The notes beneath the pieces were generated by a model, which was not told the origin of the DNA, ran no database searches, and saw nothing but the letters and a program-made list of their open reading frames with translations. The position numbers and the translations under genes were made by a program. This document shows, piece after piece, positions 1 through 64,000 of a stretch of 64,000 nucleotides of DNA. Each line of letters begins with the position of its first letter. The first letter of the stretch is position 1. Source of the DNA: Actinomycetota bacterium (lineage in GTDB: Bacteria > Actinomycetota > Thermoleophilia > Solirubrobacterales > 70-9); the NCBI GenBank assembly GCA_018268415.1, contig JAFDWO010000134.1, positions 1 to 64,000 of the forward strand, in the 5' to 3' direction.

Positions 1-417
1 TCCCCACGACCCCCTCCCGTCCCGGGCGCCTCATGGCGCTCACAGCCTGCCAGGAGCGCCATGAGGCGCCCGGGACCATCTCGGACGGGTGCGGGGGTCG
101 GGGTCGCGCGGCCACGCGCCCCGCGCCGCAACTCGGACTGGTGCAGGGGTCGGGGTCGCGCCGCCACGCTCACCCGCGCGGCATCTCGGACGGGTGCGGG
201 GGCCGGGGTCGGGCGCCATCTCGGACGGCCGCACGGGCCGGGGTCGCGCCGCCACGCGCGCCACCGCCGCAAACTCGGACGGGCGGGGTGGTCGGGGGGT
301 CGCGCGGCATCGGACGGGTGGGAGACCCGGGGTCGCGCCGCGGCTCGGACGGCCGCACGGCCACGAACCCCCGCCCTCAAACGCCCGCCCGCGCCCGAAC
401 CCTCGCCAACCTGTCAC
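1..417. repeat. Intergenic GC-rich direct-repeat array downstream of the creatininase gene
   Basis: I see no gene here. After a long hairpin (21-74) there is a degenerate array of units that start with CTCGGACGG or CATCGGACGG (near 77, 128, 181, 217, 269, 308 and 341, spacing 33-53 bp), most followed by GGGGTCGCG. The array ends just before the stop codon of the minus-strand creatininase gene. A similar array follows the permease gene at 46.3 kb and, inverted, the GntR gene at 60.0 kb. The several overlapping ORFs here encode only Arg/Ala/Pro/Gly-rich sequence and look spurious. Confidence 0.75.
21..74. repeat. 54-nt hairpin element, copy 1
   Basis: A perfect 20-bp inverted repeat (left arm begins CCCGGGCGCCTCATGG) encloses a 14-nt loop, CACAGCCTGCCAGG. 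The whole 54 nt recurs without a change at 25323-25376 and 46230-46283. In each case it lies beyond the 3' end of a minus-strand gene. It has no U-tract, so it is not a classical intrinsic terminator, but a role in 3'-end formation or mRNA stability is possible. Confidence 0.9.
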
Positions 418-1212
418 CTACGCAACGGCGCAATCGAACTCCGTTGCCAACGCCTCCAGCAGGCGCCCGGAGATCGCCTCCAGGAACTTCTCGCCGATCT
501 CGGCGGAGGCATCGCCGGCGCGGGAGAGGACGCCGCTGGCGGGCACGAACTCGGGCGGCGCGGGCACCAGGTCCCAGCTGGGATGGCGCTCGGCGGCGTC
601 GTCGGCGATCTGGTCGCGACGCACCAGGTCGGGGTAGATCGCCAGCATCAAGGAGGTCTCCATCACCGAGGCGTGCTCGACGTCCCAGCCGACGAAGCCG
701 CTCGGGAAGAGCTGCTCGAGGTCCTCCTGGGTGAAGCTCGGCATCGGATCCTCCAGCAGGAGGAAGCGGACGCCGGGGTGGGCCTCGCTCGCGAGATCAC
801 AGGCCTCCCAGATCAGGCCGGTGTTCTCGAAGTGCCAGTTCTGCACGCAGATCTTGGTGAAGCCGGCGCGACCGAGGCCTTCCAGCACCTCGGTGAGGGT
901 CGCGATCAGCGTCCCGGCGCGCACCGAAAGGGTGCCGGGGAAGCTCTCGCCGCCCCCGCTCAAGGCGCGCGACCGAGCGCCAAAACGGATCGGGGGTGCG
1001 ACCACCAACGGTGTGCGCTCACCGGCCCGCGCGGCGATCGCGGCGGGCAGGATGCTGTCGGTGTTCAGCGGCAGGTGAGGTCCATGTTGCTCGGTTGAGC
1101 CCACCGCCACGACGGCCGGCAGGCCCGCAGCGGCCGCTTCGCGCACGTCGACCCAGGTCATCTCCTCCATCACTCCGCCCGGGGCCTTGATCGAAAACCT
1201 CCGCTCCGTCAT
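418..1212 (-). CDS. Creatininase-family amidohydrolase
   Basis: 264 aa, the normal length for the creatininase (creatinine amidohydrolase) family of metal-dependent ring-opening or amide hydrolases. Family motifs are visible: GSTEQHGPHLPLNTD near residue 38, the NWHFEN metal-site motif near residue 125 (NGHYEN in creatininase) and DVEHASVMETSLML near residue 178. It follows the PucR-type regulator gene by 9 bp on the same strand, so the two are probably one transcript. Creatininase is the closest named activity, but the family also contains formamidases and mycofactocin-maturation peptidases; the substrate is not settled. Confidence 0.85.
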   Translation of the reverse strand: MTERRFSIKAPGGVMEEMTWVDVREAAAAGLPAVVAVGSTEQHGPHLPLNTDSILPAAIAARAGERTPLVVAPPIRFGARSRALSGGGESFPGTLSVRAGTLIATLTEVLEGLGRAGFTKICVQNWHFENTGLIWEACDLASEAHPGVRFLLLEDPMPSFTQEDLEQLFPSGFVGWDVEHASVMETSLMLAIYPDLVRRDQIADDAAERHPSWDLVPAPPEFVPASGVLSRAGDASAEIGEKFLEAISGRLLEALATEFDCAVA

Positions 1213-1221
1213 TTCACCTCC

Positions 1222-2718
1222 TCATCGGGTCGGCGCCGAGCTTTCGGAGCCCGCGTCGACTTCTATGCCGTCCGTCTCCGTAAGGCTGGCGACCGCGAGG
1301 AAGAAGTCCACCCGGGTCGACATCTCCGAGAGCGACCGGCCGGTCAACTCCTCGATCCGCGAGATGCGGTAACGCAGCGTGTTCTCGTGCACGCACAACC
1401 GCTTCGCGGTTTCCGACCACCTGCAATTGCAGGCGAGAAAGCATTCGACTGTGGTGACGAGGTCGGCACCGTTGGTCGCGTCGTACTGGTAGAGCGAACC
1501 CAGCACCGAATCGCGGAAGGCCTCGATCGTCTCCGGCCGCAGCTGTCGCAGGAGGATCTCGTGGCGACCGAGGTCGGTGTGCATCAGGAGCGGCTGCGCC
1601 TCGTCACGAAGCCGGACCGCGATCGCGGCGGCGCGGCGGGCCTCCAACCAACTACGGCGGAGAGCGGCGGGATCGTAGGCGCCCTCACCGACGCCGACCG
1701 CCACCACATCGACGATCGCGCGGATCGACGCCGTGTCACGTTCGAAGTCGGTCGAATCGAGGAGAACGATCAGCTCGTCCCCGCGGCGGACGGACGCCGG
1801 CGTGAACGGCAGCTCCGTCCAGCTGACCGAGCTGCCGCTCGCGAGGCGCGCGACGAGCACCCGCACGCCGCGCCGCAGATCGATGCCAAGGCTCCGGCAC
1901 TGCAGTCGCGCGGCCGCCGGATCGTCGCCACCATCAAGCAGCCCGTCCAGCAACTGGCCGAGCTGCACGCCACTCGCCTCCGCCGCCTCTTCGAGACGTC
2001 TCATCTCGACCCGGACCAGCGCCACCGCATGCTCGAGGATGAACTTCGCCTCCGCACCGAGGCTCTCGGGTGGGCGCGCCAGCAACAGGCGCATACCCTC
2101 GCCGACGTCCATCGCCGTCCCGGCTCCGACCATCTCCGGCGGCAGGCCGACCGCGGCCTCAGACAGCCCGACGGCGCACTCGACCCGACCGCCGGCGGAG
2201 ACGATCGCGACGGGACAGCTGAGCTGCTCGCCCACGCACTCGACCATCGTCTCCAGGGCGCGGTCGGAGGCGACGAGCGCCCGCACCATCCTGCTGGAGC
2301 GCTCCAGCGAGCGCAGCAAGCGGCCTTCGCGACCGGCGTTCGAGCGCTCGAACACCATCTCGGACACGGTCACGAACCGGTCCTCTGGCTTGATCTCGAG
2401 CAATGGGAGTCCCGCTTCCTCGCAGGCGACGATGACGTCGTCGGGGACCACTTCGCCCTCCCTGACGAGTCCATATCCGAGACCCACCACACCATGCTCG
2501 GCCAGGCGGCGAACGTACTCCTTCGTTTCTTCGACGCCCGCGTGCCAGAGGCCGTTCGAGAGAACCAGCTCCCCTGCCGCGAGGTGATTCCAGGGATCGG
2601 CCAACTCGATGACGTGCACCGCCGAGATCGGCCGCTCAGCCGCGTTCGCCCTGGCCAGCAGCCGCAGGCCCAGCGCCTTGGACACCTCGGAGACGGTCGG
2701 CCCGGCGGCGAGGGTCAC
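1222..2718 (-). CDS. PucR-family transcriptional regulator
   Basis: About 498 aa. The N-terminal PucR sensor domain is recognisable (TVSEVSKALGLRLLA...AVHVIELADPWNHLAAGELVLSNG). The C-terminal PucR/CdaR helix-turn-helix lies near residues 420-455 (WSETAKRLCVHENTLRYRI). PucR proteins commonly control purine-derived or other nitrogen-compound catabolism. I chose the GTG at 2718 because a TATAGAT-like -10 element and a small dyad (ATAGAT...ATCTAT) lie just upstream. An in-frame GTG at 2766 would add 16 residues across that dyad and cannot be excluded. The gene is followed after 9 bp by the creatininase gene, its likely target. Confidence 0.85.
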   Translation of the reverse strand: MTLAAGPTVSEVSKALGLRLLARANAAERPISAVHVIELADPWNHLAAGELVLSNGLWHAGVEETKEYVRRLAEHGVVGLGYGLVREGEVVPDDVIVACEEAGLPLLEIKPEDRFVTVSEMVFERSNAGREGRLLRSLERSSRMVRALVASDRALETMVECVGEQLSCPVAIVSAGGRVECAVGLSEAAVGLPPEMVGAGTAMDVGEGMRLLLARPPESLGAEAKFILEHAVALVRVEMRRLEEAAEASGVQLGQLLDGLLDGGDDPAAARLQCRSLGIDLRRGVRVLVARLASGSSVSWTELPFTPASVRRGDELIVLLDSTDFERDTASIRAIVDVVAVGVGEGAYDPAALRRSWLEARRAAAIAVRLRDEAQPLLMHTDLGRHEILLRQLRPETIEAFRDSVLGSLYQYDATNGADLVTTVECFLACNCRWSETAKRLCVHENTLRYRISRIEELTGRSLSEMSTRVDFFLAVASLTETDGIEVDAGSESSAPTR

Positions 2719-2730
2719 GGGACGGGAGAG

Positions 2731-2752
2731 ATAGATCCGAGATGCATCTATA
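2731..2752. promoter_or_regulatory. Putative operator/promoter of the pucR-like gene
   Basis: ATAGAT and ATCTAT form a small inverted repeat around CCGAGATGC just upstream of the chosen pucR start. The 11-mer TGCATCTATAT within it (2742-2752) recurs in the short gap between glcD and the divergent hydratase (8905-8915). This suggests a shared regulator; the evidence is sequence similarity only. Confidence 0.4.
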
Positions 2753-2822
2753 TGGATTCCTCCCACACGTCCGCGCCCTTGTCAATCCTGGCACCGGATC
2801 GGAGGCTCGGCAGGGGGTGCGC

Positions 2823-2829
2823 TATAGAT
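2823..2829 (+). promoter_or_regulatory. -10 box of leaderless GntR gene
   Basis: TATAGAT ends 6 nt before the ATG at 2836, and there is no Shine-Dalgarno sequence. This is the geometry of actinobacterial leaderless promoters (TANNNT about 7 nt upstream of the start codon). Confidence 0.55.
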
Positions 2830-2835
2830 CGGGGC

Positions 2836-3492
2836 ATGTCGGCTGCCGACCGTGCCTACGAATTCACCAAGGAGCGCATCCTCGGCGGCGAGTACACGCA
2901 GGGCCGGCTGATCGGCGAGGGCGAGGTCTCCGAGGCGGTCGGGGTGAGCCGGACGCCGGTGCGGGAGGCGTTCCTGCGGCTGGAGGCCGAGGGGATGCTC
3001 CACCTCTACCCGAAGCGGGGCGCACTGGTGGTGCCGATCTCGGCCGCCGACGTCGAGGACGTGATGGAGACGCGCCTGCTGATCGAGCGGTTCGCGATCC
3101 AACGGGTGGTGGACCTCGACCTCGACCTCGACGAGCAGCTCGCCGAGGTCATCGCCGCCCAGCAGCGCCACGCCGAGGCCGACGACTCGGTCGCCTTCGT
3201 CACCGCCGACCGCCGGTTCCACCGGGTCTTCGTCGCCGCCACCGGCAACGCGATCGTGCTGCGCATGCACGACTCGCTGCGCGATCAGCAGCAGCGGATG
3301 GGCCTCGCCGCCCTCAACACCAAACCGGACCGGATGAAGCGGATCCTCGCGCAGCACCGGGCGATCGCCGCCGCCGTCGCCCGCCGCGACGCGGACGAGG
3401 CGACGGCGACGATCGACCGCCACCTCGACGAGACCCTGCGCCTGCTGCGCCGGGCCTCGGGCGTCGCCCTGACTCAGTCGAGCAGCTCGTAG
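2836..3492 (+). CDS. GntR-family (FCD-type) transcriptional regulator
   Basis: 218 aa. An N-terminal winged helix-turn-helix (VGVSRTPVREAFLRLEAEGML near residues 35-55) is followed by an FCD ligand domain with conserved Asp/His positions (DRRFHRVFVAATGN, QHRAIAAAVARRD, DRHLDETL). The ATG at 2836 fits a leaderless transcript. The gene is convergent with malate synthase and the two stop-codon ends overlap by 19 bp. By position it is a candidate regulator of the glycolate/malate synthase operon, in the role GlcC plays elsewhere; this is inference. Confidence 0.88.
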   Translation: MSAADRAYEFTKERILGGEYTQGRLIGEGEVSEAVGVSRTPVREAFLRLEAEGMLHLYPKRGALVVPISAADVEDVMETRLLIERFAIQRVVDLDLDLDEQLAEVIAAQQRHAEADDSVAFVTADRRFHRVFVAATGNAIVLRMHDSLRDQQQRMGLAALNTKPDRMKRILAQHRAIAAAVARRDADEATATIDRHLDETLRLLRRASGVALTQSSSS

Positions 3493-5069
3493 GCCAGTTC
3501 GGTGAGGAACTCGGGGAAGTCGTCCCCGAGCGCCACCGCCTCGAAGACGCGCCGCGTGTCCTCCGGCCGACCGGCCGCCCAGGTCTCCTCGCCGACCTCG
3601 GCGCGGATCCGCTCCATCTCCTCGTCGAGGATCTTCGTGACCAGCGCACGGTCGATCACGGTCCCGTCCTCGAGCCTGGTCCCGTTGTGGACCCACTGCC
3701 AGATCTGGCTGCGGGAGATCTCGGCGGTGGCGGCATCCTCCATCAGGTTGTTCAGGCCGACCGCGCCCCGGCCGCCGAGCCAGAAGGAGATGTACTGGAA
3801 GCCGACGCTGACGTTGCCGCGCAGGCCGGCCTCGGTCACATCGCCCGGGGTGGCGTCGAGGCTGACGAGCGCAGCGGCATCGGGGGTGACGTCGTCGCGC
3901 CGGCGCTCGATCTGGTTCGGCCGCTCGCCGAGCACCGCGTCGAAGGCCGCGGTCGCGACCCCGACCACGTCGGGGTGGGCGACCCAGGTGCCGTCGAAGC
4001 CGTCGCCCGCCTCGCGCTCCTTGTCGGCCCGGACCGCGGCGATCGCCCGCTGGTTCGCCGCCGCGTCGGTGCGGCTCGGGATCAGCGCCGCCATGCCGCC
4101 CATGGCGAAGGTGCCGCGGCCGTGGCAGGTGCGCACCAGGAGCTCGGTGTAGGCGCGCATGAACGGTACCGTCATCGTCACCGCGGAGCGATCGGGGAGG
4201 ACGGCGTCGGGACGCTCGCGGAAGGTCTTGATCGCCGAGAAGATGTAGTCCCAGCGGCCCGCGTTCATCCCGTAGGAGTGCTCGCGCAGCTCCCACAGCA
4301 TCTCCTCCATCTGGAAGGCGGCGGGGAGGGTCTCGATCAGGACGGTGGCGCGGAAGGTGCCACGATCGAGACCGAGGGCGTCCTCGGCGAAGGCGAGCAC
4401 CTCGTCCCAGAGGCGTGCCTCCAGGTGGTGCTCCAGCTTCGGCAGGTAGAGGTAGGCGCCGAGGCCCTTGGCGGCGAGGCGGGGCGCGCCGTGGAAAGCG
4501 AAGAGGCCGAAGTCGACCAGCGAGCCGGAGCCGGGGACGCCGTCGAAGGCGAGGTGGCGCTCGGGCAGGTGGAGGCCCCGCGGGCGGACCAGGAGCGTCG
4601 CGGTCTCCTCGGCGAGCTCGTAGTGGCGGCCGTCGGAGGACTCGTAGGTGATCGTCCCTTCGATCGCGTCGATCAGGTTGGCGTGGCCGGAGACCTGGTT
4701 GTGCCAGGTGGGCGAGTTGGCGTCCTCGAAGTCGGCCATGAAGCCCCGGGCGCCCGAGTTCAGCGCGTTGATGACGAGCTTGCGGTCGGTCGGACCGGTG
4801 ATCTCGACCCGGCGGTCGGCGTAATCGTCACGCGGCGCCGCGGTCCGCCAGGCGGAGTCCTCGCGGATCTCGCGGGTCTCCGGCAGGAAGTCGAGCGTGC
4901 CGCCCGCGGCGATCCGGGCCCGGCGCTCCCCCCGGGCGCCGAGCAACTCGCGGCGGCGGGCGTCGAAGCGGCCGTGCAGCTCGCCCAGGAACTCGAGCGC
5001 GTCGGGCGCGAGGATCTCGGTGCGGGAGCGCTCGTCGAGGAGGGTGTCGGCGATCGTCGGGTTGGGCAT
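3474..5069 (-). CDS. aceB: Malate synthase (A type)
   Basis: 531 aa, the usual length for malate synthase A. It condenses glyoxylate with acetyl-CoA to malate in the cytosol. Family signatures include RPRGLHLPERHL near residue 164, the LIETLPAAFQMEEMLWELREH active-site region and GRWDYIFSAIKTF, with the C-terminal SVGFQYISFWLGGRGAVGLNNLMEDAATAE block. The ATG at 5069 has AAAGGAG 9 nt upstream; longer reading starts only add non-homologous residues. It follows glcF by 13 bp, so glyoxylate made by GlcDEF is consumed by the next gene product in the same operon. Confidence 0.96.
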   Translation of the reverse strand: MPNPTIADTLLDERSRTEILAPDALEFLGELHGRFDARRRELLGARGERRARIAAGGTLDFLPETREIREDSAWRTAAPRDDYADRRVEITGPTDRKLVINALNSGARGFMADFEDANSPTWHNQVSGHANLIDAIEGTITYESSDGRHYELAEETATLLVRPRGLHLPERHLAFDGVPGSGSLVDFGLFAFHGAPRLAAKGLGAYLYLPKLEHHLEARLWDEVLAFAEDALGLDRGTFRATVLIETLPAAFQMEEMLWELREHSYGMNAGRWDYIFSAIKTFRERPDAVLPDRSAVTMTVPFMRAYTELLVRTCHGRGTFAMGGMAALIPSRTDAAANQRAIAAVRADKEREAGDGFDGTWVAHPDVVGVATAAFDAVLGERPNQIERRRDDVTPDAAALVSLDATPGDVTEAGLRGNVSVGFQYISFWLGGRGAVGLNNLMEDAATAEISRSQIWQWVHNGTRLEDGTVIDRALVTKILDEEMERIRAEVGEETWAAGRPEDTRRVFEAVALGDDFPEFLTELAYELLD

Positions 5070-5082
5070 CGGGTTCGCTCCT

Positions 5083-6348
5083 TTACAGGGTCTGGGAGTA
5101 GGCGCGGTCGAGCACCTCGATGGTGTGCAGCGTCGGGATCGGATGGTCGAGGTTCGCCAGCTGCCGTTGCAGCTGGGTGAGACAACCGATGTTGCCACTG
5201 GCGATCAGCTCGGCGCCGGTGGCGAGCAGGTTACGGGCCTTGCGCTCGCCCAGCTCGGCGGCGACCGCGGGACGTTCGACGTTGTAGATGCCGGCCGAGC
5301 CGCAACAGAGCTCCGCCTCGGCCGGCTCGAGCAGCTCGAGACCCTCGATCGCGGTGAGCAGGCGACGCGGCGCGGCGGTGACCTGCTGGGCGTGGGCGAG
5401 GTGGCAGGCGTCCTGGTAGGCGACCCGGCGCGGGTGCGCCAGGGCGGGCGGCGCGGCCGCCAGGCCGAGGTCGGCGAGGAACTCGGCGACGTCACGGGTG
5501 CGCCCGGCGAGCGCCGTGGCCGCCGCCTCCTCCGACTCGCCGAGGAAGAGGGAGCCGTACTCGCGCATCCCCGAGCCGCACCCGGCGGCGGTCGTGATCA
5601 CCGCGTCGACGTCCGCCGGGAAGGCGCCGAGGTTGCGGCGGGCGAGCTTGCGGGCGCCCGCGGCGTCGCCCGCGTGCATCGCCAGGGAGCCACAGCAGCC
5701 CTGGCCGGCCGGGACGATCACCTCCACCCCGTTGCGAGCGAGGACGCGGCCGGCGGCCCAGCCGATCTCGGGGTCGAGCGCCTGCTGCACGCAGCCGGCC
5801 AGCAGGGCCACGCGGGCACGGCGCTCCCCCTGCGCGGGGAAGCTCGGCGGGAGCGGGCGGGCGGCGGGGAGGCGCTCCGGGAGCAGGTCGACCATCGGGC
5901 GCAGCGCCTTGGGGACCGCACCGCGAACCTTGCGCGCGAGCGCGCCCGACTTGGCGGCGGCGCGGAAGCGCCGCGCGTCGGGGAGCGTGCGGAGCGCGAG
6001 CTCGCGCCGCAGACGCTGGGCGCGCGGGCGCTTGCGCCCGACCTCGGCGCGAGCGCGGAACTCGGTGATCAGGTCGCCGTAACGGACCCCCGAGGGGCAG
6101 GCCGTCTCGCACGCCTGACAGCCGAGGCAGTTGTCGAGATAAGGCTGGGCCAGCTCGACCTCCAACTTGCCTTCCAGCACCTCCTTCATCAGGAAGATGC
6201 GCCCGCGCGGCGAGTCCATCTCCTCCCCCATCGTCACGTAGGTGGGGCAGCTCGGCAGACAGAAGCCACAGTGCACGCAGGACGCGATCGGGTCGGCCAT
6301 CAGCGGGCCGCGGACCCCGAGCTCCTCCACCGGGATCTCGTGCTTCAC
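5083..6348 (-). CDS. glcF: Glycolate oxidase iron-sulfur subunit GlcF
   Basis: 421 aa, starting with a GTG that overlaps the glcE stop codon. Two 4Fe-4S ferredoxin motifs are visible ([12 protein letters not shown] near residue 24 and [12 protein letters not shown] near residue 74). They are followed by two cysteine-rich CCG domains ([12 protein letters not shown] and [11 protein letters not shown]). GlcF passes electrons from the flavoprotein subunits to the respiratory chain. It is the third gene of glcDEF-aceB. Confidence 0.95.
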
Positions 6349-7481
6349 CGGGAGCCTCCGGCGAAGGTGCCGCGCGGGTCGAGGGCGCCGGCGATACGAC
6401 GGGCGAAGGCACCCCCGGCGGCGGCGCCGATCAACGGCTCGGGGAGGGGCGCGCCGGTGAGGACGAGGCCGCTCATCGCGTGGGCCGCGAGCAGGGCGGA
6501 GAGCTCGGCGACCGGGGTGGCCTCGGGCCAGGCGATCCAGGCGACGTTGGCGGCGAGGCCATAGCGGCGGCGGAGGCCGCGGGAGTCGAGCTCGGCGTCG
6601 AGCGTGGCGATCCGGCGTGGCGCGGTCGGGACGACGACGAGGCGCGCGTCGTCCCCGACCCAGGCGAAGCGGCGCGCCTCGCCCCAGTGGGAGGCATCGC
6701 CGGCGGCGACCTCGCCGGGCGATGTGGCGGACCGCGGCCCGTGCTCGGCGGCGGCGAGCGGCTCGCCGTGCGGCTCGATCGACCGGGCCAGCCGCTCGGC
6801 GCGCGCCGCGATCAGCTCGGCAGCGGCGCCGACGCGGGCCGTGACCGCGCCGTCGGCAGCGAGATCGAGTGCCAAGGGCGTGATCGGGCCGCGGGCGAGG
6901 GCGGCGATCGCGGCCAGGCCCGCCGCGAGGCCCACGGTCGGAAAGCGGAGCGAGGCGGTCGCCTCCGGCCGCGGGAAGACCTTGAGCGAGAGCTCGACCA
7001 TCACGCCGAGCCGGCCGAGGCTGCCGACCATCAGCTTCGGCAGGTCGAAGCCCGCCGCGTTCTTCACCACCCTGCCGCCGCCCGCGGCGAGGCGGCCGGT
7101 ACCGTCGACGAAGCGGACGCCGACGACGAAGTCACGGATCCCGGCCGCGAACCCGCCGGGGCCGGTGACGCCGGCGGCGACCGCGCCGCCGAGGGTGGCG
7201 TCCGGCCCCAGCCGCGGCGGGTCGAACGGCAGGTGCTGGCCGTTGGCGGCGAGCATCTGCTCGATCTCGGCCAGCGGCGTGCCGGGGCGGGCGGTGAAGG
7301 TCAGCTCGGCCGGGTCGTAGTCGACGATCCCGGCGAGGCCGCTGACGTCAAGTACCCGCACCGGGCCGTCGGGTCCCGGCACACTGGCCGGGTGGGTCCC
7401 GCCCGCCACCGGCAGCAGCGGCCGACCCTCGCGGACCGCCGCCTGGACCGCGGCGACATCGCTCGCGACCAGCGCGCTCAC
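6345..7481 (-). CDS. glcE: Glycolate oxidase FAD-binding subunit GlcE
   Basis: 378 aa from a GTG that overlaps the glcD stop (GTGA). The PCMH-type FAD-binding domain is visible ([74 protein letters not shown]...). The long reading frame extending to 7916 is the antisense-like extension through glcD and lacks homology. Translational coupling on both sides supports stoichiometric assembly with GlcD and GlcF. Confidence 0.93.
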
Positions 7482-8902
7482 GCCGTGGCCGCCGGGTTCG
7501 GGACCGCCGCCGGAGAGGCCGAGGGCGGCGGGATCAGCATCTTGCCGGGGTTGGCGAGGCGCCCGGGGTCGACCGCCGCGCGCAGGTCCTCCATCAGCCC
7601 GAGGTCCTCGGCGGAGAACATCAGCTTCATGTGGTCGCGCTTCTCCACCCCGACGCCGTGCTCGCCGGTGATCGAGCCGCCCAGGTCGACACAAAGGGCG
7701 AGGATGTCGGCGGCCAGCTCCTCGGCGCGCTCGACCGCGCCCTCCTCGCGACCGTCGTAGAGGATCAGCGGGTGCAGGTTGCCGTCGCCGGCGTGGAAGA
7801 CGTTGGCGACGCGGATCCCGCGCTCGGCGCCGAGGCGGTCGATCTCGCGCAGCGCCTCGCCGAGGCGGGTGCGCGGCACGACACCGTCCTGGACGATGTA
7901 GTCGGGCGCCAGCCACCCGACCGCGGAGAAGGCGCTCTTGCGCCCCTTCCAGATCAGCGCCCGCTCCCCCGGGTCGGCGGTGGCCCGCAGCTCACCGCAG
8001 CCAGCTTCGCGCAGCAGGGCCTCCACCGCCGCCAGCTCGTGCTCGACCACGGCCTCGTCCCCCTCCAGCTCGACGATCAGCAGCGCCGCGCCACTCGGGT
8101 AGGCGGGCTTGACCGAGGCTTCGGCGGCCTCGATCGCGAGCGCGTCCATGATCTCCATCGCGACCGGGACGAGGCCCGCCCCGACGATCGCCGCAACCGC
8201 CTCCCCGGCGCGCTCGAGCGAGTCGAAGACGGCGAGCGCGGTGCGCACGGACTCGGGGACCGGCACCAGCCGCAGGGTCGCCTCGACCGCGATCCCGAAG
8301 AGGCCCTCGCAGCCGCAGAACATGCCCGCCCAGTCGGGGCCGACATGCTCGGTCGACTCGCCGCCCAGGTCGACCACCTCACCGTCGGGCAGGACTGCGC
8401 GGAGGCCGAGGATGTGGTTGGCGGTCATCCCGTGCTTGAGGCAGTGGGCGCCGCCGCTGTTGAAGGCGAGGTTGCCGCCGATCGTGCAGACCGACTGCGA
8501 GGAGGGATCGGGGGCGTAGGCGAGGCCATGCGCCGCGGCGGCGGCGCTGACCGCGAGGTTGATCACCCCCGGCTCGACCACCGCGATCCGCGCGTCGGGG
8601 TCGACCGAGAGCACCCGGTTCATCCGGTTGAGCGCGATCACGATCCCGCCCTCGACCGGCACCGACCCGCCGGACAGCGAGGTGCCGCTGCCGCGGGCCA
8701 CGAACGGCACCCCGGCCTCGTGGCAACGGCGAACGACGGCCGCGACCTCGGCGGCGCTCTCGACCACGACGACGGCGAGCGGGCGCTGGTTGAACGCGGT
8801 CAGCGCGTCGGAGCCGAACGCGGCCAGCTGGGCGTCGGAGGTGAGGACGCGGTCGCCGAGTCCGAGGGCCCGCAGGGAGGTGGTGAACCGCTCGCTCTCC
8901 AT
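7478..8902 (-). CDS. glcD: Glycolate oxidase FAD-linked subunit GlcD
   Basis: 474 aa. It has the PCMH FAD-binding fold ([39 protein letters not shown]) and a C-terminal FAD-oxidase domain with [14 protein letters not shown] and [16 protein letters not shown], typical of glycolate/D-lactate oxidases. It oxidises glycolate to glyoxylate. I chose the ATG at 8902; the in-frame ATG at 8953 would overlap the divergent hydratase start and consume the intergenic operator. This is the first gene of the glcDEF-aceB operon. Confidence 0.94.
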
Positions 8903-8904
8903 GT

Positions 8905-8939
8905 TGCATCTATATCGCATCTTTGTCGGATCCGATATA
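8905..8939. promoter_or_regulatory. Divergent operator between glcD and hydratase gene
   Basis: In the 49-bp gap, TATATCG (8911-8917) and CGATATA (8933-8939) form a perfect 7-bp inverted repeat with a 15-nt spacer. The 11-mer TGCATCTATAT (8905-8915) also occurs in the pucR-like promoter at 2742-2752. One regulator may control both divergent genes; the neighbouring GntR protein is the obvious candidate, but this is inference. Confidence 0.5.
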
Positions 8940-8951
8940 ACCACGCCCTCC

Positions 8952-9647
8952 ATGGCCTCTGCTTACGACCCCTCGCTCGCCGACGGACTGCGCCGCCAGG
9001 GCGCGGCCGCGGCCGACCTCCTCGCCGGCGGCGCGCGCCGCCTCGGCTGGAAGGCAGGCTTCGGCACCGCGGCGGCGATCGAGAAGCTGGGGACCGCGGG
9101 GCCACTGGCCGGCTTCCTCACCGACGCGACGCTCGAACCCTCGGGCACGACCTTCGACATCACGGGCTGGGGCAAACCGGTGCTGGAGCCCGAGGTGGCC
9201 GTTCGCCTGGCGGCCGACGTCGGACCCGGCGCGAGCCGCTCCGAGGTCGAGGCCGCGGTCGGCGAGGTCGGCGCGGCGATCGAGCTGGTCGACCTCGGCG
9301 CGGCGGGCGACGACGCCAACGAGATCCTCGCCGCCAACATCTTCCACCGCGCCGTCCTCCTCGGCGACCTCATCCCCCTCGCGCCCGCGACGTCCCTCAC
9401 CGACGTGCGGGTCACCGTCCGCGCCGCCGGCGAGGACCACGCGACCGCGGCCGACCCCGCCGTCGTCCTCGGTGATCTCGCCGACGTCCTGGCGGCCATG
9501 GCGGACCTCCTCTCCCTCTCGCCCGACTCCCTCCGCGCCGGCGACGTGATCATCACCGGCGCCGCGGTGCCGCCCTTCGTGTTGGCGGGCGGCGAGGAGA
9601 TCGAGGTGCGCGTCGGCGGCTCGACGGTCGCCGCGGGGGTCGCCTGA
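8952..9647 (+). CDS. 2-keto-4-pentenoate hydratase / FAH-superfamily protein
   Basis: 231 aa, somewhat shorter than MhpD/HpaH-type hydratases (about 260 aa). Recognisable are [16 protein letters not shown] near residue 35, the metal-binding [13 protein letters not shown] (E-x-E pattern reduced to EPE) and AAIELVDLG, with the terminal [13 protein letters not shown]. The family hydrates 2-oxo-4-enoates or decarboxylates 2-oxo acids. It is divergent from glcD with only 49 bp between them. Substrate unknown; it may supply 2-oxo acids or act in an unlinked aromatic pathway. Confidence 0.75.
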
Positions 9648-9673
9648 GGACCGGCTTCGAGGGGAGCGGGACC

Positions 9674-10969
9674 CTACGGGTAGAGCCCGCGGCTGCGGTG
9701 GGCGTCGGCGACTCGCTCGACCGCGATCGCCATTGCGGCGTGGCGCATGTCGACGTCGCGGTCACCTGCCCGGTCGACGACCTCGGAGAAGGACTTACGC
9801 ATCGTGATGCGGAGGCGGCGGAAGACTTCTTCGGCGCTCCAGGAGAGGGACTGCATGTTCTGCACCCACTCAAAGTAGGAGACGACCACGCCGCCGGCGT
9901 TGGCGAGGATGTCGGGGATCACCGTGGCGCCGCGGTCGCGCAGGATCGCGTCGGCGGCGGGGGTGGTGGGGCCGTTGGCGCCCTCGACGATCAGGCCGGC
10001 GCGGACGGCGTCGGCGTTCTCCGCGGTGATCGCGCCCGAGAGGGCGGCCGGGATCAGGACGTCCACCTCGGCGGCGAGGAGCGCGGCGTTGGTGATCGGC
10101 TCACCGCCGGGGAAGTCGTTGACGCGGCCCGCCTCCTTGAGGTGGTCCAGCAGCAGGGTCGGGTCGAGGCCGGCGGCGCAGAAGGTGCCGCCGTGGACGT
10201 CGCTGACGGCCACCACCCGGAGGCCGGCGTCGTGCAGGTAACGGGCGGCGTGGGCGCCCACCTTGCCGAACCCCTGGATCGCCACGGTCGCCCCGCGCGG
10301 CGCGATGCCCTGGCGCTCCAGCCACCAGAGGGCACAGTCGGCCACCCCGCGCGAGGTCGCGCCGGCCCTCCCGGCGGACCCGCCCAGCGAGACCGGCTTG
10401 CCGGTCACCACCCCGGGGACCGAGAAGCCCGCGTTCACCGAGAAGGTGTCGAGGATCCAGGCCATCGTCTGCTCGTCGGTCCCGACGTCGGGCGCGGGGA
10501 TGTCCTTTTCCGGTCCCAGCAAGGGCAGGACCTCGTTGACGTAGCGCCGGGTCAGGCGCTCCAGCTCGGGCGGGCTGGTGGTCCGGGGGTCGATCGCGAC
10601 TCCCCCCTTCGCCCCGCCGTAGGGGATGTTCGTGAGCGCCGACTTCCAGGTCATCAGCATCGCCATCGCGCTCACCTCGTCGAGGTCGACGTCGGGATGG
10701 AAGCGGATGCCGCCCTTCGCCGGTCCCCGCGAGTAGTTGTGCTGGACGCGGTAGCCCTCGACCACTTCCACTTCGCCGTCGTCGCGGCGCACCGGGACGG
10801 AGACGGTGAGCGAGCGCCGCGGCGTCGCCAGCAGTTCGTGGAGCCCGTCGGAGAGGCCCAGTTCGCGCGCCGCCGTGGCCAGCTGGTGACGGGCCGCCGC
10901 GAGCGGACCGTCCGCCGCGGCGAGCGCCGTCGCCCCCGCCGCCATCGGCTCGACGCCGGCGGTGCTCAC
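9674..10969 (-). CDS. Glu/Leu/Phe/Val dehydrogenase (glutamate dehydrogenase)
   Basis: 431 aa, typical hexameric glutamate dehydrogenase length. The catalytic region is present: YRVQHNYSRGPAKGGIRFHP, then KSALTNIPYGGAKGGVAIDP with the catalytic lysine, then PAPDVGTDEQTMAWILDT. The Rossmann domain carries ATVAIQGFGKVGAHAA. The GTG start overlaps the stop of the preceding SDR gene, so it is the last, translationally coupled gene of the ABC/SDR operon. It probably handles ammonia or amino groups released by that pathway, or deaminates a specific amino acid. Confidence 0.93.
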   Translation of the reverse strand: MSTAGVEPMAAGATALAAADGPLAAARHQLATAARELGLSDGLHELLATPRRSLTVSVPVRRDDGEVEVVEGYRVQHNYSRGPAKGGIRFHPDVDLDEVSAMAMLMTWKSALTNIPYGGAKGGVAIDPRTTSPPELERLTRRYVNEVLPLLGPEKDIPAPDVGTDEQTMAWILDTFSVNAGFSVPGVVTGKPVSLGGSAGRAGATSRGVADCALWWLERQGIAPRGATVAIQGFGKVGAHAARYLHDAGLRVVAVSDVHGGTFCAAGLDPTLLLDHLKEAGRVNDFPGGEPITNAALLAAEVDVLIPAALSGAITAENADAVRAGLIVEGANGPTTPAADAILRDRGATVIPDILANAGGVVVSYFEWVQNMQSLSWSAEEVFRRLRITMRKSFSEVVDRAGDRDVDMRHAAMAIAVERVADAHRSRGLYP

Positions 10970-11730
10970 TGGGCGAGCCAACCCCCGTCCACCACCAGCG
11001 GATGCCCGGTGACGAACGAGGCGGCATCCGAGCAGAGCCAGACGACCGCCTCGGCGATCTCCTCGGGGGCCCCGAGACGGCCGATCGGCTCGCGCTCGAC
11101 ATAGGCCTCCTCGGCGACCCGCGGGTCCCCCTCGAGCTCGGCGAAGAAGGTCTCGAGCTGCGGCGTGCGGGTGGCTCCGGGGCAGATGGCGTTGATCCGG
11201 ACCCCGTCCTCGGCGCACTCGAGCGCCGCCGCCTTGGTCAGGCCGACGACCCCGTGCTTGGCGGCGACGTACGCGCACATGCCGCGGACGCCGACCATCC
11301 CGAAGGTCGACGCGGTGTTGACGATCGCTCCGCCTCCCTGGGCTTTCATCTGCGGAATCTGGTGCCGCAGACAGCTCCAGACGCCGGTCAGGTTCAGGGT
11401 CAGCAGGCGCTCCCAGTCGGCGCGGCTGTAGTCCTCGATCAGCTGTGGCGAGCCGCCGTGCCCGGCATTGTTGTGGGCCCAATCGATCCGCCCGTAGAGC
11501 TCGACCGCGCGGGCGACGAGATCGCGGACGTCGTCCTCCTCGGTGACGTCGACCCGCATGAAGGCGGCCTTGCCGCCCTCCTCCTGGATCTGCTCGACCG
11601 TCCCCGCGCCGCCTTCCTCGTCGATGTCGGAGACGATCACCGCGGCGCCGGCGCGGGCGAAGGCGAGGCTGCTCGCCCGGCCGATCCCGGAGCCGGCGCC
11701 GGTCACCATCGCGACCCGTCGCTCGCTCAT
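10966..11730 (-). CDS. SDR-family oxidoreductase
   Basis: 254 aa classical short-chain dehydrogenase. TGAGSGIG near residue 10 binds NAD(P); HNNAG (about residue 87) and YVAAK (about 153-157) are the structural and catalytic motifs, with VNTAS supplying the active-site Ser. The C-terminal WLCSDAASFVTGHPLVVDGGW is typical. It overlaps its neighbours by 4 bp on both sides. Acts on an alcohol or ketone intermediate of the pathway served by the upstream importer; substrate unknown. Confidence 0.9.
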   Translation of the reverse strand: MSERRVAMVTGAGSGIGRASSLAFARAGAAVIVSDIDEEGGAGTVEQIQEEGGKAAFMRVDVTEEDDVRDLVARAVELYGRIDWAHNNAGHGGSPQLIEDYSRADWERLLTLNLTGVWSCLRHQIPQMKAQGGGAIVNTASTFGMVGVRGMCAYVAAKHGVVGLTKAAALECAEDGVRINAICPGATRTPQLETFFAELEGDPRVAEEAYVEREPIGRLGAPEEIAEAVVWLCSDAASFVTGHPLVVDGGWLAQ

Positions 11731-12485
11731 TGGCTCAGGTACCCGCCGTCGATCGCCATGCCGTGACCGGTGACGAACGAGGCGGCGTCGGAGCAGAGCC
11801 AGACGGCCGCCGCGGCGACCTCCTCGGCTTTGCCGAGCCGGCCCATCGGATGGGCCGCGAGCATCAGCCGGCGGGTGTCGGGGCTGTCCTCGGTCAGGCG
11901 CGCGGGCATCGCCGTGTCGATCACCCCGGGCAGGACCGCGTTCACCCGGACTCCCTTCGATGCGTACTCGAGCGCCGCCGCCTGGGTCAACCCCATGACC
12001 GCGTGCTTGGAGGCGACGTAGGCCGACATCGACGGGCTGGCGACGACGCCGAGCCCCGAGGAGGAGTTGACGATCGCGCCGGCGCCGGCGCCCACCATCG
12101 CCCGCAGCTCCTCCTGCATGCAGTTCCAGACGCCGACGAGGTTCACCGACAACACCCGCTGCATGTCCTCGTCGGGGTAATCGAGGAACTCGCGGAGCGG
12201 CCCGGAGATCCCGGCGTTGTTGAACGCACAGTCGAGGCGACCGTGGGCCTCGACCACCGCGCCGACCGCATCGGCCACCGCCGCGTGATCACTGACGTCG
12301 GCGACCGCCGTCGAGGCCTCGCCGCCGACCTCGCGGACCGCGGCAGCCGCCCGGTCGGCCCCCTCCTCCTCGGCATCGAGCAGGTGGAGCCGGGCACCTC
12401 CACGGGCGAAGGCGAGTGCGGCGGCCGTGCCGATCCCACCCCCCGCGCCGGTGATCAGCGCGACCTTCCCTTCGAGAGCCTTCAA
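11727..12485 (-). CDS. SDR-family oxidoreductase
   Basis: 252 aa classical SDR and a clear paralogue of the next gene. TGAGGGIG (residue 12), FNNAG (about 88) and YVASK (about 154) are present, as is the C-terminal WLCSDAASFVTGHGMAIDGGY. ATG overlaps the stop of the permease gene. Two SDRs in tandem suggest two successive oxidations, for example of two hydroxyl groups of a sugar-like moiety; this is inference. Confidence 0.9.
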   Translation of the reverse strand: MKALEGKVALITGAGGGIGTAAALAFARGGARLHLLDAEEEGADRAAAAVREVGGEASTAVADVSDHAAVADAVGAVVEAHGRLDCAFNNAGISGPLREFLDYPDEDMQRVLSVNLVGVWNCMQEELRAMVGAGAGAIVNSSSGLGVVASPSMSAYVASKHAVMGLTQAAALEYASKGVRVNAVLPGVIDTAMPARLTEDSPDTRRLMLAAHPMGRLGKAEEVAAAAVWLCSDAASFVTGHGMAIDGGYLSQ

Positions 12486-13501
12486 TCGATACCTCCGGCA
12501 GTTCTTCGGGCGCGCAGGCTTTCGTAGGCCTGGCGCGCGTTTGCGATTCGGTCCCTGATCAGCGGCGCGGTCAGCAGGACGGCGACCACCAGCAGCAGCC
12601 CGGTGACGATTTCCGTGACCCAGATCGGGCTCGCCAGGATCCCGAACGAGGCCTGCAACAGGCTCATCGCGAGGGCGCCGGCGGCGATGCCCGCGGCGGT
12701 TCCCTGCCCGCCGGCGACGGTGACGCCGCCGATCAGGGCGGCCGTGGCGGCGAAGACCAGCGGCGCGACCCCGGGATTGGTGACGGCGGTGGCGAGGCTG
12801 TAGGCGTTGAGCCCGCCCGCGAGGCCGGCCAACATCCCGGACAGCGTGAACACCCCGATCAGCACCAGGTTGACCCGCACGCCGACGGTGCGGCTGGTCT
12901 TGCGATCGCCGCCGACCGCCCGCACCGCCCGGCCGAGCCGGGTGAACCCCATCAGCAGGGCGACGAGGACGAAGGCGGCGAGGACGATGAGGCTGTGGCG
13001 GGAGAAGATTTCGGCGATCGGTTCGTCCAGCTTGATCGCCGTGTCGACGTTCAGGTAGGAGACGCTCTTGTCGTGGCCGAGGGTCCCGGTCAACCCGATC
13101 ATGGTGATGTAGCCGCCGAGCGTCACCGCCATCGAGTTGAGCCGCAGGAAGGCGATCAGCGCCCCCTGGATCAGGCCCGCCAGGGCACCGATGGCGACGA
13201 CCAGGACGATGCCGAGCGCGGCCGAGCTTTCCCCCAGCTTCACCGCCAGCATGCCGCCGAGGGCGAACATCCCGAGCGTCGAGAGGTCGAACTCGCCCGC
13301 GATCATCGTCAGCCCGAGGGCCAGCGCGACGAGGCCGTAGGTGCCGAACGTCTGCAGCACCGAGTAGATCGAGTAGCTGCCGATCGGGTGGCCCTGCGAG
13401 GTGGGCACGATCAGGAAGAACCCGATCATCGCGAGCAGGAACAGCACCGGGCTGAGCACCTCGGGGCTCAGCGACCTGAGCCGCTTCAGCGCCGCGCTCA
13501 T
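12482..13501 (-). CDS. Ribose-type ABC transporter permease
   Basis: 339 aa, RbsC/BPD_transp_2 family, with about 9-10 hydrophobic segments. The conserved cytoplasmic region GRAVRAVGGDRKTSRTVGVRV and the preceding ALGLTMIAGEFDLSTLGMFALGG motif are those of sugar/nucleoside importers. It is overlapped by 4 bp with the second permease, so the transporter probably uses a heterodimeric channel with the product of 13498-14487. Confidence 0.9.
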   Translation of the reverse strand: MSAALKRLRSLSPEVLSPVLFLLAMIGFFLIVPTSQGHPIGSYSIYSVLQTFGTYGLVALALGLTMIAGEFDLSTLGMFALGGMLAVKLGESSAALGIVLVVAIGALAGLIQGALIAFLRLNSMAVTLGGYITMIGLTGTLGHDKSVSYLNVDTAIKLDEPIAEIFSRHSLIVLAAFVLVALLMGFTRLGRAVRAVGGDRKTSRTVGVRVNLVLIGVFTLSGMLAGLAGGLNAYSLATAVTNPGVAPLVFAATAALIGGVTVAGGQGTAAGIAAGALAMSLLQASFGILASPIWVTEIVTGLLLVVAVLLTAPLIRDRIANARQAYESLRARRTAGGID

Positions 13502-14487
13502 GCGCGCTCTTTCGCGAGCAGTTGGACGATGACGACGGCGGCCAGCACGACCAGGCCGCGGACCAACACCTGCACGCCGGTGCTGTAACCGCGCAGGAGC
13601 AGCATGTCGGAGACGACCGCGATGAAGAGCGCCCCGAGCACGGTGCGGTAGATCGCCCCCTTGCCGCCGGTGATCGCGATCCCCCCGACCAGGACGGCGG
13701 CGATCGCCTGGAACGTGTACGTCTCGCTGGTCAGCAGGGTCGCATTGCCCTGGCTGGCTCCGAGCAGCACCCCGGCCACGGCGGCGCAGGCACCGGCCAA
13801 GGCGAAGGCGGCGACGGCGACCGGCGTCACCCGCAGCGCGCTCGCCCGCGCCGCCCGCAGGTTTTCACCGACGAGGTAGCTTTCGCGACCGAGCCGCGAG
13901 CGCCGCAGCCAGAACTCCAGCGCCAGCGTGATCGCGATCAGGACGAAGATCGAGAGCGGCAGCCCGAACACCGTCCCGGCAAGAAAACGGAAGCTCGCGT
14001 CGTGGGGCGGGTAGACGGTCGACTGGTTGGTGAGCCGCTGGGCGAGCCCGAGCTGCAGGGTGCCGAAGGCGATCGTGACGATGATCGGGTTCGCCCGGAA
14101 GCCGCCGATCAGGAAGCCCTGCAGGGCACAGACGGCCGCCCCGGCGAGGATCGTCAGGACGATCGCCGCCACCGGGCCGAAGGTCAGCGCCGCCAGGAAC
14201 AGCATCGTCGTCACCACCACCGTGGTGCCGAGCGTCACCGAGACCAGGTTGCCGCTGATCGTGATGCAGGACATCCCCACCGCGACGATCCCGATGATCC
14301 CCATGCTGGCGAGGATCGCCTTGAAGTTCCCGTAGGAGAGGAACCCCTGCGTGCTGACCGCCCCGTAGACGAGGACGCCGAAGACGACCACCGCGCCGAG
14401 CAGGAGGGCGAGGTCGCCGCGGGAGAGCCGCTCGAGCGGCGAGCGGGACACGCCCGGCCCCATCACCGCGTGCTCGGTGGCACTCAC
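13498..14487 (-). CDS. Ribose-type ABC transporter permease
   Basis: 329 aa from a GTG overlapping the ATPase stop (GTGA). RbsC-family features: GMSCITISGNLVSVTLG, NPIIVTIAFGTLQLGLAQRLT and the terminal GGIAITGGKGAIYRTVLGAL. The longer frame to 15126 runs antisense-like through the ATPase gene and has no homology. Forms the membrane part of the importer together with the next permease. Confidence 0.9.
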   Translation of the reverse strand: MSATEHAVMGPGVSRSPLERLSRGDLALLLGAVVVFGVLVYGAVSTQGFLSYGNFKAILASMGIIGIVAVGMSCITISGNLVSVTLGTTVVVTTMLFLAALTFGPVAAIVLTILAGAAVCALQGFLIGGFRANPIIVTIAFGTLQLGLAQRLTNQSTVYPPHDASFRFLAGTVFGLPLSIFVLIAITLALEFWLRRSRLGRESYLVGENLRAARASALRVTPVAVAAFALAGACAAVAGVLLGASQGNATLLTSETYTFQAIAAVLVGGIAITGGKGAIYRTVLGALFIAVVSDMLLLRGYSTGVQVLVRGLVVLAAVVIVQLLAKERA

Positions 14488-16007
14488 GCCACCGCCTCGC
14501 GATCGTTCGGCGCGTGGGTCATCTCGCTGACCACGCGGTGGGTCGAGGTCTCGGTGCGGCGGGCGACGGCGACGACCCGACCGGAGAACATCGTGACGAT
14601 GGTGTCGGCGAGGTCGAAGATCTCGTCGAGCTCGGTCGAGGCGAAGAGGACCCCGACGCCCGCGTCGGCGGCGGAGCGCACCAGGTCGTGGATGTCGGCC
14701 CGACCGCCCACGTCGACCCCGCGCGTCGGCTCGTCCAGCAGCAGCAGCCGGGTGCCGGGCTGCTCGAGCAGGCGACCGAGGAAGACCTTCTGCTGATTGC
14801 CGCCGCTGAGCTCGGAGACGGCGCTCCGGCGTCGCTCCTCGAGGCCGATCGACGCGGCAAGCCGGCCCGCGACGGGCTCGACCCGACGCTCCAGCACGAG
14901 GCCGCCGCTGCTCATCTCCTTCAACCGCGTGGCGACCAGGTTGTCGCCGACGGAGCGGCCGAGGAAGAGGCCTTCGGACTTGCGGTCGTTGGAGAGGAAG
15001 GCGAGCCCGGCCGCCCTCGCGACCCCGGGCGAGCCGAGGCGCAGGCGCCGCCCGTCCACGCGGACCTCCCCGCTCGCGCGCGAGCTGTGGCCGGCGAGGG
15101 CGCGGATCACGTCGGTGGCGCCACAACCGACCTGGCCGGCGAGGGCGACGATCTCCCCCGGGCGGACGTCGAGGTCGAGCCCGGGGACCCGCGGCGGGAT
15201 CGCCAGGCCGCGGATCGTCACCGACCCGCGCCCCTCCTCGGCGGGGGGCTCGCGCCGGAGCGCGCGCTCGGGCTCGTGGCCGAGCATCAGCTGGATCAGC
15301 TCCGCGCGGTCGAGCTCCGTGGTCTGCGCCGTGCGCACCAGTTGACCATCACGGAGCACGGTGACCGAGTGGCAGAGTTCCATCACCTCGCCCAGGCGAT
15401 GGGAGACGAAGAGCACCGCGGTCCCGTCCGCGGACACCGAGCGGACCGCGTCGAAGACGTGGCCGATCTCGGCCTCCGAGAGGGTCGCGGTCGGCTCGTC
15501 GAGGATCAGGATCCCGGCGTCGTGGCCGAGCGCCCGGGCGATCTCGACCAGCTGGCGCTCCCCCATCGCCAGCGAGCTCACCGGGCGGGCCGGGTCGAGC
15601 GAGTCGAGCCCCACCCTCCGCAGCAGGTCGCGCGCCCGCGACCGGGCCGCCCGCCGGCGATTGAGGAACGGCTGGTCGGCCGACCCGAGCATCAGGTTGT
15701 CGGCGACGGAGAGGACGTCGATCAGGCTGATCTCCTGGTCGACGAGCGCGACGCCGAGCCGCTGGGCCTGTTGGGGGCTGCGGGCCAGGGCCTCGGCGCC
15801 GTCGATCTCGATCTGGCCCTCGTCGGGCCTGACGAGCCCGGCGAGGATCTTCACCACGGTGCTCTTGCCGGCCCCGTTGTGGCCGCAGAGGGCGTGGATC
15901 TCGCCGGGTCGCAGGGTGAGCGAGAAGTCCGCGAGGGCCCGGACGGCACCGTATGACTTGCAGACACCCTGGAACCGAAGTCGCTCAGGGCTCGTTGCAG
16001 TGCTCAC
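14484..16007 (-). CDS. Ribose-type ABC transporter ATPase (two ABC domains)
   Basis: 507 aa with two nucleotide-binding domains, as in RbsA/MglA. Domain 1 has Walker A GHNGAGKSTVVK (about residue 43) and Walker B ILILDEPTA; domain 2 has a degenerate P-loop GQVGCGATD and the signature ELSGGNQQKVFLGR followed by LLLLDEPTRGVDVGG. This asymmetry is normal for the family. Fourth gene of the operon starting with the RibBA-like gene. Confidence 0.94.
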   Translation of the reverse strand: MSTATSPERLRFQGVCKSYGAVRALADFSLTLRPGEIHALCGHNGAGKSTVVKILAGLVRPDEGQIEIDGAEALARSPQQAQRLGVALVDQEISLIDVLSVADNLMLGSADQPFLNRRRAARSRARDLLRRVGLDSLDPARPVSSLAMGERQLVEIARALGHDAGILILDEPTATLSEAEIGHVFDAVRSVSADGTAVLFVSHRLGEVMELCHSVTVLRDGQLVRTAQTTELDRAELIQLMLGHEPERALRREPPAEEGRGSVTIRGLAIPPRVPGLDLDVRPGEIVALAGQVGCGATDVIRALAGHSSRASGEVRVDGRRLRLGSPGVARAAGLAFLSNDRKSEGLFLGRSVGDNLVATRLKEMSSGGLVLERRVEPVAGRLAASIGLEERRRSAVSELSGGNQQKVFLGRLLEQPGTRLLLLDEPTRGVDVGGRADIHDLVRSAADAGVGVLFASTELDEIFDLADTIVTMFSGRVVAVARRTETSTHRVVSEMTHAPNDREAVA

Positions 16008-16041
16008 GGGTACGTCCGGTCCTCGCGGAATTCGCTCGTCG

Positions 16042-17100
16042 TCACGGGCAGACGTTTTTCGCCAGCCATTCGTCGACGTTTTTGCTGGTGATGCGGGTCT
16101 CTTTGCCTTCGATCTCTTTCGCGATCGACTTGCCTTCGAGGAGTTCGACGCCGAGCTTCCCGGCGGCTTCGCCTTCTTCGACCGGCGACTGCGAGGCGGT
16201 GCCGAACTGTTCGCCGCGTTTGATCGATTCGAGGCCGATCCGGTAGCAGTTGCTGCCGGTGACGATCAGCCCTTTGTCCTTGACCCCCACCGGCATGCCG
16301 GATTCCTTGGCGGCCTGGATGATCCCGACGGCCTGGTTGTCGGCCATCCCGTAGGCGGCCTGGATCCCGCCGGAGCCCTGGTACTTGGCGAAGAGCTGCT
16401 GGGCGATCTTCTGCGACGTGTTCTCGTCCCAGTTGCCATCTTCGACCGCGACGATCTTGAGGCCGGGCACTTCGGCCAGCTTCTTTTCGAAGGCCTTCAT
16501 CCGCAGTTCCACCTGATACATCCCCGAGGTGCCGGTGATGGCGATCACGTTACCGCTGGTCTTGCCCTCTTCCTTCAGGCCTTCGATGATGTTTTCGGCG
16601 GCGAAGGTGCCGAGCTGTTCGTGGTTGGCCTGCTGGGACGCGGCGATGTAGGGCGCGATGATCCCCGGAGGTTCGCTCATGTTGATGACCGGGATCCCGG
16701 CGGCCTTCGCCCGGTTCAGGGCGGGGACGACGGCGCGGAATTCGTCGGCCAGGAGCATGATCAGGGCGGGTTTGGCGGCGACCGCGCGGTTCAGGTTTTC
16801 GACCTGCAACTGGGTGTTGTACGGATCCTGCAGGTAGGTGACCTGGGCGCCCGCCGCTTCGAGGGCATCGATCACCGCGTGGTTGTTGGCTTTCGCCCAG
16901 GGTCCGACGTCGCCGGAGCCGACCAGGAAGACGGTCTTGCCTGATGCCGACCCGGATTCGTCGCCGGACCCTGAGGACGTGGTCGACGATGAGGAGGAAC
17001 CTGAACTGGAGCCGCAGCCGGCGACCAGGGCGGCAAGCGAAACCAACAGAACCAGGACCAGCGATGGCTTTCGCCATCCTGAGTTGCGGTGCGACGTCAT
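16042..17100 (-). CDS. Sugar-type ABC transporter substrate-binding lipoprotein
   Basis: 352 aa. A signal peptide with lipobox LVAGC (Cys about residue 29) and a Ser/Gly-rich linker precede a Peripla_BP_4 (ribose-binding-like) domain. ATG overlaps the flavin-reductase stop by 4 bp. Glu is largely GAA here whereas neighbouring genes use GAG, consistent with high expression of a binding protein. The ligand is unknown; ribose, nucleoside or another small polar ligand are family precedents. Confidence 0.92.
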   Translation of the reverse strand: MTSHRNSGWRKPSLVLVLLVSLAALVAGCGSSSGSSSSSTTSSGSGDESGSASGKTVFLVGSGDVGPWAKANNHAVIDALEAAGAQVTYLQDPYNTQLQVENLNRAVAAKPALIMLLADEFRAVVPALNRAKAAGIPVINMSEPPGIIAPYIAASQQANHEQLGTFAAENIIEGLKEEGKTSGNVIAITGTSGMYQVELRMKAFEKKLAEVPGLKIVAVEDGNWDENTSQKIAQQLFAKYQGSGGIQAAYGMADNQAVGIIQAAKESGMPVGVKDKGLIVTGSNCYRIGLESIKRGEQFGTASQSPVEEGEAAGKLGVELLEGKSIAKEIEGKETRITSKNVDEWLAKNVCP

Positions 17101-17669
17101 TCGTTCTCCTCCTGCGGGGCGTGAGTGGCATTTGCGTTGGACTTGCTGCTGGTCACCGCGGCCCCCTGTGCCGCCGTGGCGATCTTCCCGTAGTCGCCGC
17201 GGAAGAAGACGATCGGCGACCTTCCCTCGTTGGCCTCCAACGAGGCGACCCGGGCGACCACGATGGTGTGGTCTCCCGCCGGATGTTCGTCCTCGATCTC
17301 GCACTCGATCCAGGCGACCGCGTCGTCGATCGCGGGGCCGGCCGGGCGGGGGTGCCAGGACAGGTCCGCGAACCGATCGGCGCCGCGCCGGGCGAACTGC
17401 CGCGAGACGTCGGCGTGGTCCTCGGCGAGGACGTTCAGGCAGAGCCGCCCGGCGTCCCTGAGGCCCGGCCAGGTGGTCGAGGTGCGGGCGGGACAGAAGA
17501 GGACGAGCGGGGGCTCGATCGAGACCGAGCTGACCGAGTTGCACGCCATCCCCAGCGGCTCCCCGGTCGGGTCGAAGGCGGTCACGGCCACGACCCCGGT
17601 CGGCAGGTGGCCGAAGACCTCCCGGTAGGCCCGGGCGTCGAGGGGCGGGGCGCCGACGGCGTCGGTCAC
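17097..17669 (-). CDS. Flavin reductase (HpaC-like)
   Basis: 190 aa, the usual length for the FMN-binding flavin reductase family. Visible motifs: FGHLPTGVVAVTAFDPTGEPLGMACNS, SIEPPLVLFCPARTSTTWPGL, FCLNVLAEDH-like RLCLNVLAEDHADVSRQFA and the terminal GDHTIVVARV. Such enzymes supply reduced flavin to two-component monooxygenases; the two luciferase-like proteins encoded upstream in this cluster are the likely partners. GTG start overlaps the RibBA-like stop. Confidence 0.9.
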   Translation of the reverse strand: MTDAVGAPPLDARAYREVFGHLPTGVVAVTAFDPTGEPLGMACNSVSSVSIEPPLVLFCPARTSTTWPGLRDAGRLCLNVLAEDHADVSRQFARRGADRFADLSWHPRPAGPAIDDAVAWIECEIEDEHPAGDHTIVVARVASLEANEGRSPIVFFRGDYGKIATAAQGAAVTSSKSNANATHAPQEENE

Positions 17670-18751
17670 GCGATCCCCTCGCCCGTGACGACGGCGCAGC
17701 CGTAGGAGCGCAGCGACTCCTCGGCCGCCGCCGAAGGGTTGATCAGCCCCACCTCGTCGACCTCGAGCGCGCGCAGGATCTGCGCCGCGGCGAGGTAGGT
17801 CTCGGGGCCGACGCGGGTGGCGCCGCACTCGGTGAACCCGAGGCGCTCGGAGGGGCGCAGGTAGACGAGCACGCCGCGTCCCAGGTCCTGGAGCGTCGCC
17901 AGGGACTCCTCCAGGCGGGCGGCGCAGGAGCAGTTGGTCGACCCGAAGACGTCGCCGGCCTGACAGGCGGGATGGATCGCCACCTGGACCGGCCCGTTGG
18001 CGGCGACGTCGCCGACCCGCAGCGACATCAGCTCGGTCCCGTCGAGCTCCCCTTCCCATCCCTGACAGTCGAAGACGCCGACGGCGGTGGGGAGGCGGGT
18101 TTCGACCACCAGGCGCACCAGTTGCTCGGTGCGCAGGCGGTGGCGGGCCAGCTCGGCGATGTCGATCGACGCCAGGCCGTGGTCCTCGGCGAAGAGCTCG
18201 ACCCGCGTGGTCATCGGGGCGGCGAGGCCGCCGGCGTCACCGAGGCGACTGAAGGCGGCGACCTGGCCGGGGACGCCGGCCAGCCGGGCGAGGTCGAAGG
18301 CGGCCTCCGCGAGGTCGACCTGGCCGAGCACCCCGTGCTCGTGGCAGACCACCGGGAAGACGTGCCCGGGGCGGATGAAGTTCTCGGCCTTGGCGTCGGG
18401 GGCGGCGAGCCTGCGGACGGTCTCGGCGCGGCCCCGATCGGAGACCGTGTCGCTATCGGCTTGGTCGGCGTCGACGGAGACCGTGAACTTGCGATCGGCC
18501 GCCGTCAGCATGTCGGGCAGCTGCAGGTACTCGGCCCGGCTCTCGCTCAGCGCCACGCAGATCATCCCCGAACCGTGCTCGAGCATGAAGCGGACGTCGG
18601 CCTGGTCGAGCCGCGCCGCGGCGAAGACGATCGCGGCGATCCGATGCTCGCCATCGTGGACCAGCACCGGGTGGCCGGAGGCAAGCTCGGCAATGGCCGA
18701 AGGGGCCGGCGACCGGGGTCGCACGGTGGCTGACGCAGATACATAGGTCAT
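17666..18751 (-). CDS. Divergent RibBA-like protein (DHBP synthase-like plus GTP cyclohydrolase II-like)
   Basis: 361 aa with the architecture of RibBA: residues about 1-195 resemble DHBP synthase and about 200-361 GTP cyclohydrolase II. The C-terminal domain keeps the zinc cysteines (ACQAGDVFGSTNCSCAARL). Catalytic motifs look changed: the N-terminal DRENEGD, TTGISA, HTEA and MNEDG motifs are absent, and RQEGRGIGL is replaced by RPSERLGF. It heads a catabolic operon rather than a riboflavin operon. I infer a repurposed hydrolase acting on a heterocycle; URC1 of the uracil-catabolic route is a precedent for a cyclohydrolase II relative in degradation. Riboflavin synthesis is unlikely. Confidence 0.78.
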   Translation of the reverse strand: MTYVSASATVRPRSPAPSAIAELASGHPVLVHDGEHRIAAIVFAAARLDQADVRFMLEHGSGMICVALSESRAEYLQLPDMLTAADRKFTVSVDADQADSDTVSDRGRAETVRRLAAPDAKAENFIRPGHVFPVVCHEHGVLGQVDLAEAAFDLARLAGVPGQVAAFSRLGDAGGLAAPMTTRVELFAEDHGLASIDIAELARHRLRTEQLVRLVVETRLPTAVGVFDCQGWEGELDGTELMSLRVGDVAANGPVQVAIHPACQAGDVFGSTNCSCAARLEESLATLQDLGRGVLVYLRPSERLGFTECGATRVGPETYLAAAQILRALEVDEVGLINPSAAAEESLRSYGCAVVTGEGIA

Positions 18752-18788
18752 CTCCCACGCACATCCTGGCCACGACCATTCGGAGAAA

Positions 18789-18819
18789 CAATGTCCAGGA
18801 GACCAAAGAAATGGTCTCC
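18789..18819. promoter_or_regulatory. Putative operator upstream of the RibBA-like operon
   Basis: GGAGACCA (18798-18805) and TGGTCTCC (18812-18819) form a perfect 8-bp inverted repeat with a 6-nt spacer. The 26-bp string beginning CAATGTC at 18789 and ending AAATGG is nearly repeated at 23127-23151, in the other regulated promoter region of this cluster. The gap 18752-18862 holds no gene. Confidence 0.6.
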
Positions 18820-18862
18820 CCGTTGGCGCCCTGACAACTCCCTCGACGGGAAGCTGGAAACC

Positions 18863-19786
18863 TCAGTCGGCCAGGCCGCGCAGACGTCCGATCAGGTCGA
18901 GGTACGTCGACAGGCTGGTGTTGGCGCGGTCGAAGGTGACGTCGAAGAACAGCCGCTCGATGCCCGCGTCCCGCAGCACCTCGACGTCTTCGCCCACCTG
19001 CTGCCAGTTGCCGATCCCGATCGGGCGGTCCTCGTCGGTGATCCGGGCCTCGGAGAGCTGGACGTTGCAGCGGACCACCGTCGGCAGGTCGGCCCCGGCC
19101 CGGCCGGCGTCGTCGGCGGCGCGGCGGAACTCATCGCGCATCGCGACGATCGCCGCGGCGGGAGCGCAACAGCCGGTGAAGCCGTCCGCCAGCCGGCCGC
19201 CGCGCCGCAGCGCGGCGCCGCTGAACGCCCCCATGTAGAGCGGCGGGTGCGGCGCCTGCACCGGCTTCGGGCCGAAGACGGACGCCGGGACGTCGACGAA
19301 CTCGCCATGGAACTCGACCGGGTCGGTGCCCCAGAGGGCCTTCAGCGCCTCGATGTACTCGGCGCTCATCCGGCCGCGGGTCCCGAACGGCACCCCCGCC
19401 GCCTCGAACTCGTCCTCGGACCAGCCGACCCCGATGCCGACGTCGAGCCGGCCGTCGCTCAGCTGGTCGACCGTCGCCAGCCGCTTCGCCAGCAACGCGG
19501 GCGAGTAGAACGGGAGGTTGAGGACGCTGACGCCGAGCCGCACGCGCTCGGTCAGCGCGGCGACGTAGGTGAGCACCGAGAGGTGCTCGTAGACCGTGTC
19601 GTACTGGGGCTCCAGGCGGCCGTCCGGGGTGGGCGGATAGGGCGTCTTCGGGTCGACCGCCTTGATCAGCCGGTCCAGCGTCCAGACCGAGTCGTAGTCG
19701 AGCGCCTCCGCCGCCAGCGCGGCGGCGCGGATGTTGGCCCGGCTCGCGACCGGACCGACGTGCGGGAGGGCGATACCCAGTTCCAT
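18863..19786 (-). CDS. Luciferase-like (LLM class) flavin-dependent oxidoreductase
   Basis: 307 aa TIM-barrel monooxygenase of the luciferase-like family. Typical strings are VWTLDRLI, RVRLGVSVLNLPFYSPALLAKRLATVDQLSDGRLDVGIGVGWSEDEFEAAGVPF, and APHPPLYMGAFS. It may use F420 or reduced FMN; the nearby flavin reductase gene favours FMN. It is the last gene of the LLM-BKACE-cyclase-LLM operon, 42 bp after the cyclase gene. Confidence 0.88.
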   Translation of the reverse strand: MELGIALPHVGPVASRANIRAAALAAEALDYDSVWTLDRLIKAVDPKTPYPPTPDGRLEPQYDTVYEHLSVLTYVAALTERVRLGVSVLNLPFYSPALLAKRLATVDQLSDGRLDVGIGVGWSEDEFEAAGVPFGTRGRMSAEYIEALKALWGTDPVEFHGEFVDVPASVFGPKPVQAPHPPLYMGAFSGAALRRGGRLADGFTGCCAPAAAIVAMRDEFRRAADDAGRAGADLPTVVRCNVQLSEARITDEDRPIGIGNWQQVGEDVEVLRDAGIERLFFDVTFDRANTSLSTYLDLIGRLRGLAD

Positions 19787-19828
19787 GCTGTCCCCTTTCG
19801 GTGCCGCGCCGGGCGGCGCGCTCGGTGG

Positions 19829-20794
19829 CTAGAAGATCGCGACGGGGGCCCCTGGACCCCCGGCCGCCCCCCGGAACGGCACCGGGGGGGCGACGATCAT
19901 GAACTGATAGCGCCGGCGGGCGGCGCACTGGCGGGCCAGCTGGTCGAGCTGGAACATCTCGCCGAGCAGGAGGCCCATGTAGACGATGCTGACGATGTGG
20001 AAGGGCTGGTAGCTGTCGACCAGCTCGTTGGGACGGACCTCGACCCCCCAGGTATCGGTGGCGACCGCCGCGACCTGCCGCTCGGCCAGCCAGGGGACGG
20101 TGAAGAGGCTGAGCCCGGGGGCCGCGCCGCCCGCGAACTCACCCCAGCCCTCGCGCAGGCAACGGCCCATCTGGCCGGTCCTGATCAGGAGGACGTCGCC
20201 GGGTTCGATCTCCACCCCGCCGAACTCCGCCGCCAGGTCGAGGACCGTGTCGGTGATCGCGAAGCCGTCCTCGAGGTACTCGACCCCGAGGGCCGCCGGG
20301 AGGTCGAGCAGCACCCCGCGCCCCGCCACCCGGTCGGCGAGGGTCTCCAGGCCGCAGCGCGAGGCGCCCTCGGCGCTCACCGCGGTGGCCGCGAACCCGT
20401 TGTACATCTGGCCCTCGTGGAAGACGTGGGCGAGGCCGTCCCAGTGGGTGCCGGAGTGCAGGTGCAGAACCACGGTGTCGTCGGCGAAGCCGACCCCGTG
20501 CGGGAACTCGGCCCCGTTCCAGCGTTGTAGCCCGGCCGCGTGGTCGGCGCCGGTGGAGGTCGAGTAGCGGAGGCAGTTGAAGCGGCCGTTCGCGCCGCGC
20601 TGCGGCCCGTCCTGGCTGAAGGGCAGGCAGAGCGAGACCGTCTCCCCGGTGGCGACGAGGTCGGCGGCGGCGCGCAGCCGCTCGGGCCCGATCAGGTTCA
20701 GCGTCCCGAGCTCGTCGTCCTCGCCCCACCGTCCCCAGTTCGAGTACCGCCGGGCGAGGTCGGCGATCGGGTCGTCTGCCTGGCCGGCGGGCAT
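19829..20794 (-). CDS. Cyclase-family metal-dependent hydrolase
   Basis: 321 aa, cyclase superfamily (kynurenine formamidase / isatin hydrolase type). The metal-binding signature HSGTHWDGLAHV (about residue 108) matches H-x-G-T-H-x-D-x-x-x-H. Other family strings: DDELGTLNLIGPERLRAA and VEIEPGDVLLIRTGQ. Members hydrolyse amide or lactam bonds of N-heterocycle-derived compounds. ATG at 20794 lies 2 bp after the BKACE stop codon; the longer frame to 21223 is spurious. Confidence 0.9.
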   Translation of the reverse strand: MPAGQADDPIADLARRYSNWGRWGEDDELGTLNLIGPERLRAAADLVATGETVSLCLPFSQDGPQRGANGRFNCLRYSTSTGADHAAGLQRWNGAEFPHGVGFADDTVVLHLHSGTHWDGLAHVFHEGQMYNGFAATAVSAEGASRCGLETLADRVAGRGVLLDLPAALGVEYLEDGFAITDTVLDLAAEFGGVEIEPGDVLLIRTGQMGRCLREGWGEFAGGAAPGLSLFTVPWLAERQVAAVATDTWGVEVRPNELVDSYQPFHIVSIVYMGLLLGEMFQLDQLARQCAARRRYQFMIVAPPVPFRGAAGGPGAPVAIF

Positions 20795-20796
20795 CG

Positions 20797-21738
20797 CTAG
20801 GCGGCGATCGCGGTCGCCCCGGCGCCCTTCAGCGCCAGCATCCGGCGCGCCTCCGCGGGGCTCGCCGGCTCCATCGACAGCTCGCGGAGGATGCGGACGA
20901 TCTTCTCGACCTGCTGGGCGTTGGTCTCGGCGAGGCGGCCGCGTTCGAGGTAGATGCTGTCCTCCAGGCCGACCCTGACGTGTCCGCCGAGGAGCGCCGA
21001 CTGGGTGGCGAGGCGCGTCTGGTGGCGCCCGGCGCCGATCACCGAGAGGAGATAGTCGTCGCCGAAGAGCCGGTCCGCCACCGCCTTCATGTGCATCAGG
21101 TTGGTGGCCTCGGCGGCGATCCCGCCGAGCACGCCCATCACCGCCTGGAGAAAGAGCGGCGGCTTCAACACGCCCGCCTCGAGGAAGTGGGCCACCGTGT
21201 ACAGGTGGCCGACGTCGTAGCACTCGAGCTCGAACCGGGTCCCGAGGGCGCCGACGCCGGCGACGATCGCCTCGATGTCGGCGAAGGTGTTCTTGAACAC
21301 GTAGTCGCGGGTTTCCTCGATGTAGGGGCGTTCCCAGTCGTGGACGAACTCGGTGAGGTTGCGCAGCAGCGGGAAGGTGCCGAAGTTGAGGCTCCCCATG
21401 TTGAGCGAGCAGAGCTCCGGCGCAAAGCGCCGGACCGCGGCCAGGCGCCGGTCCATCGGCATCCCCTGGCCGCCCCCGGTCGAGAGGTTGATCACCGCAT
21501 CACAGCCCGCAGCGATCTCGGGCAGGAAGCGGGCGAAGACCTCGGGGTCGGCGGTCGGCCTGCCGTCCTCGGGATCACGGGCGTGGAGGTGGAGGATCGC
21601 CGCCCCGGCACCCGCCGCGCCGACCGCCGCGGCGGCGATCTGCTCGGGGGTGACCGGCAGGTGCGGGGTCTGTGCCGGCACGTGCATCGCGCCGGTGACG
21701 GCACAGCTGACGATCACCACCTCGCCTTTGCTCGACAT
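20797..21738 (-). CDS. Beta-keto acid cleavage enzyme (BKACE, DUF849)
   Basis: 313 aa, full length for the 3-keto-5-aminohexanoate cleavage family. Visible: ILHLHARDPEDGRP (metal-binding HLHARDP, about residue 48), NLSTGGGQGM, and VRVGLEDSIYLERG with the metal-ligand Glu. The family cleaves a beta-keto acid with acetyl-CoA to acetoacetate and an acyl-CoA. In this cluster it would act late, after ring opening. It follows the LLM gene by 15 bp. Confidence 0.93.
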   Translation of the reverse strand: MSSKGEVVIVSCAVTGAMHVPAQTPHLPVTPEQIAAAAVGAAGAGAAILHLHARDPEDGRPTADPEVFARFLPEIAAGCDAVINLSTGGGQGMPMDRRLAAVRRFAPELCSLNMGSLNFGTFPLLRNLTEFVHDWERPYIEETRDYVFKNTFADIEAIVAGVGALGTRFELECYDVGHLYTVAHFLEAGVLKPPLFLQAVMGVLGGIAAEATNLMHMKAVADRLFGDDYLLSVIGAGRHQTRLATQSALLGGHVRVGLEDSIYLERGRLAETNAQQVEKIVRILRELSMEPASPAEARRMLALKGAGATAIAA

Positions 21739-21753
21739 GAGCGGTCCCCCGGC

Positions 21754-23034
21754 TCAGGCGTTGGCGCTGTCCGCGGTCGCGTAGGTGGTGAGCTCGTCGA
21801 GCGCCGGCTTGACGTGCTCCATGAACACTTCGAGGTTGCGGACGACGCTGTCGTAGGGCATCTGCGCGTAGTGGAAGATCAGGACCGCGTACTCGGCCGG
21901 CAGCTCTTCCCACTGGGCGACGAACTGGTCACGGATTTCGTCCGCCGTGCCGTGCGTCCAGAGGCCACAGTCGATCACCGACTGGACCGGGTCGTCGGGG
22001 TTGTAGGCCATGTGCGGGGTGAGCGGCTGGTAGAGGTTTTTGTACATCTCCGCGTCATAATCGGCGATCGCCTGGCGGGCGTCCTGCTCGGAGTCGCCGA
22101 CCTGCATCCAACGGACCAGCGCCTGGTTCTGGCCCAGGGCGAAGTCGAATCCTGCTTCGCGGGCGCGTTCGGCGTAGACGCCGCCGAACTTGCCGGCGCG
22201 ACCGGAGCCGGAGAAGTAGGCGGGGATGAAGCCGCGGCCGCCGCAGTACTCGACCGTTTCGAGGCTGGCGGCGGAGGCGACGAACACCGGCGGGTGCGGC
22301 CGCGTGTAGGGAGCCGGGACCACGCTGACCTTGTGCAGTCGGCCGTCCTCGCCGATCTCTCCGGGGGCGCCGAGGCGGCTGCTCGGATCGCGCATCCCCC
22401 AGTCGATTCCCTCGTCGTAGGGGAACGGGACCTCCCAGCGCTCGGAGCGGTAGTTGAAGGAGTCCTCGGTCCAGGCCTTCAGCACCAGGTCGATGTGCTC
22501 CTCGAAGACTTCGCGGTTGACCTGGTCGATGCTGGTCTCTTCGGCGAGCCGCTCGGTCGACATCGCCTCGCGCTCGGCGTCGTCCATGCCGGCCGGGGAG
22601 AGGGTCGCGCGCACCCCGTAGTGCTGGCCGAGGACGTTGGTCCAGCGCGACTGGTAGCCGCGCGAGAAGCCGACGAAGGAGCGGCCACCGGTCAGGTGGT
22701 CGATCATCGCGGTCTCCTCGGCGACCCGGAACGGGTTCTGGGCGCTCATCGTGTAGCCGAGCGAACCGATCCGGATGCGGTCGGTGACGCCGGCCCAGTT
22801 GGCGTTGAGGACGCTGGGGCTGGGCCCGACCTCGTAGCCCTCGGAGTGGAAGTGGTGCTCGATGCAGGAGGCTCCCCAGAACCCGAGCCGCTCGGCCTCC
22901 TTGACCAGGCCGGTGACCCCGTGGACGACCTCCTGGTAGCGCTCGGAGTTGCGTCCGAGGGGCCGCAGTTCAGCCCTTTCCTCCTCGCTCTTGGCGGGAA
23001 TCGTCGGATAGAGCTGAAGGATCGGCTTGATCAT
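21754..23034 (-). CDS. Luciferase-like (LLM class) flavin-dependent monooxygenase
   Basis: 426 aa, longer than the 307-aa paralogue and more like alkanal/ring-cleaving monooxygenases. Features: GFWGASCIEHHFHSEGYE, RIRIGSLGYTMSAQNPFRVAEETAMIDHLTGGRSFVGFSRGY, and HPPVFVASAASLETVEYCGGRG. The ATG at 23034 has AAGGGG upstream; an earlier in-frame start at 23115 would run through the promoter motif region. First gene of its operon and divergent from the GAF-PucR regulator gene. Confidence 0.9.
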   Translation of the reverse strand: MIKPILQLYPTIPAKSEEERAELRPLGRNSERYQEVVHGVTGLVKEAERLGFWGASCIEHHFHSEGYEVGPSPSVLNANWAGVTDRIRIGSLGYTMSAQNPFRVAEETAMIDHLTGGRSFVGFSRGYQSRWTNVLGQHYGVRATLSPAGMDDAEREAMSTERLAEETSIDQVNREVFEEHIDLVLKAWTEDSFNYRSERWEVPFPYDEGIDWGMRDPSSRLGAPGEIGEDGRLHKVSVVPAPYTRPHPPVFVASAASLETVEYCGGRGFIPAYFSGSGRAGKFGGVYAERAREAGFDFALGQNQALVRWMQVGDSEQDARQAIADYDAEMYKNLYQPLTPHMAYNPDDPVQSVIDCGLWTHGTADEIRDQFVAQWEELPAEYAVLIFHYAQMPYDSVVRNLEVFMEHVKPALDELTTYATADSANA

Positions 23035-23126
23035 CTGGTGAACCCCTTCGTCGGCATGCGGACAGTCGATTTCGATCCCTGTCCCCTGGTGGTCCGCCGT
23101 ATTTACGCGGTTCACCTTCGACGATT

Positions 23127-23151
23127 CAATGTCTTGCGAGACAAAGAATGG
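23127..23151. promoter_or_regulatory. Putative operator between LLM operon and GAF-PucR regulator
   Basis: CAATGTCTTGCGAGACAAAG... contains the inverted repeat TGTCT-TGCG-AGACA and closely matches 18789-18814 (CAATGTC, GAGAC, AAAGAA, ATGG in the same order). The divergent gap 23035-23196 contains no other gene. The adjacent regulator is the natural candidate for binding both sites. Confidence 0.6.
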
Positions 23152-23184
23152 GGCGTTTCGTTAGCTGACTCGTCAAGCCAAGGC

Positions 23185-23190
23185 TATGAT
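23185..23190 (+). promoter_or_regulatory. -10 box of leaderless GAF-PucR gene
   Basis: TATGAT ends 6 nt before the GTG at 23197; no Shine-Dalgarno sequence is present. This fits a leaderless transcript. Confidence 0.5.
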
Positions 23191-23196
23191 CGCCGT

Positions 23197-25062
23197 GTGC
23201 CGAGCCTTCCCCGGACCGAGCTGCCGACCTTTCACGAGGTGCTGCAGAGCCTCGGGCGTCGCGCCCCGCTGGAGGAGACGCTGGACACGATCGCGACGCA
23301 CGTCACCGAGGTCATCCGGTTCAGCTTCTGCGCGATCATCCTGCCCGACCCCGATGGCCGCCGGGTGCACCTGAAGGGCGCCCACGCGCTGCCGGATCGC
23401 TATGCGAGCAGGCTGAACGAGATCCACCTGGCGCCGATCGGATCGGGCGAAAACGCCGGCTCGCCGACGCAGCGGGCGATGGAGGGCGGGCGGACCGTCG
23501 TCCTCGACGACGTGCTCGACGATCCCTCGTTCGCCCCCTGGACCGGGATGGCCGAAGAATTCGGCTATCGCTCCCTGGTCTCGGTGCCGTTGGTCGCGCA
23601 GGGCGCGGTGATCGGCGTCCTCAACGGCTACTCGCGGGTGCCGCGCCACTTCACCGAGACCGAGCTGGCGGCGGTCGAGACGCTCGCCGCGCAGGCCGCG
23701 ATCGCGATCCACCTCGCGACCCTGGTCGACGAACAGGAGGCGACGATCGACACGCTGCGCCGGGTCAACGACGAACTCGAGCACCAGCGGCAGATCCTCG
23801 AGCGCTCGCACGAGATCCACCTGCGGCTGACCGACGCGGTGATCGAAGGAGCAGACTTCCGCGCCGTCGCCGAGACGCTGTCCGGGCTGATCGACCGCCC
23901 GGTGGCGGTGATCGACGCGGGCGGCAGGACGATCTGCACCTCGGACGAGGGCGAGGCGGAGAGCCTCGAAGCCCTGGTCGCCACCGCGATGCCCCTCCTC
24001 CGCCAGGACGGAAGCGCGGCCTCGGGCAAGACGCACGCGGTGCCGATCGACGGGACCGTCGCCGTGGTGGGGCGGATCGCGATCGGTGCCGAGCTGCTCG
24101 GTTACGTGGTCGTCGCGGGCGGCGATGAGCGCGAGGGGGCGCTCGACGAACGGGCGGTCGAGCACGCCGCCACGGTCCTCGCCCTGGAGATCGTCAAGGA
24201 GCGGGTCGCCCGGGCCACCGAGGAGCGGCTGCGCGCGGACTTCATCTTCGACCTCGTCCACGGCCGCGACGACGTCGGCCGGCGGGCCGGCGAACGGGCC
24301 CGCCACTACGGCATGTCGCTGGAGGAGCCGCACCGGGTCATGGTGGTCGAACTCTGCGACTGGGCCGGGCACCTGCGGCGGTTGGAGCTCTCCGAGGAGG
24401 GCGGCCGCAGCCTCAAGCAGCGGCTCCTGCGACTGATCGACGACGTCCTCGCCGAGAGGGCGCCGGGCTCGCTCTCCAGCACCGTCGGCGACCAGATCAC
24501 GATCGCCGCCCCGACCGGCTCACACGCCGACGAGGTCGAGTACCTGAAGAAGGTCCGCGACGACGTCGCCCGCCGCGCCGGTCGCCTCGCCCCGGCGCTG
24601 CGGATCGTCGCCGGCATCGGCAGCCCCACCCCCGCCCCGGGCTCCTTCGCCTCCTCCTACCAGGAGGCCATCCAGTGCCTCGAGCTCCTCAACCGCCTCG
24701 GCGACTCCGCCGACGCCCTCGCGGTCGAGGAGCTGGGCGTCCTCCGCCTCCTCCTCGACACCAAGAACCCCGAGGAGCTCCGCGCCTTCGCCCGCCGCAC
24801 CCTCGGCCCGGCCCTCGAACGCGACGAGAAGAACGACGGCGCCCTCGTCTCCACCCTCTTCGCCTACATCGACCGCAGCTGCGACGTCCGCACCACCGCC
24901 ACCGAGCTCTACGTCCACGCCAACACCGTCAAGTACCGCCTCGCCAAAGTCGAAGAGGTCTGCGGCCTCGACCTGAAGGACCCGAACGACCTCCTGAAAG
25001 CAAAGATCTCCCAGCTCGTCCTGAAGCTGACGAGCCCGGGGGTGGCCTCGAGAGTGGCATAG
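23197..25062 (+). CDS. GAF-domain PucR-type transcriptional regulator
   Basis: 621 aa. An N-terminal GAF domain (about residues 25-180, VIRFSFCAIILPDPDGRR...GYRSLVSVPLVAQGAVIGVLNGYS) is followed by a short coiled linker. A central PucR-type region (GGD-like) and a C-terminal PucR HTH (RTTATELYVHANTVKYRLAKVEEVCG, about residues 570-600) follow. The reading frame is open far upstream, but homology begins at the GTG at 23197, just after a TATGAT box. Divergent from the LLM operon; probably senses a pathway intermediate through GAF. Confidence 0.92.
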   Translation: MPSLPRTELPTFHEVLQSLGRRAPLEETLDTIATHVTEVIRFSFCAIILPDPDGRRVHLKGAHALPDRYASRLNEIHLAPIGSGENAGSPTQRAMEGGRTVVLDDVLDDPSFAPWTGMAEEFGYRSLVSVPLVAQGAVIGVLNGYSRVPRHFTETELAAVETLAAQAAIAIHLATLVDEQEATIDTLRRVNDELEHQRQILERSHEIHLRLTDAVIEGADFRAVAETLSGLIDRPVAVIDAGGRTICTSDEGEAESLEALVATAMPLLRQDGSAASGKTHAVPIDGTVAVVGRIAIGAELLGYVVVAGGDEREGALDERAVEHAATVLALEIVKERVARATEERLRADFIFDLVHGRDDVGRRAGERARHYGMSLEEPHRVMVVELCDWAGHLRRLELSEEGGRSLKQRLLRLIDDVLAERAPGSLSSTVGDQITIAAPTGSHADEVEYLKKVRDDVARRAGRLAPALRIVAGIGSPTPAPGSFASSYQEAIQCLELLNRLGDSADALAVEELGVLRLLLDTKNPEELRAFARRTLGPALERDEKNDGALVSTLFAYIDRSCDVRTTATELYVHANTVKYRLAKVEEVCGLDLKDPNDLLKAKISQLVLKLTSPGVASRVA

Positions 25063-25130
25063 AGAGGGACCGGGCCGGCGGCCCCGCCTCAAGCTGTCGC
25101 CCGGACGCCCGAGGGACCCGGCCGTCACGG

Positions 25131-25182
25131 ACGCGCTGCGTGCCTTTTCCACCCCATACGGTGGAAAAGACACGCAGCGCGT
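25131..25182. repeat. 23-bp stem hairpin, GCTGCGTG type
   Basis: Left arm 25131-25153 and right arm 25160-25182 pair over 23 bp with a single mismatch around the 6-nt loop CCATAC. An imperfect relative lies at 60139-60180 in the opposite orientation. It follows the GAF-PucR stop codon by 68 bp and may act as a terminator. Confidence 0.8.
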
Positions 25183-25322
25183 CTCCGGGCCTTCCTTTCG
25201 GACCCGGGGACGGACGAAAGGATCCGGGAAGGGTGACGTTCCCGGCTTCTTCGTCACGGATCGGGGCGAGGTGTGGCCTCTCTCCCGCGGGACCGTGACG
25301 GGAGTCCTGCCTCCTACCTTCC

Positions 25323-25376
25323 CCCGGGCGCCTCATGGCGCTCACAGCCTGCCAGGAGCGCCATGAGGCGCCCGGG
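25323..25376. repeat. 54-nt hairpin element, copy 2
   Basis: Identical over all 54 nt, including the loop, to the copies at 21-74 and 46230-46283. Confidence 0.9.
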
Positions 25377-25437
25377 AGGTGACTCGCACGGGTGGGGCGG
25401 CCGGGGCCGGGTCCGTCCTTCTCGGCGGCCCGTCCCT

Positions 25438-25482
25438 TCCGCTGTTCCTTATGGTCCCCCGGGGACCATAAGGAACAGCGGA
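25438..25482. repeat. 45-nt near-perfect palindrome
   Basis: Arms of 22 bp (TTCCTTATGGTCCCC and its complement at the core) flank one central C. It lies 68 bp beyond the thioesterase stop codon, between that gene and the 54-nt hairpin. Possible terminator for the hut operon. Confidence 0.75.
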
Positions 25483-25549
25483 GCGGTCCCGGGAGGGTGG
25501 GGCGGCCGGGGATCGCGGATCGCGTCCGTCTTCCGTCACACGCGGTGGG

Positions 25550-25966
25550 TCAGGTGGCCAGCGCTTCGCGCTTGCGGGCGATGCGGCGGTCGATGCGCTC
25601 GGTCTCGACCACGAAGCGCTCGTGGGTGGCGGTGGAGATCTCCTCGAGGGAATCGCGGGCGGTGAGGTCGAAGGTCACGCGGGGGCCCTCGACGGCGGTG
25701 ATCGTCGCGCGGATCCGGACCTCGGCGCCGAGGGGGGTCGGGGCGAGGTGGGTCATGGTGACGGCGGTGCCGACGCTGTGGAGGCCGTCGGTGAGCGACG
25801 GGGCGAGGGCCGCGAGGGCGGCGTCCTCGAGCCAGCCGACCAGGGCGGGCGTGCCGAGGACGTAGACGCCCTCGTTGCCGAAGGCGTGGGCGGTATCACG
25901 GTCGCCGACGGTGCGGGAGATCTCGGCGGTGGCCCCGAGCCGAGCGACGCCCAGCGGCTCGCTCAC
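25550..25966 (-). CDS. FlK-like hot-dog thioesterase
   Basis: 138 aa hot-dog fold protein of the fluoroacetyl-CoA thioesterase-like group. The Thr/Glu/His catalytic set seems present (GTPALVGWLEDAAL and THLAPTPLGAEV). It overlaps hutF by 4 bp as the last gene of the hut operon. Why a thioesterase is coupled to histidine degradation is not clear; it may hydrolyse a CoA side product or detoxify. Confidence 0.8.
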   Translation of the reverse strand: MSEPLGVARLGATAEISRTVGDRDTAHAFGNEGVYVLGTPALVGWLEDAALAALAPSLTDGLHSVGTAVTMTHLAPTPLGAEVRIRATITAVEGPRVTFDLTARDSLEEISTATHERFVVETERIDRRIARKREALAT

Positions 25967-27084
25967 CCTCGCACCGCCCCGGGCGGCAGCACCGCGTCGG
26001 CGCCGGCGCAGGTGGCCAGGGCCAGGGTGAGGTCCTCGCCGGTGACGCCCGCGAGGCGCGGGTGCGCAGTGTCGAGGTCGACGACGAGGCCGCGCTCGAG
26101 GCCGAGGCTGGCGAGGCCGGCGCGCTGCAGCTCGCCCCAGAGGTCACCGACGCGGGCCAGGAGGCCGTGGCGGGTGAGGCGCTCGCGCCGCGAGCCGGTC
26201 TCCAGCTCGCGGACCTCCTCGAAGGGGTCGATGACGACGTTCGAGTCGCTGCCGATCGCCAGCCGCACCCCGGCGTCGTGATAATCCAGCGCCCGGATCC
26301 AGCCATCGCCGAGGTTGCCCTCGGTGGTCGGGCAGGAGGCGACGATCGTGTCGGAGTCGGCGATCCGGGCGATGTCCTCGGGGTCGACGTGGATGCCGTG
26401 GATGATCGTCGTCCGCTCGCCGAGGAAGCCGGTCCGGCGCAGCAGCTCGGCGGGGGAGCAACCGTGCTCGGCGCGGCACTCCTCGAGCTCGCGGGGCTGC
26501 TCGTGGGCGTGGACGTGACGGACGAGGCCGTGCGCGTCGGCGTAGGCGGCGATCTCCCCCAGCCACTCGCCCGGGACCGCCCGGACGCTGTGGGCGGCGA
26601 TCCCCACCGACACGCCGTCACGGCCCTCGGCCCAGAGGCGGAGGGCGTCGACGCGGGCGAGGAAGCTCTCGACGTCACGGTCGCAGAAGCGGCGCTGCCC
26701 CGGGGCGACCTCGATCCCGTAGCCACCACGGTTGTAGGCGGCGGGCAGCAGGACGATCGGCAGGCCGACCGCCTCGGCGGCTTCCGCGACCGCGAAGGCC
26801 ATCGCGTTCGGCTCCTCGTAGGAACTCCCGTCGCGCCGGTGGTGGACGTAATGGAACTCGCCGACGGCCCCGTACCCGGCCGCGCGCATCTCCCCGTAGG
26901 CCCGTTCGGCGACATCGCGGATGGCCTCTGGATCGAGCCGGTCGGCGGCGGCGAACATCGCCGTCCGCCAGCTCCAGAAGTCGTCGTCGGGACGGCTCGG
27001 GCGCTCGGCCACCCCGCGCATGTCGCGCTGGAAGGCGTGCGAGTGCACGTTCACCATCGCCGGGATCCGCAGCGGCCCGCTCAT
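25963..27084 (-). CDS. hutF: Formimidoylglutamate deiminase HutF
   Basis: 373 aa, amidohydrolase superfamily. Metal-site motifs: NVHSHAFQRDMRG at the very N-terminus, HVHAHEQPRELEEC, IHGIHV and IGSDSN. Converts N-formimino-glutamate to N-formylglutamate plus ammonia. It lacks the N-terminal composite domain (about 60-80 residues) of usual 450-aa HutF; the ATG at 27084 overlaps the M20 gene stop by 4 bp and the upstream frame has no homology. Confidence 0.88.
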   Translation of the reverse strand: MSGPLRIPAMVNVHSHAFQRDMRGVAERPSRPDDDFWSWRTAMFAAADRLDPEAIRDVAERAYGEMRAAGYGAVGEFHYVHHRRDGSSYEEPNAMAFAVAEAAEAVGLPIVLLPAAYNRGGYGIEVAPGQRRFCDRDVESFLARVDALRLWAEGRDGVSVGIAAHSVRAVPGEWLGEIAAYADAHGLVRHVHAHEQPRELEECRAEHGCSPAELLRRTGFLGERTTIIHGIHVDPEDIARIADSDTIVASCPTTEGNLGDGWIRALDYHDAGVRLAIGSDSNVVIDPFEEVRELETGSRRERLTRHGLLARVGDLWGELQRAGLASLGLERGLVVDLDTAHPRLAGVTGEDLTLALATCAGADAVLPPGAVRG

Positions 27085-28295
27085 CCTTCGCCCCCCTCGG
27101 CGAGCGCGGTGAGGGCCGTGAGCATTCCGTTCGCCGCCACCGCGGCGTCCGCGAGCGTCACCGACTCCTGAGGCGCGTGCGAGATCCCGCCCTCGTTGCG
27201 GACGAAGACCATGCCGGTGGGCAGGCGGGTGCCGACGACGCCCGCGTCGTGACCGGCGAAGCAGGTCACCGACGGTGAGCCCGGCGGCAGCGCATCCGCC
27301 AGCGCGGCCCGGATCGCCGGGTCGAACTCCGAGCCGGGCGACCACGATGCGGTCCGCGCCTCGAACTCGACCGCGGCCGCGCGCGCGATCTCGCGGGCAC
27401 GGTCGAGGACCGCGGCGCGCCACGCCTCCACCGTCGCCGGGTCGATGGCCCGCGCGTCGAGCCAGAGGTCGGCGCGCGCCGGGACCGTCGTCGCCGCGTT
27501 CGGCTGGACCTCGATCCGGGCGGGCGTGAAGACCATCTCCTCGTACCGTCCCGCCTCCTCCTCGGCGGCGACGATCACCCGGGCCGCCGCCGCCAGGGCG
27601 TCGTGGCGTTCGCTCGCCCGGGTCGTGCCGGCGTGGTCGGCCTGACCGCGGACGGTCGCCTGCAGCCGCATCCGCGCTGCCAGGCCGTCGACGGTCGCCG
27701 CGGCGAAGCCGGCTTCGGCGAGCGTCCGGGTCTGGTCGATGTGGAGCTCGACGAAGCCGCGCAGCTTCTCCAGCCAGGCGGGCGCGGAGCCCAGGCCGGC
27801 GGGATCGATCCCGGCCTCGGCGAGGGCGGCGGCGAGCGTCACGCCCCCGTCGTCCACCCGCGCCGGCACGTCCTCGAGGTCGAGCGCCCCGACCAGCGCC
27901 CGCGAGCCGAAGGTCGGGGTGTTGAAGCGGGCCCCCTCCTCGTCGGCGAAGGACACCACGGCCAGCGGGAACTCGGCGCGCTCGGCGGCGGCGAAGGCGG
28001 CGACCACCCCGAGGGCGCCGTCGAAGCGTCCGCCGCGGCGGACGCTGTCGAGGTGCGAGCCGCACGCCCACCACGGCCCCGGCTCGCGCGGGGTCGCCCA
28101 GAGGTTCCCGGCCGGGTCGCGCCGCGGCTCCAGCCCGATCCGGGAAGCCGTGTCCATGAACCACTCGCGGGTCGCGCGGTCCTCCTCGGTCCACGCTTCG
28201 CGGGTGGTCGCGCCGCTCGGGTCGAGCCCGATCGGTTCGACTTCCGCCAGCATCCGCTCCAGGTCCGCGGCCGTGATCACCGCGTCACCCGCCAT
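27081..28295 (-). CDS. M20-family amidohydrolase (allantoate/N-carbamoyl amino acid hydrolase type)
   Basis: 404 aa, hydantoinase/carbamoylase family. Metal ligands: GSHLDSVRRGGRFDGALGV (about residue 79), DEEGARFNTP and HIDQTRTLAEAG, with CFAGHDAGVV near the C-terminus. No hutG is present next to hutF, so this enzyme could hydrolyse N-formylglutamate to glutamate and formate; that is inference from position. ATG at 28295 overlaps hutI by 19 bp; a GTG at 28280 would give the 4-bp overlap seen elsewhere in this operon. Confidence 0.85.
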   Translation of the reverse strand: MAGDAVITAADLERMLAEVEPIGLDPSGATTREAWTEEDRATREWFMDTASRIGLEPRRDPAGNLWATPREPGPWWACGSHLDSVRRGGRFDGALGVVAAFAAAERAEFPLAVVSFADEEGARFNTPTFGSRALVGALDLEDVPARVDDGGVTLAAALAEAGIDPAGLGSAPAWLEKLRGFVELHIDQTRTLAEAGFAAATVDGLAARMRLQATVRGQADHAGTTRASERHDALAAAARVIVAAEEEAGRYEEMVFTPARIEVQPNAATTVPARADLWLDARAIDPATVEAWRAAVLDRAREIARAAAVEFEARTASWSPGSEFDPAIRAALADALPPGSPSVTCFAGHDAGVVGTRLPTGMVFVRNEGGISHAPQESVTLADAAVAANGMLTALTALAEGGEG

Positions 28296-29488
28296 TCCTG
28301 GTCGGGACGAACCCAGACGAGCTCGCCCCCCTCGACCACCGCCGCGACGGGGTTGTGGCCGAACCGGTAGGCGACGTGCTCGATCGGACCGTCGAGGACC
28401 ACCAGGTCCGCCCGCTTGCCGACCTCGATCGAGCCCCGCTCGGCGGCGAGATCAAGCACGTGGGCGGCGTTCAGGGTCGCCGCGATCAGCGCCTCGCGCG
28501 CGGTCCAGCCGTAACGGCGGACGGCGATGCCGATGATCAGCGGCAGCGACTGGACCGGCGAGGTCCCGGGGTTGAAGTCGGTGGCGAGGACGCCGATCGC
28601 ACCGGCGTCGGCCAGCGCCCGGCCCGGCGCGACCTCCTCGTCGCCGAGCAGCTCGGCGCCCGGAAGCAGGACCGCGCCGCACTCCGACCTCGCCAGGCGG
28701 GGCAGGTCCGCCGGCGTGAGGCAGGCAAGGTGGTCGACCGAGCGGGCGCCGAGGTCGAGGGCGACGGGGACCGAGCCATTGGCGTTGAACTGTTCGACGT
28801 GGGCGCGCAGGGGCACGCCGACCTCCGCCGCGAGCGCCCCGAGGCGTTCGAGGTCGGCGTTGCCGAAGGCCATCGACTCGACGAAGATGTCGAGCGCGTC
28901 GACGTCGGTCTCCCGGGCCAGGATCTCGACCTCGTCCATCCACGCGGCGGCGTCGTAGCCGGGCGGCACGACGTGGGCGAACAGACCCGTGACCCGGTCG
29001 GCGCCGAGCTCCCGGCCGAGGCGGACCAGGCGCTCCTCGACGGCGCGGGAGAGGCCGTACCCGGTCTTGGCCTCGAAGGTGGTGGTCCCGCTCCGGAGCA
29101 TCTCGGCGCGCAGCGCCCGCGAGCGGCTCAGCAGGTCCTCGTCGGAGGACTCCGCCAGCGCCCTTGCCGAGGAGGCGATGCCGCCGCCCGAGCGGGTGAT
29201 CTCCTCGTAGGACACCCCGGTCACCTTCTGCTCGTACTCCACGGCGCGCCAGCCGGCGAACGGCAGGTGCGTGTGGCAATCGACGAAGCCGGGGACGACG
29301 GCGGCGCCCGCACAGTCGACGCGGACGGCGGCCGAGTCATCCGCGGCGAGGGCGGCGATGACCCCGTCGCGCACCGCGACCGAGCCGGGGTCGACCGTCG
29401 CTTCCGCGGCCCGGTCGAGCCGCAGGAACGGCTCCCCCGGACCCGGCGGGAGCAGGACCTGGAGGGCGCCGTCGAGAGAGACGCTCAT
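28277..29488 (-). CDS. hutI: Imidazolonepropionase HutI
   Basis: 403 aa amidohydrolase, standard HutI length. Motifs: [19 protein letters not shown] (metal and substrate binding), [20 protein letters not shown] and [10 protein letters not shown]. Hydrolyses 4-imidazolone-5-propionate to N-formimino-glutamate. Start and stop both overlap the neighbouring hut genes. Confidence 0.95.
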
Positions 29489-31110
29489 GGCATCGGGATC
29501 CGCACGCCGTGCTCCTCGGCGGCCTGGCGGGCCTCCGGGTAGCCGGCGTCGACGTGCCGCAGGATCCCCATGCCGGGGTCGGCGAGGAGGACGCGTTCGA
29601 TTCGCGCCGCGGCCTCCGGCGTCCCGTCGGCGACGATCACCTGGCCGGCGTGGATCGACTTCCCCATGCCGACCCCGCCGCCGTGGTGGATCGAGACCCA
29701 GGTGGCGCCGGCGGCGGTGTTGATCAGCGCGTTCAGCAGCGGCCAGTCGGCGACCGCGTCGGAGCCGTCCCGCATCGCCTCGGTCTCCCGTTGCGGCGAG
29801 GCGACCGAGCCGGCATCGAGGTGGTCGCGCCCGATCACGATCGGCGCCGAGACCTCGCCGGAGGCGACCATCTCGTTGAAGCGCAGGCCGGCGAGGTGTC
29901 GCTCCCCGTAACCGAGCCAGCAGATCCGTGATGGCAGCCCCTGGAACTTGACCCGCTCCCCGGCCAGCCGGATCCAGCGGGCGATGTGCTCCTGGTCCCC
30001 GAAGAGGTCGAGGATCGCCGCGTCGGTGGCGGCGATGTCGGCGGGATCGCCGGAGAGGGCGACCCAGCGGAACGGGCCCTTGCCCTCGCAGAACAGCGGC
30101 CGGATGTAGGCGGGGACGAAGCCCGGATAGTCGAACGCGTCGGCATCGCCGTGCTCGGCCGCCACGCCGCGCAGGGCGTTGCCGTAGTCGAAGGCCTCGG
30201 CGCCCGTCGCTTTCAGGTCCCGGATCGCGGCAACGTGGGTGAGGACCGACTCGCCGACCCGGCGCAGGTAATCGTCGGGGTCGGCGCGCCGCAGGGCGTC
30301 GGCCTGCTCGATCGTGAGGCCGGCGGGCACGTAACCGTTGAGGGGATCGTGCGCCGAGGTCTGGTCGGTGACGACGTCGACGTGGGTCCCGCGGCGGACG
30401 AGCTCGGGCAGGATCTCGGCGGCGTTGCCGAGCAGGCCGATCGAGAGCGGCCGCCGTTCGGCCACCGCCGCTTCGGCGCGGGCCAGCGCGTCATCGAGAT
30501 CGGCGGCCCGCTCGTCGAGGTAACCGGTGGCGATCCGCCGCTCGATCCGTTGCAGGTCGACCTCGATGCAGAGGCCGACGCCCTCGCACATCGTGATCGC
30601 CAGCGGTTGCGCGCCGCCCATGCCGCCGAGGCCGGCGGTCACCACCAGGCGGCCGGCGAGCGTGCCGTCGAAGCGCTCGCGGGCGACCGCGGCGAAGGTC
30701 TCGTACGTCCCCTGCAGGATCCCCTGGGTCCCGATGTAGATCCAGGAGCCGGCGGTCATCTGCCCGTACATCATCAGGCCCGCCGCTTCCAGCCGGCGGA
30801 AGTTCTCCCAGTCCGCCCAGTCGCCGACCAGGTTCGAGTTGGCGATCAGGACGCGCGGCGCGTCGGCGTGGGTCCGGAACACCCCGACCGGCTTGCCCGA
30901 CTGGACCAGCAGGGTCTCGTCGCCCTCCAGCATCTTCAGCTCGGCGATGATCGCCTCGAGCGCCGCCTTGTTGCGGGCGGCGCGGCCGATGCCGCCGTAG
31001 ACGACCAGATCCTCCGGCTTCTCGGCGACGTCCGGGTGCAGGTTGTTTTCCAGCATCCGCAGGGCGGCCTCCTGCTGCCACCCCTTGCACCTCAGCTCGG
31101 ACCCGATCAT
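29485..31110 (-). CDS. hutU: Urocanate hydratase HutU
   Basis: 541 aa. Typical blocks: [23 protein letters not shown] (NAD-binding), the active-site region [19 protein letters not shown] with the conserved Cys, and [16 protein letters not shown]. Uses NAD as electrophile to hydrate urocanate. ATG at 31110 overlaps the IclR stop. Histidine ammonia-lyase (hutH) is not in this window. Confidence 0.96.
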
Positions 31111-31784
31111 GCCGCCACCGCCTTCCGGTCGTCGATTGCTCCAAGTCCTTCCGACAGCGCCCGGCAGTGCTCGACCAGGCAGGCGCCGATCTCTTCGATC
31201 TTCGCCCGATCGGTGCGGTAGGAGGGGGCGAGGACGCTGAGCGCGGCGATGATCCCGCCGGAGGCGCCGCGCACCGGCGCCGCCACCGCCACCACGTCGG
31301 GTTCGACCGAGCCCTCGGTCCAGGCGTAACCGCTCGCGTCGACGTCGCCGGTGAGGGCGGCGCCCATCGCGGTGCCGGTCATCGGGATCGAACGGCCGAC
31401 CCAGCCGACGCCCTGGATCAGGCGGGGGCTCGCCACCTGCCGCAGGTAGAGCACCCGCTCCCCTTCGATCTGGATCCCCAGGTTGGCCGTCTCCCCGGTG
31501 TCGTGGGCGATTTCCATCAGGTGCGGGCCGGAGTGCTCGTGCACGGAGTCCTCGCGCAGCGCCGCGGCGCCGATCTGGATCAGGCGGTGGCCCGGGTGAT
31601 AGCCGCCGTCGACGTCACGGGAGGCGAACCCGCTGTCGACGAGGGCGGCGAGCAGGCGCAGAGCCGTGCTCGGGGGAAGCTGCGAGGCCCGGGCGAGGTC
31701 GCTCAGGGACTTGCCCTGATCGGGGTCCGCGAGGTCGGTCAGGAGTTTGAGGGTCCGGTCTACGGAGCGGGTTGAGCTTGCCAT
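31107..31784 (-). CDS. IclR-family transcriptional regulator
   Basis: 225 aa from the ATG at 31784. N-terminal winged HTH ([29 protein letters not shown]) and C-terminal IclR effector domain ([21 protein letters not shown]...[17 protein letters not shown]). An ATG at 31796 is possible, but TATGCT at 31797-31792 gives a leaderless start at 31784. It is the first gene of the hut operon and divergent from a crotonase gene, so likely regulates both. Confidence 0.88.
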
Positions 31785-31791
31785 GCGGCTT

Positions 31792-31826
31792 AGCATACAG
31801 TGGCAGACCGTTCCATTGTGTAGAAC
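31792..31826. promoter_or_regulatory. Divergent promoter/operator between IclR and enoyl-CoA hydratase genes
   Basis: On the minus strand TATGCT (31797-31792) is 7 nt before the IclR ATG. GTTCCATTGTGTAGAAC (31810-31826) has GTTC/GAAC arms in the style of IclR operators and lies between the two divergent genes. Confidence 0.45.
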
Positions 31827-31844
31827 GCTGCTGAAGGAGGGAAA

Positions 31845-32606
31845 ATGGCCGACGAGCTACTGATCGAGCGCTCCGGACCGGTGCTGGAACTGGTGATCAA
31901 CCGGCCCGAGGCGCGCAACGCGCTCAACCTGGCGGTGGCCGAGGGGATCGCGCGGGGGCTGGACACGCTCGACCGGGACCCGACCCTCGGCGTCGGGGTG
32001 ATCGCCGCCACCGGCCCCAACTTCTCCTCCGGGATGGACCTCAAGGCCTTCGCCCGCGGCGAGGTCCCGGAGGTCGCGGACCGGGGCTTCGCCGGCATCG
32101 TCGAGCGGCCCGCCACCAAGCCACTGATCGCCGCGGTCGAGGGGTACGCGGTCGCGGGTGGCTTCGAGGTCGCGCTCGCCTGCGACCTGATCGTCGCCTC
32201 CCGCGAGGCGAAGTTCAGCCTGCCGGAGGTCAAGGTCGGCCTGATCGCCGCCGGCGGCGCCCTCCTGCGCCTCCCCCGCCGCATTCCCTACAACGAGGCA
32301 GCGCGCCTGGCGCTCACCGGTGACTTCCTCACCGCCGAGCGAGCCGACGCCCTCGGCCTCCTGGCCGCCGTCGTCGACCCCGGCGAGGCGCGCGGCGCGG
32401 CAGGCGCCCTGGCCGCGAGGATCGCCGCGAACGCCCCCCTCGCCCTCGCCGCCACGAAGGCGTCCCTGGCCCTCTCCTCCGTCCCCGAGCCGGAGGCCTG
32501 GCCCGCCCAGCGCGTCATCGATGATCGGATCAAGGCCTCCGCGGACGCCCGGGAGGGCGCCCGCGCGTTCGCCGAGAAGCGCCCGCCGGCGTGGAGCGGT
32601 AGCTGA
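31845..32606 (+). CDS. Enoyl-CoA hydratase/isomerase (crotonase family)
   Basis: 253 aa. Crotonase features: NRPEARNALNLA, FSSGMDLKAFARG (oxyanion-hole loop), AVAGGFEVALACDLIVAS and ALALAATKASL. ATG has a strong GGAGGG 5 nt upstream, unlike its leaderless neighbours. Divergent from the hut-operon IclR gene and convergent with the 3-hydroxyacyl-CoA dehydrogenase gene. Confidence 0.93.
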   Translation: MADELLIERSGPVLELVINRPEARNALNLAVAEGIARGLDTLDRDPTLGVGVIAATGPNFSSGMDLKAFARGEVPEVADRGFAGIVERPATKPLIAAVEGYAVAGGFEVALACDLIVASREAKFSLPEVKVGLIAAGGALLRLPRRIPYNEAARLALTGDFLTAERADALGLLAAVVDPGEARGAAGALAARIAANAPLALAATKASLALSSVPEPEAWPAQRVIDDRIKASADAREGARAFAEKRPPAWSGS

Positions 32607-32630
32607 CCGGAGCGACCTCCCGCCGCCGCC

Positions 32631-33773
32631 TCAGACGAGGCCGGCGAGGCGCGGGGCGGGGCGGTAGGCCTCGCCATGGTCCTCGCGCATGCCGACCAGG
32701 CGGCGGTGGACCGCGGCGAAGCCGAGGCGACGGCCGATCTCCAGGGGCCCCAGCGGCCAGCGGTAGCCGAGGCGCATCGCGAGGTCGATGTCGGGCTCGG
32801 CGGCGATGCCCTCTTCGAGGGCGAAGGCACCCTCGTTGACGAGGCAGGCGCTGATCCAGCCCACCACCGCGACCGCCTCGGGGCCGGCGAGCTCCTCCAG
32901 CCGGCGGGGGTCGGTGAGCAGGCCGGGCCCACCGCCCGCGGGGTCCGGACCCCGCCTTGAGGCGGGGTCGTAGTCGTAGAACCCGGCGCCGGTCTTGCGG
33001 CCGAGCCTGCCGGCGGCGACCATCTGCACGAGGGTCCGGTGAGGGCGCCAGCGAGGCTCGCCGAAGGACTGGCGGAAGAACGATTCGGCGACCCCGAGGC
33101 TGACGTCGGCACCGACCAGGTCGATCAGCTCGAAAGGGCCCATCGGGAAGCCCACCAGGCGGCAGGCGAGGTCGACCCGGGCGGGCCGGACCCCGAGCGC
33201 CGCCGCGCAACGGAGGCCCTCGGTGGTGAACGGACGGGCACAGCGGTTGGCGAGAAAACCGATCCCGTCGGCGACCCGGATCGGCGTCTTGCCCAGCGTT
33301 CGCGCCAGCTCCTCGCCGTGCGCCACCACGTCCGCCGCGGTGCGCCCGCCGACCACCACCTCGACCAGCTCCATCGCCTTCACCGGGTTGAAGAAGTGCA
33401 GGCCGAGGAAGCGGGAGGGATCGGGCACGGTGGCCGCCAGCGCCTCGACCGAGAGCGACGAGGTGTTGGTGGCCAGCACCGCGTCGGGGGCGACGACGGC
33501 GGCCAGCTCGGCGAAGATCGCCCGCTTCAGGCCGAGGTCCTCGGGCGCCGCCTCGATCACCGTCCCGCACTCGGCGAGGCCCGCCGCCGCGTCGACCACC
33601 CGCACGCTGCCGGCCCTCGCCGGCTTCTCCGCCGCCCGCTCGCGCGCCGCCGGGCTCGGCTCGAGGACCACCACGTCGAGCCCGGCCCGCGCGGCGACCG
33701 TGGCGATCCCGCGCCCCATCGTCCCGGCGCCGACGACCCCGAGCGGGCGCGCCGCCGGGGCGCCGTCAGCCAC
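32631..33773 (-). CDS. 3-hydroxyacyl-CoA dehydrogenase
   Basis: 380 aa. N-terminal Rossmann domain with GAGTMGRGIATVAARAG, then NTSSLSVEALA, GLHFFNPVKAMELVEVV (catalytic His) and the C-terminal dimerisation domain starting GRKTGAGFYDYD. NAD-dependent oxidation of 3-hydroxyacyl-CoA. A hairpin (32948-32969) lies inside the gene and encodes a Gly/Pro/Arg-rich loop, ASRRGPDPAGGG. GTG start overlaps the crotonase gene by 8 bp. Last gene of the long IclR-headed operon. Confidence 0.94.
   Translation of the reverse strand: MADGAPAARPLGVVGAGTMGRGIATVAARAGLDVVVLEPSPAARERAAEKPARAGSVRVVDAAAGLAECGTVIEAAPEDLGLKRAIFAELAAVVAPDAVLATNTSSLSVEALAATVPDPSRFLGLHFFNPVKAMELVEVVVGGRTAADVVAHGEELARTLGKTPIRVADGIGFLANRCARPFTTEGLRCAAALGVRPARVDLACRLVGFPMGPFELIDLVGADVSLGVAESFFRQSFGEPRWRPHRTLVQMVAAGRLGRKTGAGFYDYDPASRRGPDPAGGGPGLLTDPRRLEELAGPEAVAVVGWISACLVNEGAFALEEGIAAEPDIDLAMRLGYRWPLGPLEIGRRLGFAAVHRRLVGMREDHGEAYRPAPRLAGLV
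32948..32969. repeat. Hairpin inside hydroxyacyl-CoA dehydrogenase gene
   Basis: GACCCCGCC (32948-32956) and GGCGGGGTC (32961-32969) pair perfectly across the loop TTGA. It falls in a variable loop of the protein between the two domains. Confidence 0.6.
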
Positions 33774-34578
33774 GGGCGGCGAGCTTCGCCTCGAGCTCGG
33801 CGACCCGCGCCGCGAGGAGCGCCTTCGCCTCCTCGGTGTTGTGGCTCAGCTGGTGGGCGAGGAAGTGGTAGGCGGCGGCGTCGTCGCGGCCGCGGCGGCG
33901 CTCGATGAAGTCGAAGCTCAGCTTCGAGAGGGCGAGCGCCTCGCGCGGCACGCGGGAGAGCCCGGCGACGACCTCCTCGACCTTGGCGTCGAGCCCCTCC
34001 GGCTCGACCACCCAGTTGACCAGGCCCAGCTGCAGGGCCTGCGCGGCTCCGATCCCCTCGCTCAGCCAGAGCAGCTGCTTCGCCTGCCGCACGCCGAGGT
34101 CCCAGGCGAAGGTCGGCAGCTCGACGTCGTCGGCGCCCTGGTCTCGGGTGACCCGCGAGGAGAACTGCGCGTCGCTCGAGGCCACCACCAGGTCGGTCGC
34201 CGAGACCAGCATCATCGCCGCCGCCACGCAGTGGCCCTGGACCCGGGCGACCGTCGGCATCGGCAGCTCCCGCAGCAGCGTCACCGGCCGCACGAAGACC
34301 TCGGCCTCCTGCCACATCCGCGTCTCCACCGCCTCCAGGTTGCGGGCGTAGTCCTCGTCCTGGACCGCCGCGTTGAGGTCGTGCCCGGCGCTGAAGGTGG
34401 GCCCGGCGCCCGCCAGGACGACCACCCGGATGTCGCGCCGGTCCCGCGTCTCGACCAGGACCCGCTCCAGCTCGCGCAGCAGGGTCGGGCTCTGGGCGTT
34501 GCGCTTGCCCGGGCGATTGAGCGTGATCCAGCGCGCCTCGCCCCGGTCCTCGACCAGGATCGTCGCCTCCTCGTTCAT
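33766..34578 (-). CDS. Enoyl-CoA hydratase/isomerase (crotonase family)
   Basis: 270 aa. Crotonase features: LNRPGKRNAQSPTLLRELE, FSAGHDLNAAV and VQGHCVAAAMMLVSATDLVVAS. ATG at 34578 overlaps the stop of the acyl-CoA dehydrogenase gene and has GAGGAGG upstream. Hydrates the enoyl-CoA made by the adjacent dehydrogenases. The C-terminal helix is charged and longer than average. Confidence 0.93.
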   Translation of the reverse strand: MNEEATILVEDRGEARWITLNRPGKRNAQSPTLLRELERVLVETRDRRDIRVVVLAGAGPTFSAGHDLNAAVQDEDYARNLEAVETRMWQEAEVFVRPVTLLRELPMPTVARVQGHCVAAAMMLVSATDLVVASSDAQFSSRVTRDQGADDVELPTFAWDLGVRQAKQLLWLSEGIGAAQALQLGLVNWVVEPEGLDAKVEEVVAGLSRVPREALALSKLSFDFIERRRGRDDAAAYHFLAHQLSHNTEEAKALLAARVAELEAKLAARG

Positions 34579-35627
34579 GACCTCCTCCTCTCCAGGTAGC
34601 CGGCGCCGACCGCCTCGGCGCTCCTGCCCTCGCCGCCGAGCAGGTACTGGTCGGCGAGGATCCGTCGGTAGAAGAGGTGCAGGCCGAGCTCCCAGGAGAA
34701 GCCGATGCCGCCGTGGACCTGGATCGAGGCCTCGCAGGCCTCGCGGGCGGCGGCCGGCAGGGCGTGGCAGAGCACGGCCAGGTGGCCGTCCAGAGCCTCG
34801 TCGCCGGGCCCGTCCTCGGCCGCGAGGTCGACGTAGCGGCCGATCCCGGCGCGGCCGATCTCGACCCCGAGCTTGGCGCCGGCGAGCAGGTGGGCGACCG
34901 CCTGGAAGCCGGCGATCTCCTGTCCAAACTGGCGGCGCCGGCCGGCGTACTCGACCGCCGTCTCGAGGCAACGCTCGCCCGCGCCGAAGGCCTCGCAGAC
35001 CAGCATCAGCTCGTACTCGCGGCGGACCGCGGCGGCCTTGGAGCCGACCAGCGAGGCGAACGGCGCGGCGGCGGTGACCTCGACGCGGGAGAGGCCCTGG
35101 CCGGAATCGAGCGCGAGGAACGGCTCGACCGCCACCGCGCTCCCCTCCCCCAGCCCGTACAGCGAGATCGCCGCCGGCGCCAGGACGACGAGCACCTCGG
35201 CCCCCTCCGGCACCGCGGCCGCGAGGGTGGCGCCGTCGCCCGCGAGCGCCACCGCCCCGCCCAGGGTCCCCTCCGCAGCGCGCTCCAGCAGGCCACCGGC
35301 GCGCTCGCATCCCCCCGCCGCCACCGCGGCCACGGCCGGCGCCAGGCCGAACGCCCCGTCGCGGAGCGCGGCGGGAACCAGGTGGCGACCGAAGACGGCG
35401 GCCAGGCGCGCCCGCTCGCCGACTCCGATCCCGAGGCCGCCGGCGTCTTCGGCGAGGGCGACGAGGTCGATGCCGAGCTCCCGGATCGTGCCCAGCGCCG
35501 CGGCCTCGAGCGCGCAGTCCTCGGCGGTCGCCGCGAGCAGCGCCTCGGTGGTGAGGATCTGCGCCAGCGACTCGTCCAGCGAGCGGGCCAGCTCGGCGCC
35601 CGCGCCGGTGTCCGCGGGCGTGCTCAT
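34575..35627 (-). CDS. Acyl-CoA dehydrogenase, small/degenerate subunit
   Basis: 350 aa, shorter than usual (380-400). The C-terminal acyl-CoA dehydrogenase motifs remain (AGRRRQFGQEIAGFQAVAH, IQVHGGIGFSWE), but the middle beta domain is alanine-rich and lacks the usual FAD/substrate strings. It is coupled (ATGA) to a full-length paralogue, as in alpha2-beta2 heteromeric FadE pairs of actinobacterial steroid degradation. I infer that it is one half of a heterotetramer. Confidence 0.88.
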   Translation of the reverse strand: MSTPADTGAGAELARSLDESLAQILTTEALLAATAEDCALEAAALGTIRELGIDLVALAEDAGGLGIGVGERARLAAVFGRHLVPAALRDGAFGLAPAVAAVAAGGCERAGGLLERAAEGTLGGAVALAGDGATLAAAVPEGAEVLVVLAPAAISLYGLGEGSAVAVEPFLALDSGQGLSRVEVTAAAPFASLVGSKAAAVRREYELMLVCEAFGAGERCLETAVEYAGRRRQFGQEIAGFQAVAHLLAGAKLGVEIGRAGIGRYVDLAAEDGPGDEALDGHLAVLCHALPAAAREACEASIQVHGGIGFSWELGLHLFYRRILADQYLLGGEGRSAEAVGAGYLERRRS

Positions 35628-36784
35628 CGCGAGGCCCCGAGGCCGAGCAGCTGGCGGGAGATGATGTTGAGCTGGATCTCGGTGCTGCCGCCGTAGATGC
35701 TCACCGAGCGTCCCTCCAACAGGTCGTGGGTCCAGTGGTTCATCGCCAGCGCGACGTCGGGACCGAGCAGCTCCAGCGCGGTGGCGAAGAGGCGCTGCTC
35801 GACCCGCGAGAGGAAGAGCTTGTCGATCGAGGTCGAGCCCGGCGGCAGCGTCCCCGCCGCCTGCGCCGCCAGGGTCCGGTACCCCTGCGCCTTCAGCAGC
35901 TCGAGGTCGGCGTGGAGGCGACCGACCTGGCGCCGCACTTCGCGCTCGCCGGCGGTGCCGGCGGCGAGCAGCGCGTCGACCAGGTCCTCCAGCGCCCGGC
36001 GCAGTCGGATCTGGCGCTCCAGCACGAAGAGGCCGCGCTCGTAGGAGAGCATCTGCATCGCCGCCTTCCAGCCGTTGCCGAGGCCGCCGATCACGTCGTC
36101 TACCCGCGCCTCGACATCGTCGAGGAAGACCTCGTTGAAGTGGCGCTCACCGAGCATCTGCGGCAGGGCGACGACGTTCACCCCCGGGTCCTCCATGTCG
36201 ACGATCACCAGCGAGAGGCCGCGGTGGCGCTCGGAGCCCGGCTCGGTGCGAACCAGGCAGGCGCAACGGCGGGCGATGTGGGCGCGCGAGGTCCAGACCT
36301 TCTGGCCGGTGACGAGGATCCGGTCACCGTCGACCCGCCCGCGGGTGCGGATCGCCGCCAGGTCGGAGCCCGCCTCGGGCTCGGAGAAGCCCTGGCACCA
36401 GGACTCGGTCGCGTCGAGCATCGGCGGCAGGTAGCGCTCCGCCTGAGCCTCGTCACCGAAGTCCATGATCGTCGGCCCGCACATGTAGACGCCGATCCGG
36501 TTGATCAGCTCCGGCATCGAGCTCGCCGCCAACTCCTCGGAGAAGACCGCCTCGGCGCGCAGGTCGAGCCCGCCGCCGCCATAACGCTCCGGCCACGACA
36601 GGCCGACGAAGCCCGCCTCGTGCAGCTGCGCCTGCCAGCGCACCAGAGCGTCGAGGCGCTCGCCGAAATCCTGCGGCGGCGGCCCCGGATCGTGGGCGCC
36701 CATCCAGGCGCGGATGCGACCGCGCAGCTCTTCGTCCTCGGGACGGAAGCGCAGCGTCTCGACCGGCAGCGGCCCGGCGCTCAC
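35624..36784 (-). CDS. Acyl-CoA dehydrogenase, large subunit
   Basis: 386 aa from GTG. Motifs: FVGLSWPERYGGGGL, WCQGFSEPEAGSDLAAIRTRG (FAD/substrate), GQKVWTSRAHIA, and the terminal SIYGGSTEIQLNIISRQLLGL. Forms the FAD enzyme with the 350-aa partner encoded next. GTG start overlaps the phosphotransferase gene stop. Confidence 0.93.
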   Translation of the reverse strand: MSAGPLPVETLRFRPEDEELRGRIRAWMGAHDPGPPPQDFGERLDALVRWQAQLHEAGFVGLSWPERYGGGGLDLRAEAVFSEELAASSMPELINRIGVYMCGPTIMDFGDEAQAERYLPPMLDATESWCQGFSEPEAGSDLAAIRTRGRVDGDRILVTGQKVWTSRAHIARRCACLVRTEPGSERHRGLSLVIVDMEDPGVNVVALPQMLGERHFNEVFLDDVEARVDDVIGGLGNGWKAAMQMLSYERGLFVLERQIRLRRALEDLVDALLAAGTAGEREVRRQVGRLHADLELLKAQGYRTLAAQAAGTLPPGSTSIDKLFLSRVEQRLFATALELLGPDVALAMNHWTHDLLEGRSVSIYGGSTEIQLNIISRQLLGLGASR

Positions 36785-37800
36785 AGCTCCACCTCGAGGC
36801 CGCCGGCGACGAGGACGTCGGGGATCTCGGCGATCTGCTCGAAGCCCTCGCCGAGCGTGTCGCCCGCTTCCATCCGGGCGCCGATCCCGGCGACGATCAC
36901 CGCCAGCTTGAAATGCGCCAGGGCGACGAAGAAGGGTAGGTCGGCGAGGTCGGCGCCGGTCGCCGCGGCGTAGGCGGCGGTCAGCTCCTCGCGCTCGATG
37001 AACCCGGGCGCGGTGGTGATCTCGTGGACCTCGGAGGCGCAACGATCGCCCGGCCGGCACCAGTACATCACCAGCATCCCGAGGTCGGCGAGCGGATCGC
37101 CGATCGTCGCCATCTCCCAGTCGAGGACGGCGACGATCCGCCCCGGGTCGGCGGGGTCGAGGACGACGTTGTCGATCCGATAGTCGCCGTGGACGAGGGC
37201 AGCGCGGGAGCTCGCGGGCACGGCGGCCTCGAGCCGGGTGGCGAGCTCGCGCAGCGGCGCCGTCACCCTGATCCCCGAGTCCAGCTGCCCGACCCAGCGC
37301 CGGACCTGGCGCTCGGCATAGCGGTCAGGCCGACCGAGGCCCGCCAGCCCGGCGGCCTCGTAATCGACGGCGTGGATCGCGGCCAGCGTCTCGACCAGGG
37401 CGAAGGAGGTGCGACGGGCCGCGGCCGGGTCGAGGTCGACGTCACGGGGAGCGCGCAGGATGCGCCCGTCGACCCGCTCCATCACGTAGAACTCGGCCCC
37501 GATGACGGCCTCGTCATCACAGTGGAAAAGCGGCCGCGGAGCAGGCACCGCGCTGCCGACGAGCCCGCCGAGCACGGCGAACTCGCGCCCCATGTCGTGG
37601 GCGGTGGGCAGGCGCCGGCCGAGGGGTGGGCGACGCAGCACCCACTCGCGCCGGCCCTGGCGCAGCGCCACGGTGATGTTGGAGCGCCCGCCGCCGATCA
37701 GCTCGGCCTCGAGAGGCAGGGACGGGTCGAGGTCGAGGGGCGCGGCGAGGACCGCCGCGAGGCGCTCGGGGTCGAGGCCGGGCACCGCCTGCTCGGTCAT
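36781..37800 (-). CDS. APH-family phosphotransferase (ACAD10/11 or LvaA type kinase)
   Basis: 339 aa protein-kinase-like fold. LIGGGRSNITVALRQG with RREWVLRRPPLG (ATP site), catalytic loop HGDYRIDNVVLDP and metal-binding LDWEMATIGDPLADLG are all intact, so it should be an active kinase. In human ACAD10/11 and in the Lva levulinate pathway, such a domain phosphorylates a 4-hydroxyacyl-CoA before an acyl-CoA dehydrogenase-like enzyme eliminates phosphate. Its place between acyl-CoA dehydrogenase and SDR genes supports that role, not antibiotic resistance. Confidence 0.88.
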   Translation of the reverse strand: MTEQAVPGLDPERLAAVLAAPLDLDPSLPLEAELIGGGRSNITVALRQGRREWVLRRPPLGRRLPTAHDMGREFAVLGGLVGSAVPAPRPLFHCDDEAVIGAEFYVMERVDGRILRAPRDVDLDPAAARRTSFALVETLAAIHAVDYEAAGLAGLGRPDRYAERQVRRWVGQLDSGIRVTAPLRELATRLEAAVPASSRAALVHGDYRIDNVVLDPADPGRIVAVLDWEMATIGDPLADLGMLVMYWCRPGDRCASEVHEITTAPGFIEREELTAAYAAATGADLADLPFFVALAHFKLAVIVAGIGARMEAGDTLGEGFEQIAEIPDVLVAGGLEVEL

Positions 37801-37814
37801 CGCGCCCGCCCCCA

Positions 37815-38654
37815 CTAGATGTTCTTCGCGTTCACGCCGATTGCCGCCGAGAGCGTGGCGCCGGTGATGTAGCGAGCCTGGTCGGAGGCGAGGAACAGCA
37901 CCGCGTCGGAGATGTCGTCGGGCTCCGCGTAGGGGACCGGGAGGACGTTGACGCTCTGGAACGCGGGCAGCGCGTCCTCCAGGGTCGGGTTCTCGAGGTC
38001 GGGGCGGAAGAGCTTGTAGGAGGCCTCGTTTTTCATCATCGTCGTGTCGACCGAGCTCGGGCAGACGACGTTGGCGGTGATCCCGCGCGGCGCCAGCTCC
38101 AACGCCAGGCTCTTGACCATCCCGATCAGCCCCCACTTCGCCGCCGCGTAGTGGCCGATGTTCTCCCAGCCCGCACGACCCGCCATCGAGGCGGTGGCGA
38201 CCACCCGGCCGGCCTCCGATCCATATATATGGGGCACCGCGGCGCGGACCGTGTTGAAGGCGCCGGTGAGGTTGACGTCGATCATCGTCCCCCAGGTCTC
38301 GGCGCTCATCGTGGCGAGCTCGCCGAAGGTGCAGATGCCGGCGTTGACGACGATGACGTCGAGCCCGCCGAAGGCGGCGACCGCGCGGCCGACCGCCTCC
38401 TCCATCTGCGCGAGCGAGCGGACGTCGGCGACGAGCACCTCGACGCGGCGGCCCGCGGCCTTGACCAGCGCCGCCGTCTCCTCCAGCTCCGCCCGGCTGC
38501 CGAGCGGGTAGGCGACGGTCTCCATCTCCTCGACCGCGAGGTCGAGGAGGGCGACGTCGGCGCCCTCGCGGGCGAAGCGCACGGCGTGGTTGCGGCCCTG
38601 GCCGCGGGCGGCGCCGGTGACCAGCACCCGGCGCCCCTCGAAGCGCCCGCTCAC
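37815..38654 (-). CDS. Mycofactocin-coupled-type SDR
   Basis: 279 aa. LVTGAARGQGRNHAVRFAREGAD, the inserted segment AYPLGSRAELEETAALV and YAAAKWGLIGMVKSLALELAP are hallmarks of the mycofactocin-coupled SDR subgroup, which keeps NAD(H) bound and passes electrons to mycofactocin. The GTG at 38654 overlaps the stop of the next SDR gene. Probably oxidises a hydroxy group of a pathway intermediate. Confidence 0.88.
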   Translation of the reverse strand: MSGRFEGRRVLVTGAARGQGRNHAVRFAREGADVALLDLAVEEMETVAYPLGSRAELEETAALVKAAGRRVEVLVADVRSLAQMEEAVGRAVAAFGGLDVIVVNAGICTFGELATMSAETWGTMIDVNLTGAFNTVRAAVPHIYGSEAGRVVATASMAGRAGWENIGHYAAAKWGLIGMVKSLALELAPRGITANVVCPSSVDTTMMKNEASYKLFRPDLENPTLEDALPAFQSVNVLPVPYAEPDDISDAVLFLASDQARYITGATLSAAIGVNAKNI

Positions 38655-39487
38655 GCCGCCGTCCTCGCGTTCCAGCCGAGCGCCACCGGGACCGCCTCGC
38701 CGGTGATCATCCGCGCTTCCTCGGAGGCGAGGAAGAGCACCGTGTCGGAGATGTCGTCGGGCTGCACCCAGGGGATCGGGATCGGGTTCAACTCGGTGAA
38801 GGCCCGCTCGACGTCGGCGGGCGTGTAGCTCGTCTGGTCGGCGAGGAAGAGCTCGCGGAAGGCCTCGTTCTGGATCATCGCCGTGTCGACCGAGGTCGGG
38901 CAGACCGCGTTGACGGTGACGCCGTGCTCGGCGAGCTCCAGCGCCAGGCTCTTGACCAGCCCGATCACCCCCCACTTCGCGGCGACGTAATGGCCGATGT
39001 TCGGCGCCCCCAGCCGGCCGACCACCGAGGAGGTGGCGACGATCCGCCCGCTGCCGCGCTCCGCCATGTGCCCGGCGACCGCGCGCAGCGTCTTGAAGAC
39101 GCCGCCGAGGTTGATGTCGATCATGTTCTGCCACTCGTCGTCGGTCATCGCGGCGATCGTCGAGACGCCGGCGATCCCCGCGTTGGCGACGGCGATGTCG
39201 ATGCCGCCGAAGGCCTCGATCCCGGCGTCGACCACCCGCGCGAGGGCGGCGCCGTCGCGGACGTCGGCCTCCAACGCGACCGCCCGGCCGCCCGCCGCCT
39301 CGACCGCCGCGACGGTCTCCTCGAGGTCGGCCGCCGAGGCGAGGCCGTAGGGCACCGTCCCCAGGTCGGCGCAACGATCGCAGAGGACGAGGTCGGCGCC
39401 CTCGGCGGCGAAGCGCACCGCGTGCGAGCGGCCCTGGCCGCGGGCGGCGCCGGTGACCAGCGCGACCTTGTCGTCAAACCGCGGCAT
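38651..39487 (-). CDS. Mycofactocin-coupled-type SDR
   Basis: 278 aa, paralogue of its downstream neighbour. ALVTGAARGQGRSHAVRFAAEGAD, the insertion VPYGLASAADLEETVAAVE, VANAG and YVAAKWGVIGLVKSLA identify the same subgroup. I chose the ATG at 39487 (MPRFDDK), which overlaps the crotonase gene by 14 bp; an in-frame start at 39505 adds six residues. No mycofactocin biosynthesis gene is in this window. Confidence 0.88.
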   Translation of the reverse strand: MPRFDDKVALVTGAARGQGRSHAVRFAAEGADLVLCDRCADLGTVPYGLASAADLEETVAAVEAAGGRAVALEADVRDGAALARVVDAGIEAFGGIDIAVANAGIAGVSTIAAMTDDEWQNMIDINLGGVFKTLRAVAGHMAERGSGRIVATSSVVGRLGAPNIGHYVAAKWGVIGLVKSLALELAEHGVTVNAVCPTSVDTAMIQNEAFRELFLADQTSYTPADVERAFTELNPIPIPWVQPDDISDTVLFLASEEARMITGEAVPVALGWNARTAA

Positions 39488-40304
39488 CGGCCGCCTTCTC
39501 GGCACGGCGGCGCGCCGCCTCCTTCGCCATCGCGTCGAGCCCGTCGACGGCGGCGCGCACCTGGTCCCCGTGGAAGCCGAAGGTCTGCATCTCCAGCGAG
39601 GCGGAGAGCTCGAAGCCGACGCTCGCGCCGAAGGAGAGCCACTGGTTGAGCGCCCGCTTGGTGAAGCGCACCGCCTGCTCGGGCATCGCGACGAACGCTT
39701 CGGCGACGACGGTGGCGCGCTCCAGCGCCGTCCCCTTCGGCACCAGCTCGGTGACCAGGCCGATCCGCTCGGCCTCGGCGGCGTCGATCCAGTCGCCGGT
39801 CATCAGGTAGCGCTTCGCCCGCGTGATCCCGACCGCCATCGGCCAGATCAGGACGCCGCCGTCGCCCGCCGCGAGCGCCGCCTTGATGTGGCCGTCGGCC
39901 ATCTTCACGTTCTCCTCGACGATCGAGTAATCGGAGAGCAGCGCCAGCATCAGCCCGGAGCCGGTGGCGACCCCGTTGATCGCCGCGACCACCGGCTTCT
40001 CCAGGTCGATGTGCGAGCGGACCAGCTCGCGCACCTGGGTCTGCAGTTCCGCCAGGGCCTGGCGGTCCTCGGTCAGCTGCTTCATGTACTCGTAGGTGGC
40101 GCCGACCGAGAACGCGCGCCCGGCCCCGGTGAGGACCACCGCCTTGACCTCGTCGTCGGCGGCGACGTCACGGAGGATCGTCGCGAACTCCGCGTGGTCC
40201 TCGTGGCTGCAAGCGTTCATCTTCTCCGGGTTGTCGATCGTCACGAAGGCGATCGAGTCCCGCACCTCGGTCTTGAGGAAGGTGTAGTCGGCGTAGCGGC
40301 TCAC
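39474..40304 (-). CDS. Enoyl-CoA hydratase/isomerase (crotonase family)
   Basis: 276 aa. DNPEKMNACSHEDHAEF, FSVGATYEYMKQL and GVATGSGLMLALLSDYSIV are crotonase signatures. GTG start overlaps the IclR stop (GTGA), so it is the second gene of the IclR-headed operon. Confidence 0.92.
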   Translation of the reverse strand: MSRYADYTFLKTEVRDSIAFVTIDNPEKMNACSHEDHAEFATILRDVAADDEVKAVVLTGAGRAFSVGATYEYMKQLTEDRQALAELQTQVRELVRSHIDLEKPVVAAINGVATGSGLMLALLSDYSIVEENVKMADGHIKAALAAGDGGVLIWPMAVGITRAKRYLMTGDWIDAAEAERIGLVTELVPKGTALERATVVAEAFVAMPEQAVRFTKRALNQWLSFGASVGFELSASLEMQTFGFHGDQVRAAVDGLDAMAKEAARRRAEKAADAAV

Positions 40305-41242
40305 AGTGCTCTGGATCTCCCTTCGTCGCGGGCGGCGCGCCGGCGCGATCGCGATTGGTGTTTGTGGATGCGGCCCGCCTTGGTCGAACCGCCGCCGGCC
40401 GGGCCGCCGCCGACCGGGCTCGGGAGGTGGTAGGCAGAGGTGGTGACGTCGTCGGCGGCCTGGCGCAGGCGCTCGCCGATCGCCGGGATCAGCCGTCGCG
40501 GCATGAACGAGGCGTGGCCGGTGACGATCATCAGCATCACCGGCTCCCCCTCGGGATCGAGCACCGCGGCGCCGACCGCGTTGTAGTCGAGCTCGTACTC
40601 GCCGAGGGAGATCGAGTAGCCGCGCTCGCGCACCTCCGCCAGCTGTGCCTTGAAGTCGGCGATCTCGGTGATCGAGGAGTTGGTCCGCGCCGGCAGCCCG
40701 TGGACCTCCAGCATCTCGTCCACCTCGCGCTCCGGCCGGTGGGCGTAGAAGGCCTTCGAGAGGACCGCGCCGTTGGGCGGCACGCGGCCGCCGAGGGGGA
40801 CCGTGCCGCGCGGGTCGGGACGACCGCGAAGCTTGTCGACGACGACGAAGGAGCCGTCCTCGGCCTGGTTGCAGAGCAGCATGATCAGCTTGTAGGCGCT
40901 GACGAATTCGGCGGCCCGGTGGCGCGCCGCGAGCAGCACCGCGTCCTCGCCGCCGACCGCCGCCGCCAGCTCGCGCAGGCCGACGCCGAGCCGGTAGCGC
41001 TTGCTGTCGTCGTCGCGGGCGAGGAGCGCGGCGGCCTCGAGCGTGCGCAGGATGTTGAAGCAGGTACTCGGGTTCATCTGGAGCGCCGCCGCGATCTCGG
41101 TCATCGTCGCCGGCTCGTTGCCGCGGTCCTTGAGGAACTCGAAGATGTCGACCGCGTGGAGGATGGCCGGGACGCCGCCCTTCGCGGCGGCAGCCTCCGT
41201 CTTCAACGGCGGCGGAAAGATCTGATCGGTCGAGGTCTTCAT
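40301..41242 (-). CDS. IclR-family transcriptional regulator
   Basis: 313 aa. Winged HTH (TMTEIAAALQMNPSTCFNILRTLEAAALL) and IclR ligand domain. A Gly-rich then basic C-terminal tail of about 40 residues follows the domain and is unusual. ATG at 41242 is preceded by AGGAGGAAG. First gene of the acyl-CoA operon and divergent from the thiolase operon; two TTCT-N6-AGAA sites lie between. Confidence 0.9.
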   Translation of the reverse strand: MKTSTDQIFPPPLKTEAAAAKGGVPAILHAVDIFEFLKDRGNEPATMTEIAAALQMNPSTCFNILRTLEAAALLARDDDSKRYRLGVGLRELAAAVGGEDAVLLAARHRAAEFVSAYKLIMLLCNQAEDGSFVVVDKLRGRPDPRGTVPLGGRVPPNGAVLSKAFYAHRPEREVDEMLEVHGLPARTNSSITEIADFKAQLAEVRERGYSISLGEYELDYNAVGAAVLDPEGEPVMLMIVTGHASFMPRRLIPAIGERLRQAADDVTTSAYHLPSPVGGGPAGGGSTKAGRIHKHQSRSRRRAARDEGRSRAL

Positions 41243-41330
41243 CCGGGGCGTCTTCCTCCTGGTTTCAGCCCGATCTGCCCCCCAGCAGACCGCGCGGCGA
41301 TGTTCCCAATGCGCAGGGCGCCTCCGAAGG

Positions 41331-41400
41331 CGATTCTGCCCAGAGAATCGGGACCGGAGCAAGCGAACCGCGACGACTGGTCAGAGTTCTCTCAGCAGAA
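41331..41400. promoter_or_regulatory. Divergent promoter with two TTCT-N6-AGAA sites
   Basis: CGATTCT-GCCCAG-AGAATCG (41331-41350) is a perfect 7-bp dyad. TTCT-CTCAGC-AGAA (41387-41400) repeats its core with the same 6-nt spacer. A third copy lies upstream of the SnoaL-like gene at 45239-45252. They are candidate operators of the adjacent IclR protein. The gap 41243-41442 has no gene. Confidence 0.55.
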
Positions 41401-41442
41401 TCAACTTGGCTCCGTGCGCGGGCCGTCGCCAAGCTCCGGCCG

Positions 41443-42609
41443 GTGCCCAGCCCGGTCGTCATAGCCACCCGTCGGACGCCGATCGGGCGGGCCTTCAAGG
41501 GGTCCCTGGCGGGCGAGCGGCCTGACGATCTCGCCGCCTACGTGGCCCGCGCGCTGGTCGAGGAGGTGGAGGGCTTCGACGCCGGCGAGCTCGAGGACGT
41601 GATCGTCGGCTCGGCGATCCAGGCGGGCCCGCAGAGCATGAACCTGGGCCGCATCGTCGCCGCCCTCGCGGGCTTCCCGGAGACCGTCCCCGGCAGCAGC
41701 GTCAACCGCTTCTGTGCCTCCTCCCTGCAGGCGGTGCGGGTGGTGGCGAACGCGATCGCCGCCGGGGAGGGCGACGCCTACCTGGCGGTCGGCGTCGAGT
41801 GCGTCAGCCAGGTGAACGGCCGCGCCTTCGACCCCGAGCTCGATGCCAATCCGCGCTTCGTCGACCGCGACCGTGCCGATTACGTCAACGACATGTATAT
41901 CCCGATGGGGATGACGGCGGAGAACGTGGCCGAGCGCTGGGACGTCTCCCGCGCGGCGATGGACGAGTACGCGGCGCTCTCCCAGGGGCGCGCCCTGGCC
42001 GCGCGTGAAGAGGGCTTCTTCGCCCGCGAGATCCTGCCGGTCGAGACCGCCGCCGGAACCGTGGTCGACGCCGACGATGGCATCCGGCCGGGCACGACCA
42101 CGGAGGTGCTCGCCGGGCTGAAGCCGGTCTTCAAGGAGGACGGCCGGGTGACCGCCGGCAACTCATGCCCGCTCAACGACGGCGCCGCGGCGGCGCTGAT
42201 CATGTCGGAGGAGCGCGCCCGTGAGCTCGAACTGCCGATCCGCGCGCGGGTGCTGGCCACCGGCCTCAGCGGGGTCGCGCCGGAGATCATGGGCGTCGGC
42301 CCGATCGAGGCGATCCGCACCGCCCTGCGGCGCGCCGGGATGGCGGTGGGCGACCTCGACATCGTCGAGCTGAACGAGGCCTTCGCCGCCCAGGTGCTGC
42401 CGATCTGTGATGAGGTCGGCATCGACGTCGGGGGGCAGCTGAACCCGCACGGGGGCGCGATCGCGCTCGGCCACCCGTTCGGGATGACCGGCGTGCGGAT
42501 GCTGGGCACCTTGCTGAACGGGCTTGAGACCGCCGACGCGCAGGTCGGCATGGTGACGATGTGCGTCGCCGGCGGCCAGGGGATGGCGACGATCTTCGAA
42601 AGGACCTGA
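41443..42609 (+). CDS. Thiolase (acetyl-CoA C-acyltransferase)
   Basis: 388 aa. Catalytic Cys in VNRFCASSLQAV (about residue 88), HGGAIALGHPFGMTG and terminal CVAGGQGMA (second Cys). Degradative thiolase that cleaves 3-ketoacyl-CoA. Starts with GTG without a clear Shine-Dalgarno sequence. First of three plus-strand genes. Confidence 0.95.
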   Translation: MPSPVVIATRRTPIGRAFKGSLAGERPDDLAAYVARALVEEVEGFDAGELEDVIVGSAIQAGPQSMNLGRIVAALAGFPETVPGSSVNRFCASSLQAVRVVANAIAAGEGDAYLAVGVECVSQVNGRAFDPELDANPRFVDRDRADYVNDMYIPMGMTAENVAERWDVSRAAMDEYAALSQGRALAAREEGFFAREILPVETAAGTVVDADDGIRPGTTTEVLAGLKPVFKEDGRVTAGNSCPLNDGAAAALIMSEERARELELPIRARVLATGLSGVAPEIMGVGPIEAIRTALRRAGMAVGDLDIVELNEAFAAQVLPICDEVGIDVGGQLNPHGGAIALGHPFGMTGVRMLGTLLNGLETADAQVGMVTMCVAGGQGMATIFERT

Positions 42610-42610
42610 G

Positions 42611-43912
42611 ATGTGGGATTTCTCGACCGAGCCTGAGTTCGAGGCGAAGCTGGCCTGGATGCGCGACTTCATGGTCGCCGAGGTCTACCCGCTGGAGGCG
42701 CTGGAGGGGATCGGCGAGGCTGACTTCGACCGCCTGCTGGCGCCGCTGCGCGACCAGGTCAAGGCCCAGGGGCTCTGGGCCGGTCACCTGCCGCCCGAGC
42801 ACGGCGGCCAGGGCTTCGGCGCGCTCGAGCTGGGCCTGATGAACGAGATCACCGGCGCCTCGATCTTCGGGCCGATGGTCTTCGGCTCGCAGGCCCCCGA
42901 CGCCGGCAACGCCGAGCTGCTCGCCGCGGCCGGGACCGAGGACCAGAAGGAGCGCTGGCTGGAGCCGCTGCTCGCCGGCCGGTGCAAGAGCGCCTTCTCG
43001 ATGACCGAGCCGAACTCGGCGGGCTCCGACCCGACCCTGCTGCGGACGACCGCGGAGCGGGTCGACGGCGGCTGGCGGATCGACGGGCTGAAGTGGTTCA
43101 CCTCGAACGGCTCGGCCGCGGACTTCCTCGTCGTCATGGTGGTCACCGACCCCGATGCGCCACCGCGCTCGCGCGCCTCGATGCTGCTCGTGCCCACCGA
43201 CGCCGAGGGCCTGCGGATCGTCCGCGACGTGCCGACGATGGAGGACCCGGTCGGCGAGCGAGGTCGCTTCCGTGCGGGCGGCTTCGGCCACGCCGAAGTC
43301 GCCTACGAGGGGGTCTTCGTCCCCGACGCCGACGTCCTCGGCCCGGTGGGCGAGGGCTTCGCGATGGCCCAGCGGCGGCTCGGCCCGGGGCGGATCCAGC
43401 ACTGCATGCGCTGGCTCGGCCAGAGCCGGCGGGCGTTCGAGATGCTCTGCGAGCGGGCGGTGTCCCGGCGCGCCTTCGGCACCACGCTGGGCGAGAAGGG
43501 CGTGGTCCGCGAGTGGATCGCCGACTCGGCGGCGGAAATCGAGGCGGCCCGGCTGATGACCCTGCACGCGGCCTGGAAGATCGACCGGGTGGGTGCCAAA
43601 GAGGCGCGCCAGGAGATCGGGATGATCAAGTACTACGGCGCCGGCGTCCTCTACCGGGTGATCGACCGGGCGATCCAGGTTCACGGCGGCCTCGGCTACT
43701 CGACCGACCTGCCGCTGGAGTCGATGTACCGCAACGCGCGCGCCGCGCGGATCTACGACGGCGCCGACGAGGTCCACCGCGACAACGTCGCGCGCCGCAT
43801 CCTCGCCGCCTACCGGCCGCGCGAGGTGCCGACCGAGAACGTCCCCGAGCGACGGCGGGCGGCGGCGGAGAAGTTCGCCGAGCTGATCGACGTCGCCTCC
43901 CTGGACCTCTAG
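42611..43912 (+). CDS. Acyl-CoA dehydrogenase, ACAD10/11 (LvaC)-like
   Basis: 433 aa. FSMTEPNSAGSDPTLLRTTAE and KWFTSNGSAADFLVVMV form the FAD/substrate region. LGPGRIQHCMRWLGQSRRAFEMLC and IQVHGGLGYSTDLPL resemble the ACAD10/11 subgroup. These enzymes can eliminate phosphate from 4-phospho-acyl-CoA rather than desaturate. The presence of an APH kinase in the divergent operon strengthens that reading. Starts 1 bp after the thiolase stop. Confidence 0.93.
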   Translation: MWDFSTEPEFEAKLAWMRDFMVAEVYPLEALEGIGEADFDRLLAPLRDQVKAQGLWAGHLPPEHGGQGFGALELGLMNEITGASIFGPMVFGSQAPDAGNAELLAAAGTEDQKERWLEPLLAGRCKSAFSMTEPNSAGSDPTLLRTTAERVDGGWRIDGLKWFTSNGSAADFLVVMVVTDPDAPPRSRASMLLVPTDAEGLRIVRDVPTMEDPVGERGRFRAGGFGHAEVAYEGVFVPDADVLGPVGEGFAMAQRRLGPGRIQHCMRWLGQSRRAFEMLCERAVSRRAFGTTLGEKGVVREWIADSAAEIEAARLMTLHAAWKIDRVGAKEARQEIGMIKYYGAGVLYRVIDRAIQVHGGLGYSTDLPLESMYRNARAARIYDGADEVHRDNVARRILAAYRPREVPTENVPERRRAAAEKFAELIDVASLDL

Positions 43913-43914
43913 CC

Positions 43915-44619
43915 GTGGCGCGCCGCGCCGCCCTGGTCCTCGGCGGGTCGGGCGGGATCGGCCTGGCGATCGCCGCGATGCTGGCGGCCGAGGGGCACGA
44001 ACTGACGATCCAGGGGCGGCGGCCGGAGCGGGTCGAGGCGGCGGTGGCGACGCTCGGCGCGGGCGCCGCCGGGGTGGCCGCGGACCTGGCCGAGGAGAGC
44101 GAGATCGAACGGGTGGTCGCCGGCCACGCCGAGCGCCACGGCCGCCTCGACGTGCTGGTCGACAGCGCCGGCCTCGGGATCGGCCAGGGCCTCGGCGAGA
44201 TCCAGGCGCGCCACCTCGACCGCCAGACAGCGGTCAACTTCCGCGCCGCGGTGCTGGCGCTGCGCGAGGCGCGACCGCTGCTCGAGGCCGCCGGAGCCGA
44301 GCACGGCAAGGCGCTCGTCTGCCTCGTCTCCTCCTGGGCCGCCACCCACCCACCCGCCTGGCTCTCCGTCTACGGGGCGACCAAGGCGGCCCTCGACGCC
44401 TTCGCCCGCTCGGCCCAGCTCGAGCTCGAAGGCAAGGGGATCCAGGTGACCTCGCTGGCGCCCGCCACGGTGGAGACCGAGATGACCCGTTACGCCCAGG
44501 GCGAGATCCCCCCGTCGGCGATGCTCCGCCCCACCGACGTCGCCGAGGTGGTGCGCATGCTCCTCCGCCTCTCCCCGGCCGCCCGCGTGTCCGAAGTCCA
44601 GATCGGCCGCGCCGAGTAG
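43915..44619 (+). CDS. SDR-family oxidoreductase
   Basis: 234 aa from GTG, starting 2 bp after the dehydrogenase stop. LVLGGSGGIG (coenzyme), DSAGLGIG and YGATKAALDAFA are SDR motifs. No mycofactocin-type insertion. Substrate unknown, probably a keto/hydroxy-acyl intermediate. The longer frame starting at 42982 is a shadow of the dehydrogenase gene. Confidence 0.88.
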   Translation: MARRAALVLGGSGGIGLAIAAMLAAEGHELTIQGRRPERVEAAVATLGAGAAGVAADLAEESEIERVVAGHAERHGRLDVLVDSAGLGIGQGLGEIQARHLDRQTAVNFRAAVLALREARPLLEAAGAEHGKALVCLVSSWAATHPPAWLSVYGATKAALDAFARSAQLELEGKGIQVTSLAPATVETEMTRYAQGEIPPSAMLRPTDVAEVVRMLLRLSPAARVSEVQIGRAE

Positions 44620-44636
44620 CGCCCAGGGGCGGGCCT

Positions 44637-44787
44637 CAGTCGGCCCGCGGAAGCAGGTTGAAGCGCCGGCCGTCCTGCCGCGGCTCGGTGGGCTCGCGGC
44701 AGGCGGTTGAAGCGCCGGCCGGCCTGCCGCGGCTCAGTCGGCCCGCGGGAGCGGGTTGAAGCGCCGGCCGTCCTGCCGCGGCTCGGT
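44637..44787. repeat. 49-bp tandem repeat (three copies) at the SnoaL gene 3' end
   Basis: GGTTGAAGCGCCGGCC begins at 44656, 44705 and 44754, exactly 49 bp apart, each followed by CTGCCGCGGCTC. The third copy contains the 3' end and stop codon of the minus-strand SnoaL-like gene; the other two lie just beyond it. Because 49 is not a multiple of three, copies are not in the same frame. Confidence 0.85.
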
Positions 44788-45201
44788 GCCGGCGACGAGC
44801 AACCGGCGCTCGTCGATCAGCCAGCCGCCGGGAGCCCGCACCACGACGTCCTCGTAGCGCGCGTGAAGACTCCACGGCTCGCCCCGGCGCGGCCGGTGCC
44901 AGGCGTGAACGACGCTCACCGCCCGCGCCCGATCGGCGCCCTCGAACTCGATCGCCACGTTGCCGAGCAAATGACTGGTCGCCGCGAAGAGCGCCAGATC
45001 CTCCTCCGCCTGCGCCCGCCGCGCCTCCGCCCCCGGCTCCCGCGCGTCGGGCCCGTAATCGGCCCGGCAATCGGCCGTAAAGCAAGCGGCGACGGCCTCA
45101 GGATCATTGATGTCACAGGCCCGGCAATACGCATAGAGCAACTCCCGAATCGCCTCCCGATCGACAAGGCGCGGTTCGGCAACCGAAGATCCCTCCACCA
45201 T
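44734..45201 (-). CDS. SnoaL-like / NTF2-family protein
   Basis: 155 aa with the SnoaL_4 fold seen in small subunits of ring-hydroxylating dioxygenases and in dehydratases: REAIRELLYAYCRACDINDPEAVAACFTADCRADYG near residues 15-50, and HLLGNVAIEFEG, HARYEDVVVRAPGGWLIDERRL. I chose the ATG at 45201 because the upstream open frame (to 45612) is low-complexity. A TTCT-N6-AGAA site lies 38 bp upstream, so it is probably in the IclR regulon of the acyl-CoA cluster. Confidence 0.85.
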   Translation of the reverse strand: MVEGSSVAEPRLVDREAIRELLYAYCRACDINDPEAVAACFTADCRADYGPDAREPGAEARRAQAEEDLALFAATSHLLGNVAIEFEGADRARAVSVVHAWHRPRRGEPWSLHARYEDVVVRAPGGWLIDERRLLVAGTEPRQDGRRFNPLPRAD

Positions 45202-45238
45202 CCCAGCGTGGCCCCCGATGACTCCAGGCGCGAGCCGA

Positions 45239-45252
45239 TTCTCTCGACAGAA
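45239..45252. promoter_or_regulatory. TTCT-N6-AGAA site upstream of SnoaL-like gene
   Basis: TTCT-CTCGAC-AGAA matches the two sites between the IclR and thiolase genes in core and spacing. Confidence 0.45.
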
Positions 45253-45515
45253 CCGCACTCCGACGAAGGCCCCGCCGGCTCCTCGGGGGCCCGGGCCCGC
45301 CCGCCCACGTTTCGCACTTTGCCGTAACCGGCACGGCAGTGCGAACGCGCCGGGGGAAGGGACGGGGCCGTCGCGAGCCGTCGCCTCGGAAGGTCGCCTC
45401 GGAAGGGATGGGGCCCCTGAGAGCTGTCGCCCCGGCGGGAAAGGGATGCAACCTGGGAAGCCGGCGCCCGGGAAGGCCTCCGGCTGTCTGAAGCTGCCGC
45501 CCACAGCGGCAAGGG

Positions 45516-45567
45516 CCCCGGCCGTCTCGGCCACGGCCCTGGCAGGCCGTGGCCGAGACGGCCGGGG
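45516..45567. repeat. 23-bp perfect stem hairpin
   Basis: CCCCGGCCGTCTCGGCC... (45516-45538) pairs perfectly with 45545-45567 around the 6-nt loop CTGGCA. Confidence 0.85.
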
Positions 45568-45784
45568 GTGCGGGGAGCGGCCGGGGGTGCGGGGAGCGGC
45601 CGGGGGAAGCACGGGAGGCCCCCGGGAGGGTGCGACGGATCCCCACGGACCCCGACCTCGATCCCGGCCCGGGGGGACCCCGAGGGCGTGACGGGACCGT
45701 CACGGATCAGTGATCTCGTCACGAAGACCGTGGGAACGTCACCCTTCCTCCCGACCCTCCGATTGCTCAAGGATCTCCGTGTTT

Positions 45785-45811
45785 AGTTTTGGTTGCTCAG
45801 CAACCAAAACT
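45785..45811. repeat. 13-bp arm palindrome
   Basis: AGTTTTGGTTGCT and AGCAACCAAAACT flank one central C. It is strikingly AT-richer than its surroundings. Confidence 0.7.
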
Positions 45812-45989
45812 CGACGCGCGTCCCATGGACCCCCGATTCCGGCGTCCGGGGGCCGGAGGGTGCCACGGATCCCCCCGATCCCGGCCCCCGGGGGCCGGGA
45901 GGTGTGACGGGACCCTCACCGGACCAGGACCCCGTCACGGAGACGTAGGGAACTCCACGCCTCCTCCCGTGTTGTCCAACGCTCACGGA

Positions 45990-46041
45990 CACGTTCCGGA
46001 CTTTGACCCTGCCATGGCAGGGTCAAAGTCCGGAACGTGTT
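45990..46041. repeat. 52-bp perfect palindrome
   Basis: Twenty-six bases on each side of TGCCA|TGGCA are perfectly self-complementary with no loop. It lies about 430 bp beyond the permease stop codon. Confidence 0.9.
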
Positions 46042-46229
46042 CTCGGGCCCTCTTCTCCGGCCCGGAAAGGGACCGAAGGTTGCGGAAAGGGTGACGTTCC
46101 CGGCGTCTTCGTGACCGATCGGGGCGGGGTGTGGCCTCTCCTGCACGGACCCGTCACGGAAGTCCGACCTCCTCCCGTCCCTGTGTCTCCCCTCATCCCT
46201 GTGTCGTCTTTTTCACGACCCCCTCCCGT

Positions 46230-46283
46230 CCCGGGCGCCTCATGGCGCTCACAGCCTGCCAGGAGCGCCATGAGGCGCCCGGG
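46230..46283. repeat. 54-nt hairpin element, copy 3
   Basis: Identical to copies at 21-74 and 25323-25376. Followed by the CTCGGACGG array and then the permease stop codon, the same order as at 21-417. Confidence 0.9.
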
Positions 46284-46473
46284 ACGCAGCTCGGACGGGC
46301 GCGGGGGTCGGGGTCGCGCGGCAACGCGCGCCCGGGCGGCATCTCGGACGGCGCGGGGCCCCGGGTCGCGCCGCAACTCGCACGGGTGCGGGGGTCGGGG
46401 TCGCGGCGCATCTCGGACGGCCGCCCCGCCCACGAACCCTCGCCAAGGCCAACCTCGCCCACTCCGGTCGTGG

Positions 46474-48102
46474 TCAGCCGCCCTCGTCCCCGGCCCCGGT
46501 GACTTCGCGGTGCCGCTCGGCCCCCGCTGCCTCGAGCTCGTCGTGCGTGTGGCGGGCGACCCCGCGCTCGGGGCGGGCGAGGAACAGGTAGGCAGCACCG
46601 ACGGCGGCGATCACGAAGATCACCGCGATCGTGATCCAGTCGATGTTGAAGTAGGCGCGCGGGCTCGTCACCCCCGAGGGGTAGACGACGTTGATGAACA
46701 TCAGCCCGAGGTAGGCGACCGCGCCGATCGTCACCGGCCAGGCCCAGCGGCCGAGGCGGAAGCTCCCCTCCGGCACCCAGCCGCGCGCCCGGGCGACGAT
46801 CGCCGCGATCACGGTCAGCAGGAAGCTCAGGTAGATCCCGCTGACGCCGAACGAGACCAGCGCGACCAGACCGTTCACTTCGGCCGGATAGGTGATGAAG
46901 AGGATGTGGATGTCGTGGCTCGGCGACGGGAAGACGAGGAGGATGAAGAGCGCGGTGATCACCGCCCCGGCGATCAGGGCGTTCACCGGAGTGCGAAAGC
47001 GGTCACTGACCCGTGACACCCACTTCGAGGCGGGCAGGGCGCCGTCCCGTGCGTAGGAGAAGGCGAGCCGGCTGCCCGCGCCCTGGATCGAGGTCCCACA
47101 GGAAAAGAAGGCGAAGATGATCAGCAGCAGGAGGAAGTCCTGGACGCCTTCCGAGAGCGATTCGAGGATGAACGGCACGCCGCCGCCTTCCACGGTCGCT
47201 GCGACCCCGTTGTGGGCGGGCATCGAGAGCAGCAGCGCCCCGGTCAGGACCAGCGAGGCAAGGCCGCCCCAGATCACGGCCAGCCGCATCGCCCGCGGCA
47301 CCTGGCGCCCCGCTTCCTTGGTCTCCTCGGAGATGTCGCCCGCCGACTCGAAGCCGTAGATGATGTAAACGGGAGCGAGCACCGCGATCAGCGCCGCGCC
47401 GGTCCACCAGTTGCCACCGAAGTTCAGTTCGAGCGGATTGGACGCGGCGTGCTGCACACCCTGGGTGGTGAAGAGGAAGCCGAGGTCGTGGTGGAAGCCG
47501 TGGATCGCGAGGATGAGCGCGATGCCGAAGGTGCCGATGATCTCCACGTAGACCCCGAACTGGGCGACCCGGGCCATCACCTTGGTGCCGGTGATGTTGA
47601 GCGTCGTCTGGATCGCCAGCAGGACCAACGTCACCGCCAGGATCGTGCCGTGGGACGTCGGGTTGAGGTTCCAGCCGAACCAGTTGTGGGTGATAGCGGT
47701 GAAGTAACTGACCACGCCGGTGTCGACGGCGGCGACCGTGACCAACAGCGCGATCCCATAGAACCAGCCGACGAACCAGCCGTATTTCGGCCCCACCGAG
47801 AACTTGCTGTATTGGTAGAGCGCGCCGGCGACCGGATAGTGGCTGGCGAGCTCGCCGAAGACGAGCGCCACCAACAGCATCCCGAACACCGGGATCGCCA
47901 GCAGCCACAGATACGCCGGCCCGCCCGTCCCCACCCCGAGCAGGAACAGCGAGTAGATCCCCACCATCGGGGACAGGTAGGTGAACGCGACCGAGAAGTT
48001 CGCGAACAGCCCGAGTACGCGATTCAGCTGCGGCTGGTAGCCGAGGCTCGCGAGGCGCGAGTCGTCGTCGCTCGCCAAGGTCCGCACGTCCGGTGATCCC
48101 AT
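46474..48102 (-). CDS. APC-family amino acid/amine permease
   Basis: 542 aa with about 12 transmembrane segments. N-terminal SLGYQPQLNRVLGLFANFSVAFTYLSP, GELASHYPVAGALYQYSKFSVGPKYGW and YGFESAGDISEETKEAGRQVPRA are typical of the bacterial amino acid/choline/GABA-type APC permeases. ATG has GGAGGAGGG upstream. Divergent from the GntR-cache regulator with an inverted repeat between them. Substrate probably an amino acid or small amine. Confidence 0.93.
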   Translation of the reverse strand: MGSPDVRTLASDDDSRLASLGYQPQLNRVLGLFANFSVAFTYLSPMVGIYSLFLLGVGTGGPAYLWLLAIPVFGMLLVALVFGELASHYPVAGALYQYSKFSVGPKYGWFVGWFYGIALLVTVAAVDTGVVSYFTAITHNWFGWNLNPTSHGTILAVTLVLLAIQTTLNITGTKVMARVAQFGVYVEIIGTFGIALILAIHGFHHDLGFLFTTQGVQHAASNPLELNFGGNWWTGAALIAVLAPVYIIYGFESAGDISEETKEAGRQVPRAMRLAVIWGGLASLVLTGALLLSMPAHNGVAATVEGGGVPFILESLSEGVQDFLLLLIIFAFFSCGTSIQGAGSRLAFSYARDGALPASKWVSRVSDRFRTPVNALIAGAVITALFILLVFPSPSHDIHILFITYPAEVNGLVALVSFGVSGIYLSFLLTVIAAIVARARGWVPEGSFRLGRWAWPVTIGAVAYLGLMFINVVYPSGVTSPRAYFNIDWITIAVIFVIAAVGAAYLFLARPERGVARHTHDELEAAGAERHREVTGAGDEGG

Positions 48103-48137
48103 CGACCCTCCTCCTCCGTTGGCTCGATTTCTTTATC

Positions 48138-48151
48138 CTATGAGTTCATAG
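48138..48151. promoter_or_regulatory. GntR-type operator CTATGA-GT-TCATAG
   Basis: A perfect 6-bp inverted repeat in the 50-bp gap between the permease and regulator genes. Size and symmetry fit a FadR/GntR dimer site, and its overlap with the regulator start region suggests autoregulation. Confidence 0.55.
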
Positions 48152-48165
48152 TTTTGAAAGTCAAG

Positions 48166-49668
48166 ATGCGAAAAGCCAAGGCGCGGCGGGAGGACGTCGG
48201 GCCGACGGGAGGAGGCTCGGTCGGGCTGACCACGGCGACCGCGCGGATGCTGCTCGCCCCGAGCGAGGGGGGCGGGGCGCTGGGGGACCAGGTCGCGCGC
48301 CGGCTCGGGCGCGCCGTGCGCCTCGGGCTGCTCATCGACGGGGATCGGCTGCCCTCCGAGGCGGAGCTCGCGGCGCAGATGGGCGTCTCCACGGTCACCC
48401 TCCGCGAGGCGCTGAGCACGCTCCGCGAGCAGGGCCTGGTGGTGACCCGCCGGGGGCGCGGCGGAGGCACCTTCGTCCGCGCGCCGGCCGACTCGCGCGC
48501 GCCGCTACGCCAGTTCGGCGTCCACGAGCTGCAGGAGCTCGGCGACCAACGCGCCGCGGTCCGCGGGACCGCCGCCCGGCTCGCCGCCGAGCGGGCACTC
48601 GACGAGGAGATCGAGCGCCTGGAGGACCAGTTGAAGCGTCTGGAGGCGGCGAGCACCGCGAGCGAGCGGCGCCGTGCCGACACCCAGCTGACGATCGCGA
48701 TCGCGGGTGCCGCCCAGTCCTCCCGCCTGACCCGCGAGGAGGCGCGACTACGGGCCGAGGTCGGCGACCTGCTCGGCCTCGAGCTGAGCGAGGCCGAGTA
48801 CTCCGAGATCGTCGGCGAGCGCCGGCGGCTGGTCGAGGCGATCAGGCGCCGGCGGCCGGAGAAGGCGCGCGAGCTGGCCGAGGCCCAGGTCGCCGCCGAG
48901 ACCGCCCGCCTCGTCACCCTTCGTTTCCAACTTGCGGAGACCGACGATGTTGATGGGCCGAAAACTCCAGCCACGCTTGAGTTTTCGGCCCATCAACCTG
49001 AGGTGCTGGGGGAGGTGAGGGCGGACGTGGAGATGATCTTCGGAGAGTTGGCGGGGCTCGCGGCGGCGTTCATGGAACTTCGCGGCGGGGGAGCGCTCGC
49101 GGTCGACGACCTCGCCGAGCTGCGGCCGGCGATCTTCTCGACGCTTGAAGCCGGGACCGGCCTGATCAGTGGTGCCGGCGCGGTCGTCGCCCCGGGCCTC
49201 CTCACCGACCGCGATCGCTGGCTCGAGTGGTGGTCCGTCGCCGACGAACGCGCCCGACCGGAAGCGCTGCGCGTCAACCTCGATCCCCAGGCGCCGGACT
49301 TCTACGACTACACGAGCGCCGACTGGTTCGCCACGCCGCGCGCCACGCTCGCCCCCCACCTCGCCGGCCCCTTCGTCGACTATGCCTGCACCAACACCTA
49401 CGCCCTCACCCTCTCGACGCCGATCCTCCGTGACCGCGAGTTCCTCGGCGTCGCCGCCGCCGACGTCCTCGTCGCCAGCCTCGAGCGCCACATCGTCCCG
49501 CGCCTCGCCACCCTCGGCCGCCCGGTGGCCCTGGCCACCGCCACCGGCCGAGTGATCGCCTCGAACGCTCCCGAGGTCGTCGCCGGCCAACGCCTGCCGC
49601 CGCCCTCCGGCGCCCCGCCCGCGAAGGCCGCCGATCCGGTGGCGACGCTGCGCCTGGTCGAGCTCTGA
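48166..49668 (+). CDS. GntR regulator fused to a C-terminal cache-like sensor domain
   Basis: 500 aa from the ATG at 48166 (a TTG at 48154 is also possible). Residues about 40-105 are a GntR HTH (GDRLPSEAELAAQMGVSTVTLREAL, RRGRGGGTFV). Residues about 110-255 are an FCD-like helical domain without the usual metal-binding His residues. After a linker, about 285-475 look like a cache/PDC sensor (DFYDYTSADWFATPRATLAPH, LTLSTPILRDREFLGVAAADV). There is no transmembrane segment, so a domain normally outside the cell is here cytoplasmic. Divergent from the permease, whose substrate it may sense. Confidence 0.8.
   Translation: MRKAKARREDVGPTGGGSVGLTTATARMLLAPSEGGGALGDQVARRLGRAVRLGLLIDGDRLPSEAELAAQMGVSTVTLREALSTLREQGLVVTRRGRGGGTFVRAPADSRAPLRQFGVHELQELGDQRAAVRGTAARLAAERALDEEIERLEDQLKRLEAASTASERRRADTQLTIAIAGAAQSSRLTREEARLRAEVGDLLGLELSEAEYSEIVGERRRLVEAIRRRRPEKARELAEAQVAAETARLVTLRFQLAETDDVDGPKTPATLEFSAHQPEVLGEVRADVEMIFGELAGLAAAFMELRGGGALAVDDLAELRPAIFSTLEAGTGLISGAGAVVAPGLLTDRDRWLEWWSVADERARPEALRVNLDPQAPDFYDYTSADWFATPRATLAPHLAGPFVDYACTNTYALTLSTPILRDREFLGVAAADVLVASLERHIVPRLATLGRPVALATATGRVIASNAPEVVAGQRLPPPSGAPPAKAADPVATLRLVEL
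48949..48997. repeat. 19-bp perfect hairpin inside the GntR-cache gene
   Basis: GTTGATGGGCCGAAAACTC (48949-48967) pairs perfectly with 48979-48997 around an 11-nt loop. It lies in the linker between FCD-like and cache-like domains. Elsewhere in this window such hairpins occur between genes. Confidence 0.85.
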
Positions 49669-49706
49669 CGGGCGGCGCGGGCGGGCCTCGGCGCCGATGG
49701 GGTTGC

Positions 49707-49754
49707 TCGCTCGCTGAGTTAGGGGCGCCATGGCGCCCCTAACTCAGCGAGCGA
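49707..49754. terminator. 48-bp perfect palindrome in a convergent gap
   Basis: Twenty-four bases on each side of GCCA|TGGC are self-complementary. It sits midway in the 125-bp gap between two convergent genes (49668 and 49794), the position expected of a bidirectional terminator. There is no T-tract. Confidence 0.6.
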
Positions 49755-49793
49755 CGGAGCCGGCCTCGCTCCACCCCCGAACGAACGGCGTCC

Positions 49794-50645
49794 CTACGCC
49801 ACGCCCGACGCGAGCAGCACCCGGTTCGACAGCCTCAGCGGTCCCGGGCCGCCGGCCGCATCGGCGGCGGCCGCGGTGATCGCGGCCCAGGCGTCGTCTT
49901 CGGCGTCGCCGGCGTGGGCCGCGATCATCGCTCGGATCGGGGCGGCGATCGCCTTGACGTAGGCGGTGAAGTGCGCGGGGGAGTCGAACTCGAAGATGAC
50001 CTCGGCCTGCTCCACGGCGACCGCGGCGAAGCCGCCCCCTTCGAGCAGGCCGGCGAGGGCCGCGGGGGTCGGTCGGGAGAGGGGGCCGGGCGTGCCGGCC
50101 GGGGGCCGGGGAATGCCGAACCGCTCCCTCGTCGTCCGCATCGGGATCGAGAGGAAGGGGACCTGGTCGGGCTCTCCCCAGGAGCTGATCGCGATCCGCG
50201 CGCCGGGTTCGAGGAAGCCCCGGATGCGGGCCGCAGCGACCTCGGCGTCGGGCTCGAAGATGAGGCCCCAGCGCGAGACGGCGGCGTCGAAGCCGGCGGC
50301 CGGGAAGTCGAGGGCGGCGGCGCCCACCTCGACGAACTCGACGGTACCGACGCCGGCGGCCGCCGCCCGCTCGCGCCCGAACCCGAGCATCTCGGCGGAG
50401 ATGTCGGTCGCCACCACGCGGCCCTCCGGGCCGGCCACGCGCGCCGCGGTCAGCGCCGGCTCACCGTAACCGGCGGCGACGTCGAGCACCCGGCTTCCCG
50501 CCCGCACGCCGGCGAGCTCGACCAGCCGCTCGCTGATATGTCGGTCCGCGCGGTCGTTGAACTCGCGCCACTCGTTCCACCCGACCGCCGCCGCGTCCCA
50601 GTTACGGTGCTGCGCCGCGCGGAAGCCCTCGGGGTCGATCGCCAT
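49794..50645 (-). CDS. Class I SAM-dependent methyltransferase
   Basis: 283 aa. Rossmann SAM-binding motif I VLDVAAGYGEPALTAA (about residue 50), then GRVVATDIS and VGAAALDFPAAGFDAAVSRWGLIF. Resembles the UbiE/type 11 group. The ATG at 50645 has GGAGG 9 nt upstream; the ATG at 50654 lies directly against that sequence. Downstream of the DmpA-type peptidase gene with a 15-bp gap, so it may be cotranscribed. Substrate unknown. Confidence 0.88.
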   Translation of the reverse strand: MAIDPEGFRAAQHRNWDAAAVGWNEWREFNDRADRHISERLVELAGVRAGSRVLDVAAGYGEPALTAARVAGPEGRVVATDISAEMLGFGRERAAAAGVGTVEFVEVGAAALDFPAAGFDAAVSRWGLIFEPDAEVAAARIRGFLEPGARIAISSWGEPDQVPFLSIPMRTTRERFGIPRPPAGTPGPLSRPTPAALAGLLEGGGFAAVAVEQAEVIFEFDSPAHFTAYVKAIAAPIRAMIAAHAGDAEDDAWAAITAAAADAAGGPGPLRLSNRVLLASGVA

Positions 50646-50660
50646 CGGCCCCATCCTCCC

Positions 50661-51764
50661 TCATCGCGGGCGACCCGGGTCAAGCTCGTCCAGCGCCGCG
50701 GTGGGAAGCTCGTACACGACCTTGTCGTCGGCGCCGGTCATCGTCTCCGCCGCCAGCATCGAGTTGACGATCGCCTGCTCGGTCGCCTCGATCGCCGCCC
50801 AGTAGATCTGGGAGAGGAGGTGTTCCTGGACCCGCCGCGACACCACGATCTGCTCCTGGGCGGAGCCGGGGACGTCGCCGGCGGTCGAGAACGCGACCGC
50901 GAAGTCGCCGCTGTCGCGCTCCCCGGCACCCCCGGTCCGGGCGATCCCGAAGGTCGCGCGCTGGGCCAGCGCCGTGCATTCGGGGGCGAGCAGCGGCGCG
51001 TCGGTCGCGATCACCACGATGATCGAGCCTTGCCCGGGAGTCGTGATCAGCGAGCCCCAGTCGGCGAGGGGGATCAGATCGCCGTCGAGCACCTGACCCA
51101 CCGGCACGCCGTCGATGGTCAGCCGGTGGCGCACCCCGTGGTTGGCCTGCACGAGGACGCCGACGGTCCACTGCTCGGCGGCGCCGGGCAGGTCGACCAG
51201 CCGCGAGGCGGTGCCGATGCCGCCCTTGAAGTCGTGGCAGATCATTCCGGTGCCGCCGCCGACCGAGCCCTGCTCGACCGGCCCCGACCCGGACGCCGCC
51301 AGCGCGCTCTCGAGGTGCTCGGCGCGGACGTGCTGCCCGTTCATGTCGTTGAGGAGGACATCGCAGGTCTCACCGACGACGGGGAGGCTGAACAGTTGAT
51401 CGGGGTTCTCGCGGACGTGGCGCCGCGCGATCGCATCGCGGACCACGCCCAGACTGTGGGTGTTGGTGAGGCCGATCGGCGTGGTCAGGAGGCCCGACTC
51501 GCGAATCCACTCGAGGCCCGAGACCTCTCCCGCGCCGTTGATCCGGTGAGCGCCGGCGGGCAGCGGCCGGTGCCACACGTCGACGCTCGGCACGACCACG
51601 GTCACGCCGGTCCTGACCGGGCCGACGCCGACCTCCCTCCGGCCGTGTCCCTCGATCAGGGTGGTGTGGCCGACCGCGACGCCGGCCACGTCGGTGATCG
51701 CGTCGAACGCTCCCGCCCGGTGGGAGCCGATGCGGCGATACCAGGGCGATGCCTCGCCGGTCAT
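50661..51764 (-). CDS. P1-family (DmpA/BapA) peptidase
   Basis: 367 aa, the normal length for the self-processing N-terminal-nucleophile aminopeptidases that release N-terminal D- or beta-amino acids. AGVAVGHTTLIEG at the N-terminus, GSVGGGTGMICHDFKGGIGTASR, and the predicted autocleavage point G-S in QGSIIVVIATDAPLL (Ser becomes the nucleophile). Start ATG 16 bp after the dppF-like stop. Its operon with a peptide importer suggests it cleaves imported beta-/D-peptides or amides. Confidence 0.92.
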   Translation of the reverse strand: MTGEASPWYRRIGSHRAGAFDAITDVAGVAVGHTTLIEGHGRREVGVGPVRTGVTVVVPSVDVWHRPLPAGAHRINGAGEVSGLEWIRESGLLTTPIGLTNTHSLGVVRDAIARRHVRENPDQLFSLPVVGETCDVLLNDMNGQHVRAEHLESALAASGSGPVEQGSVGGGTGMICHDFKGGIGTASRLVDLPGAAEQWTVGVLVQANHGVRHRLTIDGVPVGQVLDGDLIPLADWGSLITTPGQGSIIVVIATDAPLLAPECTALAQRATFGIARTGGAGERDSGDFAVAFSTAGDVPGSAQEQIVVSRRVQEHLLSQIYWAAIEATEQAIVNSMLAAETMTGADDKVVYELPTAALDELDPGRPR

Positions 51765-51780
51765 CGATCCTCCGCGGCGG

Positions 51781-52686
51781 TCAACTGCGCTCGGCGGTGG
51801 GATCGGCCGGCGCGGTCGGCTCGGGGGGATCGGCTCGCCCGGCGGGCGCCGTCGGCTCGGCGGGCGCGGCGGGCGCGGCCGGGTCGACGACCATTTCGAG
51901 CGGCGGCAGGTCGGTCGAGGCTGCGAGGAGATTCTTGGTGAACTCCTGGCGCGGGTTCGAGAGCACCTCCTCCACCGGCCCGGTCTCGATGATCTCCCCG
52001 TCCCACATGACGGCGACCCGATCGCAGAGCTGGCGCACGACGGCAAGGTCGTGGGAGATGAAGAGCATGCTGAGGCCGAGCTCCCGTTGTAGGCCCTTCA
52101 GCAGGGCCAGCACCGATGCCTGGATCGAGACGTCGAGCGCCGACACCGGCTCGTCGGCCACCAGCAGGGTCGGTTCGAGCGCGAGCGCCCGGGCGATCCC
52201 GATCCGCTGGCGCTGGCCGCCGGAGAACGCCCGCGGCCGACGATCGAGGGCGCTCTCCGGCATGCCGACCATCTCCAGCAGCTCGACCGAGCGCTTGCGC
52301 GCCGCCGCTCGCGAATCACAGATCTTGTTCACCCGCAGCAGTTCGTCGAGCGCGGTGCCGATCGTCATCCGCGGGCTGAGCGAGCTGTAGGGGTCCTGGA
52401 ACACCATCTGGATCGCCTGGCGCTGCACCCGGTCGCGCCTGAAGGGAAGCGGCTCGCCGGCGAACAGGAGCTCACCGCGGGTCGGGCGCTGCAGCCCGAT
52501 GACGCAGCGCGCCGCGGTCGACTTCCCGGCACCGGACTCGCCGACGATCGCGAACGCCTCCCCCGCGTTGATCTCGAAGTCGATGCCCTTCAGCGCCGCG
52601 AAGGGCTGCTTGCGCCTGCCGGTCATCGTCCGGCCGCCGCCGAAGTGGACACACAGATCCTTCGCCTGCAGCAGCGGCTCAGACAC
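51781..52686 (-). CDS. Peptide ABC transporter ATPase (DppF/OppF type)
   Basis: 301 aa. Walker A GESGAGKSTAAR, signature FSGGQRQRIGIARAL, Walker B LLVADEPVSALD. The C-terminal oligopeptide zinc-finger region of the family is replaced by a Pro/Ala-rich tail of about 35 residues. GTG at 52686 overlaps the partner ATPase gene by 8 bp. Confidence 0.92.
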   Translation of the reverse strand: MSEPLLQAKDLCVHFGGGRTMTGRRKQPFAALKGIDFEINAGEAFAIVGESGAGKSTAARCVIGLQRPTRGELLFAGEPLPFRRDRVQRQAIQMVFQDPYSSLSPRMTIGTALDELLRVNKICDSRAAARKRSVELLEMVGMPESALDRRPRAFSGGQRQRIGIARALALEPTLLVADEPVSALDVSIQASVLALLKGLQRELGLSMLFISHDLAVVRQLCDRVAVMWDGEIIETGPVEEVLSNPRQEFTKNLLAASTDLPPLEMVVDPAAPAAPAEPTAPAGRADPPEPTAPADPTAERS

Positions 52687-53704
52687 CGGCGCCCTCGACC
52701 ATCTTGGCGAGCACCTCATGGCGCCGGCACGCGGTCGTCCGACCGTCCTCGATCGCCACCGTCCGCACCTCGCGGAGGCAGGCGTCCTCGGCGAACTCGC
52801 AGCGCGGCGCGAACGGGCACCCGGGGAGCTGCTCCTGCGGCACCGGCGGCGTGCCGGGGATCGCCCGCAGCTCCTCGATCGTCGTCTCCCGCGTCGGCAC
52901 GGCCCGGAGCAGCGCCAGGGTGTAGGGATGACGAGGGCGGCGGAGCACCTTGTCGGCGGGCCCTTCCTCGAGCATGCGGCCCGCGTACATCACGACGATG
53001 CGATCACAGATGCGGGCGGCGACGCCGAGATCGTGGGTGACCAGGACCACGCCGATGTCGAGGTCGGAGACGAGGCCGACGATCAGGTCGAGGACGCGCA
53101 TGGTGACGGTCGCGTCCAGCGCCGTCGTCGGCTCGTCGCAGAGGAGCAGGGCAGGTTCGCCGGCGAGCGCGATCGCGATCACCACCCGCTGGCGCATCCC
53201 GCCCGAGAGCTCGTGCGGGTAGAGCCGGTACTGCCGCGCCGGCTCGGTGAAGCCCATGCGCCCGAGCAGATCGATCGCCCGCGCCTTGGCCTCCCCCCGG
53301 CCCAGGTCGCGGTGCGCCCGCGCCGCCTCGGCGATCTGCGTCCCGATCCGCATGGTCGGGTTCAGCGCCGTCATCGGCTCCTGGAAGATCATCCCCACGG
53401 TCTCACCGCGGAGTCGGTGGAGGTCGGCGGGCTTGGCGTGCGGGACGTCGATCCCGCCGACGGTCACCTCCCCGCCGCGATAGTCGACCCCCGGCGGCAG
53501 CAGCCCGGCGATCGCCCGCAGCATCAGGGACTTCCCCGAGCCGGACTCGCCGACGACCCCGACGACCTCGCCGCGGTCGGCCCGCAGCGCCGCGCCGACC
53601 ACCGGCTCGAACGACCCCTCGCCCTCGCCGACGCCCAACCGCAGGTCCCGGACCACGAGGAGGTCCCGCCCTTCGGCCCCCGACTCTGACGTCAGCACGC
53701 TCAT
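52679..53704 (-). CDS. Peptide ABC transporter ATPase (DppD/OppD type)
   Basis: 341 aa. Walker A GESGSGKSLMLR, MIFQEPMTALNP, signature LSGGMRQRVVIAIAL, LLLCDEPTTALD. C-terminal oligopeptide domain with the four-cysteine type motif GCPFAPRCEFAEDACLRE. ATG overlaps the dppC-like stop by 4 bp. Confidence 0.94.
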   Translation of the reverse strand: MSVLTSESGAEGRDLLVVRDLRLGVGEGEGSFEPVVGAALRADRGEVVGVVGESGSGKSLMLRAIAGLLPPGVDYRGGEVTVGGIDVPHAKPADLHRLRGETVGMIFQEPMTALNPTMRIGTQIAEAARAHRDLGRGEAKARAIDLLGRMGFTEPARQYRLYPHELSGGMRQRVVIAIALAGEPALLLCDEPTTALDATVTMRVLDLIVGLVSDLDIGVVLVTHDLGVAARICDRIVVMYAGRMLEEGPADKVLRRPRHPYTLALLRAVPTRETTIEELRAIPGTPPVPQEQLPGCPFAPRCEFAEDACLREVRTVAIEDGRTTACRRHEVLAKMVEGAGV

Positions 53705-54597
53705 CGCACGTCCAACTTTGCCGCAAGGCCGTCCCCGATCAAGCTGAGGCCGAGGCCGGTGATGATGATCGCCACCCCGGGGGCGACCGCGAGCCACCAC
53801 TGGACGTTCAGGTACGGCTGCGCCTCCGAGATCATCGTCCCCCAATCGGGCGCGGGGGGCGGCACGCCGAGGCCGAGGAAGCCGAGCGTGGTGATCGCGA
53901 TGATGATCAGCAGGGCATCGGAGGTCGCCAGGACGATCGGCTGGACGATGATGTTCGGCAGGACGTGGCGGAAGAGGATCCGCCGGGTGGGGATCCCGCC
54001 GGTCCGCGCGGCGAGGATGTACTCCTGGGTGCCTTCGCGCCGCGACGAGGTGCGCGAGAGCTGGGCGTACGACACCCAGTCGGTGAGGGTGATCGCGATC
54101 ACGATCGTGCCGATCCCGGGGCCGAGGACGAACACCAGCGCGACCAGGAGCACCAGCGCCGGGAAGGCGAAGACGATGTCGATGATCCCGACCAGCACCG
54201 AGTCGACCCAGCCGCCGCGATAGCCGGCGAGCATGCCCACGATCAGCCCGATCGCGAACGGGAAGAGCACCGACCCGCAGGCGATGAAGATGTCGATCCG
54301 CGCCCCGTACAGGAGGCGCGAGAGAACGTCCCGGCCGAGCTGGTCGGTACCCAGCAGGTGCCCTTCGACCCCCGGCGCGGTAAGGGCGTGGGGGATGTCC
54401 TGGGTGTCGGGGTTGAAGGGTGCGATGACGCTCGCCAGCGCCGCGATCAGGAGCATCGTGCCGAAGATGACGCAGCCGAGCGTGAGCGAGGCGTTCGCGC
54501 CGATCCGCTTGCGTACCGCGCCTCCGAGGCTGCGGCCGACCGCGGCGCGGCGGGCGCGCGGCAGCTCCGCCGAGGGGTTGAGCGCACCGTCGCTCAT
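53701..54597 (-). CDS. Peptide ABC transporter permease (DppC type)
   Basis: 298 aa with 6 transmembrane segments. HLLGTDQLGRDVLSRLLYGARIDIFIA is the DppC signature; the EAA-like loop is in the ALSRTSSRREGTQEYILAARTGG region. ATGA overlap with its partner permease. Confidence 0.94.
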   Translation of the reverse strand: MSDGALNPSAELPRARRAAVGRSLGGAVRKRIGANASLTLGCVIFGTMLLIAALASVIAPFNPDTQDIPHALTAPGVEGHLLGTDQLGRDVLSRLLYGARIDIFIACGSVLFPFAIGLIVGMLAGYRGGWVDSVLVGIIDIVFAFPALVLLVALVFVLGPGIGTIVIAITLTDWVSYAQLSRTSSRREGTQEYILAARTGGIPTRRILFRHVLPNIIVQPIVLATSDALLIIIAITTLGFLGLGVPPPAPDWGTMISEAQPYLNVQWWLAVAPGVAIIITGLGLSLIGDGLAAKLDVR

Positions 54598-55535
54598 CGT
54601 GCCTCCAGGCGCGGGTCGAGGAGCGCCTGCAGCAGGTCACCAAGGATGTTGGTGAAGATGACCATGAAGGCGAAGAACAGGGTCACCGCCTGGACCAGCG
54701 GGAAGTCCCTCCCGTTGATGGCGTTGATCATGAGGGAGCCGATGCCGCCGAGGCTGAACACCAGTTCGACCACGATCGTGCTGCCGATCAGGAACCCCAC
54801 GTTCACCATCAGGATCGTCACCGAAGGTGGCAGTGCGTTCCGCAGCACGTGACGCCAACGGATCCGCCGCTCGGAGAGCCCCTTCGACCGGGCGGTGACG
54901 ACAAAGTCGAGGTCGGCGGTACGTAACACCTCGGCGCGCAGGCTGCGCACCACCATCGGGATGATCCCGATCGCGATGGTAAGGCTGGGGAGGAACATCG
55001 ATTCGAGGTGTCCGGTGAACCCACTCCCGAACCCGGCCGCAGGTAACACCCTTGCTTCGATCGCGAAGTACTGGATCAGGATCAGGCCGAGCCAGAAGCC
55101 GGGGATGCCGAGGCCCGCCACCGAGATGATCGAGACCAGTCGATCGCGCAGCGCACCCGGGCGCGAGGCGGCGAGGAGCGCGAGCGGCACGGCGAAGATC
55201 GCGACCAGTACGGTCGAGTAGACGATCAGCCAGAGGGTCACCGGGAGGCGTTCGAGGATCAGCGTGCCCGCCGACTCCTGGTAACGGAGTGAGGTGCCGA
55301 GGTTGCCCGTCACCAGGCGGCCCAGGTAGTTGAGGTACTGCGCCGGGAGCGAGCTGTCGAGCCCCCATTCCTGGTGGAGCTTCGCGATCGCCGCCGGAGT
55401 CGCGTGCAGCCCCAGCGCCGTCCGCGCGGGGTCTCCCGGCACCAGGTGGATGAGCCAGAAGACGATGAAGGTGACTCCGAAGATCACCGGGATCGCCTGC
55501 AGTAGGCGCCGGATCAGAAATCCCGCGTATGCCAT
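54594..55535 (-). CDS. Peptide ABC transporter permease (DppB type)
   Basis: 313 aa, 6 transmembrane segments. Starts RRLLQAIPVIFGVTFIVFWLIHLVPGDPA, as in DppB, and has the LSERRIRWRHVLRNALPPSVTI EAA loop. First gene of the dppBCDF-like operon; an AGGACC-N7-GGTCCT site lies 56 bp upstream. Confidence 0.94.
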   Translation of the reverse strand: MAYAGFLIRRLLQAIPVIFGVTFIVFWLIHLVPGDPARTALGLHATPAAIAKLHQEWGLDSSLPAQYLNYLGRLVTGNLGTSLRYQESAGTLILERLPVTLWLIVYSTVLVAIFAVPLALLAASRPGALRDRLVSIISVAGLGIPGFWLGLILIQYFAIEARVLPAAGFGSGFTGHLESMFLPSLTIAIGIIPMVVRSLRAEVLRTADLDFVVTARSKGLSERRIRWRHVLRNALPPSVTILMVNVGFLIGSTIVVELVFSLGGIGSLMINAINGRDFPLVQAVTLFFAFMVIFTNILGDLLQALLDPRLEAR

Positions 55536-55582
55536 TCGCTTCCTCCCCGGCGTTACCCAGGCCGGGACTACGTCGTGTTCAT

Positions 55583-55609
55583 AGGTCAGAAGGACCTACT
55601 TCAGGTCCT
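55583..55609. promoter_or_regulatory. AGGACC-N7-GGTCCT operator before dppB-like gene
   Basis: AGGACC (55591-55596) and GGTCCT (55604-55609) form a perfect dyad with a 7-nt spacer. An overlapping dyad AGGTC-N5-GACCT begins at 55583. The same AGGACC-N7-GGTCCT arrangement lies at 59139-59157. Probably bound by the GntR regulator encoded at 59252-60007. Confidence 0.6.
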
Positions 55610-55615
55610 ATTAGA

Positions 55616-56998
55616 TCACATCTTCGCGTCAGTGGCGTAAAAGACCGTCTTCACCTCCGTGTAGGCGTCCGTGGCGTGCGGGCCAAGCTCGCGCCCGTAT
55701 CCCGACTGCTTGAACCCGCCGAAGGGAGTCGAGACTCGTACCGAGCTGTTCGAGTTCACCGACAGCACGCCGGTCTCGACCCCCCGGGCCAGGCGGAGCG
55801 CCCGGGCGCCGTCACCGGTCCAGATCGAACCGGAGAGCCCGTAGATCGTGTCGTTGGCGATGCGGATCGCCTCGGCCTCGTCGTCGAAGGGGATCACGCA
55901 CGCCACCGGACCGAAGATCTCCTCGGTCGCCACCCGCGACGACGGGTCGGTCGGGTAGAGCAGGGTCGGCGAGAACCAGAACCCGCTGCCGTCGGGCACC
56001 GGGACGCTCGCCGCCACCGACTCGCCGGCGAGGAAGGAGGCGACCGCCTGTCGATGGCCGGCGGAGATCAGCGGCCCCATCGTGGTGCGCTCGTCGAGCG
56101 GGTCGCCGACCCGCATCTGCAGCATCTTGTCGCGCATCAGGTCGACGAACTCCTCGACGGCGGGGCGCTCGACCAGGATCCGGCTGCGCGCACAACAGTC
56201 CTGGCCCGCGTTGCCGAAGACCGCTCCCGGTGCCGCCGCGGCGGCGGCCTCGAGGTCGGCGTCGGCGAAGATCACGTTGGCCGACTTCCCGCCGAGCTCG
56301 AGCGTCACCCGCTTGATCGAGGCGGCGGCGCCGGCGGCGATCGAGGCGCCCACCTCGGTCGAGCCGGTGAAGGCGATCTTCGCCACGTCGGGGTGCTCGA
56401 CCAGCCGCCGGCCGCAGGTCGACCCGGGTCCGACGACGACGTTCAGCACGCCCTCGGGCAGCCCCGCCTCCAGGGCCAGCTCGCCCAACCGCAGCGCGGT
56501 CAGCGGGGTCAGCTCGGCGGGCTTCAGGACGACGGTGTTGCCGGCGGCGAGGGCCGGGGCGATCTTCCAGGCGGCGATCGCCAGGGGGAAGTTCCACGGC
56601 GTGATCAGGCCGACCACCCCGAGCGGCTCGCGGAAGGTCATCGCCACCCCGCCGGCGACGGGGATCGTCTCCCCGGTGAGGCGCTCGGGCGCGGCGGCGT
56701 AATAGCGGAAGGTGGCGGCGACCATGCCGATCTCCCCGCGCGCGTCGGCGATCGGCTTGCCCGCGTTGCGGGCCTCGAGCGTCGAGAGCTCCCCGTGCGC
56801 GGCCTCGATCGCGGCCGCCAGCGCCAGCATCAGGCTCGCCCGCGCGGCCGGGTCGACGGCGCGCCAGGCGGGGTATGACGCCTTCGCCGCGGCCACCGCC
56901 GCGTCGACCTCCGCGACGCCGGCGCGCGGCACCTCGGCCAGCACCTCCTCGGTCGCCGGCTCGATCACGACCAGGCGGCCACCGTCGGAGCCCGTCAT
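55616..56998 (-). CDS. NAD(P)-dependent aldehyde dehydrogenase
   Basis: 460 aa. ITPWNFPLAIAAWKIAPALAAGN, FTGSTEVGASIA, catalytic Glu in LELGGKSANVIFADADL and catalytic Cys in GNAGQDCCARSRI. Similar to gamma-aminobutyraldehyde/betaine aldehyde-type enzymes of polyamine pathways. ATG overlaps the stop of the flavoprotein gene, so it probably oxidises the aldehyde that enzyme makes. Confidence 0.94.
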   Translation of the reverse strand: MTGSDGGRLVVIEPATEEVLAEVPRAGVAEVDAAVAAAKASYPAWRAVDPAARASLMLALAAAIEAAHGELSTLEARNAGKPIADARGEIGMVAATFRYYAAAPERLTGETIPVAGGVAMTFREPLGVVGLITPWNFPLAIAAWKIAPALAAGNTVVLKPAELTPLTALRLGELALEAGLPEGVLNVVVGPGSTCGRRLVEHPDVAKIAFTGSTEVGASIAAGAAASIKRVTLELGGKSANVIFADADLEAAAAAAPGAVFGNAGQDCCARSRILVERPAVEEFVDLMRDKMLQMRVGDPLDERTTMGPLISAGHRQAVASFLAGESVAASVPVPDGSGFWFSPTLLYPTDPSSRVATEEIFGPVACVIPFDDEAEAIRIANDTIYGLSGSIWTGDGARALRLARGVETGVLSVNSNSSVRVSTPFGGFKQSGYGRELGPHATDAYTEVKTVFYATDAKM

Positions 56999-59118
56999 AC
57001 GCCCACCTCCTTCCTCTCGTCTTGGACGTTCACCTCGGGTCCGCGCGGGATCGACTCCTCGCGCTCGTAGGGCAGCGGCACGGCGGGGTCGGGACTCTCG
57101 ATCTCCGCCGCCAGCCGGTGACCGTCGAAGACCGCGTCGGCGAGCAGGCGCGGGGCGACGCAGTCACCGACCCGGTACACCGCCTCGATCCCATGGCTGC
57201 GGAGCCGCTCGCGGTCGTCGACCAGCTCGCCGTAGAGAGTGTCCTCGGAGAGCCGCTGGGTGACGAGGACGATGCCGTCGGCCTCGATCTCCTCCGGGCC
57301 ACCGTGCTCGGACGCGGCCAGGACGCGACCCGCCGCGACCGCGGTGATCCGGCGGCGCGTGCGGACGCCCACCCCGAGCTCGGCCAGCCGCGCCCGGACG
57401 AAGCCGTCTTCCATCGTCTCCGCGGTGAACGGGGCGAGATCACCGAGCGGGGTCAGGAGCTCGACCGCGCGGCCTTCGGCGGCGAGGCGCGCGGCGAGGG
57501 CGGTGCCCATGAAGTACCCCTCGCAGTCGTACACGACGATGCGATCGCCCGGGATCGGCTTGGCCTCCACCATGATCTGCTCGGGCGTGAGGACGTGGGG
57601 CCGGCTCGCGTCACAGCCGGGGATCGGCGCGTGGGTGATGTGGTTGAGGCCGTCGCCGGCCCAGCGCGAGCCGGTCGCCATGATCACGGTCTCGGCGCCG
57701 TAGTCGAGGATGCCCGCGAGGTCAAGAGGGGTGCGGGGCGCCACCTGTACGTTCGACATCTGGGTCAGCTGGTGCAGTCGCCATTCCCAGACGCGGGCCC
57801 ATTCGCCGAGGCCGGGCAGCCGGGCCATCCAACGGAGCGCCCCGCCGACCTGCTCCGCCGCGTCAACCAGATGCACGTACTCGAAGCCCTTGCGCCCGAG
57901 GCCCATCGCGCACTCGAGCCCGGCGGGCCCGCCGCCGACGACGAGGATCGGCAGGTCGGTGCGCCGCGCCCGCACCTCACGCTCGGGATGCCAGCCGCGC
58001 CGCCACTCCTCGCCGGTGGTCGGGTTCTGCGTACATGACATGTGACCCAGGGTCGAGGTGGCAACGCAGATGTTGCACCCGATGCACTCACGGATGTCGT
58101 CGATCCGGCCCTCTTCGATCTTGCGGGGGAGGAACGGGTCGGCGATCGACGGCCGCGCGGCGCCGACCAGGCTGAGGCCACCGGTGCGGACGATGCGCGC
58201 CATCTCGTCCGGATCGGTAAGTCGCCCCACACCGACCACCGGCGTGTCGGTGACCTTCTGCACCTCCTGCGTCCAGTGCAGCTCATGGTTCTGGGGTACG
58301 AAACGCGAGGGCGCCGAATCGAACCCCCAGGAGGCGAGGGTGCCGATGTTGATGTCCCAGAGGTCGACGAGGTGGTCGGCCATGCGGACGAACTCGAGCG
58401 ACTCCTCCATGCCGACGCCGACCGGACCGTCGCGCTCGGTGCTGATCGAGTGTCGGGCCGCGATCGCGCACTCCTCGCCGACCGCCTCGCGCACCAGCTC
58501 CAGGGTCTCCAGCCAGAAGCGGGCGCGGTTCTCGAGGCTGCCCCCGTACTCGTCCTCGCGGTGGTTGTAGAAGGGCGAGAGGAACTGCACCGGCAGGTGG
58601 GTGTGGCCGCCGTACACGTAGACGATGTCGAAGCCGGCCGCGCGGGCCCGCTTCGCCGCCGCCACCCAGTCGGCCTGGATCCGCCGGATGTCGGCGAGCT
58701 CCATCGCCTTCGGCACCCGCTGCGAGCGGACGTCGCTGGCCAGCTGGCTCGGGGCGATCAACGGCCAGCGCGGCTCGCGCGAGCTCGCGTCGGCACCACC
58801 GTGACCGAGCTCGACCGCGGCGAGGGCGCCGAACTCGTGCGCTTCGTCGGCCATCACCGCGAGGCGGCGAACGTCGTCTTCGTCCCAGAGGCGCTCGGTG
58901 TGCGTGGGGATGATGTCGCCGTCCGGGCTCACCGGGCAGACGCCGGTCGACACGACCGCCCAACCACCCTCGGCCTGGACGGCCGCATAGCGCGCCCGCG
59001 CCCGCGGCTTCTCGCTTCCGAACCCCGGGCCGTGGGGCACCTGGTAGAAGCGATTGCGCAGGGTCTTGGGGCCGACGGACAGCGGCTCGAAGAGAATTGC
59101 GTGCTGCTCGAGCGGCAT
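56995..59118 (-). CDS. Trimethylamine-dehydrogenase-like flavoprotein (FMN, 4Fe-4S, ADP-binding)
   Basis: 707 aa with the full three-part layout of trimethylamine/dimethylamine dehydrogenases: TIM barrel (ILFEPLSVGPKTLRNRFYQVPH at the start), 4Fe-4S motif CIGCNICVATSTLGHMSC, and an NAD/FAD-like domain with VGGGPAGLECA. The cysteine that binds FMN covalently in TMADH (VPHC) is Gly here, and two of the three aromatic-bowl residues look replaced, while Tyr/His/Asp of the active site and WGFDSAPSRF remain. So the substrate is probably another amine or N-methyl compound (DgcA and stachydrine demethylase are family precedents). ATG at 59118 chosen by homology; GTG at 59136 would overlap the operator. 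Confidence 0.9.
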   Translation of the reverse strand: MPLEQHAILFEPLSVGPKTLRNRFYQVPHGPGFGSEKPRARARYAAVQAEGGWAVVSTGVCPVSPDGDIIPTHTERLWDEDDVRRLAVMADEAHEFGALAAVELGHGGADASSREPRWPLIAPSQLASDVRSQRVPKAMELADIRRIQADWVAAAKRARAAGFDIVYVYGGHTHLPVQFLSPFYNHREDEYGGSLENRARFWLETLELVREAVGEECAIAARHSISTERDGPVGVGMEESLEFVRMADHLVDLWDINIGTLASWGFDSAPSRFVPQNHELHWTQEVQKVTDTPVVGVGRLTDPDEMARIVRTGGLSLVGAARPSIADPFLPRKIEEGRIDDIRECIGCNICVATSTLGHMSCTQNPTTGEEWRRGWHPEREVRARRTDLPILVVGGGPAGLECAMGLGRKGFEYVHLVDAAEQVGGALRWMARLPGLGEWARVWEWRLHQLTQMSNVQVAPRTPLDLAGILDYGAETVIMATGSRWAGDGLNHITHAPIPGCDASRPHVLTPEQIMVEAKPIPGDRIVVYDCEGYFMGTALAARLAAEGRAVELLTPLGDLAPFTAETMEDGFVRARLAELGVGVRTRRRITAVAAGRVLAASEHGGPEEIEADGIVLVTQRLSEDTLYGELVDDRERLRSHGIEAVYRVGDCVAPRLLADAVFDGHRLAAEIESPDPAVPLPYEREESIPRGPEVNVQDERKEVGV

Positions 59119-59136
59119 CGTGGCGAGTTGTATCAC

Positions 59137-59159
59137 AAAGGACCCGAATACGGTCCTTT
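59137..59159. promoter_or_regulatory. AAAGGACC-N7-GGTCCTTT operator
   Basis: A perfect 8-bp inverted repeat 19 bp upstream of the flavoprotein start, in the gap to the divergent GntR gene. The core and spacing are those of the site before the dppB-like gene. A further small dyad TTTGGC...GCCAAA follows at about 59157-59174. Confidence 0.65.
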
Positions 59160-59239
59160 TGGCGAAGAAGCCAAAGCGCCGCCGCCTGGGGAGCCGCGCG
59201 GGACCCCCCGCACCCGAACTGTTCGCCCTGTGCGTCGCC

Positions 59240-59245
59240 TAGACT
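59240..59245 (+). promoter_or_regulatory. -10 box of leaderless GntR gene
   Basis: TAGACT lies 6 nt before the ATG at 59252 with no Shine-Dalgarno sequence. Confidence 0.5.
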
Positions 59246-59251
59246 GGTCGC

Positions 59252-60007
59252 ATGACTTCGGATGGGGAGACGGCTGCGGCAGGGGTCGCCGAGGACGTTC
59301 CGTTCGCTCCGATCGAGCAGCTCCGGGCGCACGAATACGTAGCCGAACAGCTCCGCCACCACATCGGCCTGGGGTTGATCCCGTTCGGCACCTCACTGCC
59401 GCCGGAGCGTGACCTCGCCCGCATGTTCGGCGTCGGCCGCAGCACCATCCAGTCGGCGTTGCGACTGCTCGAGGCGGAAAACCTGATCGAGAGCCGGCGC
59501 GGTCGCGGCGGCGGGACCTTCGTGATCGAGCCGAGTCGCGACAAGGCGACGGAAGAGCGGATGCTCCTCGACGTTCGCCTCGCGGCGGAGGAGATCGACG
59601 ACGCCCTGCGCTTCCGGCGGATCGTCGAGGAAGGCGCGGCCGCCGAGGCCGCCGCGCACGCCACCGCGGAGGACCTCGCCAACCTCCGCGCGATCAGCGA
59701 TCGCATGGCGGCGTGCACCGACGAGTTCGAGTTCCACCGCCTCGACACCGACTTCCACGTCACCCTCGCACGGGCCAGCCACAGCGACCTGCTGCGCGAA
59801 GCCGTCGAGCGCAGCCGCCTCGCCCTGAACCAGGCGCTCCTCGCCCAGCCCGGCTCCGACGCCTGGCACTCCCGCATCAACGGTGAGCACGAGCGGATCA
59901 TCAAGGCGGTCGGCGACAAGAACCCGAAACGCGCCGTCAGGGCGATGGACGTGCACCTGCAGCGAACCGAGAGCGGCATCCGCTCCCTGATCGCGACGAT
60001 GAGCTAG
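59252..60007 (+). CDS. GntR-family (FadR-type FCD) transcriptional regulator
   Basis: 251 aa. HTH: GTSLPPERDLARMFGVGRSTIQSALRLLEAE, wing RRGRGGGTFVIEP. The FCD domain keeps its metal-binding residues (DTDFHVTLARASHS, GEHERIIKAVGDKN, DVHLQRTES). Divergent from the flavoprotein/aldehyde dehydrogenase operon and likely to bind the two AGGACC-N7-GGTCCT sites. Confidence 0.92.
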   Translation: MTSDGETAAAGVAEDVPFAPIEQLRAHEYVAEQLRHHIGLGLIPFGTSLPPERDLARMFGVGRSTIQSALRLLEAENLIESRRGRGGGTFVIEPSRDKATEERMLLDVRLAAEEIDDALRFRRIVEEGAAAEAAAHATAEDLANLRAISDRMAACTDEFEFHRLDTDFHVTLARASHSDLLREAVERSRLALNQALLAQPGSDAWHSRINGEHERIIKAVGDKNPKRAVRAMDVHLQRTESGIRSLIATMS

Positions 60008-60267
60008 ATAGTCGCTCGGTGGGCGGGGCGGCCGTCCGAGGTGCGTCGCGACCCTGGCCCCCGCCCCCGTCCGAGTCACCGTCCCTTACCGGATCCTTTC
60101 GTCTGTTTCCGGGCCTGAGAGGAAGGCCTGGAAACGTGCTGCGTGTCTTTTCCACCGTATAGGGGGGCAAAAGCACGCAGGGCGTCCGTGAGCGTTGGAC
60201 AACACGGGCCGAGGCGTGGACTTCCCACCTTCTCTCCGGGCGCCGACTTGCGGGGCGTGGGGACGCC
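60008..60267. repeat. Convergent gap with inverted array and hairpin modules
   Basis: No gene. Directly after the GntR stop the sequence is, on the minus strand, the CTCGGACGG/GGGTCGCG array, then a region matching 25131-25240 in reverse (GGATCCTTTCGTC, GAGGAAGGCC, hairpin 60139-60180). A string GCGTTGGACAACACGGG (60192-60208) is also found in reverse at about 45970-45983. Confidence 0.7.
60139..60180. repeat. Imperfect hairpin related to 25131-25182
   Basis: CTGCGTG and CACGCAG, with CTTTTCC and GGCAAAAG nearer the loop, pair imperfectly; the sequence is an inverted, diverged copy of the 25131-25182 hairpin. Confidence 0.65.
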
Positions 60268-61551
60268 TCAGGTGATCAGGCGGTAGCGGTTGCGTTCCCA
60301 GTCGGTCACGGTTTCTTGCCAGGCTCGTAGCTCCCAGGCGCGGGTCTTGGCGTAGTAGTCGGCGAACTCGGGGCCGACGAGATCGCCGGTGCGGGGATCG
60401 GCGAGGAAGGCGTTGATCGCCGCCTCCAGCGAGCAGGGGAGGAGCGGACAGGCGTCGGAGTCGGAGGCGTAGGCGTCGCCGACGAACTCCGGCGGAGGGT
60501 CGATCTCACCTTCGAGGCCGGTGGTGATCGAGAGGATCGCCGACGCGAGGGCGAGGTAGGGGTTCGCGTCGGCACCGGGCCGTCGCAGCTCGACCCGTGC
60601 GTCGTCACCGTTCGGCGACACGGCGCGGACGGCGGTGGAGCGGTTGTCGACTCCCCAGGAGGCGTTCACCGGGGCGAAGAAGCCGGGCACGAGGCGCTTG
60701 TATGAGTTGATGTTCGGCGCCATGAAGAGGGACATCGCGGGCAACAGGGACACGAGGCCGCCCAGGGCGTGGCGCATCACCTTGCCGGGGCCAGGCTCCC
60801 CCGCGGCGGGCGCCATGGCGTTGCGCTCGCCGTCCCAGATGGAGACGTGGAGGTGGCCGCTCGAGCCCTCCTCCGTCGTGTCGGTTTTGGCCAGGAAGCT
60901 GGCCCGCAGGCCGTTGCGGCGGGCGACCTCGTGGATCACCTGCCGCAGGAGGACGGCGTTGTCGGCCGCGACGCGGGCGGGGGCCGGCGCGGTATTCGCC
61001 TCGATCAGCCCGGCGCCGCCCTCGGTGTGCAGCGCGGTCAGGCCGAGGTCGAGGGCGAGGCACGCCTCCTGCAGCGCCTCGGCGAAATCGGCGATCGCCT
61101 CGACCCCGCGGACGCTGTAGCCCTGCGCCTCCGTCACCGGGTCTCCCCCGCCCTCCGGCGCGAGTCGGAACTCGTACTCGAACGCGGCGACCGCCTCGAG
61201 GCCGAGGCCCTCGAGGCCGGTGAGCGCGCGCTCGAGGAGGCCACGGGTGGAGAGCTCGCAGGGCGACCCGTCGGTCCAGCGGAGGTCACCGATGCAGGTC
61301 CTCGACCCGGGGCGCCAGGGGAGCTCCCGGAGCGTCTCGACGGCCGGGCGGATCAGCAGGTCGCCCGAGCCCGACCGCACCCCGACCCCCTCGATCGTCG
61401 TGATCGCCACGTCGAGCGGATCCACCGCCAGCAGGAGGTCGGTGCAGGGAACCGACCCGCGCTCGCGGATCTTGTCGAAGCTCTGGTTGTCGTACGACTT
61501 GCCACGGAGGGCCCCGTTGACGTCGACGAAGCCGAGGAAGGTGAAGCTCAC
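60268..61551 (-). CDS. Glutamine synthetase-family ligase (gamma-glutamyl-amine ligase type)
   Basis: 427 aa, GTG start overlapping the PuuD-like stop. Beta-grasp N-terminus (FLGFVDVNGALRGKS) and catalytic domain: EYEFRLAPEG, EANTAPAPARVAADN, GHLHVSIWDGERN, NSYKRLVPG and RVELRRPGADANPYLAL. It lacks the C-terminal adenylylation-site region of GlnA-I and is shorter. Next to a PuuD-like hydrolase, so probably a PuuA-like enzyme that gamma-glutamylates an amine. A housekeeping glutamine synthetase is less likely. Confidence 0.9.
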   Translation of the reverse strand: MSFTFLGFVDVNGALRGKSYDNQSFDKIRERGSVPCTDLLLAVDPLDVAITTIEGVGVRSGSGDLLIRPAVETLRELPWRPGSRTCIGDLRWTDGSPCELSTRGLLERALTGLEGLGLEAVAAFEYEFRLAPEGGGDPVTEAQGYSVRGVEAIADFAEALQEACLALDLGLTALHTEGGAGLIEANTAPAPARVAADNAVLLRQVIHEVARRNGLRASFLAKTDTTEEGSSGHLHVSIWDGERNAMAPAAGEPGPGKVMRHALGGLVSLLPAMSLFMAPNINSYKRLVPGFFAPVNASWGVDNRSTAVRAVSPNGDDARVELRRPGADANPYLALASAILSITTGLEGEIDPPPEFVGDAYASDSDACPLLPCSLEAAINAFLADPRTGDLVGPEFADYYAKTRAWELRAWQETVTDWERNRYRLIT

Positions 61552-62315
61552 TCGGCTCCCCCTTCGACGCGGGAGCGCCGCGCCGCCTCGGCGGCGCGGA
61601 CCAGTGCGGCGATCACCTCGCTGTGCTCGTCGGCCTCGGGATGCCACTGGACGCCGAGCGCGAACGAGCCCCCGCGCGTCTCGACCGCCTCGATCACACC
61701 GTCCGCCGCGGTGGCGCTGACCGCGAGGTCGCGACCGAGCCGGTCGATCGCCTGGTGATGGTGACTGTGGACGACCTGCCGCCCACCGCCGGCGGCCCGC
61801 GCCGCGAGCGAGGAGTCGGCGACGTCGACCTCGTGCTCGGTGCCGACGAAGGTGCCGAGGTGGGGTCGGTGCAGCTGGTTCGCCTCGCTCCCCAGGTCCT
61901 GCGTGAGCGAGCCGCCGAGCGCGACGTTGAGGACCTGCATCCCGCGGCAGATCCCGAGGAGCGGGATCTCGCGCTCGAGCGCCCGGCGCATCAGCGCGAC
62001 CTCGAAGTCGTCCCGCTCGCCGTCGACCACCTCCAGCTCCGCCTCGCCCTCCTCGCCATAGCGCGCCGGATCGACGTCGACGCCACCGATCACCAGCAGC
62101 CCGTCGACGATGTCCAGCAGGAGGTCGGGGTCGGCGATGACCCGCGGGTCGGGCACCAGCGGGATGTCGAGCGCGCCGGCCCTCACCACCACCCGGTGGT
62201 AGGAGGCCGGGATCAGCGCCGCCTTGTCGTGCCAGAAGCTCCAGCGCGCGGCTTCGAACACCGCGCAGATCCCGATTCGCACGGGCAGTTCAGGTCTATC
62301 GGTGTCTGCAGGCAT
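61548..62315 (-). CDS. Gamma-glutamyl-gamma-aminobutyrate hydrolase-like (PuuD family)
   Basis: 255 aa class I glutamine-amidotransferase-like hydrolase. Nucleophile Cys in LLGICRGMQVLNVALGGSL (about residue 124), His/Glu in GVQWHPEAD. Would release glutamate from the gamma-glutamylated product. ATG at 62315 chosen for its position and homology; the longer frame overlaps the solute-binding gene region. Confidence 0.92.
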   Translation of the reverse strand: MPADTDRPELPVRIGICAVFEAARWSFWHDKAALIPASYHRVVVRAGALDIPLVPDPRVIADPDLLLDIVDGLLVIGGVDVDPARYGEEGEAELEVVDGERDDFEVALMRRALEREIPLLGICRGMQVLNVALGGSLTQDLGSEANQLHRPHLGTFVGTEHEVDVADSSLAARAAGGGRQVVHSHHHQAIDRLGRDLAVSATAADGVIEAVETRGGSFALGVQWHPEADEHSEVIAALVRAAEAARRSRVEGGAE

Positions 62316-62361
62316 CCTTGTTCCAGTCGGGGCGAGGGCGCACCCGGTCTCACTCTGACGG

Positions 62362-63915
62362 CTATTTGGCGAAGCCGACTTCTTCGAGGTTGTAGAGATC
62401 CACCGAGTTGACCTTGAAGCCACTCACCTTCGTCGAGGCGACGGAGGTGGCCGGCGCGTAGAACAACACGATCAGGTCGTTGCGTTCGAACACCAGCTGC
62501 TGGATCTCGTGGTACAGCCGTTCGCGCTCCCGGGGGTCGACCTCCTGCGCCGCCTTGGCGACGAGCGCGCCGATTTCCTTCGAATCGGCGGCTCCCGTCC
62601 AGAAGCCGTCGGTCGAGGGGTAGAAGCCGGCCTGTTCGACCGGATCGTGCAGCAGTGAGTAGAAGTTCGTCAGCGAGGTGTCGAATTCCCCGGCTTCGTC
62701 CTGTTCGTACAGGGTCCCGGCTTCCAACGGTTTGATCGTCACCGTGAAGCCGACCGCCTGCAGCTCCTGCTGGATCACCTGCGCCGCCGCGTTGGCGTTT
62801 TCTTCACCGACTTCGATGGTCAGTTCGATGTCCGGCGATTCGCCGGAGGCGGCGACCGCTTCGGCGAGCAGCGCCTTGGCCTTGGCGGCATCCTGCACCG
62901 GCGGCTTGATGTGCTTTGCGTAGAGCATCGTCGGCGGGAAGAATGACGCTCCGGGCCGGCCGTACCCTTTGAACGCGGCCTGGGTGATTTCGTCCCGGTT
63001 CAGCGCGAGGTTCACCGCTTCGCGGCCGCGCGGATCCTTGAAGAGGGGTTTGCGGGCGTTCAGCAGCAGGGTCCCCATTTCGTTGTCTTCGGCGAACACC
63101 AGGCTCAGGCCGGGGGTGACTTCGAGCTGGTTCAACAGCGCTACCGGTGGTTTGGAGATGATTTCGAGCTGTTCGGCTTTCAGCTGCGAGACCCGGCTGT
63201 TGTCGTTGGGAGACGGGAAGTAGACGACCTTTTCCAGCAGCGGCAGCCCCTTCTTCCAGTAGTAAGGGTTGCGTTCCAGGGTGATCGAGGACCCGTGCTT
63301 CCAGGAGGTGACCTGGAACGGTCCGGTTCCCATCGGCTGCTGGCCGAACTGCGCTTCGGTCTTGCCACCGAAGTCCTTCGGCATGATGCCCGCCGGGAAC
63401 AGGGCGAGAACCGCCGGCAGGGTCGGGGCGGGCGAGTCGGTCTTGATCACGACGGTGGAGGGTCCCTTGGCCGTGACCGAGGTGATCTGTTCGTAGAGCG
63501 TTCCCCAGGTCACGCTCTTCTCCGCGGCTTCGATGCTGAACACCACGTCGGCAGGCGTCAGGGGCTTGCCGTCCGAGAACTTGACGTCGGGACGCAGGTG
63601 GAAGGTCCATTCGGTGAGGTCCGGGGATTTCTTGTAGCTGCTCACCAGGAGCGGCCGGATCCGGTCTTCGCTGTCGAACACGAACAGCCCCTGGAGGACC
63701 TGGGCGAGGATGTTGATTTCCGGCCGCTGGATTGCCCGGCCGGGGACGAAGGAGAGGACTTCGGCTTCCGGGGCGAGGTTGAGGGTCCCGCCCTTCTGCG
63801 CCGGGCCGGTGGGCGCCGTTTCGGCAGTCGCGCCGCACCCGGCGACGAGGAGCGCTGCCGCGACCAGGCCCGTCGCCGCCAGGGCCGACCTCAGCACCGA
63901 CTTAGAGCTGCTCAC
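62362..63915 (-). CDS. Peptide/nickel-type ABC solute-binding lipoprotein
   Basis: 517 aa, SBP_bac_5 family. Lipoprotein signal peptide with lipobox LVAGC (Cys about residue 27). WTFHLRPDVKFSDGKPLTPADVVFS and ADSKEIGALVAKAAQEVDPRERERLYHEIQQL are family strings. GTG has GGAGG upstream. Probably feeds the dppBCDF-like permease encoded at 51.8-55.5 kb. Glu codons are mainly GAA, unlike neighbours, as in the other binding protein of the window. Confidence 0.93.
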   Translation of the reverse strand: MSSSKSVLRSALAATGLVAAALLVAGCGATAETAPTGPAQKGGTLNLAPEAEVLSFVPGRAIQRPEINILAQVLQGLFVFDSEDRIRPLLVSSYKKSPDLTEWTFHLRPDVKFSDGKPLTPADVVFSIEAAEKSVTWGTLYEQITSVTAKGPSTVVIKTDSPAPTLPAVLALFPAGIMPKDFGGKTEAQFGQQPMGTGPFQVTSWKHGSSITLERNPYYWKKGLPLLEKVVYFPSPNDNSRVSQLKAEQLEIISKPPVALLNQLEVTPGLSLVFAEDNEMGTLLLNARKPLFKDPRGREAVNLALNRDEITQAAFKGYGRPGASFFPPTMLYAKHIKPPVQDAAKAKALLAEAVAASGESPDIELTIEVGEENANAAAQVIQQELQAVGFTVTIKPLEAGTLYEQDEAGEFDTSLTNFYSLLHDPVEQAGFYPSTDGFWTGAADSKEIGALVAKAAQEVDPRERERLYHEIQQLVFERNDLIVLFYAPATSVASTKVSGFKVNSVDLYNLEEVGFAK

Positions 63916-64000
63916 TCTCTCCTCCTTCGATCGTTGACCTTGGACCGGGCGGGCGCGATTCGATGGCCAGCGCCCGAGAGTAGGCGGCGCGCACCTCGGC
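63902..64000 (-). CDS. 3' end of an unidentified gene
   Basis: An open frame enters from the window edge with high-GC third positions (protein end AEVRAAYSRALAIE... then a short tail) and stops with TAA inside the start of the solute-binding gene, overlapping it by 14 bp. It is too short to identify. The call rests on codon pattern and the overlap style of this genome. Confidence 0.35.
   Translation of the reverse strand, partial: AEVRAAYSRALAIESRPPGPRSTIEGGESEQL

Follow-up and report, generated by a model that had tools for sequence, protein, structure and literature searches.

A candidate O2-dependent catabolic operon for a ring compound, with luciferase-like oxygenases, a cyclase-family hydrolase and a beta-keto acid cleavage enzyme

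Several described systems share parts with the locus studied here. Clostridium scatologenes degrades phloroglucinol anaerobically through PGR, DPGC, TfD, and TAL, with a cyclase and a beta-keto acid cleavage enzyme (BKACE) that open and cleave the phloroglucinol products, according to the available text of PMC10470551. In that text, the dihydrophloroglucinol cyclohydrolase CsDPGC is marked by Trp20 and Tyr22, and Trp16 of CsTAL takes the position of Kce Glu14. The oxidative deoxyribose/deoxyribonate operon of Pseudomonas simiae combines a lactonase, a short-chain dehydrogenase (SDR), a BKACE, and MFS transporters, and no oxygenase was seen in the accessible part of PMC6365646. Type II Baeyer-Villiger (diketocamphane) monooxygenases are luciferase-like oxygenases that receive FMNH2 from a separate reductase, Fred; such a pair acts as a ketolactonase in the portion of PMC6352141 at hand. 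In SAR202, luciferase-like monooxygenases (LLMs) were proposed as type II Baeyer-Villiger monooxygenases, the lactone being opened spontaneously or by an esterase, and LLMs of this type were proposed to attack recalcitrant organic matter, as far as the available text of PMC5395668 goes.

The locus lies in the window, a 64,000-nucleotide stretch of DNA from a high-GC bacterium. It has a cyclase-family putative ring opener (a family-level likeness), a dehydrogenase, and a predicted acetoacetate-releasing BKACE in common with the phloroglucinol pathway, but adds oxygenases, a flavin reductase, and an ABC importer. With the P. simiae operon, as described in that source, it shares a hydrolase, an SDR, a BKACE, and transporters, whereas its importer is of the ABC type and oxygenases are present. 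The diketocamphane system has a similar oxygenase fold and the same division between oxygenase and reductase; in contrast, the window unites reductase, hydrolase, and BKACE in one operon. Thirteen genes run head to tail on the minus strand from 23034 to 9674, and a GAF-PucR regulator gene faces the run. Families were assigned with Pfam, and NCBIfam was additionally run on 10 of the proteins. Several raw ORFs were overlong at the 5' end, and the coordinates below are those of the trimmed versions.

23197..25062, + strand: PUCR, GAF-domain PucR-type regulator, divergent from the operon (GAF, GGDEF_2, HTH_30); three candidate starts, of which GTG 23197 is used
21754..23034, - strand: LLM1, luciferase-like flavin-dependent monooxygenase, 426 aa (Bac_luciferase)
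20797..21738, - strand: BKACE, beta-keto acid cleavage enzyme (PF05853, NF053538)
19829..20794, - strand: CYC, long cyclase-family hydrolase, 321 aa (PF04199); no family returned by NCBIfam among the 10 proteins tested
18863..19786, - strand: LLM2, second luciferase-like protein (Pfam; TIGR03619 subfamily, 220.1 bits, cut-off 166.9)
17666..18751, - strand: RIBX, degenerate RibBA-like protein, 361 aa (DHBP_synthase, GTP_cyclohydro2)
17097..17669, - strand: FRED, flavin reductase (PF01613, 145.9 bits); its frame overlaps the RibBA-like ORF, with start GTG 17669 and a 4-bp overlap with RIBX
16042..17100, - strand: SBP, sugar-type periplasmic binding protein of the four-part importer (Peripla_BP_4)
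14484..16007, - strand: ABC transporter ATPase (ABC_tran, 2 stretches)
13498..14487, - strand: PERM1, permease (BPD_transp_2); start picked by overlap
12482..13501, - strand: PERM2, permease (BPD_transp_2)
11727..12485, - strand: SDR1, short-chain dehydrogenase (adh_short_C2; YVASK)
10966..11730, - strand: SDR2, short-chain dehydrogenase (adh_short_C2; YVAAK)
9674..10969, - strand: GDH, glutamate dehydrogenase, final gene of the run (ELFV_dehydrog); 4-bp overlap with SDR2

The intergenic gaps from LLM1 to GDH were 15, 2, 42, 111, -4, -4, 34, -4, -4, -4, -4, and -4 bp, with 4-bp overlaps at 7 of the 12 junctions. The gene families named in a preliminary description of this DNA were found by Pfam at or near the places assigned to them there. 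That description had also divided the genes into two co-oriented operons. With gaps of -4 to 111 bp, they look more like one 13-gene run. A link to an FMN riboswitch was rejected: Rfam gave no match of any kind at the gathering threshold, either for the window or for 7 loci (142,521 bases). A histidine-utilisation block adjoins the operon.

The best 80 of 405 LLM1 relatives found among genome contigs were compared as loci, including many Alphaproteobacteria MAGs and 6 Dehalococcoidia/Chloroflexi loci. Of the 14 genes (the 13 plus PUCR), 12 had relatives in Microbacterium sp. BR1 (locus L058), with 34–64% identity and in the same order as in the window within two blocks. Identities were 63% for LLM1, 61% for BKACE, 60% for CYC, 59% for LLM2, and 37% for PUCR; 59, 56, 57, and 49% for SBP, ABC, PERM1, and PERM2; and 52% for SDR1 and 64% for SDR2, which was split across two frames. 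The FRED match (34%) was a family match of unsure orthology. The BR1 cluster and its surroundings yielded no relative of RIBX or GDH. Given 12 relatives with order kept within two blocks, the grouping of genes in the window is more than chance. That several unrelated pathways merely lie side by side is highly improbable: it would agree with the lack of RIBX and GDH in BR1 and with the 48 of 80 LLM1 loci showing no CYC, BKACE, SBP, LLM2, FRED, or RIBX match, but not with the two ordered blocks of BR1 or the overlaps at 7 junctions.

The unit also recurred in part elsewhere. CYC relatives (at least 45% identity) were found in the LLM1 flanks, up to 10 kb, at 8 of the 80 loci, and in 5 of these 8 CYC began at most 121 bp downstream of LLM1. 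BKACE and importer relatives at the same threshold lay near LLM1 at 1 of 80 loci, BR1; their association with LLM1 rests mainly on that genome. The core LLM1-CYC-LLM2 adjoined a PucR gene (29%) in a Streptosporangiales MAG (L061), and in L058, L055, and L056 a PUCR relative (37–50% identity) lay no more than 2.6 kb from LLM1. In a Mycobacterium locus (L057), the LLM1 relative adjoined Rieske and extradiol dioxygenase genes. Among plasmids, the 20 matches listed of 378 records were 23.5–28.6% identical to LLM1. The preliminary description had suggested looking for the same gene set in other genomes, with clusters that never co-occur counting against a common system; that objection falls, since the genes recur in BR1 and partly elsewhere.

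From the gene content, order, conservation, and motif status observed here, we infer the reactions, step order, control, and substrate class of an aerobic catabolic route in which a cyclic compound would be imported, oxygenated at the ring, hydrolyzed, oxidized, and cleaved by BKACE. A probability of roughly 0.4 was given to this reading. The operon is rare and looks like a complete but undescribed O2-dependent route from a ring compound to acetoacetate and a CoA-linked acid, and is probably controlled by the PucR-type protein. The compound taken up by the sugar-type ABC importer would be small, polar, and probably carbocyclic. LLM1, with FMNH2 from the flavin reductase, would insert one O beside a ring ketone (Baeyer-Villiger type), and the cyclase-family metal enzyme would open the ring by hydrolyzing the resulting lactone or activated ketone. 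One or both SDRs may oxidize the hydroxy acid, and BKACE would let the resulting beta-keto acid react with acetyl-CoA, yielding acetoacetate and an acyl-CoA. LLM2 may catalyze a second redox step at some point in the route; GDH may be accessory; and RIBX may derive from an ancestral RibBA, once the flavin supplier of the oxygenase, whose chemistry it has lost. The route is supported by the 12 BR1 relatives, the CYC-LLM1 linkage, the LLM1 fold ranks, the CYC motif, the NAD-type SDRs, the BKACE scores above the cut-off in the window and BR1, and the published precedents for its parts.

The searches, including those of the literature, showed no substrate for the long cyclase-family enzymes (5ibz) or the LLM1 subfamily, which does not prove absence in print. 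Since cultured BR1 has related genes for 12 of the 14, the pathway would be directly testable, and a reaction could be obtained for both families. An operon that joins an importer, a hydrolase, dehydrogenases, and a BKACE would offer one full example of the proposed attack on recalcitrant matter by Baeyer-Villiger-like LLMs.

The structure model of LLM1 had a mean pLDDT of 89.9. In the fold search, an Agrobacterium monooxygenase and RslO1 took ranks 1 and 2, ranks 3, 6, 8, and 9 went to chains of type II Baeyer-Villiger monooxygenases (4uwm, 5aec; 15–18% identity, E 5e-21 for one of them), and luciferases were among the best. The fold leaves the reaction unfixed, because the 50 chains listed were only 13–20% identical and the top ranks were mixed. 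LLM1 has a luciferase fold, and the operon also encodes a flavin reductase as a separate protein, as in two-component FMN-dependent LLMs, flavin dependence itself being predicted. The two-component oxygenase proposed earlier stays the best reading from family membership. The riboflavin lyase RcaE (5w4z) had been offered as a precedent for an LLM enzyme that breaks down a heterocycle. It shares the luciferase-like fold, but its chain ranked 50 among the 50 listed (E 1.4e-12, 14% identity), far behind type II Baeyer-Villiger monooxygenase by E-value, and it was not among 10 phmmer matches; close kinship with RcaE was rejected. F420 as the LLM2 cofactor was checked through CofH. The host CofH pieces, one at the end of contig C38, were far below the cut-off, and BR1 was below it too; 1 of 3 genomes passed, and the family also matched in 11 of 14 controls.

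CYC contains HSGTHWDGLAH, an instance of HxGTHxDxxxH, which we take to be the cyclase-family metal motif. Its one match in the PDB search, 5ibz, is titled 'uncharacterized protein'. Of 396 genomes sampled from the phylum, 9 contained CYC at E 1e-70 or better, at 10 places. Only 2 of these (the window and G238) adjoin LLM1; in the 8 remaining regions the only candidate partners were distant SDR and ABC matches. On a Streptomyces chartreusis plasmid, a CYC with 61% identity overlaps the last part of a gene that passes the IolM model (scyllo-inosose 3-dehydrogenase; 469.4 bits, cut-off 450). This overlap, together with the sugar-type importer, would fit a cyclitol or other polyhydroxylated carbocycle that is imported, oxidized by SDRs to an inosose and a diketone, and opened by CYC. 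Such a substrate is rather unlikely, however: it depends on one S. chartreusis context, a second record carrying the same CYC match; known sugar-binding-protein models scored at most 38.7 bits on SBP; and, to our knowledge, inositol routes require no oxygenase or BKACE. For CYC, hydrolytic ring opening, as first proposed, stays the best reading from its family.

BKACE scored 353.9 bits with PF05853 (curated cut-off 24.8) and 469.9 bits with the equivalog NF053538 (cut-off 430), named 3,5-dioxohexanoate:acetyl-CoA acetone transferase. The BR1 protein also scored above the cut-off (461, against 470 for the window). Three plasmid BKACE proteins scored 509–518 bits, and around 2 of the 3 the annotated genes included neither a cyclase nor an LLM. 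The label proves no substrate, because BKACEs in other settings score higher; chain cleavage, the role assigned earlier, is still the best reading from the family. Aligned via the shared TGA of Kce, the next residue was Met in place of Kce Glu14, and the Trp of triacetate acetoacetate-lyase at this position was absent. After the second strand, SDR1 has LLDAE and SDR2 has VSDID, which presumably point to NAD. This suggests that both SDRs are NAD-type, fitting oxidation.

A phloroglucinol-like route was also considered. LLM1 would give a cyclic 1,3-dione by hydroxylation/dearomatisation, CYC would hydrolyze a C-C bond by retro-Claisen chemistry, as dihydrophloroglucinol cyclohydrolase does, and a 3,5-dioxo acid would be cut by BKACE in the manner of triacetate acetoacetate-lyase. 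The C. scatologenes cyclase and BKACE pair is consistent with it, as are the NF053538 match and the cyclase-family gene adjoining BKACE on the Porphyrobacter plasmid pYT40 and in G054. However, neither SDR contains TR(S/N), the NADPH motif of phloroglucinol reductases in the available text of PMC10470551; no 3-hydroxyacyl-CoA-dehydrogenase-type TfD is present among the operon genes; and BKACE has Met at CsTAL Trp16. This route is doubtful, and its reductive form is weakened by the absent SDR motif and the BKACE residue.

Both RibBA domains are present in RIBX, and its structure model (mean pLDDT 76.6) is RibBA-like, with 4i14 and RibBX 6mnz as best matches. Unlike RibBA and RibBX, RIBX has lost motifs of both catalytic domains. 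Of the four motifs tested (DHBPS acidic loop, HTEA-type, GCH2 cysteines, and GRGIG loop), only the three GTP cyclohydrolase II cysteines were kept, a pattern that does not place RIBX among bifunctional RibBA. RibBA genes lay near LLM1 at 8 of 80 loci, with all four motifs intact in 7 of the 8; the regular expression used misses the L063 cysteines, which are present by eye. The preliminary description had proposed oxidative opening of an N-heterocycle (flavin, pterin, or nucleoside), with the RibBA-like protein as second ring opener. The kept cysteines make some metal chemistry possible, and the only substrate hints were the neighbouring histidine-utilisation block and, in G054, an adenine-deaminase-like gene within a parallel but looser cluster. 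Against it, the LLM1-linked relatives mostly keep the motifs that the window copy lost, no RIBX relative turned up at or near the BR1 cluster, and many folds are nearer the LLM1 model than RcaE. There is little evidence for an N-heterocycle, and this substrate is improbable; RIBX is unlikely to be a ring opener and was rejected in that role as the main reading. The ammonia handling proposed for GDH was not supported: GDH overlaps SDR2 by 4 bp in the window, but 0 of 80 LLM1 loci had a match at 30% identity or more.

The RIBX tree was built from 40 of 48 rows, with 3 duplicates and 5 short rows excluded. The window copy lay beside intact LLM1-linked RibBA, a position that is unsure because the support (85/83) was not starred and the branch was 6.94 long. 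The degenerate label required 4 changes, at least 2 of them forced. A tie between RibBA decay and a nearby flavin reductase was not supported: among 18 RibBA rows from 20 chosen regions (FRED within 4 kb; short and contig-end rows included), the four motifs were intact in 4 of 10 with a FRED match and 2 of 8 without. As a speculation of low probability, LLM/flavin-reductase operons might have taken up RibBA copies to supply flavin, and these copies might repeatedly lose riboflavin chemistry, some becoming a new oxygenase part, such as an FMN carrier that bears a metal or an enzyme that hydrolyzes the oxygenated substrate; the window would then be the clearest case, in an undescribed O2-dependent carbocyclic pathway. 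The degenerate pair L041/L050 had a dN/dS of about 0.53, as did L036/L038, and an intact pair had 0.30; with synonymous counts skewed at this G+C, these values do no more than suggest relaxed constraint.

Each gene type named in the preliminary description was confirmed by Pfam scans. The G+C content of the window was 72%, and three gene groups on its minus strand were noted:

23034 to 9674, minus strand: operon-like run of 13 genes, head to tail after start trimming
25550-31796, minus strand: histidine-utilisation-like block adjoining the operon, with genes for an FlK-type thioesterase, HutF, an M20 peptidase, an amidohydrolase, urocanase and an IclR regulator
1222-8953, minus strand: genes for FAD-oxidase, FAD-binding and Fe-S/CCG proteins, glycolate-oxidase-like in their domains, alongside malate synthase and a second PucR regulator

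The gene order of the run was luciferase-like LLM1, beta-keto acid cleavage enzyme (BKACE), cyclase-family hydrolase (CYC), luciferase-like LLM2, RibBA-like RIBX, flavin reductase (FRED), the sugar-type importer parts SBP, ABC, PERM1 and PERM2, the short-chain dehydrogenases SDR1 and SDR2, and glutamate dehydrogenase (GDH). Overlaps of 4 bp occurred at 7 of the 12 junctions, the widest gap (111 bp) lay upstream of RIBX, and a divergent GAF-PucR regulator gene faced the run. The 13 genes are described here as a single operon-like run.

LLM1 was used as bait for the conservation search. At E 1e-60 or better it was found in 3 of 396 genomes sampled from the phylum: the host, G238 (58%) and G054 (38%). 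In a genome_contigs pattern scan based on a four-sequence alignment, 405 LLM1 relatives were confirmed, and the flanks of the best 80 loci (up to 10 kb, less at contig ends) were compared with 14 window proteins. Microbacterium sp. BR1 had relatives of 12 of the 14, in the order FRED-SBP-ABC-PERM1-PERM2-SDR1-SDR2, divergent PucR, then LLM1-BKACE-CYC-LLM2. RIBX and GDH were found neither in this locus nor in 17-kb and 15-kb stretches extending it on either side. The BR1 flavin reductase extended by eye into a GntR-like domain, and LLM2 was followed by an enoyl-CoA-hydratase-like frame (by eye) and a third luciferase-like gene (Pfam). SDR2 of BR1 (L058, 6916-7669) was split over two frames, by sequencing error or a real break. 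As far as found here, the complete set occurred in the window and BR1 only. Partial sets were LLM1-CYC-LLM2 adjoining a PucR gene of 29% in a Streptosporangiales MAG, and PucR-LLM1-LLM2 in a MAG labelled Bacillota, whose genome carried a 60% CYC on a 4.5-kb contig. Since BR1 alone among 295 Microbacterium genomes searched had LLM1 at E 1e-100, the set appeared to be a rare accessory unit, perhaps horizontally moved.

Partners of LLM1 were counted over the best 80 of 405 loci at a coverage of at least 60%. CYC (at least 45%) was present in 8 of the 80, on the same strand in 7 and starting within 121 bp of LLM1 in 5. RIBX (at least 30%) was also present in 8, within 238 bp downstream in 6 of them; FRED (at least 40%) was present in 5 and LLM2 in 3. 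BKACE, SBP, ABC, PERM1, PERM2, SDR1 and SDR2 (at least 45%) each occurred at one locus, always BR1. Because CYC at E 1e-70 or better occurred in 9 of 396 phylum genomes, chance CYC-LLM1 neighbours were estimated at far less than 1 in 80 (roughly 21 kb in genomes of 4-5 Mb). A tight unit is spoken against by the 48 of these 80 loci without a CYC, BKACE, SBP, LLM2, FRED or RIBX match covering 40%, by stray CYC genes and by other settings of LLM1. Two of 10 CYC places in the 9 genomes adjoined LLM1; the other 8 regions had no partner except distant SDR and ABC matches. In Mycobacterium pinniadriaticum the neighbours of LLM1 were a P450 and genes for extradiol and Rieske dioxygenases; in marine Alphaproteobacteria they were an FmdA-type amidase, SDRs, a metallo-beta-lactamase-rhodanese protein and a further luciferase-like protein. 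LLM1 is a versatile oxygenase.

Content, order, conservation and motifs of the gene set were established directly. The proposed catabolic unit proved real, partly conserved and apparently undescribed. Within the literature library searched, no paper on this gene combination turned up, and the main text of a comparative genomics paper discussing BR1 (PMC6868719) contained neither 'luciferase' nor 'keto-5-aminohexanoate'. The N-heterocycle substrate suggested earlier gained little support, and three arguments of the preliminary description did not hold. GDH, invoked for ammonia handling, was present at none of the best 80 of 405 LLM1 loci (flanks up to 10 kb, at least 30% identity and 60% coverage) and was not found around the BR1 cluster. 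RcaE, the riboflavin lyase cited as precedent, ranked 50 (as a chain) in the Foldseek search with the LLM1 model. RIBX, the supposed ring opener, had lost motifs of both domains and was not found in or around the BR1 cluster.

A PDB sequence search with LLM1 gave 10 weak matches of luciferase type. In a Foldseek search, the AlphaFold2 model (mean pLDDT 89.9) came closest to an Agrobacterium monooxygenase, RslO1, 3,6-diketocamphane monooxygenase (type II Baeyer-Villiger) and bacterial luciferases, while matches to sulfoquinovose, EDTA and pyrimidine monooxygenases ranked lower. Because of these neighbours, luciferase or Baeyer-Villiger chemistry is favoured for LLM1, though unproven.

The DHBP synthase domain of RIBX lacked the acidic loop (HRIAAIV vs RENEGDL) and HTEA. 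Its GTP cyclohydrolase II domain lacked the GRGIG loop and kept three cysteines, residues with a zinc role in this domain. The model was RibBA-like (mean pLDDT 76.6), with 4i14 and RibBX 6mnz as best matches. Seven of the 8 RibBA relatives near LLM1 (best 80 of 405 loci) retained all four motifs, the exception being L063 from a Thermoleophilia MAG; FMN supply is the simplest ancestral role. RibBA paralogues minus catalytic motifs were seen at L041, L045, L046, L050, L051, L054 and L063; the genomes concerned were members of the host's genus or order and the Thermoleophilia MAG. In the tree these paralogues arose more than once, the degenerate label requiring 4 changes, at least 2 of them forced. 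A second host locus outside the 80 (L036, G000:C35, about 1525-14269) held an ABC importer, a flavin reductase (62%), a 31% LLM1 relative and a half-degenerate RibBA that had lost the cyclohydrolase loop and shared 67% identity with the normal RibBA of the host; an AMP-ligase was seen there by eye. A flavin reductase matched within 4 kb of 10 of the 18 RibBA rows, which came from 20 regions selected for containing a RibBA relative. Four of the 10 and 2 of the other 8 had intact motifs, so a tie between RibBA decay and flavin reductase was rejected.

For the pathway, we infer reactions, step order and substrate as follows. The importer would bring the substrate in, LLM1 and FRED would oxygenate it beside a ring ketone, CYC would hydrolyse the oxygenated product, an SDR would oxidise this to a beta-keto acid, and BKACE would cleave it with acetyl-CoA to acetoacetate and acyl-CoA. 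Parts of this have precedents in the deoxyribonate operon (PMC6365646), ketolactonases (PMC6352141) and a SAR202 proposal (PMC5395668). In Clostridium scatologenes, according to PMC10470551, dihydrophloroglucinol is opened by a cyclase-family enzyme and triacetate is cleaved by a BKACE.

CYC carried the metal motif; its one PDB relative, 5ibz, has a title without function. The window BKACE passed a model named for 3,5-dioxohexanoate, in which three plasmid proteins outscored it; a cyclase-family gene lay next to one of these and to neither of the other two. It had Met at the position of Kce Glu14 / CsTAL Trp16. The TR(S/N) string, the NADPH motif of phloroglucinol reductases, was absent from both SDR1 and SDR2. 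As reaction classes, ring opening and BKACE cleavage are well supported; a specific phloroglucinol pathway is not. A CYC of 61% identity came immediately after an IolM-type dehydrogenase gene on a plasmid of Streptomyces chartreusis (L028, 7769-9921), the single hint to polyhydroxylated carbocycles.

A parallel cluster (L032) was found in G054, of the same order as the host. There, an LLM1 relative (34%) was followed by a cyclase-family protein without BLAST match to CYC, a BKACE (34%), an adenine-deaminase-like protein, an SDR (41%) and an importer related to that of the window (SBP 52%, ABC 55%, PERM1 53%, PERM2 48%). The adenine-deaminase-like protein (G054:C4, 5861-7726) scored 320.1 bits against a cut-off of 472.5.
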